IMG/VR virus record: IMGVR_UViG_3300042544_003680
Coordinates: 41,926 to 105,925 of that record
DNA length: 64,000 bases
Strand: one strand, 5' to 3'
Source: a virus
The translations under genes were made by a program, and so were the position numbers. Under the pieces are notes generated by a model that saw only the letters and a program-made list of their open reading frames with translations, was not told the DNA's origin and did no database searches. Below are positions 1 to 64,000 of the stretch, in pieces. The stretch's first letter is position 1. Each line of letters opens with the position of its first letter.

Positions 1-2
1 TT

Positions 3-308
3 ATGCGAAGATACTATCTTAAAAGATTAATAGGAGAAGGAAATATTCCAATTGAAGAAGATATGATAGCATATCTTTTGGATGAATGTGTGTTAATGAT
101 AACAGATGAAAATGATTCAATTAGTTTAACCATTAATGTAAGTGATTATTTTTACCCCGGAGCAGACGATGAAAAATTTCCAATGAATGATATTCCAAAA
201 ATATATGAACTTTATAAAGAAAAACAGTATAAGGGTATATGTGAATATGTAGCAGAAAAAAGAAAAATCGAAAATATTTCATGGAAAGATAAACTAAAAT
301 CGAATTAA
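3..308 (+). CDS. Hypothetical protein, 101 aa
   Basis: Not recognised. The protein is acidic, predicted soluble, and has no cysteine pair, signal peptide or membrane segment that stands out. Its ATG is only two bases from the window edge, so upstream context is missing and a longer start cannot be excluded. It is followed after 4 bases by the CoaBC/aldolase-like gene on the same strand and is probably co-transcribed with it. Confidence 0.6.
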   Translation: MRRYYLKRLIGEGNIPIEEDMIAYLLDECVLMITDENDSISLTINVSDYFYPGADDEKFPMNDIPKIYELYKEKQYKGICEYVAEKRKIENISWKDKLKSN

Positions 309-312
309 AAGT

Positions 313-1554
313 ATGAAAAAGAAAATTTATGTTGTTGGTGGCGGAACGGTAGCTCATAGCAGTTGCCATTTAGGCTTGTGTGCCCCTGCATTCGGCTCAA
401 CCGCCCGAACGCTAATGAGTCTTGTTGAAAAGTTAGCTCCAGAAATGGATGCAGAACTGGTTTTAACGTCCATGGCAGGAGGAAATCACAGCTTGCAAAG
501 TCCCAAAGATTTGGCTAAACTTGCAGAAAACATTGTAAATGACTTTTCTACAAAAATTGTTTTTTGGAGTCCAGCAGTTTGCGATTTTGAAATGATTGTA
601 GATGCAGATAATTTGGATAAAAATGCTAATCCAAAATATAGCGGAAGATTAGATTCTAAAAAAGAATATAATGCAAAACTAATTCCTAATACGGAAAAAG
701 TAGTTGATCTTTTTAGAAAAACTCGAAAAGATATTACTCTTGTTGCATTCAAGACAACTTGTGGAGCAACAGAAGATGAGCAATATCTGGCGGGATTGAA
801 TTTGCTTAAAAAAGCAAGTGCTAATCTTGTACTGGCAAATGATACACTTCACCGTCGAAACATGATTATTGTTCCAGAAGAAGCACGTTATTGTGTTACT
901 AATAATCGAAAAGAAGTTTTGGAAGAATTGGTAAAAATTGCACTACTAAGAAGTACATTAACTTTTACAAGATCAACGGTTGTTGCAGGAAATCCTTGTG
1001 AATGGGATTCCCTTCTTGTTCCGGATGCATTGCGAGAAGTTGTAAATTATTGTGTGGAAAAAGGAGCATATAAAAAATTCCGAGGAGTAACCGCAGGACA
1101 TTTTGCAGTAAAACTAAGCGAAACTAAATTTTTGTCTTCTCGTCGTAAAACTGATTTGGGAGATATTAAAAATGTTGGATTAGTTCTAGTTGAAACTGAC
1201 GGTCCTGATAGAGTAATTGCATATGGCAGTAAACCAAGCGTGGGTGGACAAAGTCAAAGAATTGTATTTTCTGATCATCCGGATTTTGACAGTATTGTTC
1301 ATTTTCATTGTCCAAAAAAAGAAAACTCACTGGTTCCCACAATTTCTCAAAAAGAATATGAATGTGGAAGTCACGAATGTGGGAAAAATACTTCAAATGG
1401 ATTGAAATCTTTTGGTAGGCTAAAAGCAGTATTTCTGGATAATCATGGTCCAAATGTAGTGTTTAACAGTAGTGATCCCGGTATTGCAGAAGAAGTAAAG
1501 ACGTTTATTGAAAATAACTTTGATTTGTCACAAAAAACTGGAGGATTGGTATAA
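313..1554 (+). CDS. Phosphopantothenoylcysteine synthase (DFP)-like protein fused to a class II aldolase-like domain
   Basis: 413 aa. The N-terminal half starts with a Rossmann-like glycine segment (VVGGGTVAHSS), followed by SMAGGNHS and an FWSPAVCDF segment, as in the CoaB/DFP domain that joins phosphopantothenate to cysteine. The C-terminal part, from about residue 240, carries HFHCP and LDNHGPNVVF segments that resemble the metal-binding core of class II aldolase/adducin proteins. Seen: the two-part architecture. Inferred: a role in coenzyme A or related cofactor metabolism during infection; the substrate is not known. The fusion is unusual for CoaB, which normally follows a CoaC flavoprotein domain, and no CoaC-like part is present. 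The stop overlaps the start of the next small gene. Confidence 0.7.
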   Translation: MKKKIYVVGGGTVAHSSCHLGLCAPAFGSTARTLMSLVEKLAPEMDAELVLTSMAGGNHSLQSPKDLAKLAENIVNDFSTKIVFWSPAVCDFEMIVDADNLDKNANPKYSGRLDSKKEYNAKLIPNTEKVVDLFRKTRKDITLVAFKTTCGATEDEQYLAGLNLLKKASANLVLANDTLHRRNMIIVPEEARYCVTNNRKEVLEELVKIALLRSTLTFTRSTVVAGNPCEWDSLLVPDALREVVNYCVEKGAYKKFRGVTAGHFAVKLSETKFLSSRRKTDLGDIKNVGLVLVETDGPDRVIAYGSKPSVGGQSQRIVFSDHPDFDSIVHFHCPKKENSLVPTISQKEYECGSHECGKNTSNGLKSFGRLKAVFLDNHGPNVVFNSSDPGIAEEVKTFIENNFDLSQKTGGLV

Positions 1555-1712
1555 TGAAATTGACATTTAGTATTCCTGAATTTTTAACTAATAGTTATTT
1601 TTGGATTGGAGCAGGAGCAGCAACATTGTTTTGGGTTATATCAACATATATAGTATTATATGTAATAGGAGATTGTTTAGCTGATATATTTTCAAGTTGG
1701 TATAAACGTTGA
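1554..1712 (+). CDS. Small membrane protein, 52 aa
   Basis: The ATG at 1554 overlaps the stop of the upstream gene (TAATG arrangement) and is preceded by a GGAGG Shine-Dalgarno-like sequence near 1541. The peptide begins MKLTFSIPEF and has one strong hydrophobic segment around residues 15-42, then a short basic C-terminus, so it is a likely single-pass membrane protein. Function unknown. It is shorter than a 60-residue ORF cut-off would keep but has good translational signals. Confidence 0.55.
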   Translation: MKLTFSIPEFLTNSYFWIGAGAATLFWVISTYIVLYVIGDCLADIFSSWYKR

Positions 1713-1743
1713 ATATAAAAAGTAGAAAAACTCCTAAAACATG

Positions 1744-1771
1744 TTGACAACAGAAAACTTTGTGGTAAAGT
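1744..1771 (+). promoter_or_regulatory. Sigma70-type promoter of tRNA cluster 1
   Basis: TTGACA at 1744-1749, a 16-bp spacer, then TAAAGT at 1766-1771 preceded by TGG (extended -10). It lies about 18 bp upstream of the tRNA-Glu gene and should drive the Glu-Lys-Asn cluster. Confidence 0.8.
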
Positions 1772-1788
1772 AGAAGAAGAAAAGACAG

Positions 1789-1864
1789 GTCGCTATAGTG
1801 AAACGGTTATCACGCAAGACTTTCAATCTTGAGTTGAGGGGTTCGATTCCCCCTAGCGATGCCA
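1789..1864 (+). tRNA. tRNA-Glu(UUC)
   Basis: Acceptor stem GTCGCTA/TAGCGAT, anticodon loop CTTTCAA giving anticodon TTC, T-loop TTCGATT, and an encoded GCCA end. All four arms are canonical. First gene of a tRNA cluster behind a promoter at 1744-1771. Confidence 0.95.
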
Positions 1865-1879
1865 TTTAAATAAAAATAT

Positions 1880-1954
1880 GCCTCTGTAATTCAACGGTAG
1901 AATAACAGACTTTTAATCTGAAGGCTATGGGTTCGAATCCCATCGGAGGCACCA
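1880..1954 (+). tRNA. tRNA-Lys(UUU)
   Basis: Acceptor stem GCCTCTG/CGGAGGC, anticodon loop CTTTTAA giving TTT, T-arm with TTCGAAT loop, discriminator A and encoded CCA. Canonical except for one A-A mismatch at the base of the anticodon stem. Confidence 0.93.
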
Positions 1955-1961
1955 TTTTAGT

Positions 1962-2030
1962 TTATTAGTAGAATAATTGGTAATTCCTCTCATTGGGAGA
2001 GCATACAGGTTCAAATCCTGTCTAATAACA
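1962..2030 (+). tRNA. Atypical tRNA-like element with contracted anticodon arm (possibly Pro-UGG)
   Basis: A 7-bp acceptor stem (TTATTAG/CTAATAA), a D-arm (GAAT/ATTC) and a normal T-arm (ACAGG/CCTGT) are clear, but only 18 bases separate the D- and T-stems where 22-24 are usual. The best hairpin there is CTCTC-ATTGG-GAGAG, with a 5-base loop. A 7-base loop ATTGGGA would put TGG (Pro, with G37) in place but leaves only 3 stem pairs and almost no variable loop. CCA is not encoded. The isotype is uncertain; it may be decayed or may be a tRNA with a reduced arm. Confidence 0.5.
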
Positions 2031-2040
2031 TAATTTTTAT

Positions 2041-2115
2041 TCCCAAGTACCATAATGGCAATGGGATTGCCTGTTACGCAATAATATGTAGGTTCGACCC
2101 CTACCTTGGGAGCCA
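2041..2115 (+). tRNA. tRNA-Asn(GUU)
   Basis: Acceptor TCCCAAG/CTTGGGA, anticodon stem ATTGC/GCAAT around loop CTGTTAC (anticodon GTT), T-loop TTCGACC, discriminator G and encoded CCA. Confidence 0.94.
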
Positions 2116-2134
2116 TTAAATATATAAACAAAAT

Positions 2135-2431
2135 ATGAAAGTTTATAAAACAACATTCGATAACTTAGAAAGTTCGATATTACCATCTTCATCAATAATT
2201 AGCGCAATTGAAGGATGGCTAGTAGAATGGAAAAAAGAATTTCAACGAAGACCAAGTAATCCCACTATTACAGTAGGTTTAAAATTACTAGATTATATAG
2301 AATCAGACAGAAAAGTATCAAACCTGAGCACATATCATCAATATCTAGTATTAAGTTTATATGATCTATCTATTAGAATAATTCCATCTTGGGAAATAGA
2401 ATTGTATACAATGGAATTGTCTTTAGAATAA
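2135..2431 (+). CDS. Hypothetical protein, 98 aa
   Basis: Not recognised. Predicted soluble, rich in helix-forming residues, with no obvious motif. It sits between tRNA genes and begins 20 bases after tRNA-Asn, with no convincing Shine-Dalgarno sequence. Probably transcribed from the promoter upstream of the tRNA cluster. Confidence 0.55.
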   Translation: MKVYKTTFDNLESSILPSSSIISAIEGWLVEWKKEFQRRPSNPTITVGLKLLDYIESDRKVSNLSTYHQYLVLSLYDLSIRIIPSWEIELYTMELSLE

Positions 2432-2450
2432 CAAAATAATTTTCACATTT

Positions 2451-2530
2451 GGGTTGGTAGAATAATTGGTAATTCGCACACATTTATATTGTAGTGTGAG
2501 ATGTAGGTTCAAATCCTACCTGACCCTCCA
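2451..2530 (+). tRNA. Atypical tRNA with enlarged anticodon loop (possibly Ile-UAU)
   Basis: Acceptor GGGTTGG/CTGACCC, a D-arm identical to that of the element at 1962, T-arm GTAGG/CCTAC, discriminator T and encoded CCA are all clear. Between the D- and T-stems there are 27 bases instead of about 23. The simplest fold is a CACAC/GTGTG stem with a 12-base loop. If one base is bulged, a 7-base loop TTTATAT can form, with anticodon TAT. The isotype therefore rests on an irregular fold. Confidence 0.6.
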
Positions 2531-2542
2531 TTTTCAACTTTT

Positions 2543-2673
2543 CGGCTAGTAATTTAATTGGTAAAATATCCATCATAATAAAAATATTATACATTATATT
2601 ATTTTAAAAATTTAATTTGCTAATTTTTAAAAATATACCGGAAAATAAAGGTTCGAATCCTTTCTAGACGACA
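2543..2673 (+). tRNA. tRNA-like element with a two-hairpin insertion at the anticodon position
   Basis: A mostly paired acceptor stem (CGGCTAG/CTAGACG, one mismatch), a D-arm (ATTT/AAAT) and a normal T-arm with TTCGAAT loop bracket roughly 70 extra bases where the anticodon arm should be. The insertion contains two perfect hairpins: ATAATA/TATTAT (2575-2590) and an 11-bp stem of TTTTAAAAATT with its complement (2602-2632). A TATCC/GGAAA stem with a CAT triplet (Met or Ile2-type) can be drawn around it. This could be an intron-like insertion or a decayed gene; the sequence alone does not decide. Confidence 0.45.
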
Positions 2674-2692
2674 ATTTTAACACAATAAATAT

Positions 2693-3211
2693 ATGGGCTG
2701 TTGGCATGAAACATGTATAATTACTAATCTTCCTATTTTGGGAGAAGGTAAAGTAATCGCATTAAAAACAAATTCTTCACATGATATAGAATTTGTTTTA
2801 GATTCTTGGTGGTTTAATGGAATATCCTTTGCAAAAGGAGAACTAGACCCTTATGGAGAATTACATAATATAGAATCAACATTGATTGATAATCGTCTTA
2901 AAAATAAAGAGTTTTCAACCGATAAACCCGGATTTATAGTTTTTTGTTATGCAGACGTTTGGGAAAAAATTATAAAATACGCAAGAGAAAATATAGATGA
3001 TTTGGAAGAAAGTGTTTCTTGGAAAATTAGTTCAGAATTAGAACTTGACTTGTGTTATTTTTGTGCTATGATGTATAGAGCCAGATCAGGATTTCCGAAA
3101 AACTTACAAAGAGGAAGTCAAGACCTTGACGTATCATATCGAAAATTTATTGCAGAAATCACATTAGAAAAAATTAAAGAAATTGAGAAAATACTAGAAA
3201 GCGAAAAATAA
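2693..3211 (+). CDS. Conserved hypothetical protein with MGCWxETC N-terminus, 172 aa
   Basis: The protein opens with MGCWHETCIITNLPI, an N-terminal signature I recognise from uncharacterised proteins in large phages and some bacteria. The early Cys/His residues could bind a metal. The middle is rich in acidic and aromatic residues and no enzymatic motif is apparent. It starts a run of tightly spaced small genes (2 bases to the next). Function unknown. Confidence 0.65.
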   Translation: MGCWHETCIITNLPILGEGKVIALKTNSSHDIEFVLDSWWFNGISFAKGELDPYGELHNIESTLIDNRLKNKEFSTDKPGFIVFCYADVWEKIIKYARENIDDLEESVSWKISSELELDLCYFCAMMYRARSGFPKNLQRGSQDLDVSYRKFIAEITLEKIKEIEKILESEK

Positions 3212-3213
3212 AT

Positions 3214-3600
3214 ATGAATAATTTTACTCAAATTTCTTGGAAAGATTTTATAGACATTCTTCGTAAAGAAGATATTGTAATTCAAGTAGAGGATAGATTG
3301 TACTTCTCAAAAGAATTACGAATAAATGATGATCTTATAAGGTTTATATGGGAAGGAGTTTATAAAAAAGAATTTAACGAAACTATAACAGTAGAGAATG
3401 ACATTTATAATTTGAAATTTCAAATTTTTGACGAAGTTGAAACTGGAGAAGTTGAAGAATATGAAGGAATGTATGGAGAAATTAATTCTCGTCCATTAAC
3501 TAAAAAACTTGAAACATACAAGTTAATAGAAAGAAAATTTAAAATATATTCACTATATAAAAACGGGTTGATGGCAGCGATGGTTCATGCATCTGTCTGA
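3214..3600 (+). CDS. Hypothetical protein, 128 aa, 3' end overlapping tRNA-Phe
   Basis: Not recognised; a charged, soluble protein. It starts 2 bases after the preceding gene. Its stop codon (3598-3600) lies inside the anticodon region of the tRNA-Phe gene, so the last dozen codons are also tRNA sequence. This suggests that the original C-terminus was replaced or that the reading frame runs into the tRNA by chance. Confidence 0.6.
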   Translation: MNNFTQISWKDFIDILRKEDIVIQVEDRLYFSKELRINDDLIRFIWEGVYKKEFNETITVENDIYNLKFQIFDEVETGEVEEYEGMYGEINSRPLTKKLETYKLIERKFKIYSLYKNGLMAAMVHASV

Positions 3601-3640
3601 AGAACAGACTATCTCGGTTCGATTCCGAGTCAACCCACCA
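3565..3640 (+). tRNA. tRNA-Phe(GAA)
   Basis: Acceptor GGGTTGA/TCAACCC, anticodon stem TCTGT/ACAGA around loop CTGAAGA (anticodon GAA), T-arm CTCGG/CCGAG, discriminator A and encoded CCA. The 5' part overlaps the end of a coding sequence on the same strand. Confidence 0.95.
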
Positions 3641-3646
3641 AAAATT

Positions 3647-3940
3647 ATGAATATTGGAAAACATATTAATCGAATACTAGATGTATTGTACCATGAATAT
3701 ATTTCATATGGAATGGAGGAAAACGTAATGTGGTGTACTAAATCTTTTGATTTGATCCAGATTAAAACAATGATATTTGAATATAATATTTCATTAATTG
3801 AAAATCTCTCTATAAATGAAGTGGATGAACATACTTTGAGTTGGGGCGATAATAAAAGAAACATAGTGATTACCACTTCAGTATCATCGTTCAATGATAT
3901 TTCTAAAAGAGATAATCCAAAAATGGTAATATTTAATTAA
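3647..3940 (+). CDS. Hypothetical protein, 97 aa
   Basis: Start placed at ATG 3647, just past the tRNA-Phe CCA end, because the open frame upstream of it is tRNA sequence. The protein (MNIGKHINRILDVL...) has no recognised motif. The next gene follows after 3 bases, in operon-like packing. Confidence 0.55.
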   Translation: MNIGKHINRILDVLYHEYISYGMEENVMWCTKSFDLIQIKTMIFEYNISLIENLSINEVDEHTLSWGDNKRNIVITTSVSSFNDISKRDNPKMVIFN

Positions 3941-3943
3941 TTT

Positions 3944-4381
3944 ATGATTATAAAAGAAGGAAATCTATTAGAACAAAAAGGTTATTTGTTTCATCAAACA
4001 AATTGTAAATTTGTAATGGGAAGCGGAATTGCACTTCAAATAAGAAACACTTTTCCAAAAGTCTATAATAGTTATATCTCATTCGGAGATGAATGTAGAA
4101 AAAATGGAATTTCACCTCTTGGAACTTATCAAGTAGTGGAATTGGAAGAATGTAAAGTTGTAAATGTATTCAGTCAAGATTCTTATGGGAAAACAGGATT
4201 GCATACAGATTATGCTGCAATGGAAAACAGCTTTCAGCTTTTTGCGAATAATGAACTGTCTGGTATTTATAATTTTCCATATCTTTTTGGTTGCGGAACT
4301 GGTGGAGGTGATTGGAAAATTGTAAGTGAAATAATCGAAAGATATTTCCCTGATGCAATTATCTGGAAATATAATAGTTAA
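3944..4381 (+). CDS. Macro domain protein (ADP-ribose binding/hydrolase type)
   Basis: 145 aa, the length of a stand-alone macro domain. Visible hallmarks are HQTNCKFVMGSGIALQIR near the N-terminus (the adenosine/ribose-binding NxxxxMGxGIA loop) and a C-terminal FGCGTGGGDW glycine loop that would hold the diphosphate. Macro domains bind ADP-ribose and many remove it from proteins, nucleic acids or O-acetyl-ADP-ribose. A phage could use it to reverse host ADP-ribosylation-based defence or for NAD metabolism; this is inference. A possible ADP-ribosyltransferase-like gene lies at 34258-34740. Confidence 0.85.
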   Translation: MIIKEGNLLEQKGYLFHQTNCKFVMGSGIALQIRNTFPKVYNSYISFGDECRKNGISPLGTYQVVELEECKVVNVFSQDSYGKTGLHTDYAAMENSFQLFANNELSGIYNFPYLFGCGTGGGDWKIVSEIIERYFPDAIIWKYNS

Positions 4382-4404
4382 ACAAAATACAATAGATTTA
4401 TAAA

Positions 4405-4911
4405 ATGAATGATAAAATGAATGATGAAATGAATGATGAAATCTTATTAAAAAATTGGATGCTCAAAATTTCAAAACCTATTTTTGATAAATTTGATTTT
4501 GTCCAGAATTTCAGTTTTTTATTGCTTAATTTAGATGATCCCCGCATGTGGTATATAGACTATATCCTTGAGGTAAATGGAATACATATCTATGATTTGG
4601 ATTTGTATAGTTTAGAGAAACCCATATATTATTTACAACGCGCACAAGATGCCATGATGCCAAAGGTAAAACATAAAGATAAATTCATCAAAAGTATTCA
4701 ATCTTTACAAAAACGCATGGCAAAAGAGGAGAAAAAGTTAAATCTACGAATCAAAGAAGTGACTAATCCTGAATTAGACGAGTGGGTGAGACGACATGAT
4801 TTTGTGGACGAGATTCGAACGCAATATTATAAAGTTTTTCCAGATGATACGGAAGAATGTGTTGGCGTTCTAGTTGATAGAGATAATTCAGTAACTTTTA
4901 CACCACACTGA
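4405..4911 (+). CDS. Hypothetical protein, 168 aa, with repeated start codons
   Basis: Not recognised. The 5' end has three near-identical in-frame ATG AAT GAT units (MNDKMNDEMNDE), so the true start could be any of three ATGs. The rest is mixed-charge and soluble, with a lysine-rich central helix around residues 95-125. Last gene before the tRNA-Gly promoter. Confidence 0.55.
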   Translation: MNDKMNDEMNDEILLKNWMLKISKPIFDKFDFVQNFSFLLLNLDDPRMWYIDYILEVNGIHIYDLDLYSLEKPIYYLQRAQDAMMPKVKHKDKFIKSIQSLQKRMAKEEKKLNLRIKEVTNPELDEWVRRHDFVDEIRTQYYKVFPDDTEECVGVLVDRDNSVTFTPH

Positions 4912-4949
4912 AAATGTTTAAACAACTGAAAATTAAAATCCGAAAAATG

Positions 4950-4977
4950 TTGACATTTTCTCTAAAAGGTGTACGGT
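4950..4977 (+). promoter_or_regulatory. Sigma70-type promoter upstream of tRNA-Gly
   Basis: TTGACA 4950-4955, 16-bp spacer, TACGGT 4972-4977 preceded by TG. The RNA would start near 4984 and carry tRNA-Gly, the kissing-loop structure and the 5262-5711 gene. Confidence 0.65.
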
Positions 4978-4997
4978 ATTAAACGAAAGTAAAATAT

Positions 4998-5073
4998 GGG
5001 ATATTGATGTTAATAGTGAGCATCTGACACTTCCAATGTCAGCGGGAGAGTGCAAGTCTCTCATATCCTTCCA
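4998..5073 (+). tRNA. tRNA-Gly(UCC)
   Basis: Acceptor GGGATAT/ATATCCT, anticodon stem TGACA/TGTCA around loop CTTCCAA (anticodon TCC), discriminator T and encoded CCA. The T-stem GAGAG/CTCTC is good, but the T-loop is TGCAAGT, so the usual TTC at positions 54-56 is replaced by TGC. Confidence 0.85.
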
Positions 5074-5190
5074 TGCTGGAGTCCCCAGCACTCATTTCTG
5101 CGATAAAATCTATGGAACGCCACTGTGAACGTATGAGTTCCGAAGATGATTTTATGAGGGATTTATTAGGGTCACAGTTAATAAATCAAG
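5074..5190 (+). ncRNA. Structured RNA with predicted kissing loops between tRNA-Gly and the 5262 gene
   Basis: Three hairpins follow the tRNA CCA end directly: TGCTGG/CCAGCA (5074-5090); a larger hairpin closed by ATAAAATC/GATTTTAT (5103-5110 with 5148-5155) and GGAAC/GTTCC (5114-5118 with 5137-5141); and ATTTATTA/TAATAAAT (5161-5168 with 5179-5186). The apical loop of the second hairpin contains ACTGTGA (5122-5128), which is exactly complementary to TCACAGT (5172-5178) in the loop of the third. No known RNA class was recognised. Confidence 0.6.
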
Positions 5191-5261
5191 CAGATAAAAT
5201 TTAAAGACAAAAGTGGTTGATAAATGCCATAAACAAACTATAGTAATAGAGGAACAAAATT

Positions 5262-5711
5262 ATGAAAATTAGTATTAGCAAAGCATTGAAAATTAAAAAC
5301 CGGATTGCCGGAGAATTAGCAAAAATAGAAGAATTGTTTAAGAGTTCTAACTGCCGTAGAGAAGGTGACGATAGTTCAATAGATCCTTCCTTACTTTATG
5401 GAGAGTGGGAACAATCAAAAAATCTTCTGATTCTTATCAAGCAAAAAATAGCAACAGCTTCAGCAGGTATTCAAGCAACATTAGTAGAACTAGCAGAAGC
5501 AAAATCTGCAATTTCATTTCATGAAAAAATAATCATAAATGAAGGAGTAGCAATGGATTATAGCACAACAGTTCCTCGCCAAATACCATGGGTCAACACA
5601 ATCACAAAGTCGGATCAGAGATATTTAATCAACAAAATAAATAACAACATTGCAGATTTGCAGGATAGTGTGGATGAATATAATGCAACCACAAAAATAG
5701 ATTGGGACTAA
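5262..5711 (+). CDS. Conserved phage protein of unknown function, coiled-coil type, 149 aa
   Basis: Starts with a KISISKALKIKNRI segment I associate with a family of short helical proteins in large phages and some bacteria (DIP1984-like in appearance). It is mostly helical, with heptad-like leucine/alanine spacing at both ends and ends in YNATTKIDWD. A GAGGAA sequence precedes the ATG. The gene is bracketed by two structured intergenic RNAs (5074-5190 and 5720-5894). Role unknown. Confidence 0.7.
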   Translation: MKISISKALKIKNRIAGELAKIEELFKSSNCRREGDDSSIDPSLLYGEWEQSKNLLILIKQKIATASAGIQATLVELAEAKSAISFHEKIIINEGVAMDYSTTVPRQIPWVNTITKSDQRYLINKINNNIADLQDSVDEYNATTKIDWD

Positions 5712-5719
5712 ACATTTTC

Positions 5720-5894
5720 AATCTCTTTCTTCTCTTCGAAAGAAAAAAGCCACCAACCATTCTTCAAGGAATATGACTTCGATATTGATAAAGACTTTAA
5801 TCTTTAAAATTTTGTAGCTTAAACCTTAAAAATAAACTCGTAAACTGAAAACCGTAGACGGCAGAATTATCCGGTAGAAGAGAAGAAAGAGATT
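5720..5894 (+). ncRNA. Long-stem structured RNA element after the 5262 gene
   Basis: Bases 5720-5737 and 5877-5894 are perfectly complementary over 18 bp and close a 139-base internal region with smaller hairpins: ATTC/GAAT near 5760, AAAGA/TCTTT near 5792-5807, and CCG/CGG elements near 5852-5873. It starts within 10 bases of the upstream stop codon and has no plausible reading frame. It could be a stable small RNA, a 3'-UTR stabiliser or a processing site; no class was recognised. Confidence 0.55.
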
Positions 5895-5924
5895 TGATTT
5901 TTATATAAGTCCTAAAATAATTTT

Positions 5925-6236
5925 ATGAGATGTGATTTAAAAAGAGTACAGCCAAGAAAAATTTTTATTGTTGTTGGAGAATATAGTCCTTCGGGTGATA
6001 AAAAGTATTTTGATAGTGAAAAACCGTTTCTGCCTGATATAACAGTATACGCTTCTGAAAGCGAGGCTTATATTCATGTATGGAAAAAAGGAGAAGAGTA
6101 TTTTTATGCATTTGAAATTTACCCACTTCATTTCAAAAGTTACCCAGATGACACGGATTCTGTAGGAGTACAGCATGTAACAGTTATAACTGAAGAAGAA
6201 TATTTAGAGTATAAAAATTTACCATTTAATAATTAA
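5925..6236 (+). CDS. Hypothetical protein, 103 aa
   Basis: Not recognised. A soluble protein rich in Tyr, Phe and acidic residues (SESEAYIHVWKKGEEYFYAFEIYPLHF), suggesting a small beta-rich fold. Lies between the long-stem RNA and the HNH endonuclease promoter. Confidence 0.55.
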   Translation: MRCDLKRVQPRKIFIVVGEYSPSGDKKYFDSEKPFLPDITVYASESEAYIHVWKKGEEYFYAFEIYPLHFKSYPDDTDSVGVQHVTVITEEEYLEYKNLPFNN

Positions 6237-6264
6237 ACTTTATACGTTCATAGAACAAAAATCC

Positions 6265-6292
6265 TTGACAAACAAAGCAAATGTGGTAACAT
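6265..6292 (+). promoter_or_regulatory. Sigma70-type promoter of the HNH gene, leaderless geometry
   Basis: TTGACA 6265-6270, 16-bp spacer, TAACAT 6287-6292 preceded by TGG. The ATG at 6300 is 8 bp past the -10, at the expected transcription start. Confidence 0.75.
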
Positions 6293-6299
6293 ACATTAT

Positions 6300-6911
6300 A
6301 TGAGTGCTAGACAAGAAATTCTAAAACTGAATGCCAGCTATTTTCCAATTGCTACAGCAAACTGGAAGGATGTTATGGTGGACATTGTATCTGGGGTGTG
6401 TTATCCTATGGATATAAATTATGAATTTGATGAAAATGGGAATGTTGATAAAACAAAGATTTCTTATATGAATGTTGTTCGTTCATTCAAAGAATGGGAA
6501 TCTCTGCCTATTCGTGAATTTGATGAATATGTTCGTAGTGCAAAAAATGTTTATCGGTTGCCGCCAATTGTGGTTTGCAGCAAATATGATAAAATTGTTC
6601 ATAAAAAAGTAGTTTTCCCTACTAAAGCTAATATCTGGCGTCGGGACAATTATACCTGCGGATACACGGGAAAGATTTTGGATAAAAATAACGTATCTAC
6701 CGATCATATAATTCCTTCTAGCAGGGGAGGAGAGAACACATGGGAAAATCTAATAACATGTGACAAAACTCTTAATACATGGAAAGGTAATCGTACACCA
6801 AAAGAGTGTGGATTGAAACTTCTATGGAAACCTACAAAACCTAAGAATGGAATGATATTTGATATTTATCGGGAGGAATGGTCTATTTTTCTAAATGCTA
6901 ATATTTCTTAA
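6300..6911 (+). CDS. HNH homing-type endonuclease, 203 aa
   Basis: The C-terminal half holds the HNH nuclease core: WRRDNYTCGYTG (zinc-side cysteine), then VSTDHIIPSSRGG (the catalytic DH pair) and ENLITCDKTLNTWKGNRTP (the Asn and closing helix). The N-terminal 100 residues are probably a specificity region. The gene has its own promoter with near-leaderless geometry and is convergent with, and overlaps by 21 bases, a LAGLIDADG endonuclease gene. Both look like free-standing mobile genes. Confidence 0.88.
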   Translation: MSARQEILKLNASYFPIATANWKDVMVDIVSGVCYPMDINYEFDENGNVDKTKISYMNVVRSFKEWESLPIREFDEYVRSAKNVYRLPPIVVCSKYDKIVHKKVVFPTKANIWRRDNYTCGYTGKILDKNNVSTDHIIPSSRGGENTWENLITCDKTLNTWKGNRTPKECGLKLLWKPTKPKNGMIFDIYREEWSIFLNANIS

Positions 6912-7763
6912 ATATTCTTGTTGAGCTACATATGCCTGCTCTTCTGTTTCAAATCTACCGATATGTTTAGTTCTTTTTTCGAGTGGTAATCTACAACATG
7001 CAATCCATTTATTTCGGGTTTTATCATATGTAATATTTTTATACTTGGAAGAAGATTCAGAATAATATTTAGTGGCTTTGATTCGTAGTTTTTTTAATTC
7101 TAAATATTTTTCATATTTTCTTTCTAATTTTATAGTGCAATCTTTATACATCCAATCAGTGAATATTTCGACTTGTTTATTCCCATTTATTTCTAATACA
7201 TGAATTTTACCTTTTTTAATGATATTTGTAGTTATATTTAAAAGATTTTCGATGATATCTTTTAATTTATCACAAAAAGAAAAACTACTCAAAATAGCAA
7301 TTGTTGCTCTCTTCACATTATTTTTAGAATTGGATTTTATACTCAAACAGCCATCTCCATCAAAATATCCTCTTATAAAATGATTATACAATGAAGAATC
7401 TAAATTTAATGGAAAAGTTAATGTTAATGATTTGGGCGATTCGTTACCAGTTTTGATTAAATCATTGACCATTTTTTTATTATATATTTGAAGTCTTATA
7501 AATCCTTTCGATTTTATAGGTCGATTCTTTATATATGATGTGTATTGTTTAGTATCAATTTTTGTTTTATCTTCTCCTAATAATACGATACTCATGTGCT
7601 TCAATAAATCTGAGTCTTTTACCGATAGATTCACATTAATTCGATTATTTTTTGAAGTAAAACAACCATCCGCATATAAAAATCCTAAAATATAAGCCTT
7701 AGTTTCATCATTAATAATTTCAAAAAAGTTTTCTTGCATACATATACTTATATTATAGACCAT
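6891..7763 (-). CDS. LAGLIDADG homing endonuclease with C-terminal AP2-like domain, 290 aa
   Basis: Two LAGLIDADG motifs are visible, YILGFLYADGCF (about residues 27-38) and FIRGYFDGDGCL (about 134-145), each ending in the metal-binding acidic residue, so this is a two-motif monomer. The last 60 residues (SSKYKNITYDKTRNKWIACC...HIGRFETEEQAYVAQ) look like an AP2/ERF DNA-binding domain, which is often attached to homing enzymes. It is on the opposite strand to its neighbours and overlaps the end of the HNH gene, consistent with independent mobility. Start could be M1 or M9. Confidence 0.87.
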   Translation of the reverse strand: MVYNISICMQENFFEIINDETKAYILGFLYADGCFTSKNNRINVNLSVKDSDLLKHMSIVLLGEDKTKIDTKQYTSYIKNRPIKSKGFIRLQIYNKKMVNDLIKTGNESPKSLTLTFPLNLDSSLYNHFIRGYFDGDGCLSIKSNSKNNVKRATIAILSSFSFCDKLKDIIENLLNITTNIIKKGKIHVLEINGNKQVEIFTDWMYKDCTIKLERKYEKYLELKKLRIKATKYYSESSSKYKNITYDKTRNKWIACCRLPLEKRTKHIGRFETEEQAYVAQQEYLRNISI

Positions 7764-7807
7764 ATTATTCCAAATATTTTAATTATATATTTTATAATAT
7801 TTTTTAC

Positions 7808-7835
7808 TTGACTTTCTAGAAGAATGTCGTAAATT
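7808..7835 (+). promoter_or_regulatory. Sigma70-type promoter, leaderless geometry
   Basis: TTGACT 7808-7813, 16-bp spacer, TAAATT 7830-7835. The ATG at 7844 lies 8 bp after the -10 element. Confidence 0.6.
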
Positions 7836-7843
7836 TAATTAAT

Positions 7844-8122
7844 ATGTTATCTGAACATGAAATAGAACAATTATTTTTGGAAGGAACTATTCGAAAATTC
7901 GAAATGGCACACATTCTTACTAAGAAAAAATTCGATATTTATTATTATAAATTAGAATATGCTCCGAGTGTACGTGATGTTTGTGAAAAGAATAAAATAA
8001 AAATGTTTTATAATGAATGGTATGAAGAATATAGCGAACGAGTTCGCACTTTAGAAGAAAACAATATAAATAATGTTGTAGTCTTGATTAGTAAGGAAGA
8101 TGCACAAAGATTTGGATTGTAA
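7844..8122 (+). CDS. Hypothetical protein, 92 aa
   Basis: Not recognised. Soluble and acidic/aromatic, with no motif seen. Its promoter at 7808-7835 places the transcription start at or within a few bases of the ATG, so the message is probably leaderless. tmRNA follows 12 bases later and may be transcribed from the same promoter. Confidence 0.6.
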   Translation: MLSEHEIEQLFLEGTIRKFEMAHILTKKKFDIYYYKLEYAPSVRDVCEKNKIKMFYNEWYEEYSERVRTLEENNINNVVVLISKEDAQRFGL

Positions 8123-8134
8123 AATCCAGTAAAT

Positions 8135-8578
8135 GGGGGTGTTTTGGTTTCGACTTAATGGTTGAAATTAACATAGCACGTAGTAGTTGATCAGTTGGCT
8201 ACTTTAAAAGCTGATCAAAACAAATAAAAGCAGAAGACGCAGAAGTCAATGCCCTACTAGCGCAAGCTGAATACATTTTCAACAATGCAGACGAATTCGT
8301 CGGTGTCGAAGAAATGGAAATGGTTGCCTAAGTTAAACAATAATGGATACTATTAAAATTATTGAGGTCTAAAAATAGGTTGTATAAAAGCATTCTAATA
8401 TACATAGAACAAAAAATGCAGGTAGCTATTAGCTTTTTGTAATAGCGGGTAATGACTCAAAAAAATCGGTTGATATGCCAGCAAACCCAAAGTCTCAGAA
8501 ATTGCGAAATATCTAAGCGTGTAGAATTGTTAAATTAGATTGTTAAACACAGGGGTTCGACTCCCCTCACCTCCACCA
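8135..8578 (+). ncRNA. ssrA: Transfer-messenger RNA (tmRNA)
   Basis: A tRNA-like part is formed by the two ends: GGGGGTG (8135-8141) with CACCTCC (8568-8574), the TTTCGAC segment typical of tmRNA 5' ends, and a T-arm ACAGG/CCCCT region with TTCGACT before ACCA. The internal tag frame starts at GCA 8230 and runs 33 codons to TAA at 8329-8331. It begins AEDAEVNALL and ends EEMEMVA. tmRNA rescues stalled ribosomes and tags the peptide for proteolysis; a phage copy could keep ribosomes free or redirect tagging. One-piece form, 444 nt, in a phage tRNA region. Confidence 0.93.
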
Positions 8579-8580
8579 AA

Positions 8581-9039
8581 ATGAACCAGTTAAATACAGA
8601 AATATTTGAAAACGAGAAATTTCCATTTGTGGCAAATATGCCATATTACTATACGGAAGATTTCGAAGTAGTATTGGAAAACACAATTTGGGTCAGTATA
8701 AATGATCCGGGTGTTTATTTGGCTAAGATTAGTCCATTTTTAATGGAAATTCCGAGATTACAAATAAACTTTTATGACTTGGAAAAAGATGATGAAGAAT
8801 ATGCTTATAAAGCACCTTCTCCTGAAGATGCCAAAAAGATTGTTGATTTTCTCTTGCAAAACAAAGGTAGTAATGTAATAGTTAATTGTGTTGCAGGAAT
8901 TAGCCGCAGTGGTGCAGTTGCTAAATTCTGCGAAGAAATTCTTGGTTATCATTGGATTCCTTTTTCAAAAAATCATTCAATTCCTAATCCTACATTGTTC
9001 AATTTGATGAAAGAATACTATGAAAGAAAAACATCGTAA
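8581..9039 (+). CDS. Dual-specificity/tyrosine phosphatase-like protein, 152 aa
   Basis: Contains the Cys-based phosphatase P-loop VNCVAGISRSGA (Cys-x5-Arg with following Ser/Gly; the first motif residue is Asn rather than His) near residue 101. An upstream acidic segment (YDLEKDDEEY) could supply the general acid. It is a paralogue of 39632-40075. The family includes protein phosphatases and RNA 5'-phosphatases (PIR1, baculovirus BVP type). The second copy sits next to an RNA ligase and this one next to tmRNA, so an RNA substrate is a reasonable inference. The ATG follows the tmRNA end by 2 bases. Confidence 0.8.
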   Translation: MNQLNTEIFENEKFPFVANMPYYYTEDFEVVLENTIWVSINDPGVYLAKISPFLMEIPRLQINFYDLEKDDEEYAYKAPSPEDAKKIVDFLLQNKGSNVIVNCVAGISRSGAVAKFCEEILGYHWIPFSKNHSIPNPTLFNLMKEYYERKTS

Positions 9040-9250
9040 AACTGCGGAAGTAATAATAAACTATATCATCCGTAATAAATTGATAGAACTTCGCGCCGAT
9101 TACACTTTATCCATAGCAAATAGTGAATGGTTGAAAGAAGGAGCAGCAGAACAACGTGTAAAAGAACTTGAAGCTGATATTAAAGGTCATACGAATTTTA
9201 TAGAAATTTTAGACGAATATATAAGCAAATTTGAGGTTAAGCAAGAATAA
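9020..9250 (+). CDS. Hypothetical helical protein, 76 aa
   Basis: Overlaps the end of the phosphatase gene by 20 bases in another frame, which suggests translational coupling. Predicted almost entirely helical with a probable coiled coil (KELEADIKGHTNFIEILDEY). Function unknown. Confidence 0.6.
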   Translation: MKEKHRKTAEVIINYIIRNKLIELRADYTLSIANSEWLKEGAAEQRVKELEADIKGHTNFIEILDEYISKFEVKQE

Positions 9251-9271
9251 AAACGATATTGTTTATAAGTT

Positions 9272-9688
9272 ATGACTTTTGAATTAGCACAGAAAAAAAT
9301 TGTTTTTTGGGCAGAGATAAAAGACCTTCATCAATGCAGAGATTATTTTTTATTTGCATATGAAAATCCTTTCTTTTATAAATTACTGAAAAGAGTTAAT
9401 TATCCAGTTCCCGGCAGAAAGAAATTAAAGCAGATGGTTGAATCCATAAAAAAGGATAAGAAAAATTCCCATGAAACATATATAACTGTCTCTGACGATT
9501 GGTATCCTTGTTACAGAGGAAATAAAATATGTATAAGTTTTCGCAATAATTTTATATATGCTTCTGGAAATGATGATTTTGCTATGAGTAAACCAAATTC
9601 TACATTTGAAGAATTTTGTAATATAATCAAAATGAAAAATCTTAATAAAGAAATATTTAAATCTCTTGGTTTTGAATATGATTGTTAA
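9272..9688 (+). CDS. Hypothetical protein, 138 aa
   Basis: Not recognised. Basic N-terminal half rich in Lys and aromatic residues, no membrane segment. It ends just before the promoter of the permuted tRNA-like locus. Confidence 0.55.
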   Translation: MTFELAQKKIVFWAEIKDLHQCRDYFLFAYENPFFYKLLKRVNYPVPGRKKLKQMVESIKKDKKNSHETYITVSDDWYPCYRGNKICISFRNNFIYASGNDDFAMSKPNSTFEEFCNIIKMKNLNKEIFKSLGFEYDC

Positions 9689-9715
9689 ATGAGTACAAGA
9701 TTCTTCGAAAAAACC

Positions 9716-9743
9716 TTGACTTCTCTGAGAAAAGTGGTAAAGT
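9716..9743 (+). promoter_or_regulatory. Sigma70-type promoter of the permuted tRNA-like locus
   Basis: TTGACT 9716-9721, 16-bp spacer, TAAAGT 9738-9743 preceded by TGG, the same extended -10 as at tRNA cluster 1. The predicted start near 9750 is right before the first hairpin of the locus. Confidence 0.8.
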
Positions 9744-9754
9744 AAGGATACACA

Positions 9755-9997
9755 AGAAGTGTTACAGCAAACATAAAAAAATCAAACTTCTATTTTGACG
9801 ATAAAACACTTCTGAATAAGATTAATAACTGCAATGAAAAATTACAATCCAAATCGGTTTAGAAGGTTCGATTCCTTCCAACATTCTAGTATTGTTGTAG
9901 TGTAATGGTAACACCCCGATCCGTAAAAAAGAATTAATCTGTAAAAGATTCCAAACCGCAACAAAATATTCTTGGTATAGAAACAAAATTGGAATCT
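9755..9997 (+). tRNA. Candidate circularly permuted tRNA gene with flanking structured strands
   Basis: The 3' half comes first: anticodon-stem strand ATCGG (9853-9857), T-arm GAAGG-TTCGATT-CCTTC (9862-9878), acceptor strand CAACATT (9879-9885). After a 5-base linker the 5' half follows: acceptor strand ATTGTTG (9891-9897), D-arm GTGT-AATGGTA-ACAC (9900-9914), anticodon-stem strand CCGAT (9916-9920). Acceptor pairs 6 of 7, anticodon stem 5 of 5. Outside, AGATTAAT (9819-9826) is complementary to ATTAATCT (9933-9940), and each flank has a 9-bp hairpin (9755-9763 with 9805-9813; 9946-9954 with 9989-9997). The anticodon cannot be read because the loop is where the gene is opened. No group I core motifs were found. 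Confidence 0.6.
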
Positions 9998-10053
9998 GGA
10001 ACAATCATAATATATGTTATGAGTAAAAATAATATAAAGACAACTTAAAATAC

Positions 10054-10126
10054 AGCCCCTTAGTATAATGGTAGTACATTCGGTTTTGATCCGAATAGCG
10101 TTGGATCGTAACCAGCAGGGGTTACA
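10054..10126 (+). tRNA. tRNA-Gln(UUG)
   Basis: Acceptor AGCCCCT/AGGGGTT, D-arm GTA/TAC, anticodon stem TTCGG/CCGAA around loop TTTTGAT (anticodon TTG). The T-stem GTTGG/CCAGC is fine, but the T-loop is ATCGTAA instead of TTCnAnn. Ends with A-CA, so CCA is only partly encoded. Confidence 0.85.
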
Positions 10127-10183
10127 TATAATGGATATGTAAAATATAGTTGATGTTTTTATATACTCTCTTTAAATAATCGA

Positions 10184-10933
10184 ATGCGGAGAAAAACAAG
10201 TAACATATGGTCAATTTCAGATGAACAATTCATTGAAAGAGTTAAGACATGTCGGTCAATGGCTGAATTGTTGAGAACCTTTTCTTTACAAAATAAAGGA
10301 AACAATTTTAAAACCGCTAAAAGACGAATTGAAGAATTAAGTATTGATTCTTCACATTTTCTATCGGCAATGGAATCGAGTATTGTTACTCGGACTATGT
10401 CTAAAGAAAAATTCATGAATATATTGGAATCAGGAAAACGGATTACTAATACTAATGTTAAAAAATTTATTTTAAAATTTGATCTAATAAAAAATGAGTG
10501 CAAGAGTTGCGGACTTTCTTCTGAGTGGAATGGTAAAAAACTAGTTCTCCAATTAGAACATATGGATGGCAATTCTATTAACAATAAATTAAATAATTTA
10601 TGTTTTTTATGCCCGAATTGCCATTCACAGACAGATACATTTGCTGGAAAAAAACTTAAAAAATATTATAAATGTTCTTCTTGTGGACAAAATATCTGCA
10701 AAAATGATAAATGCTGTTATCAGTGCTCTGGAAAAAAGAGAAGACTGGCTATGCGACCAGATAAAGAACAATTAATAGAGATAATAAAAAAAGAACCGAT
10801 GGAAACAATTGCTCATTCATTAGGGTTGAAAACGGGAAATACAATTAAAAAATGGTGTGTAGAATACAACATAAATTTTAAAGAAATATCACCATATTCA
10901 CGAATGAATCGGTCACGAATAAAAGAAAAATAA
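10184..10933 (+). CDS. HNH endonuclease with zinc fingers, 249 aa
   Basis: The centre holds the HNH core: CKSCGLSSEWNG, LQLEHMDGNSINN and LCFLCPNCHSQTDTF, giving the two CxxC zinc pairs, the catalytic His and the Asn. A further Cys-rich segment (CSSCGQNICKNDKCCYQC) follows, then a C-terminal helix-turn-helix-like stretch. It lies directly after tRNA-Gln and the permuted tRNA locus, as expected of a free-standing homing endonuclease that targets tRNA-rich phage DNA. Confidence 0.87.
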   Translation: MRRKTSNIWSISDEQFIERVKTCRSMAELLRTFSLQNKGNNFKTAKRRIEELSIDSSHFLSAMESSIVTRTMSKEKFMNILESGKRITNTNVKKFILKFDLIKNECKSCGLSSEWNGKKLVLQLEHMDGNSINNKLNNLCFLCPNCHSQTDTFAGKKLKKYYKCSSCGQNICKNDKCCYQCSGKKRRLAMRPDKEQLIEIIKKEPMETIAHSLGLKTGNTIKKWCVEYNINFKEISPYSRMNRSRIKEK

Positions 10934-10934
10934 A

Positions 10935-11159
10935 ATGATAACGGAATTTAAGAATCCGATACCAGTAGTCTCTCCATTAGGAGATGGATATGCAATTTAT
11001 GTAAAAGAAAATGGAATGCATGAAAACGATGTATGGACAATAGTTTTAAAAGATGGAGGGAAGATAATGAATTTTCTCACAAATCAAATCTTAGTTCATT
11101 CTAATAAAACATATAGTATAGAAAAAAGTAAAGATTTGAAATATGAGAGCAACGAATGA
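10935..11159 (+). CDS. Hypothetical protein, 74 aa
   Basis: Starts 1 base after the HNH stop. A small, probably beta-rich soluble protein with the segment PVVSPLGDGYAIYV. No motif recognised. The 3' end overlaps the next gene by 17 bases. Confidence 0.5.
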   Translation: MITEFKNPIPVVSPLGDGYAIYVKENGMHENDVWTIVLKDGGKIMNFLTNQILVHSNKTYSIEKSKDLKYESNE

Positions 11160-11331
11160 AATATGTAATATTTGTGGAAAATTCACTTTGCATCACAATT
11201 CAAATTGTGTAGAATGTAGTAGACGAAAAAAAGAAGAAGAATTTTTAATTTGGATAAATTCTCCTATTCAAGATAAAATCGAAAAACTAAGATTAAGAAT
11301 TGAAGAATTGAAGAATTGGAAAAAAGAATAG
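11143..11331 (+). CDS. Small zinc-ribbon-like protein, 62 aa
   Basis: CNICGKFTLHHNSNCVEC gives two cysteine pairs (CxxC and CxxC) near the N-terminus, a likely zinc knuckle. The rest is a charged helix. Overlaps the preceding gene, suggesting coupled translation. Role unknown. Confidence 0.6.
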   Translation: MRATNEICNICGKFTLHHNSNCVECSRRKKEEEFLIWINSPIQDKIEKLRLRIEELKNWKKE

Positions 11332-11360
11332 ACAGTTTAAACGCAACATATTAATCTTAT

Positions 11361-11642
11361 ATGAATAAGGAAGAACCAAAAATTGTAAGCATTAAACTTT
11401 CTGAAATGGATTCACTAACGGTGAATATTCCTCCAGTTGTAAAAATTGAAAATGTAGTAAATTATTGCGGTTATGCAGTTTCGGGAACTTTTGATTTTTC
11501 AGGAATTCCCAAACAATACCACGGTTTATTTTTGCGTATTTTAATGGCTAGATTGGGAATAGAATATGAATATACTGTTAAAAAAAATAAACCACAGAAG
11601 AAAATAAATTTCTGGACTAAATGGAAAAATAAGTTTAAGTAA
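11361..11642 (+). CDS. Hypothetical protein, 93 aa
   Basis: Not recognised. Basic C-terminus (KKNKPQKKINFWTKWKNKFK) after a mixed soluble domain. The last gene before tRNA-His. Confidence 0.5.
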   Translation: MNKEEPKIVSIKLSEMDSLTVNIPPVVKIENVVNYCGYAVSGTFDFSGIPKQYHGLFLRILMARLGIEYEYTVKKNKPQKKINFWTKWKNKFK

Positions 11643-11646
11643 TTAT

Positions 11647-11721
11647 GGGTTTTAAAGCATTTTGGTGATGCCATAGTTTGTGGAACTATCCAATCGGGTT
11701 CGATTCCCGATAAGACCCCCA
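11647..11721 (+). tRNA. tRNA-His(GUG)
   Basis: Acceptor GGTTTTA/TAAGACC with an extra 5' G (G-1 at 11647) facing discriminator C73 (11718), the histidine identity element. D-arm GCAT/ATGC, anticodon loop TTGTGGA (anticodon GTG), T-loop TTCGATT, encoded CCA at 11719-11721. Confidence 0.95.
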
Positions 11722-11788
11722 TCTTGAGTGTGCAATAAAATATAAAAATTTCTGTTGCACGTATCACAAGAACATGTATAGTAGCTAC

Positions 11789-11877
11789 GGGAGGTTATGC
11801 AAGCTGGGCTTGTCGCGGTCTTGAAAACCGAGGGATCTCTAAAAAAGGTTGGGGTTCGATTCCTCAGCTTCCCGCCA
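11789..11877 (+). tRNA. tRNA-Ser(UGA)
   Basis: Class II tRNA: acceptor GGGAGGT/GCTTCCC, anticodon loop CTTGAAA (anticodon TGA), long variable arm around ATCTCTAAAAAAGGT, discriminator G and encoded CCA. Its variable arm closely resembles that of the next tRNA. Confidence 0.93.
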
Positions 11878-11885
11878 AATTTTAT

Positions 11886-11978
11886 GGAAGTGACGCAAAT
11901 GCTGGTTTTTTGCGGAGATTTGCTAAATCTCTGATCTCTAAAAAAGGTCCAAGGGTTCGATCCCCTTCTCTTCCGCCA
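11886..11978 (+). tRNA. tRNA-Ser(GCU)
   Basis: Class II tRNA: acceptor GGAAGTG/CTCTTCC (one mismatch), anticodon stem GAGAT/ATCTC around TTGCTAA (anticodon GCT), long variable arm, discriminator G and CCA. Probably an old duplicate of the neighbouring tRNA-Ser. Confidence 0.93.
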
Positions 11979-11994
11979 ATTTAACTTATAAATT

Positions 11995-13188
11995 ATGACC
12001 ACACAACAACTCTTTATTCCTAAGAAACTAAAAATCGGGTTTCGAGAAAGAACTGATACGTTTACTAAAAAACTAGCATATGTCATTTATTACGATGAAA
12101 AAAATGTGCTTCGTAAACAAAAAAGCTGGGACAGTTGGCGTGATAAAAATATTGAACCAATTGAATTGGATAACAATCCAATGGACGGGTTTGTAATTAA
12201 TAAAAATGTTGAGCGTTATAATTGGAGTCACTTTTCAAACAATAGAAGTTATATCCGAATCTATGATTCTAGAGGTGTAGAATTTGAAATTACTCCTGAA
12301 AACTTAATTGGAATTTTGATGCATTCTGATTGCAGTCGCCGGGTTTTAGAAGGAAAATATGTATATGCATGGAGCGGTAAAGAATTGGTGTTACTACCAA
12401 CTAATAGTCAGGAATACGTCGATTCTGTTGCATATACTAAAAGATTAGAAACAAAAATTTCAGCACGGGAATTAAAAGCAGGTCTTTCATATAAAACTAA
12501 AAAAGGCGAAGATGTAATTTATATGGGTCGATATGACTTTTATCAAATGGATTATAACGAGCCTGATTATAGTCGTTCCCGGCATAAAAAAGAAAAGGTT
12601 TTTATTTTTGTGGACAAGGATGAAAAGATAAGATTGGGCATTTCTGTAAAACACTTGTCATTGTTGAATTCTCCGGAAATTGTTGCGAATTATGCAGAAC
12701 TTTCGGATAGAATTTTAAGTGATGTTCGCTTCTACAAGGATGAAAAATGGGAAATGGTTCCAGTTGAAATTGATGATATTTGTCGAAATAATACTGGAAA
12801 CCACCCTGTTCATCTAAGATATTTCTTAAAGACGAATGATCCAGATATCTATAAATCAGTAGATGTCTTTAGTAAAAATCATGTCAGGTGGAATGCAATT
12901 ATTGATAATATTATACATGATTACAAGTATCATAGAGATCCAGACCGAATTTTATCTCAATCAGAAATTGACGAAATGGTACAAAATTCATATTTTTGCG
13001 TAGCTGACGGGTATTATTCAATAAACATAGCAAATCAGACCATTTTTAGTAGTAATTCGACCCATTATGGTAGGTATAAAAACTCTCTCCACTCAGAAGA
13101 GAGTATTAAGAATTTAGGATTACTTGCAGTACAAATGGAACTTTCCAACAATAAAAAAGTTATTATTGAATCCCTAGACAAAATCTAA
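11995..13188 (+). CDS. Conserved large-phage protein of unknown function, 397 aa
   Basis: The N-terminal block (GFRERTDTF, KLAYVIYYDEK, LRKQKSWDSWRD) and the later YAWSGKELVLLP segment resemble uncharacterised proteins shared by large myoviruses. No catalytic motif or membrane segment is seen. The ATG lies 16 bases after tRNA-Ser(GCU), and the next gene follows after 4 bases, forming a three-gene unit (11995-13867). Function unknown. Confidence 0.7.
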   Translation: MTTQQLFIPKKLKIGFRERTDTFTKKLAYVIYYDEKNVLRKQKSWDSWRDKNIEPIELDNNPMDGFVINKNVERYNWSHFSNNRSYIRIYDSRGVEFEITPENLIGILMHSDCSRRVLEGKYVYAWSGKELVLLPTNSQEYVDSVAYTKRLETKISARELKAGLSYKTKKGEDVIYMGRYDFYQMDYNEPDYSRSRHKKEKVFIFVDKDEKIRLGISVKHLSLLNSPEIVANYAELSDRILSDVRFYKDEKWEMVPVEIDDICRNNTGNHPVHLRYFLKTNDPDIYKSVDVFSKNHVRWNAIIDNIIHDYKYHRDPDRILSQSEIDEMVQNSYFCVADGYYSINIANQTIFSSNSTHYGRYKNSLHSEESIKNLGLLAVQMELSNNKKVIIESLDKI

Positions 13189-13192
13189 TTTT

Positions 13193-13642
13193 ATGACTAA
13201 AACATCAGACGAAAAAATCGAACAAATTTTTGCAATTTTGCAAGAAAAGAAAAAAGCACTCCTTTCTGCTGAAAAACCAAAGTGGAAAACTCATCTTTCC
13301 TTCTCATATCAGGAAGAAGGAAAGAACGTTGAGCGAATTAATATTCAAGTGTGTAATGATTTACAAACACTAGTTAATATTGCTGCATTCTTGATTTCTA
13401 AAAAAGAATACACTGACAAGGCATATCAACTTTTGAATGTATCTAAAAGTTTTCCTTTTTGGCATAATTTTTCTTTTGATGATTGGATGAGTGATATCTC
13501 TACAAGAGTTAATCAACTTCAAATTTCCTCCAAAAAGAAAGAAATTGAAGATTTGGAAAAGAAATTGGATGTTTTGGTTAGTCCGGAAAAGCGCCGAGAA
13601 ATGGAGCTTGAAGCGATTACAAAATCGCTTGCGGATTTATAA
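13193..13642 (+). CDS. Hypothetical coiled-coil protein, 149 aa
   Basis: Helix-rich protein with charged coiled-coil segments at the N- and C-termini (KEIEDLEKKLDVL). No recognised domain. Packed between the 397-aa protein and the I9-like protein, likely in one operon. Confidence 0.6.
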   Translation: MTKTSDEKIEQIFAILQEKKKALLSAEKPKWKTHLSFSYQEEGKNVERINIQVCNDLQTLVNIAAFLISKKEYTDKAYQLLNVSKSFPFWHNFSFDDWMSDISTRVNQLQISSKKKEIEDLEKKLDVLVSPEKRREMELEAITKSLADL

Positions 13643-13648
13643 TTTCTT

Positions 13649-13867
13649 ATGCAAAAAAGATATCTAATAAGTCTAAAACCTGAGTACCATCAGGAAATAG
13701 TAGAAATAGCAGACAAAATAGCGTCTCTTGGTGGAATTATTCATCGTGTTATGTATAGTATTGGAATTATTAGTGCAACAATAGATAAGAATGTTTTGGA
13801 AAAACAAGATTTTTTTATCGAAAAAGTAAAATCATTTCGTGAAGACAACGTGGTAACAATCATATAA
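13649..13867 (+). CDS. Peptidase inhibitor I9/subtilase propeptide-like protein, 72 aa
   Basis: Begins MQKRYLISLKPEYHQEI and ends near VKSFREDNVVTII. The strand-helix-strand-strand-helix-strand pattern and closing VxxI resemble the I9 domain that folds and inhibits subtilisins. The subtilase encoded at 29889-30881 starts almost directly at its catalytic domain and has no propeptide. This small protein could therefore act as a separate inhibitor or chaperone; that pairing is inference. The family call rests on pattern only. Confidence 0.5.
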   Translation: MQKRYLISLKPEYHQEIVEIADKIASLGGIIHRVMYSIGIISATIDKNVLEKQDFFIEKVKSFREDNVVTII

Positions 13868-13925
13868 TCTCTAAAATGTTGTTTATAATTTTCGTGTATG
13901 GGATAATCCCATGTTCTTGTTGCTT

Positions 13926-13991
13926 GGCCCGTCAGCAAGAATTTCGGAATATTTAGGAGTCCAAATCCTAAGTAAAGTTAACGGGCCGCCA
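13926..13991 (+). tRNA. Reduced tRNA-Trp(CCA)-like gene lacking a T-arm
   Basis: A perfect acceptor stem GGCCCGT/ACGGGCC is followed by G (tryptophan discriminator) and CCA at 13988-13991. A clean anticodon arm TAGGA-GTCCAAA-TCCTA has U33, anticodon CCA and A37-A38. The D region can form AAT/ATT around a GG-containing loop. Only 10 bases lie between the anticodon stem and the acceptor 3' strand, so no T-arm can form; total length is 66. Upstream bases 13914-13924 can also pair with 13934-13941. Either an armless tRNA or a deletion derivative. Confidence 0.5.
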
Positions 13992-14004
13992 ATTTTTAAT
14001 TAAA

Positions 14005-14358
14005 ATGAAAAAGCCGAAAAAGCCTGAAGAATATTTTTGGGAGACAACAATAATATCTGAAAAAACTATTTCCAGCGGTGAAATAGTTGATGATAAAATC
14101 CCCATAGAATATAGTGAAATTGTAATCACGGAATATAATGGCGATCCTATTGATTCTGTTAAAATAGTAGAATATAAGCATAAAAAAATTCGGAATCTAA
14201 AATATAGCGAAGAACTTGCAATCTATTTAAAGGAAATGGAAGCGTATAAAGAAAAATGCGCCGAAATATATAAAAAATCCCAAGAAACTCAAAGACTCAA
14301 TGCTATTAAAAAACTAGAAAAACTAGAAAAACTAGAAAAACTTCGGGCAAAACGATAA
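14005..14358 (+). CDS. Hypothetical protein with short C-terminal tandem repeat, 117 aa
   Basis: Not recognised. The C-terminus contains a three-fold KLE repeat from a 9-base tandem DNA repeat (AAACTAGAA units near 14312-14340), then a basic tail. Such a repeat can vary in copy number. Soluble and lysine-rich. Confidence 0.55.
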   Translation: MKKPKKPEEYFWETTIISEKTISSGEIVDDKIPIEYSEIVITEYNGDPIDSVKIVEYKHKKIRNLKYSEELAIYLKEMEAYKEKCAEIYKKSQETQRLNAIKKLEKLEKLEKLRAKR

Positions 14359-14369
14359 AAATTTTAATT

Positions 14370-14774
14370 ATGACAAGCCTAAATCATAACCATAGAGGTT
14401 TAGTTCTGTTGCCTGAAATTTGTCCAGAAGAAGAAATTTTTAATTTCTCTTGTGGTTATAATAGATTATACAGTTTAGAGAATAGTCCTGAAATTATTAT
14501 TGGAGATTTTGATTGCTGCGGAAATACATTGACTAATTTAGAGGGCGGTCCAAAAATTGTGAAAGGTACTTATAATTGTGAGTACAATTCATTAACCTCT
14601 TTGAGAGAAGGACCAAAAAATACTCGTTCATTTTGGATTGCATCTAATAAATTGACAAGCATGATTTATAGTCCGAAAAACAATGAACAATTGATATTTG
14701 CTGATCGAAACCATTTACTCACTTTGGATTATACTCATACCAGAGTCTTTTATTCTTATGTCTGGATTTTATGA
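14370..14774 (+). CDS. LRR-like repeat protein, 134 aa (5 modules)
   Basis: Member of the expanded family in this window. Each module of about 21 residues follows CxxNxLTxLxGxPKxVxG. Here five modules (cysteine-containing DCCGNTLTNL and NCEYNSLTSL among them) end in the family cap HLLTLDY. Expected to form a short solenoid. First of a three-gene cluster separate from the main clusters at 50.6-63.9 kb; its 3' end overlaps the next copy by 17 bases. No signal peptide. Confidence 0.8.
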   Translation: MTSLNHNHRGLVLLPEICPEEEIFNFSCGYNRLYSLENSPEIIIGDFDCCGNTLTNLEGGPKIVKGTYNCEYNSLTSLREGPKNTRSFWIASNKLTSMIYSPKNNEQLIFADRNHLLTLDYTHTRVFYSYVWIL

Positions 14775-15054
14775 ATTTAGTAATAAAGATTTAATATCAT
14801 TAATTGAAATTTTTCCCAAAAAAATTGAAGGTGATTTATATCTTTGGGAAAATAATCTAACTAGTTTAAAAGGATCACCCATTTTCGTCAGTTGTTCTTT
14901 TATATGTTCCATAAACAAATTAACTACTTTACTATATTTTCCGAAAATTGTTAAAGAACTCGTACATGTTGATGCTAATAATTTATTAGGTTTAGATTAT
15001 ATTCCACAACTCAGTTGCGACGATCCATCATTTCCGTTGTTTATAAATTATTAA
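14758..15054 (+). CDS. LRR-like repeat protein, 98 aa (3 modules)
   Basis: Start chosen at ATG 14758 because the family pattern begins there (NKDLISLIEIFPKKIEG). Three modules, with the penultimate one carrying the family LLYFPK variant, and a slightly diverged cap NNLLGLDYIP. Overlaps both the preceding copy and, closely, the next. Confidence 0.75.
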   Translation: MSGFYEFSNKDLISLIEIFPKKIEGDLYLWENNLTSLKGSPIFVSCSFICSINKLTTLLYFPKIVKELVHVDANNLLGLDYIPQLSCDDPSFPLFINY

Positions 15055-15056
15055 TC

Positions 15057-15293
15057 ATGACGACATACACTGCCTTAAATAGCAAAGGATTAATTTCATT
15101 AGTTGGAAATCTTCCAAAAGAAATTGAAAGCGATTTATATTGTGCCCATAACAAACTGGTTAATTTAAAAGGATCACCAAAAATTATTAGAGGATGGTTT
15201 GTATGTTCTAGAAATAATTTAACAAGTTTTTTATATTCTTCGAAAATTATAACACTTTATTTTTGTATTGAAAAAATAATCTGCTTAGTTTAG
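15057..15293 (+). pseudogene. LRR-like repeat protein with frameshift before the C-terminal cap
   Basis: Starts MTTYTALNSKGLISLV and has two good modules, but at the A-run around 15266-15272 the frame diverges and stops at 15293. In another frame the sequence just after reads NNLLSLDYATNGRIYHD and stops at 15325-15327, which is the expected family cap. So one base has been lost or gained, or the ribosome slips on the A-run. It could also be a sequencing error in a homopolymer. Confidence 0.7.
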
Positions 15294-15320
15294 ATTATGC
15301 AACTAATGGTCGTATATATC

Positions 15321-15512
15321 ATGACTAAACCTTTTTTATTAATGGCGGGACATTATTATGAACCGGAAACTGGATCAGGATGCTGGAAGGAATTTTATGA
15401 AACCCGTGAAAAAGCAGAAAAAGATGTATTAATTATAGATACATGGTATTGGATAAAAGATCAAAGATATGAATGGTACGAAATTAAAGATATAAGAGAA
15501 TTTACTAAATGA
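15321..15512 (+). CDS. Conserved small phage protein, 63 aa
   Basis: Start placed at ATG 15321 (MTKPFLLMAGHYYEPETG). The PFLLMAGxxYxP opening and following GCWKEFYETREKAEKDV are typical of a small uncharacterised family in many phages. Probably cytoplasmic. The ATG overlaps the out-of-frame stop of the frameshifted LRR copy. Confidence 0.7.
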   Translation: MTKPFLLMAGHYYEPETGSGCWKEFYETREKAEKDVLIIDTWYWIKDQRYEWYEIKDIREFTK

Positions 15513-15513
15513 T

Positions 15514-15541
15514 TTGACATATCAATTAAATGTGTTAAACT
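15514..15541 (+). promoter_or_regulatory. Sigma70-type promoter of tRNA-Ile
   Basis: TTGACA 15514-15519, 16-bp spacer, TAAACT 15536-15541. tRNA-Ile starts 17 bp downstream. Confidence 0.75.
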
Positions 15542-15557
15542 AAAATAGTCTGAATAT

Positions 15558-15633
15558 GGTTCTGTAGCTCACTCGGTAGAGCGTTTCCTTGATAAGGAAG
15601 GGGTAGCAGGTTCAAATCCTGCCAGAACCACCA
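15558..15633 (+). tRNA. tRNA-Ile(GAU)
   Basis: Acceptor GGTTCTG/CAGAACC, anticodon loop TTGATAA (anticodon GAT), T-arm GCAGG/CCTGC with TTCAAAT loop, discriminator A and CCA. Fully canonical. Confidence 0.96.
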
Positions 15634-15638
15634 ATTTT

Positions 15639-15731
15639 ATTTCTGTAGTTTAATTGAAAGTACAACTTTCATTGGTAAAACATTTTTTCTAGAGCGCGAA
15701 TTTGCTGGTTCGAATCCAGCCGGAAATACCA
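15639..15731 (+). tRNA. tRNA-like element with an extra hairpin in the D-loop, 93 nt
   Basis: Acceptor ATTTCTG/CGGAAAT, T-arm GCTGG-TTCGAAT-CCAGC, discriminator A and CCA are good. The D-region reads as a normal D-arm (GTTTAATTG...GTAAAAC) interrupted by about 18 bases that contain the hairpin GAAAG-TACAA-CTTTC. Removing those bases gives a 75-nt tRNA length, but the anticodon region (TTTTT...CGCGA) pairs poorly. A class II tRNA with a long variable arm is an alternative reading. The isotype is not assigned. Confidence 0.45.
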
Positions 15732-15748
15732 TTTTCTCAGAAATTTAC

Positions 15749-15776
15749 TTGACAACGCTTCTTTTCTGAGTAAAGT
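15749..15776 (+). promoter_or_regulatory. Sigma70-type promoter of the outer-membrane protein gene
   Basis: TTGACA 15749-15754, 16-bp spacer, TAAAGT 15771-15776. The 5' leader starts with a hairpin, TTGTGG (15781-15786) with CCACAA (15797-15802), which may stabilise the message. Confidence 0.8.
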
Positions 15777-15820
15777 AATTTTGTGGAAGTTAAAAGCCAC
15801 AACAAAACAAAAAATAAATT

Positions 15821-16315
15821 ATGAAAAACATGATTACATCTATCGTAGTTGCTCTTGCAGCATTCGTCGCTCCTGTAAATGCAGGCACTCCAACTGTTGT
15901 CCCTCCAACCCCGGTTGAGGATACTAGTTTCGGAGTTACTGCAAAGGCTTTCGCAAGTGTTGTTCTTGACAATAGTGAAGAAGCCGTTGGCGGTGGAGTA
16001 TCGCTTGAAGTTCCTGTTGTGGGAAATCTGAAGGCGGAACTCGTTGGTTCAGTTCTTGAAGATGAAGTTTATAGCCTTGGTGGCAATCTTCTTTATTATG
16101 TTCCTGTTTATAAGAATGTTTCCGTTTATGCACTTGCAGGTGGTGCATACGATTTTGAAACGGACCAGTGGGGTGTAAAAACAGGTGGTGGTGTGAGTCT
16201 TGCACTATCTCAAACTGTTAATGTATTTGCAGATGCTGCATATGTGTTTACCGTGGAAGATAGCGAATCTGATGGTGTGGTCAGTATTCGTGCAGGAGTC
16301 GGATTCAAGTTCTGA
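15821..16315 (+). CDS. Outer-membrane beta-barrel protein with signal peptide, 164 aa
   Basis: Clear Sec signal peptide: MKNM, hydrophobic core TSIVVALAAFVAP, cleavage after VNA near residue 21. The mature part alternates hydrophobic and polar residues in about eight strands separated by Gly/Asp turns and ends in VGFKF; a terminal Phe is the BAM insertion signal of Gram-negative porins. Similar small barrels (Lom/OmpX type) carried by phages alter the infected cell surface. Inferred role: surface change or superinfection exclusion. Its base composition is visibly less AT-rich than its neighbours, hinting at host origin. It has its own promoter. Confidence 0.85.
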   Translation: MKNMITSIVVALAAFVAPVNAGTPTVVPPTPVEDTSFGVTAKAFASVVLDNSEEAVGGGVSLEVPVVGNLKAELVGSVLEDEVYSLGGNLLYYVPVYKNVSVYALAGGAYDFETDQWGVKTGGGVSLALSQTVNVFADAAYVFTVEDSESDGVVSIRAGVGFKF

Positions 16316-16358
16316 TAAGTAATAAAATATAAGAGTAGTAAAATACTCTTATATTTCT

Positions 16359-16447
16359 GGGAGGATTTCCTTACGGTGGACTGTAAATCCATTGCCTCAA
16401 TTTGTAAGGTGGTCCGGCAGCAAGTTCGATTCTTGATTCTCCCACCA
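16359..16447 (+). tRNA. tRNA-Tyr(GUA) with collapsed D-arm and long variable region
   Basis: Acceptor GGGAGGA/TTCTCCC, anticodon stem GTGGA/TCCAT around CTGTAAA (anticodon GTA), long variable region with TGCC/GGCA, T-loop TTCGATT, discriminator A and CCA. Only 10 bases separate the acceptor from the anticodon stem. The D-stem TCC would have to pair with the same GGA that forms the anticodon stem, so a normal D-arm seems to have been lost. Tyr identity is otherwise clear. Confidence 0.75.
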
Positions 16448-16450
16448 TTT

Positions 16451-16524
16451 GTCTTGATAGTTTAATGGTAAAACCCAGATTTTACATGTCTGTGTCATAG
16501 GTTCGATTCCTATTCGGGATACCA
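16451..16524 (+). tRNA. tRNA-Val(UAC)
   Basis: Acceptor GTCTTGA/TCGGGAT with several G-T pairs, D-arm GTTT/AAAC, anticodon stem CAGAT/GTCTG around TTTACAT (anticodon TAC), T-arm ATAGG/CCTAT, discriminator A and CCA. Confidence 0.9.
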
Positions 16525-16527
16525 TTT

Positions 16528-16602
16528 CGGTCTTTAGTATAATGGATAGTACGCAACGCTACGAACGTTGAGATGGGAATTCGATTTTCTCAAGACCGAC
16601 CA
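16528..16602 (+). tRNA. tRNA-Arg(ACG)
   Basis: Acceptor CGGTCTT/AAGACCG, anticodon stem CAACG/CGTTG around CTACGAA (anticodon ACG, which needs host TadA to make inosine), T-loop TTCGATT, discriminator A and CCA. Confidence 0.93.
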
Positions 16603-16604
16603 TT

Positions 16605-16689
16605 GGGTATATGGCGTAATTGGTAGCCGCACCAGACTTAGAATCTGGCGGATTTATCCGTGTAGGTTCAAATCCTACTATACCCACCA
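16605..16689 (+). tRNA. tRNA-Leu(UAG)
   Basis: Class II tRNA: acceptor GGGTATA/TATACCC, anticodon stem CCAGA/TCTGG around CTTAGAA (anticodon TAG), variable arm CGGAT/ATCCG, T-loop TTCAAAT, discriminator A and CCA. Only 13 bases separate it from the IF-1 start codon. Confidence 0.95.
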
Positions 16690-16702
16690 ATTTTTACTAA
16701 AA

Positions 16703-16921
16703 ATGAAAAAGGATCTAATAACTGTAACAGGTAGTGTTACAAAAATTCTACCAAATGCAATGTATCGTGTTTTATTGAAAAACACTGAAAAAGAAATCTT
16801 GTGTTATTTATGTGGGAAAATGAGCAAACGATTTGTTAAACTAGAATTAGCAGACAATGTTCAAATTGAAATGAGTCCAATTGATTTGGAAAAAGGACGA
16901 ATAATGAAACGGTTGACCTAA
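16703..16921 (+). CDS. infA: Translation initiation factor IF-1
   Basis: 72 aa, exactly the bacterial IF-1 length. It aligns by eye along the whole OB fold: GSVTKILPNAMYRVLL (bacterial GTVxExLPNxMFRVxL), then the GKMSKRFVKL segment (GKMRKxxIxI) and SPIDLEKGRIMKR at the end (TPYDLSKGRIxxR). IF-1 binds the 30S A site with IF-2 and IF-3. Encoded right after a four-tRNA run, it could support translation late in infection or favour phage messages; the latter is inference, but notable given the many leaderless transcripts predicted here. Start set at ATG 16703, after the tRNA-Leu CCA. Confidence 0.92.
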   Translation: MKKDLITVTGSVTKILPNAMYRVLLKNTEKEILCYLCGKMSKRFVKLELADNVQIEMSPIDLEKGRIMKRLT

Positions 16922-16951
16922 AAAATTTACGAAAAACAAGCAAAAATCACT

Positions 16952-16979
16952 TTGACAAAACCCTAAAATCACTTATATT
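16952..16979 (+). promoter_or_regulatory. Sigma70-type promoter, leaderless geometry
   Basis: TTGACA 16952-16957, 16-bp spacer, TATATT 16974-16979 (TATTAT two bases later is an alternative). ATG at 16989. Confidence 0.75.
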
Positions 16980-16988
16980 ATCACTCTT

Positions 16989-17372
16989 ATGTACAGCATG
17001 ACTATTAAATCTACCACAAATTCAACTATGATGAACTCTAAATCTAAACAAACTAAAACTCTTCCTAAGCTCAGTGCAGGATTCAAGAAACGCTGGGTGG
17101 ATGCACTTCGTAGTGGGAATTATATCCGTCACCATGGAGGAAAACTTTATTGCTCCCACACAGATTCATATTCTCCGATTGGAGTAGCATTCAAAACTTC
17201 TGGTGTTCCCGCCTATATGCTGGAAGATGAATATTACCTCAATGATACTTGGAACTTTGTTCCAAAGGAATTGTGTGGTCAATCTCCAATTATTGAAAAG
17301 ATTAACCACCTTAATAACCATAAAAAAATGTCATTCAATTGGATTGCAAGTTATATTGAACGATACCTCTAA
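16989..17372 (+). CDS. Hypothetical protein, 127 aa
   Basis: Not recognised. A Ser/Thr/Lys-rich N-terminus precedes a compact domain with His, Trp and Tyr (GFKKRWVDALRSGNYIRHHGGKL). Monocistronic: own promoter upstream, strong terminator 15 bases after the stop. The ATG is at the predicted transcription start. Confidence 0.65.
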   Translation: MYSMTIKSTTNSTMMNSKSKQTKTLPKLSAGFKKRWVDALRSGNYIRHHGGKLYCSHTDSYSPIGVAFKTSGVPAYMLEDEYYLNDTWNFVPKELCGQSPIIEKINHLNNHKKMSFNWIASYIERYL

Positions 17373-17385
17373 ATTTAACCAATAA

Positions 17386-17423
17386 TAAAAAAGCCCGCCA
17401 TGGAAACATGGCGGGCTTTTTTT
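17386..17423 (+). terminator. Strong intrinsic terminator with GAAA tetraloop
   Basis: Stem GCCCGCCATG/CATGGCGGGC (17393-17402 with 17407-17416), loop GAAA, followed by seven T and preceded by an A-run. The next promoter begins two bases after the T-run. Confidence 0.95.
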
Positions 17424-17424
17424 G

Positions 17425-17452
17425 TTGACATTTTTCAGGAATCTTGTAGCAT
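17425..17452 (+). promoter_or_regulatory. Sigma70-type promoter of the TilS-like gene
   Basis: TTGACA 17425-17430, 16-bp spacer, TAGCAT 17447-17452 preceded by TTG. It excludes the ATG at 17422 as a usable start and favours ATG 17458 or 17467. Confidence 0.7.
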
Positions 17453-17457
17453 GTTTT

Positions 17458-18093
17458 ATGAGATTCATGAGCAATGTTTTGAAGAAAGTTTATCCAAAAG
17501 CAGTTGTTGCACTTAGTAGCGGTGCAGACAGCATTGCAATTCTTCATTTTCTAAAAACGAAATATCCTAAATTAGATTTGTCAGCAATTCATTATAATCA
17601 CAATCTTCGTAGTCAAAATTTTGACATGCAAAAGAATGCTGAAATTTTTTGCAGTGATTATAATATTCCGCTGACTGTAAACGTGCGAGAAGCGTCTGAG
17701 AAGGAGATTTCATATAGTGAGGCAGAACTACGCACCCTCCGGTATCAGTCGTTCAGGGGGCAAGGAAACGTCATTACAGGGCATCACTTGGATGATGCCG
17801 TAGAAAGTTACTTGATGAACTGCTTTAACGGAACACCGGAATATCTACCAATTCCTAATGAAACGGAATATAAACTTTTGGGTTTTTGTGTTTTTCGTCC
17901 TTTTTTAATTTCAACAAAAGAACAAATTTTAAAATATATTTCAAATCATAATTTAGAAAAGTATGTAATTGAAGATGAAACAAATGTTGAATTAAAATAC
18001 CGAAGAAATTGGATTCGTCATAAAATCATTCCAGAAGTTAAACAATTTTATAATCTACAAACAATTGTAAAAAAGAAATATTTGAAAAAGTAA
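17458..18093 (+). CDS. TilS-like tRNA(Ile)-lysidine synthase, N-terminal PP-loop domain only
   Basis: About 211 aa. The PP-loop reads LSSGADSIA (family SGGxDS, with Ser in place of the first Gly) and HHLDDAVESYLMN matches the HHxDDxxET ATP/Mg motif of TilS; the family RRNWIRHKIIPE segment near the end is also present (RxxxRhxhIP). TilS converts C34 of tRNA-Ile(CAU) to lysidine so that it reads AUA. Bacterial TilS has extra C-terminal domains (about 430 aa in all) that are missing here, as in some short forms. A tRNA-like element with a possible CAT anticodon lies at 2543-2673. Bidirectional terminator after the gene. Confidence 0.8.
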   Translation: MRFMSNVLKKVYPKAVVALSSGADSIAILHFLKTKYPKLDLSAIHYNHNLRSQNFDMQKNAEIFCSDYNIPLTVNVREASEKEISYSEAELRTLRYQSFRGQGNVITGHHLDDAVESYLMNCFNGTPEYLPIPNETEYKLLGFCVFRPFLISTKEQILKYISNHNLEKYVIEDETNVELKYRRNWIRHKIIPEVKQFYNLQTIVKKKYLKK

Positions 18094-18097
18094 AAAT

Positions 18098-18129
18098 AAA
18101 AAAGGGAGAATTTAAATTCTCCCTTTTTT
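18098..18129. terminator. Bidirectional terminator between convergent genes
   Basis: Perfect palindrome GGGAGAATTTAAATTCTCCC (18104-18123) flanked by six A and six T. Ends the TilS-like gene (+) and the tail tube gene (-). Confidence 0.93.
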
Positions 18130-18135
18130 ATTTTT

Positions 18136-18804
18136 TTATAATCTTGGTATTCCAGTTGGCGGACAGTCTCCTGTTGTTTGTTGAATTTTACTTTCGTAAG
18201 TTGAAAACACATCATCAATTAGGTTATTATTCACATTTGTAGAATCAACAATTCCTGTGTCATAACCTTGTGCTGGTCGCCAGTATTGATAATGAAATGC
18301 CGCAGTAAAGGTTGTTCCATCTACGCTTTCCTGATTGTATGAGATTTCGCTAACATTTTGAATATAAACACCATGTAATCGGTAAACACGAATAATTTGA
18401 CATTTTGGTGATAAAACCGCAATATCAATACTTGTGTTTTCGCAAGGAAGATTAAACTTGCCACAGCTTGTTTCATCATTAGCAGTCTCAAAGCTCCAAC
18501 GTTCCAAAGCATTACGAGCAAGAAAGTCTCCTGCTGTGCGGAAAGTTAATGTCCAAGGATTGTTGTCATATGCTACTTGACCCGGAACTTTAAAATTAAA
18601 ACCTTGATAAGGAATATCAATGTTTTGAATACTGCGACCCGGAATGCTGGAACTTGTTATATAAACCCGTCCCTCTTGGTCAATCAATTCTCTACGAACA
18701 TAATCTGGAACATTATTCATGTCCAAAAGTCTTAATTGGAAGTTACGTGAGAAGTCGTGTTGACTAAAAACTTGCATTGCTTTTTTAATACTGCCTAGTG
18801 CCAT
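18136..18804 (-). CDS. Tail tube protein, T4 gp19-like
   Basis: 222 aa. The middle (SSSIPGRSIQNIDIPYQGFNFKV, then PWTLTFRTAGDFLARNALERW) matches the pattern of the T4 gp19/gp54 tail tube family: a PGR/PY segment, then a WTLTFR strand before the W-containing helix. In the virion it would stack as hexameric rings inside a contractile sheath. Monocistronic: a terminator on each side and a late box (GATAAATA) 6 bp before the ATG. Key evidence that this is a myovirus. Confidence 0.8.
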   Translation of the reverse strand: MALGSIKKAMQVFSQHDFSRNFQLRLLDMNNVPDYVRRELIDQEGRVYITSSSIPGRSIQNIDIPYQGFNFKVPGQVAYDNNPWTLTFRTAGDFLARNALERWSFETANDETSCGKFNLPCENTSIDIAVLSPKCQIIRVYRLHGVYIQNVSEISYNQESVDGTTFTAAFHYQYWRPAQGYDTGIVDSTNVNNNLIDDVFSTYESKIQQTTGDCPPTGIPRL

Positions 18805-18810
18805 AATAAT

Positions 18811-18818
18811 TATTTATC
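18811..18818 (-). promoter_or_regulatory. Late-type promoter box GATAAATA for the tail tube gene
   Basis: On the minus strand GATAAATA lies 6 bp upstream of the tail tube ATG, directly after the terminator at 18841-18870. It resembles the T4 late box TATAAATA. Confidence 0.7.
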
Positions 18819-18840
18819 ATAAGAAATGGTTTTTAATAAA

Positions 18841-18870
18841 AAAGACCCGGAAGTTTTCTTCCGGGTCTTT
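18841..18870. terminator. Bidirectional terminator upstream of the tail tube gene
   Basis: GACCCGGAAG/CTTCCGGGTC with a TTTT loop, flanked by A and T tracts. Separates the 18873-21967 block from the late tail tube transcript. Confidence 0.93.
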
Positions 18871-18872
18871 TT

Positions 18873-19196
18873 TTAAATTATGTATTCGTAATTTATTTCT
18901 GCAAAATCTATAGAATCTTCTAATTCTAGTGATAATGAATACTTAAACGGTATTCCTTTCATTTTTTTCAAACATGTTTCAATGTCACCTCCAACTGAAT
19001 CTATGTAATGAAGAATTTCTCTGTAATCTATATCTTTTTCCTTTACCTCAACACCTGTTAATTGACTTGTATGATTTATAAACTTCAATGCATTGCAAAG
19101 TGCCATCCATTTACTAACTTCCTCGACATTCATGTCCTCCGCTTTTTTAATTGGATAATTATCCTGTGATGCGAATTCTTGAATTTTTGGGTTCAT
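18873..19196 (-). CDS. Hypothetical protein, 107 aa
   Basis: Not recognised. Acidic, helical. Overlaps the end of the next upstream gene by 38 bases in another frame, so the two are probably translationally coupled. Ends at the terminator 18841-18870. Confidence 0.6.
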   Translation of the reverse strand: MNPKIQEFASQDNYPIKKAEDMNVEEVSKWMALCNALKFINHTSQLTGVEVKEKDIDYREILHYIDSVGGDIETCLKKMKGIPFKYSLSLELEDSIDFAEINYEYII

Positions 19197-19704
19197 ATAT
19201 TCTTAAAAGAACTTCACCAACAAAAGGAACACTTTTAATTTTTAATGCTACTGGATTAAGATTGTCAATAACAAATTCTATATTTTCTGGTAGAATTTTA
19301 CAATTTTTTATAACATCAAAAGTAGAATTTTGAAGTATTAGTGCATCATTACTTGTTCGATTTGATGCTGCATACCGATCAAAAATTTGACGCAAACTTT
19401 TTGATAAGGTTTGATAATGTTCTCCATAACGAGTCCAGAAATCAAACGGATTGCGCCTCATGCTTACTTCACATGATTTACACATGAATTCTTCTTGAAT
19501 TTTTTCTTCACTTCCAAGAGATTCAAAAAGAGATTGATATTGATCTGGATTTAGTATTTTTTCATTTTCGCAAAAGCCGCAGGTTACTGTTCGATTAACG
19601 CGAGAAAGTTCTTGTTTTTCAACAAGAACTGTTTTAGCAGGTTTCGCCCTTTTAACTTTATTTTTTGATAAGTCGGGTAATATAATTGATGATAAGTCTT
19701 CCAT
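19159..19704 (-). CDS. Hypothetical zinc-binding protein, 181 aa
   Basis: Contains CGFCENEKILN and, 40 residues on, MCKSCEVSM, two CxxC pairs spaced like a zinc ribbon. The C-terminal half is a mixed domain (NIEFVIDNLNPVALKIKSV). A basic Lys-rich segment precedes the first pair. Lies in a minus-strand operon with membrane and zinc proteins next to the tail tube gene; a structural or assembly role is possible but not shown. Confidence 0.6.
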   Translation of the reverse strand: MEDLSSIILPDLSKNKVKRAKPAKTVLVEKQELSRVNRTVTCGFCENEKILNPDQYQSLFESLGSEEKIQEEFMCKSCEVSMRRNPFDFWTRYGEHYQTLSKSLRQIFDRYAASNRTSNDALILQNSTFDVIKNCKILPENIEFVIDNLNPVALKIKSVPFVGEVLLRIYEPKNSRIRITG

Positions 19705-19707
19705 GTT

Positions 19708-20148
19708 TTAATAATTTTCGTAATTCAAAATTCCTGCTAATGCTCCTAAAAGAAGCGGAAGCAAAAATTTGTTTTCTACATTACCCTCTTTTGAAAATTT
19801 GTCAATAAGTTTTTCAATTGTTTCAAAAGAATTTCTAAGTTCTTCTAATTCACTTTCTTTTAAATGCGGAAAGGTTTTTTTAAACGAGAAAAAATATGAA
19901 TCGCAAAACTTTCTAAAAAAAGATGCACTATCAAAAACATTAACATTTGTGCGAAATGTTAAATTTGTCGCTTTTGAAAAATGAACCAAGTTTGCATCAG
20001 GAATGCTTCTCAATAAATCGTTAATTGCATAATGTAAATTTTCTCTGGCAATATTTATATCTGAAATATTTAATTTTTCTGCTAGATTATTAGGAATTGC
20101 CGAACGATCTAATGGATCATAATCATAATCTGGTTTAAAGTAACTCAT
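19708..20148 (-). CDS. Hypothetical protein, 146 aa
   Basis: Not recognised. Helical, ending in a hydrophobic segment (LLPLLLGALAGIL) that could be a membrane anchor or a packed helix. The start overlaps the stop of the upstream gene (ATGA). Confidence 0.6.
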   Translation of the reverse strand: MSYFKPDYDYDPLDRSAIPNNLAEKLNISDINIARENLHYAINDLLRSIPDANLVHFSKATNLTFRTNVNVFDSASFFRKFCDSYFFSFKKTFPHLKESELEELRNSFETIEKLIDKFSKEGNVENKFLLPLLLGALAGILNYENY

Positions 20149-20540
20149 AATTCAGGATTGATAATCGGTTCTGTAATTGCCGCAGTCATGAAATTTGTAT
20201 GAATTCCATTAAACTTTTTGCAATTTTCACACCGAAATTCCGTATCAGTCAAATCAATTTCGATTTCATTTTTATGTCCACAATGAGCGCAATTAAGAGG
20301 AATATAATATTTTTTATATGGTTTTTTAGAATATTCAGTGATTGCATTTGTAATCTTTCTTCCTTCCAAGTATTGATCACGATAAATACTCCATGCAATT
20401 TGCAAACTATTGGCAATCCAAAAAACTGCCCAAAAAGGAATATTATATATTGCATTTAAACCATATGCTATTGCTCCACTAAAAACGCTTATAATGGAAA
20501 AAGATGTAATTATTAATAGTATTTTTTTACTAATTTTCAT
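20145..20540 (-). CDS. Membrane protein with two TM segments and a zinc ribbon, 131 aa
   Basis: Two hydrophobic segments (about residues 7-28 and 34-50) are followed by a soluble tail with CAHCGHKNE and CENCKKF, a two-pair zinc ribbon. Similar proteins occur in large T4-like phages without known function. Coupled by a 4-base overlap to the next gene. Confidence 0.65.
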   Translation of the reverse strand: MKISKKILLIITSFSIISVFSGAIAYGLNAIYNIPFWAVFWIANSLQIAWSIYRDQYLEGRKITNAITEYSKKPYKKYYIPLNCAHCGHKNEIEIDLTDTEFRCENCKKFNGIHTNFMTAAITEPIINPEL

Positions 20541-20541
20541 A

Positions 20542-20724
20542 TTATTTCTTAGGTGGTTCTATAATTTTGGTAATTCCTGTTTTTAAAAAGGTGCCGCATC
20601 TTCCGCAACGCCATTGACATTCCATTACTAGAGATCCATCAGCTTTACGAACAGGGGCTTCTCTACCCGGTGTCATTTGGCGACAGTTGCGACATGAAAT
20701 TGGTGTATTTTGTAATAAGTTCAT
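20542..20724 (-). CDS. Small zinc-ribbon protein, 60 aa
   Basis: CRNCRQMTPGRE and CGRCGTFL form two CxxC pairs separated by about 20 residues. It ends with a Lys-Pro-rich tail (EPPKK). Probably a zinc-stabilised small nucleic-acid or protein-binding module. Confidence 0.65.
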   Translation of the reverse strand: MNLLQNTPISCRNCRQMTPGREAPVRKADGSLVMECQWRCGRCGTFLKTGITKIIEPPKK

Positions 20725-20732
20725 ATTTTTAT

Positions 20733-21662
20733 TTACATTCGGATGAATGATAGTAAATCATTATTCGATTTATTCCTATCAAATAGATATTTCCATTCAT
20801 TGAAATTATTCAGAAAAGCAATACATTCATATTCCGTGAATAAATCTTTTAAAGTTTCTTCATTAAAATCTGGATTATTAATTTCTTCTTGCTTTTTATA
20901 AAAACTATATTCTTCAGGATAAACCACTTCAGTATTGGACAAATCCATAACGAGTAAGTTACGATTAATAATTTCCTGTTGTTCTTCTGTTAATGTCAAA
21001 TCAACATTACTAAAATCTATATTGTTATTTTTATAAATCTTTTCTGCAAGGTTTTTTGCTTTAATTTTTCCGTATTTTTCCAATCCAGAAATATTATCAG
21101 ATTTATCTCCGAGAATACTTTTAAACAATACAAACATTTCAGGAGTTTTACAATTTGTATATTCTTGGAAATTAATAATATCTACAATTAGATTTTTTGT
21201 AGGCAAGAATACGTGAATATTTTTTCTGATTAACTGTAGGAGATCATGATCGCTGGACACAATTAGTGTTTTTTCATTTGTGTTAATTGTCAAGTAACGG
21301 ATTACGTCATCTGCTTCCATATTAACAGGTAAAATTGTTTGAATGCCCAATGCATCAATAAATTTCTGAATATGAGAAATAGTATTCAATAATTGAGTTG
21401 TCTTGTCGTTTTCGACCCGATGTTCTTTATAAGGAACTAGTTCACGACGAAAGTTCTTTTTAAAAGAATTTAATTTTTTGTCCCATGTCAGAATGATTTT
21501 TTTAGCCCTATATTGCGACGTTACTGATTTCAACATATATAAGAACTGATGAATTGGTGTAACATTCAATTCATTTACAAATTTATCAGGACGATTTACA
21601 AAAAATGCACGGAATAGAAAATTATTGCCGTCGATAATAATGGTGTCGTAATAGTTTGACAT
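20733..21662 (-). CDS. 5'-3' exonuclease / FEN-type nuclease (T4 RNase H-like)
   Basis: 309 aa. PIN/FEN fold residues are visible: IIIDGNNFLFRAF (first Asp), the helical-arch region with Arg/Lys, MEADDVI and SSDHDLLQL (metal-binding acidic pairs), and GDKSDNISG (H3TH DNA-binding loop). In T4 the counterpart removes RNA primers from Okazaki fragments. The length matches T4 RNase H (about 305 aa). The clamp-loader ATPase gene lies nearby on the other strand. Confidence 0.88.
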   Translation of the reverse strand: MSNYYDTIIIDGNNFLFRAFFVNRPDKFVNELNVTPIHQFLYMLKSVTSQYRAKKIILTWDKKLNSFKKNFRRELVPYKEHRVENDKTTQLLNTISHIQKFIDALGIQTILPVNMEADDVIRYLTINTNEKTLIVSSDHDLLQLIRKNIHVFLPTKNLIVDIINFQEYTNCKTPEMFVLFKSILGDKSDNISGLEKYGKIKAKNLAEKIYKNNNIDFSNVDLTLTEEQQEIINRNLLVMDLSNTEVVYPEEYSFYKKQEEINNPDFNEETLKDLFTEYECIAFLNNFNEWKYLFDRNKSNNDLLSFIRM

Positions 21663-21691
21663 ATTTTATATTACAATAAAATATAAAATTG

Positions 21692-21967
21692 TCAAACTAT
21701 ATTTTTGTACAGTTCCTTCATTTCATTTCCAACTTCTTTTGGAACTTTTTCTACAAATTCAATAGAATTATATGCTAATAATGTTTCAAATGATAAGATA
21801 CTCATATCAAATTTTTGAATTTTACCAATATTCAATTTTAATCCACTAACAGTTTTTTCATGTTTTTCTATAATTAATAAACCTAATCCTTGATTTAATT
21901 TTGAAGTATATGCATAATATCCATAAGGAATTATATGAATTACATTTTTAGTTTTTTCTGTTGACAT
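21692..21967 (-). CDS. Hypothetical protein, 91 aa
   Basis: Not recognised. Soluble, with an HIIPYGYYAYTSKLNQG opening. First gene of the minus-strand block that runs to 18873. Confidence 0.55.
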   Translation of the reverse strand: MSTEKTKNVIHIIPYGYYAYTSKLNQGLGLLIIEKHEKTVSGLKLNIGKIQKFDMSILSFETLLAYNSIEFVEKVPKEVGNEMKELYKNIV

Positions 21968-22021
21968 ATCTATATAGTGATTTACTGTAAAAAGACGCTA
22001 TTTCAATAAATAGTTTCATAT

Positions 22022-22096
22022 GTTGGTATGGTCGAGTGGCTAAGGCTCGGGTCTGCAACACCCGCCACACTGGTTCGATTCCAGTTACCAACTCCA
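22022..22096 (+). tRNA. tRNA-Cys(GCA)
   Basis: Acceptor GTTGGTA/TACCAAC, anticodon stem CGGGT/ACCCG around CTGCAAC (anticodon GCA), T-arm ACTGG/CCAGT, discriminator T and CCA. Stands alone between divergent gene blocks. Confidence 0.95.
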
Positions 22097-22107
22097 TTTT
22101 AATTTTT

Positions 22108-22287
22108 ATGAGTAATCTAATATCTTCAAACCGAATAAATGTAACTGTTGGAAATCAAACATTTTCCATTCCAATTGATAAAGCACAAGAAGTTGTCAGA
22201 ATGTTGGCACAACTACAAAGTATTCAAATTAAAGAAAATCCTAGTCCCATGCTTCAATATCAAGGAAAGACACTAATTAATGGATAA
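22108..22287 (+). CDS. Hypothetical protein, 59 aa
   Basis: Start placed at ATG 22108 after the tRNA-Cys CCA. Predicted small domain (MSNLISSNRINVTVGNQTF then a helix). No motif recognised. Confidence 0.55.
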   Translation: MSNLISSNRINVTVGNQTFSIPIDKAQEVVRMLAQLQSIQIKENPSPMLQYQGKTLING

Positions 22288-22351
22288 TTCACAAATTATT
22301 TTTGCAACAATTATAGCAGTCTTAGTAATAGCCTTATTTCATGGCGAGTAG
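22280..22351 (+). CDS. Tiny membrane peptide, 23 aa (candidate)
   Basis: Overlaps the end of the preceding gene (ATGGATAA). The 23-residue product (MDNSQIIFATIIAVLVIALF and three more residues) is almost wholly a hydrophobic helix. No independent signal supports translation, so it is only a candidate. Confidence 0.3.
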   Translation: MDNSQIIFATIIAVLVIALFHGE

Positions 22352-22359
22352 AATATCTC

Positions 22360-22387
22360 TTTACAAAACTATATCTTCTGCTAAAAT
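22360..22387 (+). promoter_or_regulatory. Sigma70-type promoter of the clamp-loader gene
   Basis: TTTACA 22360-22365, 16-bp spacer, TAAAAT 22382-22387. The ATG at 22393 is 5 bp past the -10, so the message should be leaderless. Confidence 0.75.
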
Positions 22388-22392
22388 ACCCT

Positions 22393-23304
22393 ATGACTCT
22401 TCAACAAGTATGGACAGAAAAGTATCGCCCCCAAAATATTGAAAATGCAATTCTTAGTGATGATGAAAAAAAGTTTTTTTCTGAATTAACGGATATTCCG
22501 AATAATCTTTTGTTTATTGGTTCTCCCGGAATTGGTAAAAGCACAATTGCAAAAATTCTTGCAAAAAAGTTTTCTCCAAATGCTTATTTGTATATCAATG
22601 CCAGCGAGGAAGGAAATATCGAAACTGTAAGAAATCTGATTTCTGATTTTATTTCAGTTAGTAGCATTGATGGCACACAAAAAATTATTATTTTGGATGA
22701 AGCAGACGGAATTTCATTAATTGCACAGCAAGCATTGCGAAGTGTTATGGAAGGATATCTGGACACCTGCAAGTTTATTCTTACTGCAAATTACCGAAAT
22801 AAACTTATTGAAGCAATTCGGTCACGTTGTCAGGACTTTAATTTTAGTTGTAGTGAAAAACAATTAATTCAACGAGTCATTGAAATTATCAAGGCAGAAA
22901 AAATAGTTGTTGAAAAAGAACAAGTCAGTAATATACGAACATTAGTAAAACAATATTTTCCAGATATTCGTAAAACAATTAATGAATTACAAAAATGCTG
23001 CCAAACAGGAAAATTTATTTTCAAGAATGATGCTAAAAGTGATTTTGTATCTGAACTTAAAAAAGATATTGATGGAGAGGAAAGTGTTTTTATTATTCGC
23101 CAAAAATTAATTGATCACTCTGAGAGTTTCGGAAACGATTATCACTTTTTGATGAAAGGATTATTTAATCTTTATTCAAATGAAAGAGATGTTACTAAGT
23201 GCTTGATTATCAGTGAATATATGTATCGTCATGCATTTGTTCTTGACCAAGAGATTAATTTTTGTGCATTACTTTTCAATTTAAATACTAAAAGTAAGAT
23301 TTAA
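22393..23304 (+). CDS. Sliding clamp loader ATPase, T4 gp44/RFC small subunit-like
   Basis: 303 aa. AAA+ motifs in order: WTEKYRPQNI (RFC box at residues 7-16), Walker A GSPGIGKST (about 50-58), Walker B IIILDEAD (about 98-105), sensor 1 LTANYRN, and the SRC motif IRSRCQDF. Four copies with one gp62-like subunit would load the clamp for the phage polymerase. Driven by its own promoter with leaderless geometry. No gp62- or gp45-like gene is seen in this window. Confidence 0.92.
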   Translation: MTLQQVWTEKYRPQNIENAILSDDEKKFFSELTDIPNNLLFIGSPGIGKSTIAKILAKKFSPNAYLYINASEEGNIETVRNLISDFISVSSIDGTQKIIILDEADGISLIAQQALRSVMEGYLDTCKFILTANYRNKLIEAIRSRCQDFNFSCSEKQLIQRVIEIIKAEKIVVEKEQVSNIRTLVKQYFPDIRKTINELQKCCQTGKFIFKNDAKSDFVSELKKDIDGEESVFIIRQKLIDHSESFGNDYHFLMKGLFNLYSNERDVTKCLIISEYMYRHAFVLDQEINFCALLFNLNTKSKI

Positions 23305-23305
23305 T

Positions 23306-23313
23306 AATAAATA
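23306..23313 (+). promoter_or_regulatory. Late-type promoter box AATAAATA
   Basis: Ends 9 bp before the ATG of the 44-aa gene at 23323, overlapping the end of the clamp-loader gene. Confidence 0.55.
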
Positions 23314-23322
23314 GTGGATACT

Positions 23323-23457
23323 ATGATTACATTTCTCATGTTAAAGTTAGAAGAAGAACAAAAAAAGATTTGTTCTGGTAAAAATTCTAAAAAGAATGAA
23401 CCTCTAAAATCCAGAGAACCACCTAATAAAATTCATCATACTATAATTAATAAATAA
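23323..23457 (+). CDS. Small hypothetical protein, 44 aa
   Basis: Lys/Glu-rich small protein (MITFLMLKLEEEQKKICSG and onwards) with a late box 9 bp upstream of its ATG and a terminator 6 bases after its stop, so it has a complete transcription unit. Function unknown. Confidence 0.55.
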   Translation: MITFLMLKLEEEQKKICSGKNSKKNEPLKSREPPNKIHHTIINK

Positions 23458-23462
23458 CTTTT

Positions 23463-23494
23463 AAAAAGGCATTCTTAACCGAATGCCTTTTTTT
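23463..23494 (+). terminator. Intrinsic terminator
   Basis: AAAAAGGCATTC/GAATGCCTTTTT around TTAACC. Works in either direction by symmetry of its A/T tracts. The next late box follows immediately. Confidence 0.92.
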
Positions 23495-23502
23495 ATTATA
23501 TA

Positions 23503-23510
23503 GATAAGTA
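23503..23510 (+). promoter_or_regulatory. Late-type promoter box GATAAGTA
   Basis: A variant of the box (GATAAGTA) 5 bp upstream of the ATG at 23516 and directly after a terminator. Confidence 0.5.
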
Positions 23511-23515
23511 AAGAT

Positions 23516-23881
23516 ATGAATCTACAACCAAGTACAAGTACCTTGTTTAATGACCGTCGTGCCCTTTTTTCTTGGGAATTAGCAACAGGAGGACACGGTC
23601 AAATTTATTTTTCAACCGCAGGAACATATACTGCCCCAGCAGGTTATGTATTTTATACAATAGATTTTTTAACTGACTCAATTCTTGCTAGTGTTGGTTT
23701 TCGTAATACTAATGATACAAACACTCTTATATATTCTGCAACAAATAGTAATTTTGCTAACAGAGCATATCCTGCTGGATATTCATGGATTGCGCCATTA
23801 ACGAGTTTTACGGTTACGAGTGGTGTTGGAATTGCATTTATGTATAAAAAATTCATTCCTGAAGAATTGTTTTGCGTTTAA
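23516..23881 (+). CDS. Probable small virion protein, 121 aa
   Basis: Ser/Thr/Ala/Gly-rich, beta-type composition with few charges (GTYTAPAGYVFYTIDFLTDS), like small phage decoration or fibre-associated proteins. Starts the late structural block, 5 bp after a late box. No family recognised. Confidence 0.6.
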   Translation: MNLQPSTSTLFNDRRALFSWELATGGHGQIYFSTAGTYTAPAGYVFYTIDFLTDSILASVGFRNTNDTNTLIYSATNSNFANRAYPAGYSWIAPLTSFTVTSGVGIAFMYKKFIPEELFCV

Positions 23882-23887
23882 TATTTT

Positions 23888-24061
23888 ATGAGAAGAATAT
23901 CTGCTCCAAGAATATTCAAACATTGGAATCGAAATCTTTTAGGAAAAGGAGGAAGTGGAATAACGCCTCCAACTCCGGTGCTAACATCTGCTTTATTAAA
24001 ACAGGATGGAACTTTTCTTTTACAACAGGATGGAAGTAAATTATTATTAAATCAGAATTGA
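23888..24061 (+). CDS. Small virion-type protein with GxLLLQxDGSKLLL tail, 57 aa
   Basis: A basic N-terminus (MRRISAPRIFKHWNRN) precedes a Pro-rich linker and a C-terminus with repeated LLQQDGS/LLLNQ strands, a pattern common in small phage structural proteins encoded next to fibres. Begins 6 bases after the previous stop. Confidence 0.6.
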   Translation: MRRISAPRIFKHWNRNLLGKGGSGITPPTPVLTSALLKQDGTFLLQQDGSKLLLNQN

Positions 24062-24077
24062 AAAACAATCTCATAGT

Positions 24078-24085
24078 AATAAATA
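24078..24085 (+). promoter_or_regulatory. Late-type promoter box AATAAATA
   Basis: Ends 6 bp before the ATG of the 499-aa fibre-like gene. Confidence 0.65.
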
Positions 24086-24091
24086 ATTAGT

Positions 24092-25591
24092 ATGCCTGAT
24101 TCCAAAATCACAGATTTAACTAGCTTAGTAACACCATCTGATAATGATGTTTTTCCAATTGTTGATGTATTAAATGATACTACTAAAAAAATAACAGTAT
24201 CAACGCTTGGAAGTTTCTTCAATACTGCCGTAAATTCGAACAGTGGTAATTGGAATAGTGTATACACTAATGTAAATTCAAATAGTGGTAATTATATTTT
24301 AGATGGAGGTAATACAAAAGGAGGAGCAATAACTGCGGGGACTAAAAATACCCAACAATTTGGTTTAATAACAAATAATGTTACTAGAATAGAAATTGGT
24401 TCTTCAGGAAATATAAGTTTTAGGGGTCTAAATGGAGCTTTACCTGTATCTAATGTGGGCTTATTAAATATGAAATTTACAAATGGGACACCATTTGGTA
24501 TCAGAATAGAAAGAAGTGATAATGCAAATGTTTTATTTGGTGTACAGCAAACGAATGGAAGAGTTATTAACACATACGGGGCACAAATGTCCATTTCGGA
24601 AGATACAAACGAACGCATACGTTTACATAGTTCAGGACCATCTTGGTCATTTTATGAACTAGGTATTGGACTAACCACTCCAACTCGCCAATTACATGTA
24701 AGAGCAACAAGTGTATATTCCTCTAGCCCGACAATAACAGAAGCATTGAGTTCTCCGTTTCCAGTATTGCGTATTGATAATGCAATGGTAGGAACACCTT
24801 CCAATGGAATTGGGACTCGTATAGAATTTGGTACGAAAGTATTATCTGCATCAAATATTTTTGTTGGAAATACTATTGATTCAGTTGCAACAAATGTTGC
24901 AAGCGGTACTGAATCCTTTGACTTTTCATTTAGGAATAGTAATGCTGGAACAGCACATGCAGAAAGACTTCGTATAAAATCTACAGGAGCAATTAAATTT
25001 ACCAGTGTTGGTGCAGATCCATCTTCTCCAGAAACAGGAGATGTTTATTTTAATAGCATAGTTAATAGATTACGTTTTTATGATGCATCTAATGCTCGTT
25101 GGAATAATGTAAATTCCACTAGAACAATTGAAACATTTATTGCAACGGAAAATCAACCAGTTTCCGCAAATTTTGCAACACTTGATACAAGAAATATTGA
25201 TAATATTGCTGTATTGAATTTTCCTCCTCTTGCTCCTAATAGAGAAGCACGATTTGTAGGAATAATTCCAGAAGGAACAATTATGAATGATGGATTGTTG
25301 GTTAAAATTCGATTTTCTACAAGAACGGCAACAACAAGCAGTTGCCGTTGGGGAGCACAAATTAAGAAAGTTTCTTCATTAAGTTATGCAACATCTGCAT
25401 CAGTTGATGTTCCAATTACAGGAACTGCGGGATTATCATTAATGAATGGAGATATCATATTAACATCAACTGATTCATTAACCGAAGGAGATGCATATGC
25501 ATTAAGAATACTTCGTGAGAGCAGCAATGCTGCTGATACAATGGCAGACACTGCACAATTAGTTAGTGTTGAAGTACGAGCAATTAATTAA
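24092..25591 (+). CDS. Tail fibre-like late protein, 499 aa
   Basis: The N-terminus (DSKITDLTSLV, NDVFPIVDV, TTKKITVSTL) is shared with the proteins at 26976 and 28056 and is likely a virion attachment module. The body has low-charge, Gly/Asn/Ser-rich repeats typical of trimeric fibres (GNISFRGLNGALP; VNRLRFYDASNARW), and the last 130 residues form a compact beta domain (ARFVGIIPEGT to the end) that could be the receptor- or capping domain. No chaperone domain of the S74 type was seen. Confidence 0.7.
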   Translation: MPDSKITDLTSLVTPSDNDVFPIVDVLNDTTKKITVSTLGSFFNTAVNSNSGNWNSVYTNVNSNSGNYILDGGNTKGGAITAGTKNTQQFGLITNNVTRIEIGSSGNISFRGLNGALPVSNVGLLNMKFTNGTPFGIRIERSDNANVLFGVQQTNGRVINTYGAQMSISEDTNERIRLHSSGPSWSFYELGIGLTTPTRQLHVRATSVYSSSPTITEALSSPFPVLRIDNAMVGTPSNGIGTRIEFGTKVLSASNIFVGNTIDSVATNVASGTESFDFSFRNSNAGTAHAERLRIKSTGAIKFTSVGADPSSPETGDVYFNSIVNRLRFYDASNARWNNVNSTRTIETFIATENQPVSANFATLDTRNIDNIAVLNFPPLAPNREARFVGIIPEGTIMNDGLLVKIRFSTRTATTSSCRWGAQIKKVSSLSYATSASVDVPITGTAGLSLMNGDIILTSTDSLTEGDAYALRILRESSNAADTMADTAQLVSVEVRAIN

Positions 25592-25599
25592 TAAATTTT

Positions 25600-26238
25600 A
25601 TGGCATATATTTTTAATGGTACAAATCGTCTCCAAAACCTCGGATTTACCACTACATTCTCATTACCAGTAACAATTGCAGCAATGATAAAACCTTACAG
25701 TCATCCATCAACATTCGTAGCAATAGGTGATAGTGCAACCATTGCTGGCTATACAGGTATAGCATTTAATGCGTCGGGACAATCATTAGCATTCGCAAGA
25801 GATACTGCTCAAGCTCAAGGGTTTAGCCAATCCGCAGCATCTGCTCCTGTAAATCAATGGTGTCATGCTGCTGGAGTTTTCTCATCAACTAATTCTAGAA
25901 CAGTTTATCTTAATGGAGTAGTAGCTCCCACAAATACGGTAGCAATAAGTGCTGATACTAATAGATTTAATAGATTGAATCTTGGTGGTAGAGCTGTTGG
26001 AGCTAATTTTGAAAGTGTTTTTAATGGAGAACTTGCGGAAGTTGCAATTTGGACTGTTGCTTTAACTGCTCCCGAAATATTATCCTTATCCAAAGGATTT
26101 AATCCGAGACTAATTCGTCCAAATAGTTTAGTAATTTTTAATAGATTACTTCGTCCACAACAAGATATTAGAAATGGCATAGTTTTATCCAATACAGGAA
26201 ATGTCTTAATATCAAATGATCATCCTCTTGTTATCTGA
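25600..26238 (+). CDS. LamG/concanavalin-like late protein, 212 aa
   Basis: The pattern FTTTFSLPVTIAAMIKP, GIAFNASGQSLAF, QWCHAAGVFSSTNSRTVYLNG and GELAEVAIWTVAL is that of the LamG-like jelly-roll fold (ConA-like lectin superfamily), which binds glycans. As part of the virion it could bind host surface sugars. Follows the fibre gene after 8 bases. Confidence 0.75.
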   Translation: MAYIFNGTNRLQNLGFTTTFSLPVTIAAMIKPYSHPSTFVAIGDSATIAGYTGIAFNASGQSLAFARDTAQAQGFSQSAASAPVNQWCHAAGVFSSTNSRTVYLNGVVAPTNTVAISADTNRFNRLNLGGRAVGANFESVFNGELAEVAIWTVALTAPEILSLSKGFNPRLIRPNSLVIFNRLLRPQQDIRNGIVLSNTGNVLISNDHPLVI

Positions 26239-26254
26239 TATATAAAGTTTAAAG

Positions 26255-26262
26255 TATAAATA
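26255..26262 (+). promoter_or_regulatory. Late-type promoter box TATAAATA
   Basis: Perfect match to the T4 late box, ending 9 bp before the ATG at 26272. Confidence 0.75.
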
Positions 26263-26271
26263 TACTATATT

Positions 26272-26601
26272 ATGCCAATACCAATTCAAGAACCAATTCA
26301 AACTCCAGTAATTCCATCAAAACTATTTGATATTTTATGGATTTATCATTTAGCAATTCATTGCCCAACAACTTCCAGAGGAAGTGTGCAAATTTCATGT
26401 TTGCCTATGAGTTCTTCGACTGGTGATTTAGGATCATCATCTTTATTACAAACTGTTCAAACTGATGAATTATTTCTAGCAGTTCAACAAGTACCAGAAG
26501 TTGCAATTGCTTTTCAATCAGTTATTAATGCAGTTGCACCATTACAAGCATGGGTGAATGCCAGAAATAATCCAGTTATTGTCGAACCTACACCAGAATA
26601 A
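26272..26601 (+). CDS. Late protein paralogous to 29202-29516, 109 aa
   Basis: Shares FDILWIYHLAIHCPTT, SCLPMSS and VPEVAxAFQxVI with the 104-aa protein at 29202. Pro-rich N-terminus. Both copies follow a late box and lie next to a fibre gene, so it is probably a small virion or fibre-associated protein duplicated with the fibre. Confidence 0.65.
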   Translation: MPIPIQEPIQTPVIPSKLFDILWIYHLAIHCPTTSRGSVQISCLPMSSSTGDLGSSSLLQTVQTDELFLAVQQVPEVAIAFQSVINAVAPLQAWVNARNNPVIVEPTPE

Positions 26602-26603
26602 TT

Positions 26604-26885
26604 ATGTTATTTGATGATTTCGTAAATACTATATTAGAAAATAAAGAAATTCTTTTAAAATACATCGTTAAAAATAGGAACGATAAATTTAATAGAAAAA
26701 TAGATAAAAAATATAAAACTGGTTGGACTGAAACGGTTGTTGCTTATTCACCCGAACAGGCGAAATTTAAAGCATTCCAAATATATGCAAATGAAAGACA
26801 TATTCCAGAGCGTTCAAGAAAATGGATGTTTAAACAATTTTCACAATTTGCACTAGTCGAGTATATTCAATCTGAATATGGTTAA
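26604..26885 (+). CDS. Hypothetical protein, 93 aa
   Basis: Basic, helical (KYIVKNRNDKFNRKIDKKYK). The segment TGWTETVVAYSPEQAKFKAFQI recalls small conserved phage proteins of unknown role. Starts 2 bases after the previous stop. Confidence 0.6.
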   Translation: MLFDDFVNTILENKEILLKYIVKNRNDKFNRKIDKKYKTGWTETVVAYSPEQAKFKAFQIYANERHIPERSRKWMFKQFSQFALVEYIQSEYG

Positions 26886-26959
26886 TGTTTTTGCTAATTT
26901 TTAAAATTAATCATTATATCATCAATCAAAATTATATTAAGGAATATATAATTTTGAAT

Positions 26960-26967
26960 AGTAAATA
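26960..26967 (+). promoter_or_regulatory. Late-type promoter box AGTAAATA
   Basis: One-base variant of the box, ending 8 bp before the ATG at 26976. Confidence 0.5.
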
Positions 26968-26975
26968 CTAATAGC

Positions 26976-28022
26976 ATGGCAGACTCTATAATTACAGACT
27001 TACCAATTTTAACTACACCAGATAATTCTGATGTTTTACCAATTGTAGATATAGTAAATAATACAACTAAGCAAGTAACAGTTAGTTCTATAAAAAGTCC
27101 ATATTTAATTGTAGATGAACCAACAACTACTGCACTTCAAAATAATGTCACAGTTAAAATCAATCATCCAGATCAATTGGATAGTTCCCTAGTTTTGACT
27201 CCAAAAGGAAATGGTGCATTTATTCTCGGATCAAAACCAGACGGAACACTTGTAGGAGGAAATGCACGCGGAGATATAGCAGTTGATTTACAAATGAGTC
27301 GGTCTAGTGCAGAAAATGTTGCAGGAGGAAATTTCTCTGTAATTGCAGGAGGACTTGATAATAAGATAACACCTGGAGCAGATGGAGCAATCGTATGCGG
27401 CGGATATGGAAACACTGCAAGTAGGTCGTTTGCAGTGTGTAATGGCGGACAATTGAATACTGCTGGTGATTATTTTGCCGTGGTGAATGGCGGAGAAAGG
27501 AATACAGCTTCTGCTGAATTTACATTAGCATCTGGGTATAAAGCGGTTGCAAATAGATTGGGGATGGAAGCAAGGGCAAATGGGTCATTTTCAACTACTC
27601 CGGGAGATGCACAAAGAGGTTCAATGATACTAACACGCATATTGCTCTCATCATCACCACAAAACCTTGGGGTTAATAATAGTCTTCCATCTGGAGCAGA
27701 TATCACCACAGCAACCCAATTTATATTAATGGATAATCAAACTGTTATGGTTGATGCATTTATAATTGGTCGTTCGTCATCTGGTACTTCTAATGCTTGT
27801 TATCAACGTCGTTGTCTTATTAAACGTGATGTAGGAGCAGCAACTACAGCTATTATAGGATCTGTTCAAACTATTGGAACAGATATAGAAAGCAATGCTG
27901 CATGGAATGCCACTTTAACTGCAAATACTACAGATGGCGGATTAAATGTAGTTGTTACTGGAACAAATACATCAATAAATTGGTTTGCAGAACTTCAATT
28001 CAGGGAAGTTATATTTGCTTAA
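26976..28022 (+). CDS. Fibre-like late protein with head-type repeats, 348 aa
   Basis: Has the shared N-terminal module (DSIITDLPILTTPDNSDVLP). The middle contains repeated NGGxxNTAxxxF/ASGYKAVAN units like the YadA/Hep-Hag head repeats of trimeric surface proteins. The C-terminal 130 residues (VDAFIIGRSSSGTSNACYQRRCLIKRD onwards) are nearly the same as in the next gene. Likely a trimeric spike or fibre. Confidence 0.72.
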   Translation: MADSIITDLPILTTPDNSDVLPIVDIVNNTTKQVTVSSIKSPYLIVDEPTTTALQNNVTVKINHPDQLDSSLVLTPKGNGAFILGSKPDGTLVGGNARGDIAVDLQMSRSSAENVAGGNFSVIAGGLDNKITPGADGAIVCGGYGNTASRSFAVCNGGQLNTAGDYFAVVNGGERNTASAEFTLASGYKAVANRLGMEARANGSFSTTPGDAQRGSMILTRILLSSSPQNLGVNNSLPSGADITTATQFILMDNQTVMVDAFIIGRSSSGTSNACYQRRCLIKRDVGAATTAIIGSVQTIGTDIESNAAWNATLTANTTDGGLNVVVTGTNTSINWFAELQFREVIFA

Positions 28023-28055
28023 ATTTACTAAATAACAGAAATAAGTACTAATAAC

Positions 28056-29132
28056 ATGGCAGACTCTACAATCACAAATTTACCAATTTTGACAAATCCT
28101 GCAAATAATGATGTTTTGCCTATTGTTGTTATATCAGAAAACACGACTAAAAAAATAGCATTCAGTGCATTAAAAACTCCGTATTTAACTATTGATGATC
28201 CATCAACTTTTACACAAAATAATGTTACAGTCAAAATTAATCATCCAAATCAAACAAATAGCTCATTAGTTTTAACTCCACAGGGAATAGCCCCATTTAT
28301 TCTCGGACCAAAACCAGACGGAATGGATACAGGAGGAGATCCACGCGGATATCGTTCAGTTGATTTACAAATGTCTGGCAACGTACCTTATCTAAAAAGT
28401 GACCCGTCAAATGTTTGTGCAGGAGCAGAATCAAGTATTCTTGGGGGGTCGTCAAACTCAATAAGTGACCTTAATACTTTTTCAATCATATACGGAGGTG
28501 ATGGTAATAATATATTTGCAGATAGTGCAACATGTATTGGAGGTCAAACCAACTCTTTTTCCACTTTTGCTACTTATGGGGCATCAAGTATAATTGGGGG
28601 GGCAAACAATGCCGCAAATGCAGCATATACAAGAGCATCTGGTTATGCCGCAAGGGCAAATAGAATAGGCATGGATGCTCGCACAGTCGGGTATCTTATC
28701 ACCCCTTTTGATGTTCAGAAAGGAACTATGCTTTTGCGTGGAACGTCTATTAATGCCACCCCTATAAATCTTGTTATGGACGGCAGTAATAGTTTAGGAT
28801 CTACAAATATTTCTTTGTCAAATATGTTTGTATTAAATAATAGACAAACAGTTATGGTTGATGCATTTATTGTTGCTCGTTCAGCAGGTGGTACACATAA
28901 TGCTTGTTATCAACGTCGTTGTCTTATTAAAAGGGAAGATAGTGCTGCTGCGACAACACTTGTAGGATCAGTTTCAGCAATTGGAACAGATATAGAAAGT
29001 GCTTCTGCATGGAACGTCACTTTAACTGCAAATACAAGTTATGGTGGTTTAAATGTGGTTGCTACAGGTGCAGCATCTACTTCCATAAGATGGTTTGCGG
29101 AACTTCAATTCAGAGAAGTTATAAGAACTTAA
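28056..29132 (+). CDS. Fibre-like late protein, paralogue of 26976-28022, 358 aa
   Basis: Tandem paralogue: same N-terminal module and same C-terminal domain (MVDAFIVARSAGGTHNACYQ; NVTLTANTSYGGLNVVATG), with a diverged middle (SIIGGANNAANAAYTRASGY). The conserved ends and variable centre suggest exchangeable receptor-binding regions. Confidence 0.72.
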   Translation: MADSTITNLPILTNPANNDVLPIVVISENTTKKIAFSALKTPYLTIDDPSTFTQNNVTVKINHPNQTNSSLVLTPQGIAPFILGPKPDGMDTGGDPRGYRSVDLQMSGNVPYLKSDPSNVCAGAESSILGGSSNSISDLNTFSIIYGGDGNNIFADSATCIGGQTNSFSTFATYGASSIIGGANNAANAAYTRASGYAARANRIGMDARTVGYLITPFDVQKGTMLLRGTSINATPINLVMDGSNSLGSTNISLSNMFVLNNRQTVMVDAFIVARSAGGTHNACYQRRCLIKREDSAAATTLVGSVSAIGTDIESASAWNVTLTANTSYGGLNVVATGAASTSIRWFAELQFREVIRT

Positions 29133-29180
29133 TGTAATAATATACAAATAAATCTATTATTGTCAATTCTATAATTCGAT

Positions 29181-29188
29181 TATAAATA
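29181..29188 (+). promoter_or_regulatory. Late-type promoter box TATAAATA
   Basis: Perfect T4-like late box, 13 bp before the ATG at 29202. Confidence 0.72.
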
Positions 29189-29201
29189 GTGATATAAAAT
29201 T

Positions 29202-29516
29202 ATGCCAATACCACTTCCAGAAATAATACAAACACCTGCTATTCCTCAAAAATCATTTGATATTTTGTGGATTTATAACTTAGCAATTAATTGCCCAACC
29301 ACAACCAGAGGAACTGTCCGAATTTCATGTTTGCCAATGTCTTCAACTACTGGAGAATTAGCAGACTTATCATTAATGCAAAATATTCATACTAGTCGGC
29401 TATTTGAAGCAGTACAAGCAGTTCCAGAAGTTGCAGCAGCATTCCAAGCAGTTATTGACGCTATCGTACCTTTACAAGAATGGATTGCATCTACTAATTC
29501 TCCCCAAGAACCATGA
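29202..29516 (+). CDS. Late protein paralogous to 26272-26601, 104 aa
   Basis: Same layout as the 26272 copy (Pro-rich start, FDILWIYNLAINCPTTTRG, SCLPMSSTTG, VPEVAAAFQAVI). Last gene of the plus-strand late block, which converges on the minus-strand block from 29884. Confidence 0.65.
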   Translation: MPIPLPEIIQTPAIPQKSFDILWIYNLAINCPTTTRGTVRISCLPMSSTTGELADLSLMQNIHTSRLFEAVQAVPEVAAAFQAVIDAIVPLQEWIASTNSPQEP

Positions 29517-29584
29517 AATATCCTGTAGCAATAAATGAACAATGGAAAATTTATTAAAGTGATGAAAGTACAATCTATGTTAGC

Positions 29585-29884
29585 TTAATCTTTTTCTTTC
29601 TCTAATTTTATCACATTTTCATCAACTAAAATTAAAATTCGTTCAATTAAAAAACTAAAAATGGCACCACTAAAAATTAATAGTGGTGCCATTTTTATTG
29701 GAAAATATAAAAAGGAATAAAATGCACTAACATAAACTCCGGTGCACAATGCACATTTTATCAAGTCTCTTGTAAAACTGAATTTTTGTAAAAAAGGACG
29801 AATTTTCAATTTATCCATAATTGTTGCATGAACAATTATAAATGTTAGACCTGCACATGCTAATAACCAAACGAATGTTTCCAT
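29585..29884 (-). CDS. Membrane protein, 99 aa, three TM segments
   Basis: Hydrophobic stretches at about residues 4-22, 45-62 and 66-86, with CALCTGVYVSAFY in the middle one, which resembles the phage DUF1360-type membrane proteins (conserved C-x-x-C-x-G-x-x). The DNA encoding residues 64-76 forms a terminator-like hairpin (29661-29692). Location: inner membrane. Function unknown. Confidence 0.65.
   Translation of the reverse strand: METFVWLLACAGLTFIIVHATIMDKLKIRPFLQKFSFTRDLIKCALCTGVYVSAFYSFLYFPIKMAPLLIFSGAIFSFLIERILILVDENVIKLEKEKD
29657..29696. terminator. Terminator-like hairpin inside a coding sequence
   Basis: ATGGCACCACTA (29661-29672) and TAGTGGTGCCAT (29681-29692) are perfectly complementary, with AAAA before and TTTTT after. 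On the + strand it would end transcripts of the fibre block; on the - strand it lies inside the 29585-29884 gene. Confidence 0.7.
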
Positions 29885-29888
29885 TCAT

Positions 29889-30881
29889 TTACTTAAAAAG
29901 ATTTTTGAAAAAATCTTTTAATTTTTGTAAAAAACTTACTTTTTTCTTTATCTTTATTCCTTGAACTTCTGCGTTGAATAATGTTTCAGGATTTACTACA
30001 CCCCAACCATGCTGTTTATCAAATCCGACTTCACCAAGGTCAATACAACTTGCATACATTAATTTTTTAATTTGATTAACTGTTAAAGTTCTATTATTTT
30101 GTTTATGATATGCAATTAATAATGCAATTACACCAGTTACCGCAGGTGCTGCCATACTTGTTCCGCTCATAACTGCATAACCACCATTTATATATGTGCT
30201 TAATATTTCGTCTCCGGGTGCCATTAAATCTAATTCTGCACCGTAAGAAGAAAATTGGCTGCGATCTTTTAAGTCGGGACTTGTATAACTTCCAACTGCA
30301 ATAACATCATCATATTTTGCAGGATATAAAACATTTTCCTGACCGTTATTACCTGCACTACACACCACTGGAATATTTTGCTTATGTAATTCCTTTAAAA
30401 TATTTTCTACATCAGGCATTGGATACGGACTACCTAAACTCATGTTAATAACATCAGGTTTTAAATCTTTTAAACAATATAATAATCCACGAATTAAACT
30501 TTCATTTCCTCCAGAACCGTTTTTATCCAATACTTTTATACATACTACTCGGACTTCTGGCGCAATTCCTACAATTCCTTCTGCATTGTCAACTGCCCCA
30601 ATCGTTCCGCTTACATGACTTCCATGTCCAACAAATAAATCGTATATATCCTCATTGTTAATAAAAGAACGGGATGCAGAAATATCTACATTATCTTTTA
30701 AATCAGGATGATTTTTCGGACAACCAGTGTCTAATACTGCAACAGTTACTCCTTTTCCTTTTGTTTTTGTCCATACTTTAGGAACGTTTAAATCCCTGAC
30801 GTTTTGAGGATAAATCTGAGAAAGAGAAGAAATACTTCCTACATCATGTACTTTAAAATCAGGTAAAAAATAATCCGCCAT
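29889..30881 (-). CDS. Subtilisin-like serine protease, 330 aa
   Basis: Peptidase S8 catalytic triad in order: Asp in TVAVLDTGC (about residue 52), His in GHGSHVSG (about 88), Ser in SGTSMAAP (about 246), with the oxyanion Asn in VVCSAGNNG. The catalytic domain begins almost at once, so there is no signal peptide and no I9 propeptide, unlike most subtilases. The C-terminal 30 residues are basic. A late box lies 7 bp upstream of its ATG, within an inverted repeat. A role in virion maturation or in release is possible; a separate I9-like protein is encoded at 13649-13867. Confidence 0.93.
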   Translation of the reverse strand: MADYFLPDFKVHDVGSISSLSQIYPQNVRDLNVPKVWTKTKGKGVTVAVLDTGCPKNHPDLKDNVDISASRSFINNEDIYDLFVGHGSHVSGTIGAVDNAEGIVGIAPEVRVVCIKVLDKNGSGGNESLIRGLLYCLKDLKPDVINMSLGSPYPMPDVENILKELHKQNIPVVCSAGNNGQENVLYPAKYDDVIAVGSYTSPDLKDRSQFSSYGAELDLMAPGDEILSTYINGGYAVMSGTSMAAPAVTGVIALLIAYHKQNNRTLTVNQIKKLMYASCIDLGEVGFDKQHGWGVVNPETLFNAEVQGIKIKKKVSFLQKLKDFFKNLFK

Positions 30882-30907
30882 AATATTTTATTTATTATGG
30901 CGGATTA
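30871..30907. terminator. Inverted repeat spanning the subtilase start and its late promoter
   Basis: TAATCCGCCATAA (30871-30883) pairs perfectly over 13 bp with TTATGGCGGATTA (30895-30907); A- and T-rich tracts flank it. It contains the subtilase start codon (30879-30881), and the late box lies mostly in its loop. Terminator-like for read-through from the 31246 gene. Confidence 0.75.
30889..30896 (-). promoter_or_regulatory. Late-type promoter box AATAAATA for the subtilase
   Basis: AATAAATA on the minus strand, 7 bp upstream of the subtilase ATG, in the loop of the inverted repeat 30871-30907. Confidence 0.65.
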
Positions 30908-30913
30908 TTTTTA

Positions 30914-31246
30914 TTAATCTTTTCCTGAATAGGTTTTTCGATTTCTCTTCAATAATTTGAAAACGTTTTTTCGTTTACGTTTTCTTGGAAAATATGCAAT
31001 TTTTCGTTTTTCACTATATTTCCAATAAGGTTCATCGTCTCCATGACAATACCCGCTACCAAAAATATCAATATACATTTCTTTTGTACATTCCAAAATA
31101 ATATATTGATCTTTTTCAGGAAGGTACTTTTCCGCACAACCGCTTAAATTAATGCGAACCTCTTCTAATGCAAGTTCCCGACTAGGACCAATTCCCCAAA
31201 TTACATCATTTGAGTCAATTCCGATAAAATATTTTTCTTTTTTCAT
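30914..31246 (-). CDS. Hypothetical protein, 110 aa
   Basis: Start set at the ATG at 31246 (MKKEKYFIGIDSNDVIWGIG), just after the dUTPase stop; the longer frame overlaps dUTPase. It ends with a very basic tail (KRKRKNVFKLLKRNRK), suggesting nucleic-acid contact. Central AEKYLPEKDQYIILECTKE looks like a small alpha/beta domain. Unknown role. Confidence 0.6.
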   Translation of the reverse strand: MKKEKYFIGIDSNDVIWGIGPSRELALEEVRINLSGCAEKYLPEKDQYIILECTKEMYIDIFGSGYCHGDDEPYWKYSEKRKIAYFPRKRKRKNVFKLLKRNRKTYSGKD

Positions 31247-31253
31247 TATTTTA

Positions 31254-31763
31254 TTATTTTCCAGAACTGCCAAATCCTTTGTTTCCTCGTTCACCAACAG
31301 ACAATTCTTCTACAACTTCTATATCCCAATTAACGGTTTGAATTGGAACTAATTGAGCAATTTTATCTCCTTTATGAATTATCTTTTTCTTAAAAAATGA
31401 AAAATTCAAATTGAGCATAATAACACTAATTTCGCCTGTATAAGTTTCGTCAATAACTCCACCAATAGTAGCTAATCCTTTACTTGCCATACTGCTTCGG
31501 TCTTTAATAAATGCACCATATCCTTTAGGAAATTCTACTGCAATTCCTGTTCGAATTTTTACAGGTTTTCCAAAAGGAATATACATGGTTTCTAGTGCAT
31601 AAAGATCATAACCAAGATCCGTAGAGTGTGCCCTTGTAGGCATTTTAGCAGAATCTTCCAAAAGTTTAATTTTTAGAATACTTGGAACAACATAAGATCC
31701 GCTTAAAGACATAAGACTAGTTGACTGAGGATGTGATGAGTTAAAAGAAAATATTGTATGCAT
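31254..31763 (-). CDS. dut: dUTP diphosphatase (dUTPase)
   Basis: About 169 aa. The trimeric dUTPase motifs are visible in order: STDLGYDLYA (motif 1), DRSSMASKGL (motif 2), GGVIDETYTGEISV (motif 3, with the catalytic Asp and Tyr), GDKIAQLVP (motif 4) and the C-terminal RGNKGFGSSG P-loop-like motif 5. It hydrolyses dUTP to dUMP, keeping uracil out of phage DNA and feeding dTMP synthesis. Lies in a nucleotide-metabolism operon with NrdA/NrdB. The 30-residue extension before motif 1 could start at M1 or M18. Confidence 0.95.
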   Translation of the reverse strand: MHTIFSFNSSHPQSTSLMSLSGSYVVPSILKIKLLEDSAKMPTRAHSTDLGYDLYALETMYIPFGKPVKIRTGIAVEFPKGYGAFIKDRSSMASKGLATIGGVIDETYTGEISVIMLNLNFSFFKKKIIHKGDKIAQLVPIQTVNWDIEVVEELSVGERGNKGFGSSGK

Positions 31764-31767
31764 ATTT

Positions 31768-32184
31768 TTAAAGTAAAGGTAAATGGCGTGTTATTTCATC
31801 AATTACACTGTTTCTCCATGGTCCAATGGCTACAGCAGTATAATCTTGAAGGGTGGAATCTTTTATCAGACTTGCATGAATTTTCTTTTGAGTTGCTTTC
31901 TCATAAATTGATTGTAGTTCTTCTAAAGAATTTACACCTACAACAATTTTTACAAATGAACCATTTATATATTCTTCAAAATACGGTCTGTTAGGAACGA
32001 TCCAACCGTTGAGATTTGGATTATTGATATACCATGTTTCTGTTGGAATTTGAAACATATCGGGTTGAAGATTATCGAAAAAGATTTTCATGCATGCATG
32101 GGATGCTTGTGATGCGATTTTCCCTTTGCTCATTTTCAAATCTTTCCGAATCACTATTACCATTTTAATTTCTGGCTTTTCCAT
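31768..32184 (-). CDS. Peptidyl-tRNA hydrolase 2 (Pth2/archaeal-eukaryotic type)
   Basis: 138 aa from the ATG at 32184. The opening MVIVIRKDLKMSKGKIASQASHA matches Pth2: catalytic Lys in the MSxGKxAAQxxHA motif. Later VVGVNSLEEL, then SLIKDSTLQDYTAVAIGP (family DAGxTxxxxGTxTVLxIGP region, partly altered). Pth2 frees tRNA from peptidyl-tRNA drop-off products. Most bacteria use the unrelated Pth1, so a phage Pth2 is a notable acquisition and fits the translation theme. The longer upstream frame overlaps the previous gene and is not used. Confidence 0.88.
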   Translation of the reverse strand: MEKPEIKMVIVIRKDLKMSKGKIASQASHACMKIFFDNLQPDMFQIPTETWYINNPNLNGWIVPNRPYFEEYINGSFVKIVVGVNSLEELQSIYEKATQKKIHASLIKDSTLQDYTAVAIGPWRNSVIDEITRHLPLL

Positions 32185-32515
32185 ATCTTTTTGCAAGTTC
32201 GAAATCATAAATAGTATGCTTGTGGATTCCTCTAACAAACATATTGTCGTTGTTAGTAGTCTTTTGAAGAAAGGTATTACCATAATTCAAAGAACTAAAG
32301 GACAAGAACAATGATCTTACAATCATTTTTTCTTTGAACTTTTTAACTTCTTGTACTCCAACTGGAGCCAAGTTATTAAGAATGAAACGGTCCATTGGAG
32401 GAAGGAAATAATGTTCATATTCTGGGATTGAGTTTTCGTCTACAGGTGCATCAATTTCTCCGCTAAAAAGTTCTTCTTGGGAGATTTCTTCTGTTGAGTT
32501 GTCAGGTTCGGACAT
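32165..32515 (-). CDS. Hypothetical protein, 116 aa
   Basis: Start placed at ATG 32515 because a sigma70-type promoter at 32521-32548 makes the transcript begin there (leaderless); the longer frame would include the promoter. Acidic N-terminus (MSEPDNSTEEISQEEL), then a basic domain. Overlaps the Pth2 gene start by 20 bases. Unknown. Confidence 0.6.
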   Translation of the reverse strand: MSEPDNSTEEISQEELFSGEIDAPVDENSIPEYEHYFLPPMDRFILNNLAPVGVQEVKKFKEKMIVRSLFLSFSSLNYGNTFLQKTTNNDNMFVRGIHKHTIYDFELAKRYGKARN

Positions 32516-32520
32516 AAGGC

Positions 32521-32548
32521 ACTTTACAGGATTTTCTGGATTTGTCAA
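32521..32548 (-). promoter_or_regulatory. Sigma70-type promoter, leaderless geometry
   Basis: Minus strand TTGACA (32543-32548), 16-bp spacer, TAAAGT (32521-32526). ATG at 32515. Confidence 0.8.
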
Positions 32549-32592
32549 CGGTTTATGGTAAGTTTCTACTATTTTATAGTGACATGTATTTG

Positions 32593-34248
32593 TTATCCTT
32601 CACAATTAGTACAATTCATAATAGAACGTGCTAATTCTTGTGCAGGATTAGCACTGCGTTGATAATACAAACCTTTAATCTTTTGTTCCCATGCAAAAAT
32701 CATTAATTCATTAACTTCTTTGGCAGCAGTTGTTGGAGGTATCATTATATTTAAACTTTGACCTTGATCAATATATTTTTGACGATTAGCTGCTTGAATT
32801 ATAATTTCTTTTTGTGAAATTTCACCAAAAGTTTTAAATACTGCTTTTTCGGTTTCATCTAAGAAAGATAAATGTTGAACACTTCCGCCATGTTGTAAAA
32901 TACTCATCCATGTTTCATCATCATCTTTATTTTTTGCAACGAGAAGATCGGTCAAATATGGATTTTTATAAGTGAATTTACCTTTAGCTAAATCTTTTAC
33001 ATAATAATTACTATTTAGTGGTTCAATACTAGGAGAAATTTGTCCTAAAATAAAACTACTAGATGTATTTGGAGCAACTGCAATAGTTGTTGTATTTCGT
33101 CTACCGTATCCTTTTAGAACTGATGGTTCTCCATATAATTTTGCAAGAGATTCTGTTGCATTGTCACATTTTTCCCTTATAAGTTTCCACATACTTGTAT
33201 TAATCGCATGTGCCTGAATGCTTTCGAAAGGAATCATACTCTTTTGAAGATATGAATGCCATCCAATTAAACCTAACCCGAGTGCCCGATGATTTTTCGC
33301 AAAATTTCTCGGTGCTTCCATATATTTCATATTTTCAGTTTTATCAATAAATTCTGTCATAACTGCATCTAAGAAATAAATCAAAGTTTCTACTGCATCA
33401 GTATCTTTCCATTCTTCATAATGAAGTGCATTAATAGAGGACAAATCACAAACAAAACTTTCATCTGGACTATTTGGCAACATAATTTCATTACATAGAT
33501 TTGAATGCCAAATCGTATATCCTTTGTCTTTATAAACTTGAGGAGCATAATTATTAGCATTATCACTAAAGAAAATATATGGATATCCTGTTTCAAAACG
33601 CTTTTTAATAACTTTACCCCAAATCTTTCTAGATTTAGAATCTCCGTTAACAACTTTGTTCATAAAATCGTCAGAGACACAAACACCCATACTCATTTCT
33701 TGAATATGATGCCCCGGATTTTTAATAGTTAGAAATTCCTCAATGTCTGGATGATCAATTGGAAGATATGCAGCAAAACTTCCCCGGCGAACATTTCCTT
33801 GGGAAACTACTTCCATCATTTTTTCATACAGTTCCATAAAATGAACACTGCCAGTGCTCTCACCTCCTGATGAAATCTTTGCCCCACGACCTCTCAATTC
33901 ACCAAAATATCCAGAAGTGCCTCCTCCTGCTTTAGTCATCATTGCTACTTCTGAAAATTTAGTGCCCGCAATTTCTTCTAGCCGATCACCTATATAACTA
34001 CCAAAACAACTAATTGGTAATCCACGCTCACGACCGAAATTACACCAAATCGGTGTAGAAAGATTGTACCATCCTCTTGACATATAATCTTCAAACTTAA
34101 CAGCAAACCCATTTATTCCTAATATGTTTTCAGCACGCTTTGCAATTTGGATAATTCTTTCTTCAGCCGTTTCGTTTTCCAGCAAATATCCGCGTGAAAG
34201 GAATTTACGACTATCTTTATTCAACCAATAATATTTTTTAGTATTCAT
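32593..34248 (-). CDS. nrdA: Ribonucleoside-diphosphate reductase, large subunit (class I)
   Basis: 551 aa. Class I motifs: the paired redox Cys in LPISCFGSY, the active-site NLCNEIMLP (Asn-x-Cys-x-Glu, the thiyl-radical Cys), GGGTSGYFGELRGRG, and a C-terminal CTNC pair that receives electrons. It reduces ribonucleotides with the NrdB radical subunit encoded two genes upstream. No N-terminal ATP-cone is present, so dATP activity inhibition is probably absent, as in many phage enzymes. Shorter than E. coli NrdA (about 760 aa) because of this. Confidence 0.95.
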   Translation of the reverse strand: MNTKKYYWLNKDSRKFLSRGYLLENETAEERIIQIAKRAENILGINGFAVKFEDYMSRGWYNLSTPIWCNFGRERGLPISCFGSYIGDRLEEIAGTKFSEVAMMTKAGGGTSGYFGELRGRGAKISSGGESTGSVHFMELYEKMMEVVSQGNVRRGSFAAYLPIDHPDIEEFLTIKNPGHHIQEMSMGVCVSDDFMNKVVNGDSKSRKIWGKVIKKRFETGYPYIFFSDNANNYAPQVYKDKGYTIWHSNLCNEIMLPNSPDESFVCDLSSINALHYEEWKDTDAVETLIYFLDAVMTEFIDKTENMKYMEAPRNFAKNHRALGLGLIGWHSYLQKSMIPFESIQAHAINTSMWKLIREKCDNATESLAKLYGEPSVLKGYGRRNTTTIAVAPNTSSSFILGQISPSIEPLNSNYYVKDLAKGKFTYKNPYLTDLLVAKNKDDDETWMSILQHGGSVQHLSFLDETEKAVFKTFGEISQKEIIIQAANRQKYIDQGQSLNIMIPPTTAAKEVNELMIFAWEQKIKGLYYQRSANPAQELARSIMNCTNCEG

Positions 34249-34257
34249 TTTAAATTT

Positions 34258-34740
34258 TTAAATTTTCATTACGTTTTTAATCAAACTATGATTTATCATG
34301 CAAATAGTTTGTTCTCCATTTTCATTTATAATAATGGAATCGAATTGGTTCGGCAATTCAGTATATAACAATGCATTATTTAATACATTGGTTAACATAA
34401 TTGTATTAGCTTCCCTATTATCCCATGCAGCAGTCATCATGGATTTTATATCTATACTATTTAACTCACAATCAATTAGAAATTCTTTTGTTTCCGAATA
34501 ATCCAGCATGTCATCAGTATCATACATTAATAAATCTAAATTATTTCCAAGAGTTAACTCCGCTGAATATACGTTACCGTGCATTCCGTAAAATTTTAAT
34601 ATTTCACTTTCCAGATTAGTAACAAACCAGAGAGGTTTTTCGGAATTAATATTTAAATTATCAGATTGAGAACCATGAAATCCTTTTAATATTTGTGTTT
34701 CATTATTTTCGAATAATTTATATAATTTATCAAAATCCAT
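34258..34740 (-). CDS. Hypothetical protein, possibly ADP-ribosyltransferase-like, 160 aa
   Basis: Features that recall small ADP-ribosyltransferase folds: GFHGSQS near residue 20 (the H/R-Gly position), PLWFVTNLESEILKFYG (the FFxTxxxxxAxxYA segment) and VYSAELTLGNNLDL. The acidic catalytic residue cannot be placed with confidence. It lies between NrdA and NrdB in the operon. If correct, it could modify host proteins or act on NAD; a macro domain protein at 3944 could remove the mark. This call is tentative. Confidence 0.4.
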   Translation of the reverse strand: MDFDKLYKLFENNETQILKGFHGSQSDNLNINSEKPLWFVTNLESEILKFYGMHGNVYSAELTLGNNLDLLMYDTDDMLDYSETKEFLIDCELNSIDIKSMMTAAWDNREANTIMLTNVLNNALLYTELPNQFDSIIINENGEQTICMINHSLIKNVMKI

Positions 34741-34743
34741 AAA

Positions 34744-35760
34744 TTAGAATAAATCAGATTCATCAAAACTCTGGTTAGAACGAGAATATTCTGTTGGACG
34801 AGAATAGAAAAAGTCTGCCATATTATTTCCTAACATTTCCTCATCAAACCAACGAGTCTTAGCAATTATTGATGCATCAATTTCAAAAATCTTCGGGAAT
34901 CCGATTTGAAAGAGGGATTCATTAATTCGATTTTTGATAAATTCTTTCAGAATAGGTGCGCTTAAATTTTCTTCATCAATACCATTAATCATCCAATCAA
35001 TGATTTTACTCTCGCTCTTAAACGCTTCTCCTGCTTCAAAACATATTTTTTCTGTTAATTCTTCATCGAATAATTCAGGATGTTCTTCTCTAATAGTGTT
35101 TATTATTTTAATTCCTACTAATGCATGAATTGCTTCTTCATTTCTAGTATATTTGACTTGTTGATCTGTATCTTTTAATACATTATGAAAACGTGCAAAC
35201 CAATTTATAACATAAAACTGGCTAAATAAACTAACATTTTCAACAAAAAGAGTAAACAAAATTAATGCATAAAGATATTGTTTTTTAGAATCTTTATAAA
35301 AGCGATGAGTATGTTTTCTCAAATATTTAACCCGTCCTTGAATCCATTCTAATTTAAGATTTTCTTCAAATACATCTTCTAAATCAAGAACACGAAGAAG
35401 ACGTTCATATGCATTATTATGAATGACTTCGACATTTGCCATTACATATCCCAAATCTTGAAGACTTGGATGAGGTAAATTTTCTCCTAATTTTGCCCAA
35501 AAAGTTTTAACTGCAACTTCAATCTGACCAATAGCAGAAAGAGTTCTTACTATAATTTCACGTTCTTGATCATTTAAAATTACTTTGAATTGTTGAATGT
35601 CGCTTTTAAAGTTAAATTCTTTATCAGTCCAGAATCCATGATGCATTGAATCTATAAATTGTTCAGTCCATGGATAGCGATTCGGTTTTCGGGATATTTG
35701 TTCAGTAAAAATTGTAATTCGTGAGTCGTCTATATTATCGGAGTGTTCATCAGGGGTCAT
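34744..35760 (-). CDS. nrdB: Ribonucleoside-diphosphate reductase, small subunit (class I)
   Basis: 338 aa. Ferritin-like diiron ligand motifs: QIEVAVKTFWAKLG (first Glu), NVEVIHNNAYERLL (Glu-x-x-His), LFVENVSLFSQFY and NEEAIHALVG (Glu-x-x-His). It makes the tyrosyl or metal radical used by NrdA. The C-terminus ends SFDESDLF, consistent with the NrdA-docking tail. Has its own promoter at 35795-35822 and a 35-base leader. Confidence 0.94.
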   Translation of the reverse strand: MTPDEHSDNIDDSRITIFTEQISRKPNRYPWTEQFIDSMHHGFWTDKEFNFKSDIQQFKVILNDQEREIIVRTLSAIGQIEVAVKTFWAKLGENLPHPSLQDLGYVMANVEVIHNNAYERLLRVLDLEDVFEENLKLEWIQGRVKYLRKHTHRFYKDSKKQYLYALILFTLFVENVSLFSQFYVINWFARFHNVLKDTDQQVKYTRNEEAIHALVGIKIINTIREEHPELFDEELTEKICFEAGEAFKSESKIIDWMINGIDEENLSAPILKEFIKNRINESLFQIGFPKIFEIDASIIAKTRWFDEEMLGNNMADFFYSRPTEYSRSNQSFDESDLF

Positions 35761-35794
35761 ATGCGTTGTTATATTTACAGTAGTAAAGCCTTTT

Positions 35795-35822
35795 ACTTTA
35801 GTACAAAACTTACAAAAATCAA
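35795..35822 (-). promoter_or_regulatory. Sigma70-type promoter of nrdB
   Basis: Minus strand TTGATT (35817-35822), 16-bp spacer, TAAAGT (35795-35800). Leader of about 30 bases to the nrdB ATG. Confidence 0.6.
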
Positions 35823-35855
35823 CATTTTTGAAAAGTTTTTTAGTAACCAGATTTA

Positions 35856-36605
35856 TTATAATAGTTTTATATATTCAACAATCTTTTCGGGTTTCATAGC
35901 ATATAACCCGGAAGTAGAAAATGCATTGCATTCAATAACTTTATAACGTTTATCATTTATAGATGCAATATCTATTGTTAAGATTTTATTTGGATACTCT
36001 TTAAAATCTTTTAGGAGACTAGTTACGTAGTCCATCATCTTTGGTGGACAGGAAGCCGCAGAAACAAGGTTGTTGCTGTAGCGGTACAAAGACACTCCTA
36101 AAATTTCCCCCTCGCAGGAAGCCGCAAAACGCCACTCTCCGGTAATGTCAAAATTGGGCTTGCTAATCACAACTAGATTTTCATTGTACTCTTCTGAGAA
36201 ACTATCAAATTCTTCTATATCCAGAATTGTTCCTGTGAATACTTTATTTCCGGCATCTGGACGAACAAAGATTTTACAATCCTCGGAATATCTTCCCAAG
36301 ATTTCATATTTTAATCTTTTAAGCTCAACGGCAGGTAAAATACAATAATCACGATTTAATAATTCATCGCCAAAAAAACGAGCATAATAGCTATATTTAA
36401 ACCATTCAGAATTCTCGAAAACATTTGCTCCGATGTTTTTACTTTTTTCGACAAAATCGAAATTTCCAATTGCCAAATAATATGACCAGAAAATAAAATC
36501 TTTTTCTTCTGTCAAAATTTGATTGTATGTTAGAGCTTTTGAAAATGATTCAAATTGACTATTCCATTCATTACTAATTTTCTTTTTTTGTAAAAGTATT
36601 TTCAT
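35856..36605 (-). CDS. ATP-grasp domain protein, 249 aa
   Basis: The C-terminal two-thirds has ATP-grasp features: CKIFVRPDAGNKVFTG (nucleotide-binding Arg/Lys loop), NLVVISKP, EWRFAASCEGEILGVSLY and a final IDIASINDKRYKVIECNAF (Asp/Glu/Asn metal ligands). This resembles the small phage ATP-grasp family (DUF4343-like). Such enzymes ligate a carboxylate to an amine; the substrate is unknown. Confidence 0.78.
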   Translation of the reverse strand: MKILLQKKKISNEWNSQFESFSKALTYNQILTEEKDFIFWSYYLAIGNFDFVEKSKNIGANVFENSEWFKYSYYARFFGDELLNRDYCILPAVELKRLKYEILGRYSEDCKIFVRPDAGNKVFTGTILDIEEFDSFSEEYNENLVVISKPNFDITGEWRFAASCEGEILGVSLYRYSNNLVSAASCPPKMMDYVTSLLKDFKEYPNKILTIDIASINDKRYKVIECNAFSTSGLYAMKPEKIVEYIKLL

Positions 36606-36608
36606 TTA

Positions 36609-36926
36609 TTATTTTAATTGAACATCAAAGTATGTATATTTCTCCCCTTTTTCATTTATTTCCACTGCAATTCCAATATCATTTTCCTCAATTTCCAACA
36701 TAATTAGTTTATCATTATTAGTAGTTAATTTTACTAAAATGCTATCGTCACTAGTTGGTGCTACACTATATACCGTGAACCCTTGACATAAAAGATTCAA
36801 AAATTTCCTAGTTGTTTCAATTGTAGTTTTAGAAAATGGCGGTGAACCATGACCGTCCCAATCGTTTTCTAATTTTTGGATTTTATCTAATTTTTCGTTA
36901 AATTCCATATTCATCATGCTGCTCAT
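36609..36926 (-). CDS. Conserved hypothetical protein with NDWDGHGSPP motif, 105 aa
   Basis: The LENDWDGHGSPPFSKTTIETTRKFL segment is typical of a widespread small-protein family in bacteria and phages with unknown role. The rest is a beta-rich half (ILVKLTTNNDKLIMLEIEEND). Possible starts at M1 (36926) or at later Met codons; the first overlaps the upstream gene by 29 bases. Confidence 0.65.
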   Translation of the reverse strand: MSSMMNMEFNEKLDKIQKLENDWDGHGSPPFSKTTIETTRKFLNLLCQGFTVYSVAPTSDDSILVKLTTNNDKLIMLEIEENDIGIAVEINEKGEKYTYFDVQLK

Positions 36927-37122
36927 CTAGGTCGATGATTTCATCCGAATAATAAGTCAGTATTTCTCTTTCCAGTTCCTTTACTTCATCATTCAAATGT
37001 AGATTAGCTACTCTAAGAACATTTATTGTTTTCATTAGGAAATGAATAACAAAGAGAGAAGTTATCAATAATGCAGTAACGATTATACTAAAAATTATAA
37101 TATTCATAAATTTATTAATCAA
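36898..37122 (-). CDS. Single-pass membrane protein, 74 aa
   Basis: One hydrophobic helix (about residues 8-31), followed by a charged cytoplasmic or periplasmic helix rich in Glu/Asp. The start may be M1 or M6. Downstream of the structured region 37123-37261 on the minus strand. Confidence 0.6.
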   Translation of the reverse strand: MINKFMNIIIFSIIVTALLITSLFVIHFLMKTINVLRVANLHLNDEVKELEREILTYYSDEIIDLDEQHDEYGI

Positions 37123-37261
37123 AACGCATTTTTGAATTTTGCAGATTCATAATTATTTGCTGTATGCGTTTTTAGAAATTGTACGGTTTAACCTGAGCAA
37201 CCGAAAAGGTTAGGGACGTGCTGTGAAGCAACGGTTTTCCACCAGACAGTTTAATATACTG
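37123..37261 (-). other. Noncoding structured gap downstream of the Ro-like gene
   Basis: No reading frame of note. On the minus strand it contains GACAGT/ACTGTC (directly after the Ro-like stop), AACC-TTTTC-GGTT, a GGTTGCTCAGGTTAAACC segment and an AAAACGCAT/ATGCGTTTT pair about 25 bases apart near its end. It may hold a small RNA or a leader for the membrane protein gene. No known class was recognised. Confidence 0.35.
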
Positions 37262-38968
37262 TCAAACTTTTACTTCAATCAAATTCAAGATTTGTTGATT
37301 CATTGCTGCATCAAACAATTGCCGGGGAGTTTCAATTTCATGACCATTCAAGAATGAAATAATAGACGGACTATAACCAGAGAAATAGTACGATCCTTTT
37401 TCCTTTGCAGTAGTTTCGAATTTTGTTTTTACATTTCCATAATAACTATTTGGAATATTCCACAATACAATTTGGAAAGAATTTGCAAAATCTTCACTAA
37501 AACCACCACTCAATAGTTTCTTTCGAGCAGTTTGAACATTTGTTTCATTTAGTTGACTTGGATTGAATTCGCCATCACTAATGCAAAGAATTCCTTTTGG
37601 AAATTCACTTTCAGAGATTCCAGTTTTCTTCAAAGTTACAAACAAATCAATTACACCTTGGAAGTTGGTTGATCCAAGACATGATGAATCATCATTAAAC
37701 CATTTTTCAATTGGCGTTTGACCTTTCCAAGAATGCAATTTTGCATCAGAATTAAATTCAATCCAAGAATTTGCAAAACGACCTGATAGGAATTCTGAAA
37801 AATAAAGAGCAATTGATTTTGCAATATCATACGAACTAATTTTTGTTCCAATTGCATTTGATTCCATAGATCCTGAAGTATCCCGAACCACAATCCAATC
37901 AGTAGATTTATCATTTTTTTCACTCTTTGCTTTTTCTACCAGAGTAGAAAATTGCTTGTTAATTGTTTCACGAACATGCAAGTCCACGCTACTAAGATGA
38001 TCAGGAAGTGTTCCAAACAAATCATGTACAAATCCAGTATACTTCACATCTTTTGTTTCAGGAGATTTAATCCATGCACTATATTGATCCGTAAGATTTT
38101 GATTTTTAAGGAATTTACTCTTTACCAGCAAATTAAGTGCCCGACCATGAATTTGATCAAACTTAATTTCTGAGAATCGCTTTTGAGAAATAAGTTTTTG
38201 CCATTCATGAGCAGATCCACTAGTTTTCAACTGACGGTACAACTTATAATTATAAGAGGTCTGTTTACTTCCAAAAAGCAAACTGCAAATCCATTTTGCA
38301 ATCATGCAATTAGCTTGGCTTTCCACGCTCTTACATACACTGCGAGTCTTAACTTGTGGAAGATATTTCTTTACCAAGTTCACAGTGTTAGTGTTGTTCA
38401 ATCCAGAGAAAATCAGATCACCAAATTTCTTCCAATCCAATTTCTTATTTTCCCATCCATTATAAATGAGATCGGTTTGAAGCATAGTGAAAACATCATG
38501 CCAACTTCCAAGACTAATAAACAATACAATGTTGCTCCAAAAAGTTTCTGGACTTTTTGTACTCAACCAAATCATTCGCATAATACTTTCATGCTTCAAT
38601 TCGGAACCTTTTTGTGGTTCTTCTGTAACCGATCCATCAAACATGGACACTTTGCGAGGAATTGTACGAAGAAAATGCGCGAACTTTACGGTATTGAGCG
38701 GATCAAGTGCCCAAAGAGTTTCACAATCCTTTTCAATTTCAGCAAAAGAGCGAAGTTTTAGGTAATTACTCGTTTGACCAAATTGATCAACAAATGGGTC
38801 CAAAGTGCTTTTCAATTTAACAGCACCATTTTCGGAAAGAGTGTTATTCTGAATATTCAGTGCAGCATTAACAAATGCAGATGATGTAACGTTTTGAACC
38901 GGAGAGTTTTTCACGGATTTTTGCTTTTCGGGTGTTTGGAATAGTTGTGTTTTTTTAGTAGTGAACAT
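37262..38968 (-). CDS. DUF2828/TROVE-like protein with vWA domain (Ro-like), 568 aa
   Basis: The N-terminal two-thirds is helical-repeat sequence (MRMIWLSTKSPETFWSNIVL; YNYKLYRQLKTSGSAHEWQ; KIKFDQIHGRALNLLV-type spacing), as in DUF2828/TROVE proteins. The C-terminal third is a vWA domain with the MIDAS motif VRDTSGSMES and the later LGSTNFQG Thr. Ro60/Rsr proteins with this fold bind Y RNAs and damaged RNAs in bacteria and animals. A strong AAAGGAGA Shine-Dalgarno precedes the ATG, in contrast to many genes here. The RNA ligase gene lies immediately upstream in the same operon. Confidence 0.75.
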   Translation of the reverse strand: MFTTKKTQLFQTPEKQKSVKNSPVQNVTSSAFVNAALNIQNNTLSENGAVKLKSTLDPFVDQFGQTSNYLKLRSFAEIEKDCETLWALDPLNTVKFAHFLRTIPRKVSMFDGSVTEEPQKGSELKHESIMRMIWLSTKSPETFWSNIVLFISLGSWHDVFTMLQTDLIYNGWENKKLDWKKFGDLIFSGLNNTNTVNLVKKYLPQVKTRSVCKSVESQANCMIAKWICSLLFGSKQTSYNYKLYRQLKTSGSAHEWQKLISQKRFSEIKFDQIHGRALNLLVKSKFLKNQNLTDQYSAWIKSPETKDVKYTGFVHDLFGTLPDHLSSVDLHVRETINKQFSTLVEKAKSEKNDKSTDWIVVRDTSGSMESNAIGTKISSYDIAKSIALYFSEFLSGRFANSWIEFNSDAKLHSWKGQTPIEKWFNDDSSCLGSTNFQGVIDLFVTLKKTGISESEFPKGILCISDGEFNPSQLNETNVQTARKKLLSGGFSEDFANSFQIVLWNIPNSYYGNVKTKFETTAKEKGSYYFSGYSPSIISFLNGHEIETPRQLFDAAMNQQILNLIEVKV

Positions 38969-39000
38969 AATTTTTATCTCCTTTGAGGGGGTAACTTACA

Positions 39001-39648
39001 TTAGATTTGCGGACAGTCAAGAAGGTTTTTACAAATTTCTTCAGTCATCCAATGTGAACTTGTTTGTACATGATTTTTTCTGACAAATTTTATAACTTTT
39101 TTAGAAAATTCGTTTTCATGGAAACAGTTTCGACTTCTAACTACATAACCTTCATCTTTAGAAAAATCTAAAGTTTTTTGCATTTCTAGATGAAATTCTT
39201 CGGGTGATTTTTTCCATTGACCAGTGAATAAAACTGGAACAGTTTTAAGATTTAATAATTCACAATATTCAATTGTATCATCCCAGCTTAAACAAACATC
39301 ATCTTCCCAAATACTAAATACCAAAAAATAACTTTCTAGATTTTCGTAGAAAATACTATGTTTTGCATATAAATTTTCTCCGCAAATCCTGAAATTCTCA
39401 GGAATGTGATGTTTTATTTCTGAATGAAATTTCTTGACGTAATCTCTTGAGGGATGATGCTTACTATCAATGCTTCTAGCATGAATATTATCATTATACA
39501 TTGTGGTATTTTCCCCATCCATCTTTTTAGTAACCACGATTTCATCCTTGAATACACTTAAATCGTGTTGAACTTTATCATCACTGGTTACTCCTTCTGA
39601 AAATGGAAAATGAAAAGTCCGTGGATACTTTTTATACTTCTGGTTCAT
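39001..39648 (-). CDS. RNA ligase (Rnl family), 215 aa
   Basis: Nucleotidyltransferase motif I is KKMDGENTTMY (Lys-x-Asp-Gly, the AMP-accepting lysine). Next come HARSIDSKHHPSRDYVKKFH (motif Ia/III region), FRICGENLYAKHSI (motif III), SYFLVFSIWED (motif IIIa), DEGYVVRS (motif IV) and FSKKVIKFVRKNH (motif V, KhxK-like). A compact ligase core without extra domains. It seals RNA nicks or repairs cleaved tRNAs. Overlaps by 17 bases a DSP-type phosphatase gene. Confidence 0.88.
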   Translation of the reverse strand: MNQKYKKYPRTFHFPFSEGVTSDDKVQHDLSVFKDEIVVTKKMDGENTTMYNDNIHARSIDSKHHPSRDYVKKFHSEIKHHIPENFRICGENLYAKHSIFYENLESYFLVFSIWEDDVCLSWDDTIEYCELLNLKTVPVLFTGQWKKSPEEFHLEMQKTLDFSKDEGYVVRSRNCFHENEFSKKVIKFVRKNHVQTSSHWMTEEICKNLLDCPQI

Positions 39649-40075
39649 TTTTTGAAAGATAATATGAAATCATTTTATTGTATAATAAAAAATTAGGAAC
39701 AGCTTTTCGTTTACCATTTTCGGTCCACTTATAAGCTAATGCATAACTACAGAATTGGGCAATTGCACCACTGCGGCTAACTCCTGCTGCACAATTTACC
39801 AAAATATCTTTGTCTTTATGTTCTAAAATAAAATCAACGATTTTTCTGGCATCTTCATCACTCGGAGGATGGAAAATTTCTCCATCGAATTCAATTGGTT
39901 GAACTACATCCCAAAAATCCAAATGCAAATGAGGAATTTCTGACAAACTCTCATTTACAACTTTACTGTTTTCCTCGCCGGGTTCTCCAATACTAATCCA
40001 AATTGCACTATCTTTAGATAATTTCTGATTGTATTCTCTGATATTTTTTCTGGAAAAATTAGTAACGGTTTTCAT
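39632..40075 (-). CDS. Dual-specificity phosphatase-like protein, 147 aa
   Basis: P-loop VNCAAGVSRSGAIAQ (Cys-x5-Arg) and preceding IPHLHLDFWDVVQP strand; close paralogue of 8581-9039. Its gene overlaps an RNA ligase gene, so an RNA 5'-phosphatase role (as in PIR1/BVP of the same family) is a reasonable guess beside protein phosphatase activity. Coupled by ATGA overlap to the next upstream gene. Confidence 0.8.
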   Translation of the reverse strand: MKTVTNFSRKNIREYNQKLSKDSAIWISIGEPGEENSKVVNESLSEIPHLHLDFWDVVQPIEFDGEIFHPPSDEDARKIVDFILEHKDKDILVNCAAGVSRSGAIAQFCSYALAYKWTENGKRKAVPNFLLYNKMISYYLSKNEPEV

Positions 40076-40566
40076 GTTAATCTCAGTTTTTCAAATATAA
40101 AATCTGTTCCAGATTTAATTTTAGCAATTAATTCTATTTGTTTTTCTTTAGATGAATTGTCTTCCAGAACTTCTGTTTCAATTACGCAATCTTCTACAAT
40201 TTTTGTAAAAAAACCAAATTTAGATTTTTTTGTTCGATTTATTACATGTGTACGAGTACGAATTACTAAATGAGGAATTGGATATTCCAGAATTGGAATG
40301 CTTTCAATAGACAGTGAGAGCAAATACGTGTTATTTCGATATTTACATCCGGGGCAACCTGTTCTATAATATGGAAAATAATGAACTGTACGATTTAAAC
40401 AATTGTGATTTAGCGAAATTTTAGCATAGCACTTTGCACAAACTGCAAATGTTCTCCATTCTTTAGATTCGATTATCAACTCTGGATTTTTCTTAAAATA
40501 ATCCAAACGAAGATTATCCATTTCAATTAATGATTTGTATTTGTCAATAGTAGGTTCATTATTCAT
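40072..40566 (-). CDS. Hypothetical Cys-rich protein, 164 aa (paralogue of 41731-42240)
   Basis: Shares with the 169-aa protein at 41731 the opening IEKYKSLIELDNxRLxYxKKNPELIIES, a CAxCYxxIxLxHxCL zinc-like block, a CPxCKYR pair and LVIRxRxHVI. Two Cys pairs plus a His suggest a zinc-bound fold. Function unknown. Confidence 0.65.
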   Translation of the reverse strand: MNNEPTIDKYKSLIEMDNLRLDYFKKNPELIIESKEWRTFAVCAKCYAKISLNHNCLNRTVHYFPYYRTGCPGCKYRNNTYLLSLSIESIPILEYPIPHLVIRTRTHVINRTKKSKFGFFTKIVEDCVIETEVLEDNSSKEKQIELIAKIKSGTDFIFEKLRLT

Positions 40567-41329
40567 TATTTTCGACTTTTCCGTCTGGGTTTGTAATTTT
40601 TGCGTTTTGATTAACCTTAAATGGCAATCTTACGTTTTTATAAGAATTTTTCTTTTCTACAATTAACACACCTTTACTCACATTCCATGCAGTGTCAACA
40701 CCTATAAAAGAGTTATCTCCACAAAATGCAGTAGTGTTGGAATCTGCCCATGAACTCTCATGAACTCTTACACCAGTAATGCCTCCATAAACTAGGTTTT
40801 TCTCCACTACTGCATTTTCTGCTTGGTTGAGTTGCACACTTTTATCCCCATTTTTACTATTTAAAAATTCGCAATCACTTACTGAAAAATTTATTGCTTT
40901 TCGAGACGTTGCTACTGCATCTTCTCCAATATTCAAAAATGTTACCTTTTCTATTCCACTATTTTTGGCCGCAAAAGTGGCCGCATTTTTGTTATTTCTT
41001 ATAAAGCCATTCTTTATTACAAATGGTATGTTTGCTCTGAATAATGGTTCTTGACTTTCGTTTTGACTACCGTCTCCTTTTTGTTTTTCTCCATCAATAA
41101 TACCACCATTTAAATCAAGAATAGTAATTTCTTCGTCTTTGAGAATTGTTGCATTTAATTGTTTTTGAACATTTTTCAAATCATTTGCAGAATTTATACT
41201 CCAGTTATTTAGTGGATAAAAAACTTTTGCCGTTTTTGATGGTGTTCGATGTTTTGGAACATTTGGTAAAGGTTTAACTGATGCACATGATGAAATGAAT
41301 AGTAAAGAGAATAAGAAGATTTTATACAT
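40559..41329 (-). CDS. Lipoprotein with right-handed beta-helix (pectate lyase-like), 256 aa
   Basis: Lipoprotein signal peptide: MYKIFLFSLLF followed by lipobox ISSC at about residue 15. The body has the short-strand repeats of a parallel beta-helix (ILDLNGGIIDGE, FVIKNGFIRNNKN, IEKVTFLNIGEDAV, NFSVSDCEFLNSKNG), as in family 3 pectate lyases. An outer-membrane-anchored polysaccharide-binding or lyase protein made by a phage would act on capsule or slime from inside the infected cell; alternatively it alters the cell surface. Catalytic residues were not identified. Confidence 0.72.
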   Translation of the reverse strand: MYKIFLFSLLFISSCASVKPLPNVPKHRTPSKTAKVFYPLNNWSINSANDLKNVQKQLNATILKDEEITILDLNGGIIDGEKQKGDGSQNESQEPLFRANIPFVIKNGFIRNNKNAATFAAKNSGIEKVTFLNIGEDAVATSRKAINFSVSDCEFLNSKNGDKSVQLNQAENAVVEKNLVYGGITGVRVHESSWADSNTTAFCGDNSFIGVDTAWNVSKGVLIVEKKNSYKNVRLPFKVNQNAKITNPDGKVENNE

Positions 41330-41337
41330 GCAGATAT

Positions 41338-41616
41338 TTACTTCTGCAATTCTTCATTTTCTTCATTTTTCATTTCATTATAAGATTCTAGAATAGAAAA
41401 CAAAAGTTTACTGTCTTTCTCAAACTCTGCCCGAAAAACAATTAACATATTATTTCTAAAATGTGATGTTGGCAGAGTTGTTAACCATTTTACATAATCA
41501 TCTACTTTAACTGTTTGATTTTTCTGTTTTTCAATTTCTAATTGATATGCAAAAAACCATACAGTACATGCCAAAATTACATTCATTATACCAGTGATTA
41601 TCGGTAGATGTTTCAT
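41338..41616 (-). CDS. Single-pass membrane protein, 92 aa
   Basis: N-terminal hydrophobic segment (ITGIMNVILACTVWFFAY), followed by a charged domain ending NEENEELQK. Probably anchored in the inner membrane. Unknown function. Confidence 0.6.
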   Translation of the reverse strand: MKHLPIITGIMNVILACTVWFFAYQLEIEKQKNQTVKVDDYVKWLTTLPTSHFRNNMLIVFRAEFEKDSKLLFSILESYNEMKNEENEELQK

Positions 41617-41620
41617 ATAG

Positions 41621-41734
41621 TTAACAAATATATTTTTGATTTAAGTGCTTGTTCATTTTAGGACTATGCCTAGAATAATCTGGAACTGTGATTACTATAA
41701 AAAATAGTGTGATAATTGTGATAATAATTTTCAT
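41621..41734 (-). CDS. Small membrane peptide, 37 aa (candidate)
   Basis: ATG at 41734 overlaps the stop of the upstream gene. The product begins MKIIITIITLFFIVITVP, a single hydrophobic helix, and has a short basic tail. Fills a gap between two genes in a densely packed operon; translation is unproven. Confidence 0.4.
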   Translation of the reverse strand: MKIIITIITLFFIVITVPDYSRHSPKMNKHLNQKYIC

Positions 41735-42240
41735 AAGTTTAGTCCTAAGTCATATGCTAGATTGGATGCTACTAAATCTTTTTCCACGATTTCCATATTA
41801 GAATGATCCTCAATTATTTGAATTTCATCAAATTTGTTTATTGTGATTTCTAATATTTTACCAAAAAAATTCTGTCTGATATTTTTCTCTAAGATATGAG
41901 AACGACATCGTATAATTAAATAGGGAATTCTGAAAAAGATTGCAGTATCTTTATCTTTAACTTTTGAAGTATTGCGTAAATGTTTTGGATAACGATATTT
42001 GCAATTCGGGCATTTAGGAATTCTTTCCTTATATGAAGTATAACCTACATTTAAGGATGCAGGGCGGAGACAACTATGATCAAGTGCTATTCTGGAATAG
42101 CACATAGCACAAACTGCAACTGCTTCCCATGGAGTTGATTCTATAATCAATTCAGGATTCTTTTTATAATATTCCAGACGAATATTATCCAATTCAATGA
42201 GAGATTTATATTTTTCAATATCAGGAAGATTTTCGCTCAT
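41731..42240 (-). CDS. Hypothetical Cys-rich protein, 169 aa (paralogue of 40072-40566)
   Basis: See the paralogue for the shared pattern. Here the zinc-like residues are CAMCYSRIALDHSC and PNCKYRYP. The two copies are separated by a lipoprotein and two membrane protein genes, pointing to a segmental duplication. Confidence 0.65.
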   Translation of the reverse strand: MSENLPDIEKYKSLIELDNIRLEYYKKNPELIIESTPWEAVAVCAMCYSRIALDHSCLRPASLNVGYTSYKERIPKCPNCKYRYPKHLRNTSKVKDKDTAIFFRIPYLIIRCRSHILEKNIRQNFFGKILEITINKFDEIQIIEDHSNMEIVEKDLVASNLAYDLGLNL

Positions 42241-42248
42241 TTATATAG

Positions 42249-42947
42249 TTATTGGAAAGGTGGTTTAGTAGAATAGTATAGATAATCTTCATCAACATTT
42301 AAACATTTGAAAATTGTATCTTCGAATTTTTCAGTAAAACTAAGATGATAATGACCAAAAATCCAATCCGCAGGTTTGGTTTTTTGATAAAGTTTGTCTG
42401 CTTCTTCGGATTCTTCGATTAAATCTCTCAACAAGTTTATATCTTGATCAATATGATATTGAATGTCTTTGTATCCTTTTTTACAATTACAACTTCTTGG
42501 TTTAATATGTGTTACAACTAAATCATAATTGATGTATTCATAATTTGGATCAAATTTGAACTTTTCGTCCTTCCAATAATCTTCTCCTTCTGTTCGCTTA
42601 TACCGATCAACGCTTATACCGCCACCAACTAGTAAAATCTTTTTCCCTAGCAGATTGAGTTCGGTATAATCTGGAAGAAAGAGTATATTGGAAAACCCAT
42701 AAGGATGATGAGTTTTTAGAAAACGATTCGGATTATCATGATTGCCCCTTATTACATAAAGGAAACAATTCTTTTTTTCCAATGCTTTTTGAAGAGATTC
42801 CAGATAGTAACTTTCAATACGATCTTCATCCACTACTCCAAAATCTCCAACATGAATAATATAAGAATTTTCGTGATTTTGGCGAATGCGATTACTCATT
42901 CTACTCCAAAAACCATGTGTATCACCGTATAGAACAATGTTATTCAT
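42249..42947 (-). CDS. Calcineurin-like metallophosphoesterase, 232 aa
   Basis: All five metal motifs are visible: YGDTHGF (Asp-x-His), HVGDFGVVDE, VIRGNHDNPNRF (GNHD), VVTHIKP and IFGHYHLSF (Gly-His-x-His). The fold covers protein phosphatases, diadenosine-tetraphosphatases and nucleases; the substrate is unknown. Cytoplasmic; no signal peptide. Confidence 0.88.
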   Translation of the reverse strand: MNNIVLYGDTHGFWSRMSNRIRQNHENSYIIHVGDFGVVDEDRIESYYLESLQKALEKKNCFLYVIRGNHDNPNRFLKTHHPYGFSNILFLPDYTELNLLGKKILLVGGGISVDRYKRTEGEDYWKDEKFKFDPNYEYINYDLVVTHIKPRSCNCKKGYKDIQYHIDQDINLLRDLIEESEEADKLYQKTKPADWIFGHYHLSFTEKFEDTIFKCLNVDEDYLYYSTKPPFQ

Positions 42948-43269
42948 TTTTTATAATAATATAGAATGCAGCACCATCATTTTGTGATATTATCGTAGCC
43001 AAATTAAAATACTGCTGACAACGGCTTTTTACAAGTTCTGCCAAATGAAGATTATTGACTAGTAGTGGTGTCTCAATTCTTAGATCAATATTAATGGTCT
43101 GGTATGGATCATCAATATAATTCTTTAAAAGGGAGTGTAATTCATTAATAATTTTTTCGAATGTAGTATTAACTATAAGTTCTTCCCGCTCTTTTTTAGA
43201 TTGAAGATATTTATCCAGCAAGATTTTTGTATCAGCAATCTTGTCTGCAATTGTTTTACTTTTATTCAT
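42940..43269 (-). CDS. Hypothetical protein, 109 aa
   Basis: Helical N-terminus (ADKIADTKILLDKYLQSKKE), then a mixed domain. Overlaps both neighbours by a few bases. Not recognised. Confidence 0.55.
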   Translation of the reverse strand: MNKSKTIADKIADTKILLDKYLQSKKEREELIVNTTFEKIINELHSLLKNYIDDPYQTINIDLRIETPLLVNNLHLAELVKSRCQQYFNLATIISQNDGAAFYIIIKNE

Positions 43270-43624
43270 TAATGTATTTAATTAGGTTAGTCAAATGCTT
43301 ATGAATTTCTGCATAATTTCCTTCATACGGAGAATACGTTTTCAATTTACCAAAAAGCTCATCATAGATTGCATCTCGGATTATTTGAATTTTTCGTTTT
43401 GCAAATTCAATTGCATAACTTTCTTCCAAAGAATATTGGTGAGATCCAATAACAATTTTCGGTTCTTCTGATTCAGTGTTCATATGTTTTTCTGAAAATT
43501 CATATTGACTGGAATATTCCCCGCAATCATTACAAATATATTGCAGTTGTGGAGGATTAGACAACAACAAAACTTGAAATTCTGATGGAGACAACGAAGT
43601 GCTATTGCAATGTGGACATTTCAT
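43262..43624 (-). CDS. Zinc-ribbon protein, 120 aa
   Basis: MKCPHCNSTSLSPSEF and YICNDCGEYSSQY give two CxxC pairs 25 residues apart, a classic zinc ribbon. A helical C-terminal half follows. Coupled by ATGA overlap to the nucleotidyltransferase gene. Confidence 0.65.
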   Translation of the reverse strand: MKCPHCNSTSLSPSEFQVLLLSNPPQLQYICNDCGEYSSQYEFSEKHMNTESEEPKIVIGSHQYSLEESYAIEFAKRKIQIIRDAIYDELFGKLKTYSPYEGNYAEIHKHLTNLIKYINE

Positions 43625-44643
43625 AGATTTGAGTATGCTTTCTGGATTATATCACTAATTTCGGAACTCGTCAAGGTTAAAAGACTGTCTCTTGAATATT
43701 CTTTACGAATGTTATTCATTAATTTTCCAATTTGTATTCCTGAAATTTCCTGAAATTTCTCCATAATCAAACGACCATTAAATTTTTCATTAATTATTTT
43801 AGTTTTCTGATATTCAAAACGATAATCATTTATTGCTTCTTTTAGAAAAGGGAATTTTTCTTGGAAAATCAATGAATAATTCTCTTTAGAAAGAAATGTT
43901 TTTTTGGGAGAAAATCCTTTATCTGCGATATATTCCACAAATCGCATATACATTCCTCGTTTCTTATTTCTAACCCGATTAATATGATTAAGATTTTCCA
44001 ATGCAAAAAGTGAAGGATCAAAATAATCACCACTAATTACAAATTGAAATGCATCTTCTTCTGTATCAAAACCACTTTTCCAAACATTATAATCAAATCC
44101 TCCTAATTGCAAGATATCTTCTTGATTTTTGGAAATTATGAATTTTTCATAAATGTGATCATTATCAGTCCAATTGATGTTATTATCGAACAATCCCTGA
44201 CGAATCCAGAAAGATAATCCGGAGTGTCCAAAGTGCAGTCCCATTTTATGAAATATTCTACCAATTAGCATACTCGTATCATTCCAAGAACAATAATTAA
44301 TTGAAGTCTGAAAGTTTTGTTCCTCGACAAATGTTACATCAATTTGAAATTCATTATACGGAAATGAAATCACATTAGTGTTAATTTTTGGCGCATACCC
44401 AAATTCTTTCTCTATATATTTTGGAAATGTCATGTTTTTCCAAAGTTTGTTCTCAGACAAATCGGAACAAATCATATCTAAATCCCCATGTGACTCCTTA
44501 TTTCTTATTGAAAATGGAATGCCAATTAAACATTTTCCATCGGTACTGAACTTTTTCAGTAGAAAATGTGATGCTGATTCATATTGCTCAGAATTAAGTC
44601 TTTTATCAGGTAAATCCCAATGTTTTAATAAATTTCCTCCCAT
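43621..44643 (-). CDS. Nucleotidyltransferase superfamily protein, 340 aa
   Basis: Pol-beta-type core: GIPFSIRNKESHGDLDMIC (Gly...Asp-x-Asp) and a third acidic residue in FQIDVTFVEE. The rest is helical with an Arg/Lys-rich C-terminus. Could transfer nucleotides to RNA, protein or antibiotics-like substrates; some family members act in toxin-antitoxin or abortive systems. Start set at the ATG at 44643, since the promoter at 44649-44676 lies inside the longer frame. Confidence 0.7.
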   Translation of the reverse strand: MGGNLLKHWDLPDKRLNSEQYESASHFLLKKFSTDGKCLIGIPFSIRNKESHGDLDMICSDLSENKLWKNMTFPKYIEKEFGYAPKINTNVISFPYNEFQIDVTFVEEQNFQTSINYCSWNDTSMLIGRIFHKMGLHFGHSGLSFWIRQGLFDNNINWTDNDHIYEKFIISKNQEDILQLGGFDYNVWKSGFDTEEDAFQFVISGDYFDPSLFALENLNHINRVRNKKRGMYMRFVEYIADKGFSPKKTFLSKENYSLIFQEKFPFLKEAINDYRFEYQKTKIINEKFNGRLIMEKFQEISGIQIGKLMNNIRKEYSRDSLLTLTSSEISDIIQKAYSNL

Positions 44644-44648
44644 GACAG

Positions 44649-44676
44649 AAATTACCATAATGTGCCTAAATGTCAA
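44649..44676 (-). promoter_or_regulatory. Sigma70-type promoter, leaderless geometry
   Basis: Minus strand TTGACA (44671-44676), 16-bp spacer, TAATTT (44649-44654) preceded by TGG. ATG at 44643 is 5 bp on. A second TTGACA on the + strand (44686-44691) forms an inverted repeat with it. Confidence 0.75.
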
Positions 44677-44710
44677 CTGGAAATGTTGACATATTTTATT
44701 AAGTAAATAC

Positions 44711-45682
44711 ATGAGTAATGATATTGAACCTACATTCTGGTCAAAAGAAAAAATTGAAAAAATTGAAAAGTTAATTGATGAAAATAAAACCGCTTCGGAA
44801 ATATCCCGAATAACTCAAATTGATAGGAAGAGAATCATCAGATTTTGCAAAAAACAGAATCTTTCTTTGTTCAAAGGCAAAACAATTTTAACAAAAGAGC
44901 AAGAAAATATGATTAAATATTTTATATCAGAAGGACGCACCTTAAATGAAATATCAAAATTATTAAATTTAAAAGAAAGAACATTAAGTCATTTTTGTAC
45001 AAAAAACGAAATTTATATAAATGTTCGTCACGATAATGATCATTGGTCAGAAGAAGAAATTGAAAAGTTGAAAAATTTTGACAAGGAAAAGAAAGGAATA
45101 AGAGATATTGCTAGATTATTGAGAAAACGTACTAAAGCAATTACTAAAAAATTATTTGAATTAGGTCTTATTCGTGAACTTTCGAGAAAAAATATGATAA
45201 ACAAATATCTTCGAAGTTTGGGTGAAAGACATTGCTGGGAATGTAATACCACTCAATCAATAGAAGATTTCTATTTAGATAAAAAAAGAATGGGGAAAAG
45301 ATGTAAAAAGTGTATGATTCTCAAAAGTAAATTGCGGCATGATGTATTGAACAAAGATAATTATAAAAATCTTCTGTTTAAAAGGTTGAATGATTCCCGA
45401 TTTCGTGCTAAAACTATAAAAAAAGATTTTAATTTGACATTTGAATATCTATTGGATTTATATGATAGTCAAAAAGGTCTTTGTTTTTATACACAAAAAC
45501 CATTAATTGGAAAAATAAATGATAAAATGTCTATTTCTATCGACCGTATAGATTCTTTGAAAGGTTATACCGTCGATAATGTGGTTTTATGTGGAAAAAT
45601 TATCAATTCTATGAAATCAGATATGCCAATTGACGATTTCTTTGAAATAATCAAAAGTATAAATGATAATCGTGGTAAATAA
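44711..45682 (+). CDS. Homing-type endonuclease with HTH repeats and HNH-like core, 323 aa
   Basis: The N-terminal half has three helix-turn-helix-like repeats (KTASEISRITQIDRKRIIRF; RTLNEISKLLNLKERTLSHF; KGIRDIARLLRKRTKAITKK), a likely DNA-reading region. Then a zinc pair (CWECNTTQ, CKKCM) and the nuclease core GLCFYTQKPL, SISIDRIDSLKGYTVDNVVL, NSMKSDM, a phage HNH/His-Me finger variant. It is the only + strand gene in a 21-kb minus-strand block, which fits recent insertion. Confidence 0.85.
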   Translation: MSNDIEPTFWSKEKIEKIEKLIDENKTASEISRITQIDRKRIIRFCKKQNLSLFKGKTILTKEQENMIKYFISEGRTLNEISKLLNLKERTLSHFCTKNEIYINVRHDNDHWSEEEIEKLKNFDKEKKGIRDIARLLRKRTKAITKKLFELGLIRELSRKNMINKYLRSLGERHCWECNTTQSIEDFYLDKKRMGKRCKKCMILKSKLRHDVLNKDNYKNLLFKRLNDSRFRAKTIKKDFNLTFEYLLDLYDSQKGLCFYTQKPLIGKINDKMSISIDRIDSLKGYTVDNVVLCGKIINSMKSDMPIDDFFEIIKSINDNRGK

Positions 45683-45688
45683 TATAAT

Positions 45689-46021
45689 TTATTCAAGTTC
45701 TTTAAATTCAATCAATTCCCAAAGTTTTTTCATAAAATCTTTTTCTCTTTGTTCGCGTTCTTCAATTGTAAATTTGTTAGTATAAACTCTATTCCAAAAA
45801 TTTGTCCCTAATTCATAACCGTATTTGTATGCATTTTCTAATTCTGAAAAATGTAGTCGGATTGCTGCTTTTGCATGATTCACCGCTTTCCACGAACTTT
45901 TGCCACTGCTTGTTACAATATTTTTACCTTTGAAGCGAGCAACAAAGGTACGGACTCTTTTTTCAGTTTGATCGGACATCATTTTGTCCAATGCATTTTC
46001 TAGTTCATTTAGATTTTCCAT
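45689..46021 (-). CDS. Hypothetical protein, 110 aa
   Basis: Contains VRTFVARFKGKNIVTSSGKSSWKAVNHAKAAIRLHF, a basic, helical segment found in small phage proteins of unknown role. Acidic C-terminus. Followed at 2 bases by the next gene. Confidence 0.58.
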   Translation of the reverse strand: MENLNELENALDKMMSDQTEKRVRTFVARFKGKNIVTSSGKSSWKAVNHAKAAIRLHFSELENAYKYGYELGTNFWNRVYTNKFTIEEREQREKDFMKKLWELIEFKELE

Positions 46022-46023
46022 AT

Positions 46024-46290
46024 TTAAAAATTTAGTTTAGATTCTTTGGTTCTTTTGTTTTTATTTTGAGGATTTTCTAAAATGACGAATTCTTTTCGAA
46101 TTGCAGAATACATTTCTTTTACAAGAAATTGAAAATCCTTTTTTTCTTGCTCGGTAAATCCGCTGACAAAAGGCATTTCTGCTCTAATCTTGTCCGGCAA
46201 ATGTAATCCATAAGAATGATCAACAGAAAGGCAAATGCTATCTAATTCAGCATCAGAAAGAGTTTCAGGTAAAAAAGCATTCTTTTTCAT
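46024..46290 (-). CDS. Hypothetical protein, 88 aa
   Basis: Soluble helical protein (LSDAELDSICLSVDHSYGLH). No motif recognised. Overlaps the YopX-like gene by ATGA. Confidence 0.58.
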   Translation of the reverse strand: MKKNAFLPETLSDAELDSICLSVDHSYGLHLPDKIRAEMPFVSGFTEQEKKDFQFLVKEMYSAIRKEFVILENPQNKNKRTKESKLNF

Positions 46291-46703
46291 ACTTTATGAT
46301 TTTGATGAACATTTCCAATTATTTCCAATCTTTGAGAATCAGTTGGCAGCACTTCTTTCGAAAGAAAGGATATTTCCATTTCTCCCTTTACTTTTTGATA
46401 CAAGATTTCACGAATAAAAGATGGTGCAGAATATTTAATCACTCCTTCATCTACACCCTCTTCTACAACATTTCGTTCAACATGACCGTATTCATCCAAA
46501 TCAACATCTATACGATAACGAGCATATTTCACAATATCACCTTCAAAAATTTTACATTGGTTTTTATCAACTAATCCAGTGAATTGTTCCACAACATAGT
46601 TCTCATCATTCAAGCAATGATTAATATCAAACATCTCATTTTTATTAATGTTTAGATATTTTCCATTAACTTTATTAAATACACGGAATAAGTTCTTGTT
46701 CAT
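46287..46703 (-). CDS. YopX-family protein, 138 aa
   Basis: The signature VEQFTGLVDKNQCKIFEGDIVKY and the closing LEIIGNVHQNHKV match the YopX domain common in phages of Gram-positive and other hosts (family consensus xQYTGLKDKNGxEIYEGDIV...IGNIYENPEL). A beta-rich fold of unknown function. Confidence 0.85.
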   Translation of the reverse strand: MNKNLFRVFNKVNGKYLNINKNEMFDINHCLNDENYVVEQFTGLVDKNQCKIFEGDIVKYARYRIDVDLDEYGHVERNVVEEGVDEGVIKYSAPSFIREILYQKVKGEMEISFLSKEVLPTDSQRLEIIGNVHQNHKV

Positions 46704-46707
46704 AATT

Positions 46708-47055
46708 TTAGCTCAAAGGATCAGAATTAACATTTTCTTCTATAGGAAGAACAACAGGATCTTCATCAGTTTTAATATGGTTATTGCCCATTCTATTCAA
46801 ATAATATTCTGCTTGTTCTTCCCGAGTCATATGAGTATAAGAATGATTCATTCGGGTTCTTCCTGAAATTCTCAAATATTCTTGCTCTAATGGACCAATT
46901 TCATAATTTTTTGGTTTGATTACGGGTTGAACTGTGCAAGTCAAATTATGCTTTTCTTGAATAGTCTTAATGGTTTGCATAAAATAATCCAGTCTTGATT
47001 CAAGATACTCGTCGGACAAATCAATGTCTACATTAAGATTTATATTCAAGTTCAT
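46708..47055 (-). CDS. Hypothetical protein, 115 aa
   Basis: Start at ATG 47055 (MNLNINLNVDIDLSDEY), as the promoter 47061-47088 is inside the longer frame. Acidic; a central helix resembles RMNHSYTHMTREEQAEYYLNR. No family recognised. Confidence 0.6.
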   Translation of the reverse strand: MNLNINLNVDIDLSDEYLESRLDYFMQTIKTIQEKHNLTCTVQPVIKPKNYEIGPLEQEYLRISGRTRMNHSYTHMTREEQAEYYLNRMGNNHIKTDEDPVVLPIEENVNSDPLS

Positions 47056-47060
47056 AAGGT

Positions 47061-47088
47061 ATATTACAGAAAAAAGTGATTTTGTCAA
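47061..47088 (-). promoter_or_regulatory. Sigma70-type promoter, leaderless geometry
   Basis: Minus strand TTGACA (47083-47088), 16-bp spacer, TAATAT (47061-47066), ATG at 47055. Overlaps the last codons region of the RuvB-like gene end. Confidence 0.8.
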
Positions 47089-47091
47089 CAA

Positions 47092-48048
47092 TTACCAAGA
47101 AAAACCTTCCCTAGTAATATAAGTTATGTATTTATTTCCTTTTTCTGTAGTCTTATAACCGTTGCTTTCTGCCGTCAATAATCCTCTCTGAATAAGATAT
47201 GCAATACTTTCTCCAAAACAACCTTGAAGATTTGAAATAGCAGAAATGATTTGCATTCTATTATATTGTTTAATACTACACAATTCCAAAACTTTAATTT
47301 CTGCAATTTTTAATCCTGCTGGATACATTTCTTTCATTTGTAATGCTTTCATTGCAAATTCATTTGTAACAGTTGTTATATTCATTAAATTGAATACATC
47401 TTGAACTAGATTTGTAATTGGACGGGCAGTTCCTCGTCCACATGCAGCAATTCGATCCAATGTTTGCTCACAATCACATTCCAAATTATTTTTAGAAAGA
47501 ATATATCGGGTAATTTCTTTCATTTCCTTCATATTATAATTTACCAAATTAATAATATTCATTCTGGATTGCAATGCAGCATCAACTTTATTTGGATGAT
47601 TTGTTGAAAGAATAATTACCTGATTTTTACGATTAAACGTTAAAACATTATCTCCCACTTGCAACAGTTTACCATCATTTTGACGATCCAGTGCTTTTCT
47701 TAGAAAAACTAGAAATTTTGCATGAGAAACCATTTTCAAATCTAATTCATGACATTCATCAATATACAAAACATATTTTTTTTCATTGGATAGAATGTCT
47801 AGAATTGGATCAAAATCTTTAATTAGACGAAAATCATTAGGCGATGCAAATTCCTGCATTGAGACACCTAGTTCTTCAGCAATTGCATTGCCATATGCCC
47901 GTGCAATTTCAGTTTTCCCTAATCCTGCTTCCCCAAACAAAAGCGGTTGAATCAAATCACCATTATGACCTACACTTGAAATACTCAAACTAAGTAGATT
48001 TTTTGCGTTTTCCTGACCTACAATGTGTTGTAACGAAGAATGAATCAT
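47092..48048 (-). CDS. RuvB-like Holliday junction helicase ATPase, 318 aa
   Basis: HIVGQENAKNLL (RuvB/AAA N-motif), Walker A FGEAGLGKTEIA (about residue 38), Walker B VLYIDECHEL, sensor 1 ILSTNHPN, Arg finger region LQSRM, and a C-terminal winged helix with AISNLQGCFGESIAYLIQRGLL, which parallels the RuvB domain III (E..IEPYLIQxGFL). Likely drives branch migration in recombination-dependent replication. No RuvA or RuvC is seen here. Adjacent to the UV endonuclease gene, so a repair unit. Confidence 0.85.
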   Translation of the reverse strand: MIHSSLQHIVGQENAKNLLSLSISSVGHNGDLIQPLLFGEAGLGKTEIARAYGNAIAEELGVSMQEFASPNDFRLIKDFDPILDILSNEKKYVLYIDECHELDLKMVSHAKFLVFLRKALDRQNDGKLLQVGDNVLTFNRKNQVIILSTNHPNKVDAALQSRMNIINLVNYNMKEMKEITRYILSKNNLECDCEQTLDRIAACGRGTARPITNLVQDVFNLMNITTVTNEFAMKALQMKEMYPAGLKIAEIKVLELCSIKQYNRMQIISAISNLQGCFGESIAYLIQRGLLTAESNGYKTTEKGNKYITYITREGFSW

Positions 48049-48051
48049 AGT

Positions 48052-48972
48052 TTATAGAATGTGATTTTGAAGTTTAAAAATAGCCTGATCTTTATGTTTT
48101 AATTCAACATCAAGAAAAATATGAGGATTATGGATAGTTGGATAACTATCTGGTAAATCTTTATGTTTTTTAGTTACCATGTTTTTTTCCACAATTCCTT
48201 CACTATAGTGAAAGAGGGGAGTATACATTCCCCATGTGGAATGTGCAAGCTGAAAAGCGTCTTTTTCAGAAAGATCACCGGGAAGCAAAGAGTGATGAAG
48301 ATAATCAAATGTAATTGGAATTTTGTATGGTTTGGCGAAATATTTAAATAGATTTTGAATACTCCAAACACCATTGCGATTGTCATTGTTCTCCAATACC
48401 AAGCGATTACGAACGTTGTCTGGTAGAGTTTCGTAGTTGCGCATTACATTGTCTGTAATGGCTCTAGGATCACCGTCTTTACGAACATGAATGTTGAGAG
48501 GGCAACTATAATCTTGGGGCAAGCCTAAGAGGTCAAAGAGTTCTGCATGCTGCGCCAAGTCACGAAAGGAGTTTTTAAGAATATTTGGATCGTTTGTAGA
48601 CAATGAAATATATTCCGATGGATGTGCCGACAATTTAATAAACTTTTTCTGAATAGTTTGTTTGATACGTTCTAGTTCAGCTTTGATTTCTGAGAAATTA
48701 GGCAATTCTGAAATACAGAGATTAACCGAATCATGTGTTATAACTGGAAACAAAGAAGATGAAATCCGATACCCACTAATATTATTATCCTGACAAAAAC
48801 GAATAGTCCGATGGGTATGAACAATATTATGTAAGATGCGACTGCATAGTTCTTTTAAAGAAATTATTTTTGATTGTTTATTAAATTGTGACAATGTCAT
48901 TGTTTTGAAATTCTGTTTAGAATCAGACAATGATTTACTAATGCAACAAAGGGACCAGTTATTAAAATTCAT
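48052..48972 (-). CDS. UV damage endonuclease (UvdE/UVDE), 306 aa
   Basis: TIM-barrel UVDE motifs: YRISSSLFPVITH, LSAHPSEYISLST, HAELFDLLGL, NIHVRKDGDP, RLVLENNDNRNGVWSI and ITFDYLHHSLLP, supplying the His/Glu/Asp metal ligands. UVDE nicks 5' to UV photoproducts as an alternative to nucleotide excision. Length matches bacterial UvsE (about 300 aa). Its promoter is embedded in the upstream terminator hairpin. Confidence 0.92.
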   Translation of the reverse strand: MNFNNWSLCCISKSLSDSKQNFKTMTLSQFNKQSKIISLKELCSRILHNIVHTHRTIRFCQDNNISGYRISSSLFPVITHDSVNLCISELPNFSEIKAELERIKQTIQKKFIKLSAHPSEYISLSTNDPNILKNSFRDLAQHAELFDLLGLPQDYSCPLNIHVRKDGDPRAITDNVMRNYETLPDNVRNRLVLENNDNRNGVWSIQNLFKYFAKPYKIPITFDYLHHSLLPGDLSEKDAFQLAHSTWGMYTPLFHYSEGIVEKNMVTKKHKDLPDSYPTIHNPHIFLDVELKHKDQAIFKLQNHIL

Positions 48973-48980
48973 AATTTTAT

Positions 48981-49018
48981 AAAAAGAAACGCACTACTGG
49001 AGAATATCCAGTAGTGCG
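48981..49018 (-). terminator. Terminator hairpin overlapping the uvdE promoter
   Basis: Perfect 11-bp stem CGCACTACTGG/CCAGTAGTGCG (48990-49000 with 49008-49018), loop of 7, followed on the minus strand by TTTCTTTTT. Ends the AAA+ ATPase transcript. Confidence 0.85.
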
Positions 49019-49028
49019 CTCTTGTCAA
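49001..49028 (-). promoter_or_regulatory. Sigma70-type promoter inside a terminator hairpin (uvdE)
   Basis: Minus strand TTGACA (49023-49028), 16-bp spacer, TATTCT (49001-49006). The -10 lies in the hairpin loop, so RNA from this promoter starts within the distal arm and cannot form the terminator. Confidence 0.7.
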
Positions 49029-49037
49029 GAGGGTTTT

Positions 49038-50219
49038 TTAGAAAGCAAAGTTATGTTTCATTCTTGGACGAACTCGTCCAATTAATACACTTCCATTAAT
49101 GTGAACTGCTTCAAATCCTTTTCGATTTTCTTTAAATGAGACTATTTCATCAGGAATCCAATAAATACTTTCGTATTTTTCCGTTTTATAATCTCCGATT
49201 AATGAAGTATCTGTACTAATCGTTGGATTTTTATCATTCGGAGTCATTTTTATACCAACTACTGTATAATCCGATTTATACTCACGATTTTCCACCGAAT
49301 AATATTTAAGAATTTCTTCTTTTAATGAAGTATCGCCTTGTAGGAACATTTCGAGTTTATCCTCTAAAGAAGATATAGTATTTTCATCAACTTCATAAAT
49401 ATTAGTTTCTGGATTTTTTAGATAATATCCAGTTTTTCGCAAAACAAGACTATAAAAACTTGGACGTTCATGTTCAACATTAAAGAAATTAATAAAGTCG
49501 CTTGGAATTTCATCATAAAGATTACATTCCTCCAAAATACTCACTAGAACATCCATACTTAATTGAGGAATTTTTAGTAATTGATCGCTGACAATACTCA
49601 ATTTTTCTTTATTTTTGAGTTTATCATGCACTATAAGATCAATCATTTCTTCGCTTAAAAAGTCATAACTCTTGCTGTAACGAATACGCTGTGGACGATT
49701 AAGAAAATATTTTCCAATATTAACGTCATTAGAAGTCAATAAAAATAAATGCCGAGATTTACTTGTTCCATCCATAATAGAAAGGAAGAAATTTCTGGAT
49801 TTTTCATCACTATACAATTTTTCAAACTCGTCAATAAAAATAATTGAAGTAGTGTTTATATTTTCAATGAATTGTACAAACTTATCATCATCATATGCAG
49901 TGGGAAGAATAATTACGGGAATTCCTATTTTTGCACAAATTTGTTTTGCTTCAATAGTTTTTCCAGTTCCTTTCGGACCACTCAACAGAACTCCCATACC
50001 CCGATTGATTTTTCGAAATGTATCAATTACCCGATCAACAATAGATTCAGTTGAAGTGTATATTTTTTCTGGGAAAGTGAAATCTTCCCTTTTTTCCAAG
50101 TAATAACCGCTCATTGGATCATACATTATAGCATATGTTCCAATTGGAAGAGATTTCTTGATGTCTGCGAATTTTGTAATAGTTATTCGGTTATTTGATG
50201 TGATATATTGCGAGTCCAT
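49038..50219 (-). CDS. AAA+ ATPase, 393 aa
   Basis: Walker A LLSGPKGTGKTIEAK (about residue 84), Walker B SIIFIDEFEKL, sensor 1 FLLTSNDVN and an RPQRIRY Arg-finger-like segment. The N-terminal 70 residues and the long C-terminal region (250-393; includes VVGIKMTPND) are not recognised. Such stand-alone AAA+ proteins in large phages may remodel virion or replication complexes. Function unknown. Confidence 0.8.
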   Translation of the reverse strand: MDSQYITSNNRITITKFADIKKSLPIGTYAIMYDPMSGYYLEKREDFTFPEKIYTSTESIVDRVIDTFRKINRGMGVLLSGPKGTGKTIEAKQICAKIGIPVIILPTAYDDDKFVQFIENINTTSIIFIDEFEKLYSDEKSRNFFLSIMDGTSKSRHLFLLTSNDVNIGKYFLNRPQRIRYSKSYDFLSEEMIDLIVHDKLKNKEKLSIVSDQLLKIPQLSMDVLVSILEECNLYDEIPSDFINFFNVEHERPSFYSLVLRKTGYYLKNPETNIYEVDENTISSLEDKLEMFLQGDTSLKEEILKYYSVENREYKSDYTVVGIKMTPNDKNPTISTDTSLIGDYKTEKYESIYWIPDEIVSFKENRKGFEAVHINGSVLIGRVRPRMKHNFAF

Positions 50220-50228
50220 TATATTAAG

Positions 50229-50651
50229 TTAATTTTTAACGACAAATACTTCCATCCATTCTGGAGATTTGTGCTGCAATATATTCATATCTTTTCGATT
50301 GTCAACAAAAACATCAAAAACATATCCTTTTCCTTTTGATGCTTTTTTCTTTGTTACTGCACTTCCTCGGTCCTGTACTATAAATGTTCCATTTCCGACT
50401 TTACCTTTTAAGTTTGGAATAATAATTTTAGTTCCAAACTTAAAATCTGGATGTGCTGCAACAGTAATTCCTTTTTTTGCAACTTTGGTATTTTGGTCAC
50501 TAACCTTTTTACCAAATGGTGCTTGTGGATAATAATATGTTATGCGTGCTTTTATTTTTTGCAAAGCAGAGGGTTTCTGTGTTTGTTCTTTTTCTATTGC
50601 AGAACAAGAGCATAAACAAGAAATGATAAAAAATATAGATATTGTTTTCAT
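50229..50651 (-). CDS. Lipoprotein with 3D (MltA-like) domain, 140 aa
   Basis: Signal peptide and lipobox (ISCLCSC, Cys at about 16), followed by a double-psi barrel: ARITYYYPQAPFGKK, VAAHPDFKFGTKIIIPN and FIVQDRGSAVTKKKA...GYVFDVFVDN, with the Asp residues that give the 3D domain its name. Found in lytic transglycosylases and RlpA-like proteins. It could cut or bind peptidoglycan at the outer membrane, perhaps during lysis. ATGA overlap with the LRR gene upstream. Confidence 0.8.
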   Translation of the reverse strand: MKTISIFFIISCLCSCSAIEKEQTQKPSALQKIKARITYYYPQAPFGKKVSDQNTKVAKKGITVAAHPDFKFGTKIIIPNLKGKVGNGTFIVQDRGSAVTKKKASKGKGYVFDVFVDNRKDMNILQHKSPEWMEVFVVKN

Positions 50652-51232
50652 GTGTCGAAGTTTACATTAGAGCAATAGTCCATAGAAATCAAGTGATTAC
50701 CTTTGCCAAAAGTTGGGAAAAAATCATCTTTAAAAATTTTTGGTCCAAATAAAAAACTATTTAATTTGTTTCGGTAAATATGAAAATAACCATCTATAAT
50801 TTTTGGTGAACCTTTTAAGGTAACTAAATAGTTAAATTCACAATTGAAAAAACCATGTACTATTTTCGGTGCTCCAATTAGATTAACTAACTTATTATTG
50901 CTACATTCAAATCCTCCTCCAATACTTTGCGGCATTCCTTCTAAAGTAGTTAATTTATTGCCATTACAAAGCAAATGTCCTCCAATTCTTTTTGGACCTC
51001 CTTTTAAATTAATTAAGCTATTATAATTACAGATAAAACTTCCTCCAACACTTTTTGGACCATTTTCTAATGATGATATTCCAGTATAACTACAAAAGAA
51101 ACCTCCTTCTATAATTTTTGGAATATTTTTAAGTGTAATTAAATCAGTATAATTACAATCAAAATTTCCAAGAATTACTTCTGGAAGATTGGGAAGTTCC
51201 TCTAAATTTTCTAATGTTAGTTTAAAGTTCAT
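50648..51232 (-). CDS. LRR-like repeat protein, 194 aa (7 modules, longest copy)
   Basis: Seven tandem modules such as FICNYNSLINLKGGPKRIGG and FECSNNKLVNLIGAPKIVHG, then a diverged penultimate module (SFLFGPK) and cap NHLISMDY. The N-terminus (KLTLENLEELPNLPEVI) replaces the usual short DxSxKxLxxLPxxPxI start. Last member of the minus-strand cluster, overlapping both neighbours. Confidence 0.82.
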   Translation of the reverse strand: MNFKLTLENLEELPNLPEVILGNFDCNYTDLITLKNIPKIIEGGFFCSYTGISSLENGPKSVGGSFICNYNSLINLKGGPKRIGGHLLCNGNKLTTLEGMPQSIGGGFECSNNKLVNLIGAPKIVHGFFNCEFNYLVTLKGSPKIIDGYFHIYRNKLNSFLFGPKIFKDDFFPTFGKGNHLISMDYCSNVNFDT

Positions 51233-51542
51233 CTTTTTGAGCGGAGATATAATCCATTGTTAATAACGAATTACTGTTGCACATTACCCGAAGTGTTGTT
51301 TTAGGAGAATATATCAAATTAGTTAATTTATTAAAGGAACACCAAAAAAGTCTCCCTACAAATTTTGGTGCTCCTTTTAAATCCGATAAATTATTAGCAG
51401 CACAGTCGAAGTGTCCTCTGACAACTTCTGGGGAACATTTTAAGCTAGTCAACTGATTGATGGCAACTTCAAAATTGCCATCAAAAATTTTAGGAAAAAC
51501 TGGTATTTTCTTTAAACCTTGGTTATTGTAATAAACATTCAT
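51222..51542 (-). CDS. LRR-like repeat protein, 106 aa (3 modules)
   Basis: Begins MNVYYNNQGLKKIPVFP. Modules FEVAINQLTSLKCSPEVVRG, FDCAANNLSDLKGAPKFVG and FWCSFNKLTNLIYSPK, then cap NSLLTMDYIS. Overlaps the next gene by 11 bases. Confidence 0.82.
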   Translation of the reverse strand: MNVYYNNQGLKKIPVFPKIFDGNFEVAINQLTSLKCSPEVVRGHFDCAANNLSDLKGAPKFVGRLFWCSFNKLTNLIYSPKTTLRVMCNSNSLLTMDYISAQKDEL

Positions 51543-51919
51543 AATATGTTTTCCAGATTAGTTGGAATATAATCAACTGACAGCAAGTTATTATGATGAT
51601 ATGAGGTCCAAAGTGGTTCTTTAGGAAAATATAACAAACTGGTTAGTCTATTTCTCGAACAATAAAATGCTCCTCCGACATTTTTTGGACCTCCTTTTAA
51701 AGTAAACAAAATATTGCAACTACAATTATACCCTCCTCTTATAGTTTGTGGCGATCCCTTTAAATTAGTTAATTTATTGTGTTTAATATTAACGTGATCA
51801 TTTATATTTTTAGGGCAATCTTCTAAACTAGTCAAACCTCTAAGTATACAAATCAAACTATTGCCGTTATCATGAAAGATTTTAATTCCATTATTTTTTA
51901 AATATGTTATATTTATCAT
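51539..51919 (-). CDS. LRR-like repeat protein, 126 aa (4 modules)
   Basis: An atypical N-terminus (ITYLKNNGIKIFHDNGNS) precedes four modules; the second, VNIKHNKLTNLKGSPQTIRG, lacks the usual Cys. Cap NNLLSVDYIP. ATGA-type overlaps on both sides imply translational coupling along the cluster. Confidence 0.8.
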   Translation of the reverse strand: MINITYLKNNGIKIFHDNGNSLICILRGLTSLEDCPKNINDHVNIKHNKLTNLKGSPQTIRGGYNCSCNILFTLKGGPKNVGGAFYCSRNRLTSLLYFPKEPLWTSYHHNNLLSVDYIPTNLENIL

Positions 51920-52239
51920 ACCCGGAAATTTTTTACACTTGAAACGTAATCAAAAGAAATCAGATTATTATAATAACAAAATACATTTCTTGATAATTTT
52001 GGACTATATAATAAACTATTCAAGTTATTCCAACCGCAATTAAAATTCCCTTTTACAATTTTCGGACCTCCTTTTAAAGTAAATAAGTTATTTCTGAAAC
52101 AGTCAAAATAACCAAGTACAATTCTAGGTGATCCTTGTAAGCTAGTTATTTGATTATTACTGAAAACTGCCATTCCTTTTACAAAATCTGGTAATTCTGG
52201 CAGTTTTGTTAATTTTTTAAAAGAATAATCAATATTCAT
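51916..52239 (-). CDS. LRR-like repeat protein, 107 aa (3 modules)
   Basis: Standard start (MNIDYSFKKLTKLPELPDFV), modules FDCFRNNLFTLKGGPKIVKG and FNCGWNNLNSLLYSPK, cap NNLISFDYVS. Confidence 0.82.
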   Translation of the reverse strand: MNIDYSFKKLTKLPELPDFVKGMAVFSNNQITSLQGSPRIVLGYFDCFRNNLFTLKGGPKIVKGNFNCGWNNLNSLLYSPKLSRNVFCYYNNLISFDYVSSVKNFRV

Positions 52240-52496
52240 ACTAGATGTTTATTAAATGGAATATAATCCCTTGACAGTAAATGATTATAAGAATACCAAC
52301 TTCTTCCCATTACTATTTTTGGGGTTTCTAGTAAATAAACTAGTTTATTATAAGAGCAATCAAAACTAGAATTTATAATTTTTGGACATCCTTTTAGGCT
52401 AGTTAAAAGATTGTCGGCACACCAAAAATAACCATCTAAAATTTTTGGAAAAGATGGTAGTTCTGGTAAATCTTTACAAGAAAGGTCGATATTCAT
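52236..52496 (-). CDS. LRR-like repeat protein, 86 aa (2 modules)
   Basis: One of the shortest intact copies: MNIDLSCKDLPELPSFPKIL, modules FWCADNLLTSLKGCPKII and FDCSYNKLVYLLETPKIV, cap NHLLSRDYIP. Shows the minimal unit of start, modules and cap. Confidence 0.8.
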   Translation of the reverse strand: MNIDLSCKDLPELPSFPKILDGYFWCADNLLTSLKGCPKIINSSFDCSYNKLVYLLETPKIVMGRSWYSYNHLLSRDYIPFNKHLV

Positions 52497-52519
52497 AATG
52501 GTAACTAAATAAATACGGT

Positions 52520-53023
52520 TTATATATGAACACTATTCGGGATATAATCAAGAGATAATAAACAGTTAGCAATGTACGATAACTCAAAAGGATTTTTTGG
52601 TGTATAAATTAGACTTGTTATCTTATTACGATTACACATAAAACATCCATTTACTCTTTTTGGTGCGCCATATAAAGTAATTAAATCATTTTCTTCGCAC
52701 CAAAAATTACCAACACTCTTTGGTGATCCTTCTAAATTAGTTAAATCGTTATCACTACAATGAAATTCGTCACCCACATTTTCTGGACCTCCTTTTAAAC
52801 TAGTCAACCTGTTCACGCTACACCAGAAATGGGTTCCGACAAATTTTGGCCCTTTTTCTAAACTAGTTAATCGGTTTCTTCTGCAATAGAAACTTCCATT
52901 TACGATTTTCGGCGATCCTTTTAATGTAGTTAATTTATTATTATGACACCAAAGATCGCCATTTATAATTTCAGGAAGTTCTGGTAATTTTGGTAATCTT
53001 TTACCGGATAAATTTATTTCCAT
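52520..53023 (-). CDS. LRR-like repeat protein, 167 aa (6 modules)
   Basis: The clearest array: LWCHNNKLTTLKGSPKIVNG, FYCRRNRLTSLEKGPKFVG, FWCSVNRLTSLKGGPENVG, FHCSDNDLTNLEGSPKSV, FWCEENDLITLYGAPKRV, FMCNRNKITSLIYTPK, cap NCLLSLDYIP. The third and fourth residues of each module (before Asn) vary most. Confidence 0.85.
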   Translation of the reverse strand: MEINLSGKRLPKLPELPEIINGDLWCHNNKLTTLKGSPKIVNGSFYCRRNRLTSLEKGPKFVGTHFWCSVNRLTSLKGGPENVGDEFHCSDNDLTNLEGSPKSVGNFWCEENDLITLYGAPKRVNGCFMCNRNKITSLIYTPKNPFELSYIANCLLSLDYIPNSVHI

Positions 53024-53337
53024 AAATTTCTTGTGTTAGAATAATCCAAAGATAATAAGTGATTGTATTTAATAGATATAGAAGTTATAATTTTTGGACC
53101 ATATATTAAATTAGACAAACGATTAAATTCCCCATATAAGTGACCTCCAATAAATCTGGATATTCCATATAAACTAGTTAATCTATTATGATAACAGTGA
53201 AAATTTTCTTCTACCGTTTGGGGAGAATTTTCCAAATTAGTTGACGAATTATAACCACACAAAAAGAAACTTCCATGTATAATTTTTGGTGATCTTGGTA
53301 ATTTTTCCAATTCTTTAAAAGAACGATCAAATTTCAT
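53014..53337 (-). CDS. LRR-like repeat protein, 107 aa (3 modules)
   Basis: First gene of the minus cluster. Start MKFDRSFKELEKLPRSPKII; modules are more diverged (FFLCGYNSSTNLENSPQTV; LYGEFNRLSNLIYGPK); cap NHLLSLDYSN. Confidence 0.8.
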   Translation of the reverse strand: MKFDRSFKELEKLPRSPKIIHGSFFLCGYNSSTNLENSPQTVEENFHCYHNRLTSLYGISRFIGGHLYGEFNRLSNLIYGPKIITSISIKYNHLLSLDYSNTRNLWK

Positions 53338-53366
53338 AATGAAATGATTTTCTAGTTAAGATGTTT

Positions 53367-53633
53367 TTAAATTTCATCATCTTGATATTCTTCGAAGTCA
53401 TCCATATTGTCAACCACAAAATCGACCATAGCTTCGATTAATTCATTCCAATCTTCATCTTCATCATCTGGAGAAACAGTTTTCAACTCTTCAAAAATTT
53501 CTTCCCGACTTGCATTTTCTTCACTTAGTTCTGCAATCAATTTGCTAAGTTTTTTGGTTTGTCTGGAAGTTAATTCAATTCCAAAATCGTCAGCAATATT
53601 TTCCAAGTTTGATTTAATTTCTTCGTCTGTCAT
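53367..53633 (-). CDS. Hypothetical acidic protein, 88 aa
   Basis: Very acidic, helical (MTDEEIKSNLENIADDFGIE; ends DFEEYQDDEI). Not recognised. A terminator at 53663-53702 and an ACTAAATA-like box lie upstream, so it may begin a late transcript that includes the LRR cluster. Confidence 0.55.
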   Translation of the reverse strand: MTDEEIKSNLENIADDFGIELTSRQTKKLSKLIAELSEENASREEIFEELKTVSPDDEDEDWNELIEAMVDFVVDNMDDFEEYQDDEI

Positions 53634-53662
53634 AAGTTAAAAATTATTTAGTCTATAAATAG

Positions 53663-53702
53663 AAAAAAGGGGTTTCTGCGAAATTGCAGAAACCCCTTTT
53701 TT
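53663..53702. terminator. Bidirectional terminator
   Basis: GGGGTTTCTGC/GCAGAAACCCC (53669-53679 with 53686-53696), loop GAAATT, A-run and T-run on the two sides. Ends the 54150-53710 gene on the minus strand. Confidence 0.93.
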
Positions 53703-53709
53703 ATTAGGG

Positions 53710-54150
53710 TCACACAGTCACTTCGTCATGGACATCTTCAGTTAGAAACACCACAGAATCAGAAGATTCGTCCGATTCAGTGGATTCCTCTACTGCATGG
53801 ATTTCTCCTGCCTCAACTGCTTCTGGTGCGGTTTCTGGTGCTTCCGGGGAAAGCAGTGCAACCTTTGCTTTACGAGGCTTGTTGACCTTTGTAGTGGGAG
53901 CAAGACACTTCAACATATCAGCAACATTCTGATGAATGCCATACTTTTCAATTGCTTGTTCCTTAGTGAGATTTTCACTTTTGATAATGTTGCGACCACC
54001 CCGAGAAACATAACTATTGTCCAATTGTTCGGCAGAAATATTATACCGATTCATTAGATCGTTGAATTGCTTTGGATTAGTCGGAACACTCTCTCCAGTA
54101 ACTTTGCAAACGAGAGAATAACGATTATTTGGATTTGTAGGACGAGCCAT
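53710..54150 (-). CDS. Hypothetical protein, 146 aa
   Basis: N-terminal block MARPTNPNNRYSLVCKVTGE and LTKEQAIEKYGIHQNVADML look like a small DNA-binding-type helical domain; the C-terminal 50 residues are Ala/Glu/Ser-rich and acidic, probably disordered. An AATAAATA box lies right at the ATG. Late gene of unknown role. Confidence 0.58.
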   Translation of the reverse strand: MARPTNPNNRYSLVCKVTGESVPTNPKQFNDLMNRYNISAEQLDNSYVSRGGRNIIKSENLTKEQAIEKYGIHQNVADMLKCLAPTTKVNKPRKAKVALLSPEAPETAPEAVEAGEIHAVEESTESDESSDSVVFLTEDVHDEVTV

Positions 54151-54212
54151 ATATTTATTTGGTTTTTTGTTGTTGTTTATTTGGGTTGTTTTGCTTTTTC
54201 TTGGGTGTAAAA

Positions 54213-54521
54213 TTAGAAATTAATTGCAGTTTTATCAACTGGACCTTTGTAAGTAAAGCCCAAATCTTTAATAGCATCAAATACTTGTTTAGCAGAAAGA
54301 TTTGAAAAGCTATAAAAACATTCCGCTTCCCGACTATAATTATTTCGAAGAATAGGAGATTTTTCGAAAAATGATTCTGCTGCTGCTTCCACTTCGTCAT
54401 CTTCCATCATCTCGTCCAGATCATCATTCAAAACATCGCCCATACCTACCATAAAACATACATCTTCATCTGGATAACAATTGGAATAAAATCCGATAAG
54501 TTCTGGTTTAATATTATTCAT
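54213..54521 (-). CDS. Hypothetical acidic protein, 102 aa
   Basis: Acidic central stretch (LNDDLDEMMEDDEVEAAAE) followed by a small alpha/beta domain (LSAKQVFDAIKDLGFTYKGP). Not recognised. Confidence 0.55.
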   Translation of the reverse strand: MNNIKPELIGFYSNCYPDEDVCFMVGMGDVLNDDLDEMMEDDEVEAAAESFFEKSPILRNNYSREAECFYSFSNLSAKQVFDAIKDLGFTYKGPVDKTAINF

Positions 54522-54548
54522 AAGCTGATTTATTTGGTGTGGTGATTA

Positions 54549-54977
54549 TTACTCTGGGAGGAGTGCTTTGTCAAAGAAATTTTTCACAAACTCGCAGAAA
54601 AAATTCTCTTCATGTTCTTCCAATTTTTCGGAAAAAATGAATTCCATAAAAGAATCCGAATGAAAATAATTAATTTTATTTTCGTAATAATTGAAATTTA
54701 CTGGAACCGTTTTTTGGGCGAATCCGCTAACGTCTAAATCCAGCAAATGCTTGCAATTGTTGCTAGTAATGCCCACTTGAATTGTTAGGCACCATTCTTT
54801 TCTAACAGTTTCATCAAACTCTAAAGAACGGGGAATTAGTGCCAAATAATAATTATCAATTGGCAAATCTTCGATTTTATTCTTAATAGTGTTTTGATCA
54901 TTCTCAGAAACGCCCACAGACAAAATCCGGAACAATTCTTCTTTCGTCAAATTGCGAGTTTTATAAATGCTTTTCAT
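54549..54977 (-). CDS. Hypothetical protein, 142 aa
   Basis: Soluble; segments LTKEELFRILSVGVSEND and NKIEDLPIDNYYLALIP. Not recognised. First gene of the minus-strand operon that diverges from the + strand LRR cluster; a weak TTGACA-N16-CATGAT promoter lies upstream. Confidence 0.55.
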   Translation of the reverse strand: MKSIYKTRNLTKEELFRILSVGVSENDQNTIKNKIEDLPIDNYYLALIPRSLEFDETVRKEWCLTIQVGITSNNCKHLLDLDVSGFAQKTVPVNFNYYENKINYFHSDSFMEFIFSEKLEEHEENFFCEFVKNFFDKALLPE

Positions 54978-55059
54978 AGAATATTTGGTTGATGGGCATC
55001 ATGGATTATTTTTCCCCTTTGTCAATGAGAAAACAAAAATTTTTTCTGGTAAAAAATAG

Positions 55060-55087
55060 TTGACACTTCAAAAAAGGGGCATACAGT
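55060..55087 (+). promoter_or_regulatory. Sigma70-type promoter of the LRR cluster at 55.1 kb
   Basis: TTGACA 55060-55065, 16-bp spacer, TACAGT 55082-55087. A 15-codon reading frame (MNWFENKNEKNEKCI, 55090-55137) begins 2 bp later and overlaps the first LRR start, possibly as a leader peptide. Confidence 0.65.
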
Positions 55088-55127
55088 AAATGAACTGGTT
55101 TGAAAATAAAAATGAAAAAAATGAAAA

Positions 55128-55442
55128 ATGTATATGAGTGGGTATAAAAAATTAATAAAATTGGAAAATATTCCAGAAATTATAATTGGAGATTTTGATT
55201 GCGGTTTTAATAAATTACGTAATTTAGAAGGAGGACCGAAATTTGTATTTGGAAATTTCGATTGCAGTGCTAACGATTTAACCACATTGCGAGGGGGACC
55301 GAAAAATATTATGCATACGGGAATTTATGATTGTTTTGATAACAATTTGACTAGTCTGTTATATGCACCCAAAATAATCAACAACTTTTATTATTTCAAA
55401 AATCTTTTATTAACTTTGGATTATATCTCTTATAACGAATAA
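55128..55442 (+). CDS. LRR-like repeat protein, 104 aa (3 modules)
   Basis: Start MYMSGYKKLIKLENIPEII; modules FDCGFNKLRNLEGGPKFV and FDCSANDLTTLRGGPKNI; then a module with DNNLTSLLYAPK and cap NLLLTLDYIS. The start overlaps a short upstream frame. Confidence 0.8.
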   Translation: MYMSGYKKLIKLENIPEIIIGDFDCGFNKLRNLEGGPKFVFGNFDCSANDLTTLRGGPKNIMHTGIYDCFDNNLTSLLYAPKIINNFYYFKNLLLTLDYISYNE

Positions 55443-55555
55443 TGCGCCTCTCTAATACATATTCAAGAACTTGCCTGTTACCTGCACCTAAAATAATTAT
55501 AGGTTTTTATTTTACTAACAGTTTACTAACAAAGGATTATATTCCTTGTATATAA
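55442..55555 (+). pseudogene. LRR-like remnant, 37 aa (cap plus partial module)
   Basis: Overlaps the end of the previous copy. Reads MRLSNTYSRTCLLPAPKIII, then GFYFTNSLLTKDYIP, i.e. only the penultimate module and the cap of the family remain. Either a decayed copy or a spare cap cassette. Confidence 0.6.
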
Positions 55556-55556
55556 A

Positions 55557-55859
55557 ATGAATCTTTCTGGTAAAAATTTAAACAGTTTGACAAAATTATC
55601 AATTCCGAGAATTATAGAGGAATATTTTTTGTGTGGTTATAATAAATTATCAACTTTAGAGGGCGGACCAGAAATCGTAACTGGTTTTGTGTGTTATTGC
55701 AACGAATTAATTAGTTTAAAAGGATCGCCTAAAAAAGTAGAAAACATGTTCTTTTGTGCTAACAATTATTTAACATCTTTAATATATTTTCCTAAAAAAC
55801 GTAGATATATGAATTTTAGTTATTATAAAAACCATTTACTAACTTTGGATTATTTTTGA
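55557..55859 (+). CDS. LRR-like repeat protein, 100 aa (3 modules)
   Basis: MNLSGKNLNSLTKLSIPRII start; modules with CGYNKLSTLEGGPEIV, CYCNELISLKGSPKKV and CANNYLTSLIYFPK; cap NHLLTLDYF truncated right after the motif. Confidence 0.8.
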   Translation: MNLSGKNLNSLTKLSIPRIIEEYFLCGYNKLSTLEGGPEIVTGFVCYCNELISLKGSPKKVENMFFCANNYLTSLIYFPKKRRYMNFSYYKNHLLTLDYF

Positions 55860-55862
55860 ATT

Positions 55863-56177
55863 ATGCATATTTCTGATAAAAATTTAACAAAACTTCCCTT
55901 TTTGCCAGAAATTATGGAGGAAAGTCTTATTTGTTATCATAATAATTTGATTACATTAGATGGATCGCCAAAACATATAAAAGGATATTTTTCGTGCAGT
56001 TATAATAATTTGACTAGTTTAAAGGGGATTTCAAAAAAAATTGATAAACGGATTTATTGTAATAGAAATAATTTGACTAGTTTATTATATACTCCAAAAT
56101 CGCAGGTTATACCATTTTGTACGATGAACCATTTACTAACTTTAGATTATTTTCCAAGACATGACGAAACATTTTAA
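55863..56177 (+). CDS. LRR-like repeat protein, 104 aa (3 modules)
   Basis: MHISDKNLTKLPFLPEIM start; CYHNNLITLDGSPKHI, CSYNNLTSLKGISKKI, CNRNNLTSLLYTPK; cap NHLLTLDYFP. Overlaps the next copy by 17 bases. Confidence 0.8.
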   Translation: MHISDKNLTKLPFLPEIMEESLICYHNNLITLDGSPKHIKGYFSCSYNNLTSLKGISKKIDKRIYCNRNNLTSLLYTPKSQVIPFCTMNHLLTLDYFPRHDETF

Positions 56178-56466
56178 TTGCAGCTACAAACAGCTAACTG
56201 TTTTGGATAAATTTCCAGAAATTATATACGGAAGTTTTATATGTAATAACAATAAATTAGTGGATTTACAAAATGGACCAAAAATTGTAAATCAACATTA
56301 TTTATGTTTTGATAATAAATTAATTAGTTTAAGAGGCGGACCAGAAATTGTAGGTTGGGCATTTGAGATATTTGGTAACTATTTAACTAGTTTAATATAT
56401 AGTCCGAAAATAAAAAGATTGCGTGATTTTCAAAAAAATCATTTGTTAACTTTGGATTACTATTGA
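56161..56466 (+). CDS. LRR-like repeat protein, 101 aa (3 modules)
   Basis: MTKHFNCSYKQLTVLDKFPE start (first module fused with the N-terminus); CNNNKLVDLQNGPKIV, CFDNKLISLRGGPEIV; cap NHLLTLDYY. Followed by a promoter for the next unit. Confidence 0.8.
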   Translation: MTKHFNCSYKQLTVLDKFPEIIYGSFICNNNKLVDLQNGPKIVNQHYLCFDNKLISLRGGPEIVGWAFEIFGNYLTSLIYSPKIKRLRDFQKNHLLTLDYY

Positions 56467-56490
56467 GGTCCAGAAATTTCCAGAAAATTG

Positions 56491-56518
56491 TTGACACCCT
56501 CTTTACCTAGTGTATTAT
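56491..56518 (+). promoter_or_regulatory. Sigma70-type promoter, near-leaderless geometry
   Basis: TTGACA 56491-56496, 16-bp spacer, TATTAT 56513-56518 preceded by TG. ATG of the 52-aa gene at 56528. Confidence 0.8.
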
Positions 56519-56527
56519 AAGCCACCT

Positions 56528-56686
56528 ATGAAAAACGAAGATTCTAAACCAGTTGAACTTGAAATCGCTCCTGAATACATCAAAAAAATGCAAACAGAAG
56601 GTTTGTTTGATGGTAGTCAGGGAATTCCTCCTCAATTTCCATTGGATGTTCATTATATGCAAGCATATCACTCTGTTAAACGTTAA
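56528..56686 (+). CDS. Small hypothetical protein, 52 aa
   Basis: Driven by its own promoter (56491-56518) with the ATG 9 bp past the -10 element. Sequence opens MKNEDSKPVELEIAPEYIKK; no motif. Probably the first gene of the unit that includes the split RNA ligase. Confidence 0.6.
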   Translation: MKNEDSKPVELEIAPEYIKKMQTEGLFDGSQGIPPQFPLDVHYMQAYHSVKR

Positions 56687-56697
56687 CTATTAATTAA

Positions 56698-57207
56698 ATG
56701 AAAATCTATTCATCAAACGTCAGTTTTAAGCGAAAAATCAAACTTCTTTTTAAAGAAGTTCAAAGGAAAAATGATAGTGATGCAAGAAATCTTTTTGAAC
56801 ATTTTTTCCTTCAAAAAAGAATTTTACCTAAAAACATTTATAGCAAATGGTCAATGTTTTTTGATTTGCGAAAGCTATTGAATATGTCTCCTGAAGATTT
56901 TCGAAGATTTGTTCGGCTGGCTAATCGTCTTTCAAAAGCTGCAAAAAAACAAGAAAAGTTTTTGTTTTTTGATGATTTGGTTAAATGCGTCCATAAAAAA
57001 ACAGATGCAAGAAATATCAAATTTTATGAAAAACGAAAATTGTCAATTTCATTTGATCCCGTGGAAGTAGAAATTCTCGTGTCTTCGGAAAAAGAACTAG
57101 AGGAATTTAAACAAATGATGGGAAAAAAATTCAAATTGAATTTGCATAGTTATATGCTTCTTGCTCCAAACCACGGAAATTGCATTGTTACTCCCTCCGT
57201 TAAATAA
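56698..57207 (+). CDS. Hypothetical protein, 169 aa
   Basis: Basic (many Lys/Arg), helical N-terminal part (NVSFKRKIKLLFKEVQRKND), then an alpha/beta C-terminus (VEVEILVSSEKELEEFKQ). Could bind nucleic acid. Its stop is 1 base before the RNA ligase start. Confidence 0.6.
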   Translation: MKIYSSNVSFKRKIKLLFKEVQRKNDSDARNLFEHFFLQKRILPKNIYSKWSMFFDLRKLLNMSPEDFRRFVRLANRLSKAAKKQEKFLFFDDLVKCVHKKTDARNIKFYEKRKLSISFDPVEVEILVSSEKELEEFKQMMGKKFKLNLHSYMLLAPNHGNCIVTPSVK

Positions 57208-57208
57208 T

Positions 57209-57994
57209 ATGTACTCAAAATCTAAAGAATATAACGAAAATTATCTCGCAACAATTGTAAAATTGCAGAACTTGCGACCCCATTTTAATGCAGATCGCTT
57301 GCAATGCCTAGCAATCTACGGTAATAACGTAATTACTGGATTGTCTGCAAAAGAAAATGATTTGTATGTTTATTTTCCTTTGGAATGTGCAATTTCCGCA
57401 GATTTCCTGAAATACACTAATTCTTTTCGAGACAACTCTCTTAACCAAGATTCCCTTCAAAAAGGAATGTTTGAAGCGAATTGTCGAGTAAAAGCAGTTC
57501 GATTGCGTGGAGAAAAAAGCGAAGGATACGTTGTTCCTGTTTCTGAAATTGAAAAGTTCTGTAAAGATTTTCTTTCAAAGGAAATTAAAATTTCTGAAAA
57601 AGATGTTGGAACTGATTTTGACGAAATTTGTAACCATGTTTTGTGTAAAAAGTACGTTCCTCGCAACATGGTGGAAAAGGTTCCATCTGGTAACAAACCA
57701 AAGGGAAATACTAAAAAGTATAAATCCAAGTTGATTGAAAACCAATTCCATTTTCATCCTGATACCAGTCATTTGAAAAAAGAAGTGGAAAAGATTGACC
57801 CCGATGATTATATTGCAATTACTGAAAAAATCCATGGATGTAATTTTGTGGTCAGTCATGTATTAGTTAATAAAAATCTATCTTGGAAAGATAAAATTGC
57901 AAAATTCTTTGGCTGTAAAGTTCAAGAAACTGAATATGGAATGTTGTATTCCAGTCGTCGTGTCTTGAAAAATACAAATTTAGTAGATTCTTAA
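57209..57994 (+). CDS. RNA ligase, N-terminal part (DRB0094/Rnl5-like), split gene
   Basis: 261 aa. N-terminal OB-type domain (YLATIVKLQNLRPHFNADRLQ; VPVSEIEKF), then the start of the ligase domain with motif I AITEKIHGCNFVVS (catalytic Lys in K-x-H-G). It ends SSRRVLKNTNLVDS, inside what should be a continuous ligase domain (motif III region). The remaining motifs are encoded at 58783-59382, after a GIY-YIG endonuclease gene. The two parts could associate like split NrdA of phage Aeh1; inference. Confidence 0.85.
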   Translation: MYSKSKEYNENYLATIVKLQNLRPHFNADRLQCLAIYGNNVITGLSAKENDLYVYFPLECAISADFLKYTNSFRDNSLNQDSLQKGMFEANCRVKAVRLRGEKSEGYVVPVSEIEKFCKDFLSKEIKISEKDVGTDFDEICNHVLCKKYVPRNMVEKVPSGNKPKGNTKKYKSKLIENQFHFHPDTSHLKKEVEKIDPDDYIAITEKIHGCNFVVSHVLVNKNLSWKDKIAKFFGCKVQETEYGMLYSSRRVLKNTNLVDS

Positions 57995-58016
57995 TTACTT
58001 TACAGTAAATATTTGA

Positions 58017-58790
58017 ATGAGAAAAACAAAAACTCGTTCAAATTCAGGAATATATAAAATAACCAATACAATAAACAATAAATGTTATATAGGCAGTGCA
58101 GTCGATGTACTAGCAAGATTTTATACACATAAAAATAGACTTGAGACAAATAGACATCATTCAATAGTCTTACAAAGAGCATGGAATAAATATGGCAAAA
58201 ACTCTTTTACATTTGAAATATTAGAAGATTGTTCTAAAGAAGAATTAATAATACGAGAACAGTTCTATATAAATTCATTGACTCCAGAATACAATATATG
58301 CAAAACCGCAGGAAATTGTTTAGGAGTTAAACATACTAAAGAGTCTAATTTAAAAAAATCGGTGAATTCTACCTTAAAAGGGAAATTTGGAAAAGATAAT
58401 CCATCTTCGATTGAAATATATCAATATGATTTGGATGGAACATTCATTACTAAATGGAACGGTTTAAAGGAAATCGAAAGATGTTTAAATTATAATTCTT
58501 CAAATATTGGAAAAGCGAGTTTAAAGTCTGATAGAACATGTTATGGATTTTTTTGGAGTAGAGTTTTTTTAGGTGAAAAAATAAAGCCTATAAAGTCTCG
58601 AAATAGAGAAAAATGTAAAAAAGCTATTGAAATGTTGGATATGAATGGTAACGTAATTCGTTCGTTTGAATCACAGAAAGATGCCACTAAATTTCTAGGA
58701 CTTTGTTCGAATGTGTGTATAAACTATGCATTGAAAAATAAAGTTAAACATGCTTATGGCTATAAATGGAGATATAAAAAATATGATTAA
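58017..58790 (+). CDS. GIY-YIG homing endonuclease inside the RNA ligase gene, 257 aa
   Basis: N-terminal nuclease: SGIYKITNTINNKCYIGSAV (GIY and YIG), KNRLETNRHHS, WNKYGKNSFTFEILEDC and the catalytic Glu in IIREQFYI. The C-terminal half has NUMOD-type DNA-binding repeats (IYQYDLDGTFITKWNGLKEI; EMLDMNGNVIRSFESQKDA). Starts 22 bases after the ligase N-part stop and its last 8 bases overlap the C-part start. Confidence 0.92.
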   Translation: MRKTKTRSNSGIYKITNTINNKCYIGSAVDVLARFYTHKNRLETNRHHSIVLQRAWNKYGKNSFTFEILEDCSKEELIIREQFYINSLTPEYNICKTAGNCLGVKHTKESNLKKSVNSTLKGKFGKDNPSSIEIYQYDLDGTFITKWNGLKEIERCLNYNSSNIGKASLKSDRTCYGFFWSRVFLGEKIKPIKSRNREKCKKAIEMLDMNGNVIRSFESQKDATKFLGLCSNVCINYALKNKVKHAYGYKWRYKKYD

Positions 58791-59382
58791 AAAAATAAAA
58801 CAATTGTTTAAGAAAAAAGAAAATCAGCAACAACATAATCATTTTTATGATGCAGATGTTTGGAAAATTGTTGCAGATAAGATTTTCCCTTCGTTGAGTA
58901 AAGGCATTTCCGTTACGGGTGAAATCGTGGGATATACACCAAATGGTAGTCCTATCCAACGTGGATATGATTATTCCTGTGCTCCAAATACTTGTGATTT
59001 TTATGTTTTCAACGTAACTTATACAAGTCCATGCGGAAATGTTTACACTTTTTCTCATCCAGAATTGGAAGCATTTTGTCGTAAATTCGGTTTCAAAACA
59101 CCCAAAACACATTATTATGGAAAGGCTGAAAATCTTTTTCCTGATTTGAGTGTTCATAATCATTGGCATCAAGATTTTCTTGATAAAATGATTAATACTT
59201 ATCTGGAAAAGAAATGCACTATTTGTAAAAATGATGTATGGGCAGAAGGAGTTGTTTTGCGAAAAATGGTTCCTTTTGAATGGCAAGCATTTAAACTGAA
59301 AAGTTTCAACTTCTTGTTGCATGAAACTAAGCAACTGGACTCTGGCGAAGTTGATATGGAAACTGCGGAATCCAGTGAATAA
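58783..59382 (+). CDS. RNA ligase, C-terminal part, split gene
   Basis: 199 aa. From about residue 25 it continues the ligase domain: DVWKIVADKIFPSLSKGISVTGEIVGYTP (motif III, with GE), CDFYVFNVTY (motif IIIa), WAEGVVLRKM (motif IV) and FEWQAFKLKSFNFLL (motif V, Lys-x-Lys). An ATG with a GGAGA sequence about 10 bases upstream starts it as a separate protein overlapping the endonuclease stop. The first 20 Lys/Gln-rich residues are probably new. A terminator follows. Confidence 0.85.
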   Translation: MIKKIKQLFKKKENQQQHNHFYDADVWKIVADKIFPSLSKGISVTGEIVGYTPNGSPIQRGYDYSCAPNTCDFYVFNVTYTSPCGNVYTFSHPELEAFCRKFGFKTPKTHYYGKAENLFPDLSVHNHWHQDFLDKMINTYLEKKCTICKNDVWAEGVVLRKMVPFEWQAFKLKSFNFLLHETKQLDSGEVDMETAESSE

Positions 59383-59398
59383 TAAAAATTAAAACTTA

Positions 59399-59440
59399 AA
59401 AATGGTTAGATGGCTGAATAAACCATCTAACCATTTTTAT
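59399..59440 (+). terminator. Intrinsic terminator after the split RNA ligase
   Basis: AATGGTTAGATGG/CCATCTAACCATT (59401-59413 with 59423-59435), followed by a T-run. Separates the ligase unit from the next LRR cluster. Confidence 0.9.
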
Positions 59441-59450
59441 TACCTAATAT

Positions 59451-59846
59451 ATGAAAAAAGTTAAAGATGGAAGTTATAATGTATCGTTACTCGGTTTAAA
59501 AGAATTACACAATGAATATTTTAAAATTGAGGGGAGTTTTGATTGTAGTTCTAATTCTCTAAAGAGTCTAAAAGGAGGTCCGAAAATTGTTGTTAATAGT
59601 TATTGGTGCCATCTAAATTATCTAACAGATTTAATTGGAGGTCCAGAAGAAGTTGGATTAGATTTTGAATGTGCTAGAAATAATTTGATTACTTTAAAGG
59701 GAGGACCAAAATTTGTAGGATGGCGTTTAGCTATTAATGATAATCGGTTAACTAATTTATTATTTTTTCCTAAATTGCTCGGAACTAGAAAATATGATCA
59801 CAACAACCATTTTCTTTCATTGGATTATATTCCTCTTGTTAAATAG
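59451..59846 (+). CDS. LRR-like repeat protein, 131 aa (4 modules)
   Basis: Modules FDCSSNSLKSLKGGPKIV, YWCHLNYLTDLIGGPEEV, FECARNNLITLKGGPKFV, then NRLTNLLFFPK and cap NHFLSLDYIP. First copy after a terminator. Confidence 0.8.
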   Translation: MKKVKDGSYNVSLLGLKELHNEYFKIEGSFDCSSNSLKSLKGGPKIVVNSYWCHLNYLTDLIGGPEEVGLDFECARNNLITLKGGPKFVGWRLAINDNRLTNLLFFPKLLGTRKYDHNNHFLSLDYIPLVK

Positions 59847-59857
59847 ATGTATAAAAT

Positions 59858-60118
59858 ATGAAAACCGATTTGACAATTTACAATTATCCTGAAAATGTAG
59901 ATAGAATATTCTATTGTGAGAGAAAACTGTTGACTAGTTTAAAAGGATGCCCAAAATATACACATAATATATATGCGGTGGAAAACCATTTAACAAGTCC
60001 TTTGTTTTCTCCTAAAGTTACGAAAATAAATATAATTTTTAAAAGACAGGCTAACATGATTATATTCTGGAATAATTTTTTGACTCTGGATTATTCAAAT
60101 AATTTTATAAGCTATTAA
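59858..60118 (+). CDS. Degenerate LRR-like protein, 86 aa
   Basis: Only two recognisable modules (CERKLLTSLKGCPKYT; ENHLTSPLFSPKVT), a disrupted spacer (IIFKRQANMI) and cap NNFLTLDYSN. Still an open frame; possibly decaying. Confidence 0.65.
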   Translation: MKTDLTIYNYPENVDRIFYCERKLLTSLKGCPKYTHNIYAVENHLTSPLFSPKVTKINIIFKRQANMIIFWNNFLTLDYSNNFISY

Positions 60119-60125
60119 TTTAAAC

Positions 60126-60464
60126 ATGAGTGTTGATGTTTTTAACAAAGGATTATCTGAATTACAGAATTTTCCAAAAATAGTGGAAGGTTCTTTTGAT
60201 TGCAGCGGTAATTATTTAAGTAATCTAAAGGGAAGTCCAGAATTTATCCACGGTCGGTTTGATTGTTCTTATAATGAATTAGTTACTTTAAAAGGTTCTT
60301 TGAAATTCGTGAAAAGAAATTTTAATTGTCATAATAATAAATTGACCACTTTTTTATATTGTCCAAAAATAAAAGGGTATATTTCAACAGAATTTAATGT
60401 TTTAATTTCTTTGGATTATGTTCCTGAGAATTCGATAATTTTGTACTACAATTTCAACTTTTGA
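60126..60464 (+). CDS. LRR-like repeat protein, 112 aa (3 modules)
   Basis: MSVDVFNKGLSELQNFPKIV start; FDCSGNYLSNLKGSPEFI, FDCSYNELVTLKGSLKFV, FNCHNNKLTTFLYCPK; cap region FNVLISLDYVP, which is the same as in the next copy, evidence of recent duplication. Confidence 0.8.
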   Translation: MSVDVFNKGLSELQNFPKIVEGSFDCSGNYLSNLKGSPEFIHGRFDCSYNELVTLKGSLKFVKRNFNCHNNKLTTFLYCPKIKGYISTEFNVLISLDYVPENSIILYYNFNF

Positions 60465-60469
60465 TATTT

Positions 60470-60739
60470 ATGAATATAATAACCGTTTCGGTAAAGAATG
60501 TTAGTAGAACATGCTATTATAGTTATTTTAATTTAACTAGTTTAAAAGGAGGTTTAAAATTTGTACATACACAGTTTTACTATTGTCAGGGAAATAAACT
60601 AACAACTTTATTATATTCTCCAAAAACATCCCACAAGTTTTCAGCAGAATTTAATGTTTTAATTTCTTTGGATTACGTTCCTAATCACGGTTCCATATTT
60701 TACGAGAAATTTAGCAGAAGAAATGCAGAAAATCGTTGA
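60470..60739 (+). CDS. LRR-like repeat protein, 89 aa, diverged N-terminus
   Basis: Start placed at ATG 60470. The first module is degraded (TCYYSYFNLTSLKGGLKFV); the second (CQGNKLTTLLYSPK) and cap FNVLISLDYVP copy the preceding gene. Its 3' end overlaps the promoter of the DUF6745 gene. Confidence 0.68.
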   Translation: MNIITVSVKNVSRTCYYSYFNLTSLKGGLKFVHTQFYYCQGNKLTTLLYSPKTSHKFSAEFNVLISLDYVPNHGSIFYEKFSRRNAENR

Positions 60740-60763
60740 CAACCCTTTTTCCCCGTGTATAAT
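60736..60763 (+). promoter_or_regulatory. Consensus sigma70 promoter of the DUF6745-like gene
   Basis: TTGACA 60736-60741, 16-bp spacer, TATAAT 60758-60763 preceded by TG. The best match to consensus in the window. Confidence 0.88.
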
Positions 60764-60785
60764 AGACCCATCACCAAACCAATCT

Positions 60786-61763
60786 ATGAAACTAAGCGAC
60801 ATTAATACCGAAAAAGTTCCAAGCATTTTCGCTGAAGCATTTAAGAATGCTTTGTCCACAAATCGTCTTGATTATGATCAGACTGTGGATACAATTCATA
60901 AATTCCAAGAAATCTTTTTGGAAGTTCCGAAAACTCCGGTAGTTATTGTAGATAATCCACTTGAAGGCTGGGTTGCTTCCCATTTTATTGAAGCAGGTTA
61001 TCCAATTAACAGTATTAAGGAAAACATTAAAAATTATTTCGAAGCTGTTCCTTTTGTTGAAGAAATTGACAATTTCGATAAAACTGAAAAGGTTCAAATT
61101 GGCAAGTTTTTCTATCCATTGTTCGGAGGTAGCCTTGACTCTTTGAGCCATACATTCTTTGATTTTTACATGGATCTTTGTAATGACGATTTGGGTGAAT
61201 ATCGGGAAAAGTATCTTATCTGGAAGGAAATGTCACAATTGGGTGCAGTTTACTTTATGGATAAAGTAGCAATTGCTTCCCAAAAAGTCACTACATTGAA
61301 ATTTAATGCGAATAAACAATTCCATAATGATAGCGGTCCTGCTATTTCTTATGCTGGATATGGAGATTTGAATTACTATTGTATTAACGGTGTTGTTGTT
61401 CCTGATTGGTTGGCAAACACTCATTCCAGTCAAATCGACATTAATCGCTATACTGAAATTACGAATGCCGATGTTCGTATGGAATTTATCCGAAAGGTCG
61501 GAATTGAGCGAATGCTTTCATTCGGATCTAAACTGGATACCTACGAAAACTATGACAATGAATGGTGGACGAATAGCGAATACGAACTACATGATATGAA
61601 TTGCTTGTTCCCCGGAGTTGATTATGCTCCCCACTTGAAGATGCTGAATCAAACCACAAGAGTTTGGCATGTTGAAGCAGTTGATCCTAGATGTAAAACT
61701 TTGGAAGATGCCATTAATTTCCGTTTCAATGATCGTAAGATTAATATCATTGGAATTGCATAA
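60786..61763 (+). CDS. DUF6745-like protein, 325 aa
   Basis: Start chosen at ATG 60786, downstream of the promoter (60736-60763). The central NANKQFHNDSGPAISYAGYGDLNYYCINGVVVPDWL and following ITNADVRMEFIRKVGIERML resemble the DUF6745 domain (LHNxxGPAIxxxDGxxxYxxxGxxVPxW...NAEVRRxMxERxG). The function of the family is unknown; in bacteria it occurs with repeat proteins of leucine-rich type. The last part (WHVEAVDPRCKTLEDAINFR) matches its usual ending. Confidence 0.78.
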   Translation: MKLSDINTEKVPSIFAEAFKNALSTNRLDYDQTVDTIHKFQEIFLEVPKTPVVIVDNPLEGWVASHFIEAGYPINSIKENIKNYFEAVPFVEEIDNFDKTEKVQIGKFFYPLFGGSLDSLSHTFFDFYMDLCNDDLGEYREKYLIWKEMSQLGAVYFMDKVAIASQKVTTLKFNANKQFHNDSGPAISYAGYGDLNYYCINGVVVPDWLANTHSSQIDINRYTEITNADVRMEFIRKVGIERMLSFGSKLDTYENYDNEWWTNSEYELHDMNCLFPGVDYAPHLKMLNQTTRVWHVEAVDPRCKTLEDAINFRFNDRKINIIGIA

Positions 61764-61786
61764 AAATCCACTCAAACTAAAAATCC

Positions 61787-61794
61787 CATAAATA
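61787..61794 (+). promoter_or_regulatory. Late-type promoter box CATAAATA
   Basis: Ends 7 bp before the ATG at 61802. Confidence 0.55.
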
Positions 61795-61801
61795 CAAATA
61801 T

Positions 61802-62158
61802 ATGAATACAGACCCAACAGATAATCAAACAAAAGGAATCGTTCACGGTGAATGCTTGATTTTCCAATCAAAAATTCCCGAGGATGCAATCCCAGAACAA
61901 CATCATGATAAACAAATTATTATTGCAAACAGTGAAGTCACTGGCAATCACCATGTTATCATGAATAACCCCGGTGTAAAGTTTTATCATAATTCCGCGA
62001 AAACTCGTCGGTTTATGAAGAATGAAACCGAAACCAGTGTGCAATGCGTAATTGCTGATCGTCATACCGCAATTCCAATTCCTCCGGGAGAATGGGAAAT
62101 TGATATGCAACAAGAGTTTGACTATTTTGCAATGGCTAAACGCAACGTTGCAGACTAA
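61802..62158 (+). CDS. Hypothetical protein, 118 aa
   Basis: His-rich beta protein (EQHHDKQIIIANSEVTGNHHV; CVIADRHTAIPIPPGEWEI). Often such proteins accompany DUF6745 genes. It has a late box 7 bp upstream of the ATG. Function unknown. Confidence 0.62.
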   Translation: MNTDPTDNQTKGIVHGECLIFQSKIPEDAIPEQHHDKQIIIANSEVTGNHHVIMNNPGVKFYHNSAKTRRFMKNETETSVQCVIADRHTAIPIPPGEWEIDMQQEFDYFAMAKRNVAD

Positions 62159-62195
62159 TAATTAATTCAATTAACTAATTTAGAAAAATTATATT

Positions 62196-62462
62196 ATGGA
62201 AACGCCAGAAAATTCCGAAACTGTTGTTGAACCAGTATACAACAGGGTTTATGATCAAGTTTATGACCAGCCACAAAATAAACTTGGTGAATTCTGGGAT
62301 GCGTTGATTGTACGAATCAAAGCGAGAATGACAGAAGAAACATTTTATGAATTTACGAAAGATAATTCATGGGTGGCTAATCATCCTGCGGAAGTCTTTA
62401 AGACAAAGCACAACATTATGAAAGTTGTAGGGGATCGGCAAAAGAATGTGAATCTGGCATAA
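62196..62462 (+). CDS. Hypothetical protein, 88 aa
   Basis: A short VYNRVYDQVYDQ repeat near the N-terminus, then a helical domain (LGEFWDALIVRIKARMTEE). Ends shortly before a terminator. Not recognised. Confidence 0.58.
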   Translation: METPENSETVVEPVYNRVYDQVYDQPQNKLGEFWDALIVRIKARMTEETFYEFTKDNSWVANHPAEVFKTKHNIMKVVGDRQKNVNLA

Positions 62463-62475
62463 AACAAAAAACAAG

Positions 62476-62509
62476 AAAAAGGGGTGGAAGAATTCTTCCA
62501 CCCCTTTTT
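62476..62509 (+). terminator. Intrinsic terminator, perfect palindrome
   Basis: A 24-bp palindrome, GGGGTGGAAGAA and its complement (62481-62504), with A-run and T-run flanks. Confidence 0.93.
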
Positions 62510-62522
62510 AATAATAAAAATT

Positions 62523-62927
62523 ATGATTAAAATATTTAATAAAATAATTTCCTTTGGAATATTCCTAATTCCTCTTGTAACCATTCATCTTGCAACAATT
62601 TATAATAATGTTGTGGCAAAATATATGGCATATGGCTACAACTTTCTTTTCCTTTGCACTATTCCGGTTTCAATTGTTTATTATTTTCTTTGTAAACATA
62701 TTAATCAATCGGCAACAAAGAAACCTCCTGCTTATTTTTTGATTAGTAAAATTATAGTAGTTTTATTGACTATACTCTATATTCTGTTGCTAGGATTTCA
62801 TCAATGGTACTGGTCTGCATTGTGCTGGCTGTTCGGAGGAGTTTACTCATTTATGTATATTTCTCTTGGAGAAAAGTATGCTATGCAAACGGATGTGCAT
62901 AAGCCACAAGAGAACGAAGATGAGTAA
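62523..62927 (+). CDS. Membrane protein with four TM segments, 134 aa
   Basis: Start placed at ATG 62523, after the terminator; the upstream GTG lies inside the terminator. Hydrophobic segments at about residues 5-23, 36-55, 75-94 and 97-118, with a charged C-terminal tail (KPQENEDE). Inner-membrane location likely. Coupled by ATGA overlap to an LRR gene. Confidence 0.65.
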   Translation: MIKIFNKIISFGIFLIPLVTIHLATIYNNVVAKYMAYGYNFLFLCTIPVSIVYYFLCKHINQSATKKPPAYFLISKIIVVLLTILYILLLGFHQWYWSALCWLFGGVYSFMYISLGEKYAMQTDVHKPQENEDE

Positions 62928-63306
62928 TTTGACCCTTGATAATAGAAGTCTAACAAAATTGGAAAATATTCCAGAAATTATATATGGAAATTTTCACTGT
63001 CGGGATAACCATTTAACTAATTTAAATGGTTCACCGAAAATTGTAAAGGGGATGTTTAATTGCAGGAGTAATTTTTTAACCAATTTATTAGGAGGACCAG
63101 AAAGTACGGGGATAGATTTCGTTTGCAGTATGAATAATCTAATTAGCTTAAAAGGAGCACCTAAATTCGTCGGAGACACATTTTATTGTGACGAAAATAA
63201 GTTAACTAGTTTGTTATATTCTCCTAAAAATGCGCATTATTTTTGGTCGGCACAAAATCATCTTTTATCAAGAGATTATTTTCCAAATTATTGTAGAAAT
63301 ATGTAA
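62920..63306 (+). CDS. LRR-like repeat protein, 128 aa (4 modules)
   Basis: MSNLTLDNRSLTKLENIPEI start; CRDNHLTNLNGSPKIV, CRSNFLTNLLGGPEST, CSMNNLISLKGAPKFV, CDENKLTSLLYSPK; cap NHLLSRDYFP. Start overlaps the stop of the membrane protein gene. Confidence 0.82.
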   Translation: MSNLTLDNRSLTKLENIPEIIYGNFHCRDNHLTNLNGSPKIVKGMFNCRSNFLTNLLGGPESTGIDFVCSMNNLISLKGAPKFVGDTFYCDENKLTSLLYSPKNAHYFWSAQNHLLSRDYFPNYCRNM

Positions 63307-63310
63307 AAAT

Positions 63311-63634
63311 ATGAAATGTATTTGGATTTTTAATGAAAAGTATAAAATTTTTCCAGAATCACCAGAAATTGTAGATGGATATGTGAATTGTAGTTGGAAT
63401 TATTTGACTAGTTTAAAGGGATGCCCAAAAAGAATTGGTGAATTTTTTGTTTGTAAACATAATAAAATAACTACTTTAAAAGAAGGTCCAAGATTTATAG
63501 GAGGCGGGTTTTTTATTAGAGGTAATAAATTAACTGATTTTTTATACTCGCCTAAAACTATGCGTACCGTGGTTTTTACTGAAAATCATTTATTAACAAC
63601 TGATTATGTTCCAAATTGTAAAATTTATGAATGA
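63311..63634 (+). CDS. LRR-like repeat protein, 107 aa (3 modules)
   Basis: Start ATG 63311 (MKCIWIFNEKYKIFPESPEI), an N-terminus without the usual DxSxKxL. Modules CSWNYLTSLKGCPKRI, CKHNKITTLKEGPRFI, RGNKLTDFLYSPK; cap NHLLTTDYVP. Confidence 0.8.
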   Translation: MKCIWIFNEKYKIFPESPEIVDGYVNCSWNYLTSLKGCPKRIGEFFVCKHNKITTLKEGPRFIGGGFFIRGNKLTDFLYSPKTMRTVVFTENHLLTTDYVPNCKIYE

Positions 63635-64000
63635 TGTTTATATTAGTAATAAAAATCTAAAGAAGTTAGAGAATATTCCAGAACATGTAGATGGAATTTT
63701 TGATTGCAGCGAGAATCATTTAACGTCTTTAGAGGGAGGTCCGAAAAGCGTTTGGGGTTCTTTTTATTGCATTCATAATAAATTGACCGATTTAAAAGGA
63801 AGTCCACGAACAATAGGAAGAAGTTTTAATTGTAGTTGTAATAAATTAACTACTTTACACGGTGCTCCCAGAGTTGTTGGATGTTTTTTTCATTGTGTAG
63901 AAAATGAATTGACTAGCATGATATACTCTCCTAAGAATTCGGTAGCGTTATACTGGACCAGAGAAAATAATTTTTTGACAATGGATTACATAACAAGTTT
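63627..64000 (+). CDS. LRR-like repeat protein, incomplete at window end (4 modules seen)
   Basis: MNDVYISNKNLKKLENIPEH start; CSENHLTSLEGGPKSV, CIHNKLTDLKGSPRTI, CSCNKLTTLHGAPRVV, CVENELTSMIYSPK; cap NNFLTMDYI is reached just before the sequence ends, so only a few C-terminal residues are missing. The cluster probably continues beyond 64000. Confidence 0.82.
   Translation, partial: MNDVYISNKNLKKLENIPEHVDGIFDCSENHLTSLEGGPKSVWGSFYCIHNKLTDLKGSPRTIGRSFNCSCNKLTTLHGAPRVVGCFFHCVENELTSMIYSPKNSVALYWTRENNFLTMDYITS

What the first reader, a model, noticed from the sequence alone, without database searches (positions are those of the whole stretch)
50648..64000. Massive expansion of a leucine-rich-repeat-like protein family
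Twenty-two copies or fragments occur in the window (three at 14.4-15.3 kb, seven on the minus strand at 50.6-53.3 kb, five at 55.1-56.5 kb, four at 59.5-60.7 kb, three at 62.9-64 kb). Each has a short N-terminal piece, 2-7 modules of CxxNxLTxLxGxPKxVxG, a penultimate LLYSPK-type module and a fixed NHLLSLDY cap. Copies overlap end to start. Such arrays with fixed ends and variable middles could diversify by recombination, like a repertoire of binding proteins. Possible roles: inhibitors of host defences, host-range factors, or decoys.
Basis: partly seen in the sequence, partly recalled or inferred. Interest (0 to 1): 0.85.

Follow-up and report, generated by a model that had tools for sequence, protein, structure and literature searches.

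The report
Phage family of variable binding proteins
This bacterial virus carries about two dozen small, spring-shaped proteins that share the same two ends but differ in the number of repeat units and in the surface that would grip other molecules, and the same plan recurs in many other phages (about 98 copies in one), so phages may keep a changeable set of binding proteins aimed at their hosts.

Summary
In detail: 21 ORFs plus one fragment (22) carry 21-residue modules between a short N-cap and an LLYSPK...NxLLxLDY C-cap. The contig is a fragment; a near-identical strain contig continues the last array with three more genes. The fold is a short leucine-rich-repeat (LRR) solenoid with a cysteine ladder (AlphaFold pLDDT 90; nearest solved relatives are the InlJ, YopM and IpaH/SspH LRRs).

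Strain comparison: the arrays are almost static (over 99% identical), but one gene differs by exactly one 63-bp module, and the 14-kb array is missing. In an unrelated phage one gene differs by two separate single modules. Variation sits on the concave strand face (positions 2, 16, 18, 20, 21), here and in five phage families with other caps. In four of those families replacement changes exceed a random-codon null; in this family the sites are saturated, so selection is untested. No reverse transcriptase was found.

The cap pair was found in no other contig of IMG/VR, but the design is widespread: one 597-kb huge-phage contig has about 98 copies. In many other phages the LRR genes begin like T4 capsid-targeting peptides; here they do not.

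Best explanation: a repertoire of intracellular protein binders (host takeover, counter-defence) diversified by duplication and module gain or loss. Targets are unknown.

The parts
50648..51232 (-). LRR gene A7 (194 aa, about 8 modules); its end overlaps the next gene (lipoprotein) by 4 bp
   Evidence: hmmsearch 2.1e-65; ORF list
51222..51542 (-). LRR gene A6 (106 aa); 127 aa in the strain contig, which has one more 63-bp module
51357..51358 (.). site of the one-module (63-bp) strain difference; junction in AAATTTGT (8 nt exact) within a 25-nt near-repeat (1 mismatch)
51539..51919 (-). LRR gene A5 (126 aa)
51916..52239 (-). LRR gene A4 (107 aa)
52236..52496 (-). LRR gene A3 (86 aa)
52520..53023 (-). 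LRR gene A2 (167 aa, 7 modules); modelled by AlphaFold2
53014..53337 (-). LRR gene A1 (107 aa), first LRR gene of the minus-strand array
55128..55442 (+). LRR gene B1 (104 aa)
55436..55552 (+). LRR fragment (remnant)
   Evidence: hmmsearch E=0.0031
55557..55859 (+). LRR gene B2 (100 aa)
55863..56177 (+). LRR gene B3 (104 aa)
56161..56466 (+). LRR gene B4 (101 aa)
59451..59846 (+). LRR gene C1 (131 aa)
59858..60118 (+). LRR gene C2, degenerate (86 aa)
60126..60464 (+). LRR gene C3 (112 aa)
60461..60739 (+). LRR gene C4, degenerate N-terminal half
62920..63306 (+). LRR gene D1 (128 aa from ATG; ORF opens at 62866)
63230..63634 (+). LRR gene D2 (134 aa)
63606..63998 (+). LRR gene D3, cut by the contig end; the strain contig shows its end and three more genes
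14370..14774 (+). LRR gene E1 (134 aa)
14698..15054 (+). LRR gene E2
15015..15293 (+). LRR gene E3, cap lost by frameshift
11720..15556 (.). segment with array E, two tRNA-Ser genes and other ORFs; replaced by 0.85 kb in the strain contig

Best explanation
The genes encode a repertoire of small cytoplasmic protein-binding solenoids. Each is a short-type LRR stack of 21-residue turns with a cysteine ladder, closed by a family-specific N-cap and C-cap. The genes form operon-like, partly overlapping arrays. The phage changes the repertoire by gene duplication, by gain or loss of whole modules through unequal recombination between near-identical module DNA, by loss or gain of whole arrays, and by point changes at the strand residues that face the concave surface. 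The products most likely bind host (or competing-element) proteins during infection, as multi-target takeover or counter-defence factors. Shown: fold class (by prediction and profile match), arrays, module and array differences between strains, where the variation sits. Inferred: binding, protein targets, selection by host defence.
For: Fold: profile match to InlJ 1.4e-14 and YopM 1.3e-12; AF2 pLDDT 90, pTM 0.82; Foldseek best hits are the IpaH/SspH/YopM LRRs; 14 of 19 copies match the NCBIfam InlJ model. Diversification: a clean 63-bp module difference in arrays over 99% identical; array E absent in the strain; in another phage two separate single-module differences with 1 mismatch in 1165 bases. 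Variability at positions 2, 16, 18, 20, 21 in this family and in five families with different caps, i.e. outward-facing residues of the xFxCxxNx strand by LRR geometry. In L062, L091, L036 and L105 the replacement excess at those sites is above a random-codon null (pN/pS 3.12, 1.63, 1.91, 1.48; null maxima 1.46, 1.12, 1.19, 1.18). N-cap and C-cap similarities do not go together (Mantel r -0.12). Independent large families in other phages.
Against: In this phage nearly all copies are identical between the two strains, so change is not fast. In the window family pN/pS at the variable sites (1.25) equals the random-codon null (1.22), so saturation or relaxed constraint is not excluded. Shared tracts between copies are no longer than expected. 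Strong T-ending codon bias weakens the dN/dS argument in the other families. No target, expression or phenotype is known. Some copies are broken.
Confidence: 0.5

Rival explanations
1. Mostly neutral amplification: the modules are prone to duplicate, and the family is a drifting, partly decaying set of copies without a repertoire function; the concave face varies only because nothing constrains it.
For: Broken copies (15015-15293, 55436-55552, 60461-60739); saturated, null-like ratio at the variable sites in this family; near-static arrays between strains.
Against: Most ORFs are intact, with constrained framework (pN/pS 0.61 here, 0.20-0.66 elsewhere). The same positions vary in families with unrelated caps. 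Four other families exceed the null. Phage genomes are compact, so spending some 120 kb of a 597-kb contig on a stretch dominated by such genes is hard to explain without benefit.
Confidence: 0.2
2. The proteins are virion or cell-surface binders that set host range or adhesion (like internalin LRRs).
For: Best sequence match is InlJ, an adhesin-type LRR; LRR concave faces often bind surface ligands (established knowledge).
Against: No signal peptide, anchor or tail-protein fusion is visible in the copies by inspection; genes lie among metabolism, tRNA and RNA-ligase genes, not a tail module. A free-cysteine ladder suits a reducing cytoplasm (inference).
Confidence: 0.12
3. The LRR proteins are packed in the capsid and injected with the DNA, like T4 internal proteins (IPI inhibits a restriction enzyme).
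For: In LRR arrays of other phages 118 of 241 LRR ORFs start with a T4-CTS-like peptide (MKHLQSFSLFEA, MKSYKQFITES, MKYLKLFENF) against 91 of 574 other ORFs (paralogues are not independent). Several of those phages have gp23-type capsid and S77 prohead protease genes. CTS role in T4: PMC9026906.
Against: The window family lacks it (5 of 25 match the loose pattern, as background); its copies start directly with the LRR cap. Capsid genes of this phage were not found on the contig.
Confidence: 0.1
4. Targeted mutagenesis (a diversity-generating retroelement) makes the variable codons.
For: Variable codons keep their third base and vary at bases 1 and 2 in several families.
Against: No reverse transcriptase in any of 12 records, including the 735-kb LR756501 genome. 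Fixed T at third positions is matched by framework Phe and Cys codons.
Confidence: 0.03

Closest known systems
Short bacterial LRR domains: Listeria InlJ, Yersinia YopM, Shigella/Salmonella IpaH/SspH
   Same: Short repeats of about 20-21 residues, profile and fold matches; Cys at the ladder position as in InlJ; N-x-LTxLxxxP pattern as in YopM
   Different: No secretion signal, wall anchor or E3-ligase domain seen; small stand-alone proteins of 82-215 aa in gene arrays; two caps found in no other contig searched
Lamprey/hagfish variable lymphocyte receptors (VLR)
   Same: Works alike in plan: fixed ends, variable number of LRR modules, variability on the concave strand face, change by recombination
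   Different: Germline gene arrays in a virus rather than somatic assembly; no deaminase-driven assembly known here; no evidence of common origin beyond the LRR fold
T4 internal proteins IPI-IPIII and Alt
   Same: Small phage proteins that may act on host defence; LRR families in other phages share a CTS-like start
   Different: The window copies have no CTS-like start; fold and sequence differ
Unannotated LRR genes of phages (PHROG 21719, 7816; LR756501; Vibrio phage TDDLMA)
   Same: Same 21-residue module, 41-45% identity
   Different: Other N- and C-terminal parts; listed only as hypothetical or unknown function; I found no paper describing the arrays

Membership tests
LRR superfamily (solenoid) | Tandem units of 20-30 residues with the LxxLxLxxNxL-type strand and loop | tested here: met
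   21-residue units VxGxFxCxxNxL; profile hits to LRR structures 1.4e-14 to 1e-5
LRR superfamily (solenoid) | Predicted fold is a curved solenoid with a parallel strand per unit | tested here: met
   AF2 pLDDT 90, short strands each turn; top Foldseek hits are LRRs, TMq mostly 0.41-0.74; not solved experimentally
LRR superfamily (solenoid) | Passes the curated Pfam LRR cut-off | tested here: not met
   LRR_4 20.8 bits against cut-off 27, one member only. This is a detection threshold rather than a structural feature; Pfam models do not cover this divergent short unit
Internalin J | Cysteine ladder in 21-residue LRRs | tested here: met
   C at position 19 in 49 of 59 modules; 14 of 19 copies hit NF033187
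Internalin J | Secreted and wall-anchored (signal peptide, LPXTG) | tested here: not met
   82-215 aa proteins made of LRR only; neither feature visible on inspection
IpaH/SspH effectors | C-terminal E3 ligase domain | tested here: not met
   Hardly any residues beyond the cap
VLR-like repertoire | Variable module number between fixed caps | tested here: met
VLR-like repertoire | Variation concentrated on the concave face | tested here: met
   Entropy 3.3-3.8 bits at positions 2, 16, 18, 20, 21; concave assignment from LRR geometry, not from coordinates
VLR-like repertoire | Somatic or programmed assembly from cassettes | tested here: inconclusive
   One module difference between strains; no programmed machinery seen; no reverse transcriptase
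Diversity-generating retroelement target | Reverse transcriptase near by or in the genome | tested here: not met
   0 of 12 records; own genome incomplete
T4-type internal (capsid) protein | N-terminal capsid-targeting peptide ending in a prohead-protease Glu site | tested here: not met
   Window family 5 of 25 match a loose pattern, like the background
Known defence-system protein (PADLOC) | Match to a PADLOC model | tested here: not met
   None of the three LRR copies scanned matches

The most novel reading that the evidence does not exclude
Large phages have repeatedly evolved VLR-like repertoires of up to about 100 LRR proteins with lineage-specific fixed ends. In T4-type huge phages many carry a capsid-targeting peptide and would be injected with the genome as a polyvalent set of binders that block host immune proteins, diversified by module recombination under positive selection on the concave face.
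Probability: 0.25. Interest if true: 0.92.

Novelty: new variant of a known kind. Interest (0 to 1): 0.72.

Why it matters
A phage-borne set of variable binding proteins would be a bacterial-virus counterpart to repertoires known from jawless-vertebrate immunity, and would explain a class of 'hypothetical' genes that dominates a stretch of some 120 kb in one huge-phage contig. Each copy is a natural small binder, so pull-downs could reveal the host proteins (possibly unknown defence systems) that phages need to hit. The strain pairs give a direct way to measure how fast modules are gained and lost.

Tried and rejected
Chance repeats: rejected. A family confined to this phage: rejected for the module, supported for the cap pair within IMG/VR; four genome-contig hits to the cap pattern are not LRR genes. 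Diversity-generating retroelement: no reverse transcriptase. Recent gene conversion within the window arrays: no excess of shared tracts. Donor for the extra module of the strain contig: best match 47 of 63 bases, so a deletion in the window strain is likelier than a copied insert. Capsid-targeting start for the window copies: not met. Known defence or anti-defence model: none. A first regex for module counting was wrong and its output was discarded (replaced). Literature searches for phage LRR arrays found nothing on point. Close-relative searches with L022 and L105 proteins gave no further informative strain pairs.
Full report
WHAT IS THERE. The window is bases 41926-105925 of a 105,925-base phage record, a fragment that ends inside the last array. 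The unit is 21 residues, N-x-L-T-S-L-K-G-x-P-K-x-V-x-G-x-F-x-C-x-x (59 distinct modules). Each complete copy has a short N-cap (M-x-x-x-x-S-x-K-x-L-x-K-L-x-x-x-P-x-I-x-x-G), internal modules, a penultimate module ending LLYSPK or similar, about nine residues, then NxLLxLDY. The cap DNA pattern hits 12 times in the window and never in 100 shuffles. Several neighbours overlap by 4 bp, which suggests translational coupling. Array A runs straight into a lipoprotein-like gene (a weak 3D-domain match) and an AAA ATPase gene. A few copies are broken.

FOLD. Sequence profile search against solved structures gives Internalin J (1.4e-14, the protein with a cysteine ladder) and YopM (1.3e-12), then SspH and IpaH. 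AlphaFold2 on 52520-53023 with 19 family members gives pLDDT 90 and pTM 0.82. Foldseek's best solved matches are IpaH, SspH and YopM LRR domains, and its best viral matches are mostly LRR proteins of giant viruses and phages. Pfam's LRR models stay below their cut-offs. So this is a divergent short LRR with a cysteine ladder; the structure is predicted, not solved.

STRAIN COMPARISON. One IMG/VR contig (IMGVR_UViG_3300042569_003232, 135,915 b) is a close strain: 99.3-99.7% identical over the large aligned blocks that hold arrays A to D. The LRR genes differ there by only a few substitutions and one clean event: gene A6 is 106 aa in the window and 127 aa in the strain, exactly one module (63 bp). 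The breakpoint can slide over 8 bases and lies in a 25-base near-repeat, ATTTAAAAGGAGCACC[A/G]AAATTTGT, shared by two neighbouring modules. The extra module has no close donor in the window (47 of 63 bases at best), so a deletion in the window strain by unequal recombination is the simplest reading (inference). Array E (14.4-15.3 kb) is absent from the strain: window 11720-15556 is replaced by about 0.85 kb. The strain contig shows three further LRR genes beyond the window's end, one with about nine modules. In an unrelated phage (L035 against L068) one LRR gene differs by two separate single modules with one mismatch in 1165 aligned bases. Module gain and loss is therefore real, but in this phage most copies are static over the divergence seen.

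WHERE THE VARIATION SITS. In the window family the most variable positions are 2, 16, 18, 20 and 21 (with 14 close behind), while N1, L3, L6, P10, F17 and C19 are near fixed. Five phage families with entirely different ends show the same pattern. In LRR geometry these are the outward residues of the strand and the next loop on the concave side, the usual ligand face; I assign this from known LRR structure, not from model coordinates. Replacement changes at these sites exceed a random-codon null in four other families (pN/pS 3.12, 1.63, 1.91 and 1.48; null maxima 1.46, 1.12, 1.19 and 1.18). In the window family the ratio (1.25) equals the null (1.22), so it is saturated and says nothing about selection. 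T-ending codon bias is a caveat for the others. No reverse transcriptase is present in 12 records searched, including the 735-kb LR756501, so a diversity-generating retroelement is unlikely.

HOW WIDESPREAD. The cap pair occurs in no IMG/VR contig other than the strain contig. Many lie in tandem arrays whose genes share lineage-specific ends and differ in module number. The extreme is IMGVR_UViG_3300020045_008999 (596,785 b), a T4-type huge phage by its capsid and terminase matches: 98 LRR ORFs between 55.7 and 198 kb. Nearly all have the same N-domain (MKNLISKEEKDxIDxIC...), up to 10 modules and the same C-domain (ILKYQRHFEIWNDDLTLNEENF...DEIKDGLE). In these other phages LRR genes often begin like the T4 capsid-targeting peptide: 118 of 241 against 91 of 574 other ORFs (counts are of related paralogues, so the p-value overstates). 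T4 uses such a peptide to load internal proteins that are injected, one of which blocks a restriction enzyme (PMC9026906). The likeness of the peptides to the T4 one is my judgement from known T4 sequence. The window family has no such start.

MOST LIKELY FUNCTION. A set of small intracellular binders, renewed by duplication, module gain or loss, array turnover and point change on the binding face, and used against several host proteins during infection (0.5 overall; about 0.95 for the LRR fold, about 0.75 for a binding repertoire, about 0.45 for host takeover or counter-defence as its use). The phage encodes other genes that suit an arms race, for example the NAMPT and ribose-phosphate pyrophosphokinase pair in the strain contig. 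Nothing here identifies a target. The chief rivals are neutral amplification, surface or virion adhesion, and (for other phages) injected capsid proteins.

NOVELTY. LRR proteins as such are old, and LRR genes in phages are annotated as hypothetical. I found no description of phage LRR arrays with fixed ends in the open-access library searched. I class it as a new variant of a known kind: an LRR binding repertoire, VLR-like in plan, in bacterial viruses.

Noticed in passing
L165-L172 (IMGVR_UViG_3300020045_008999, 55.7-197.9 kb): A 597-kb T4-type huge-phage contig holds 98 LRR ORFs, nearly all with one shared N-domain and one shared C-domain around a variable number of modules.
   Followed up: partly
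window 8135-8578 (+): Phage-encoded tmRNA (Rfam RF00023, 90 bits), missed by ARAGORN.
   Followed up: no
window 57161-59382: RNA ligase gene split in two by a GIY-YIG homing endonuclease ORF (58017-58790); the two parts cover profile positions 6-227 and 224-398. No group I intron found by Rfam.
   Followed up: partly
window 44642-45682: Endonuclease VII/HNH-type ORF (44711-45682) present here and absent in the strain contig, with strongly diverged DNA beside it (44263-44641), as after homing with co-conversion.
   Followed up: partly
L011 7215-8825 and 9511-10398: Nicotinamide phosphoribosyltransferase and ribose-phosphate pyrophosphokinase genes close together in the strain contig, which suggests an NAD+ rebuilding pathway used against NAD-depleting defences.
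   Followed up: no
L021 onward: LRR genes of other phages: N-termini like the T4 capsid-targeting peptide are enriched in LRR genes of other phages (118/241 against 91/574), so these LRR proteins may be packaged and injected.
   Followed up: partly
window 56641-56921 and 47014-48336: Clusters of substitutions between the two strains in otherwise near-identical DNA, possible recombination tracts.
   Followed up: no
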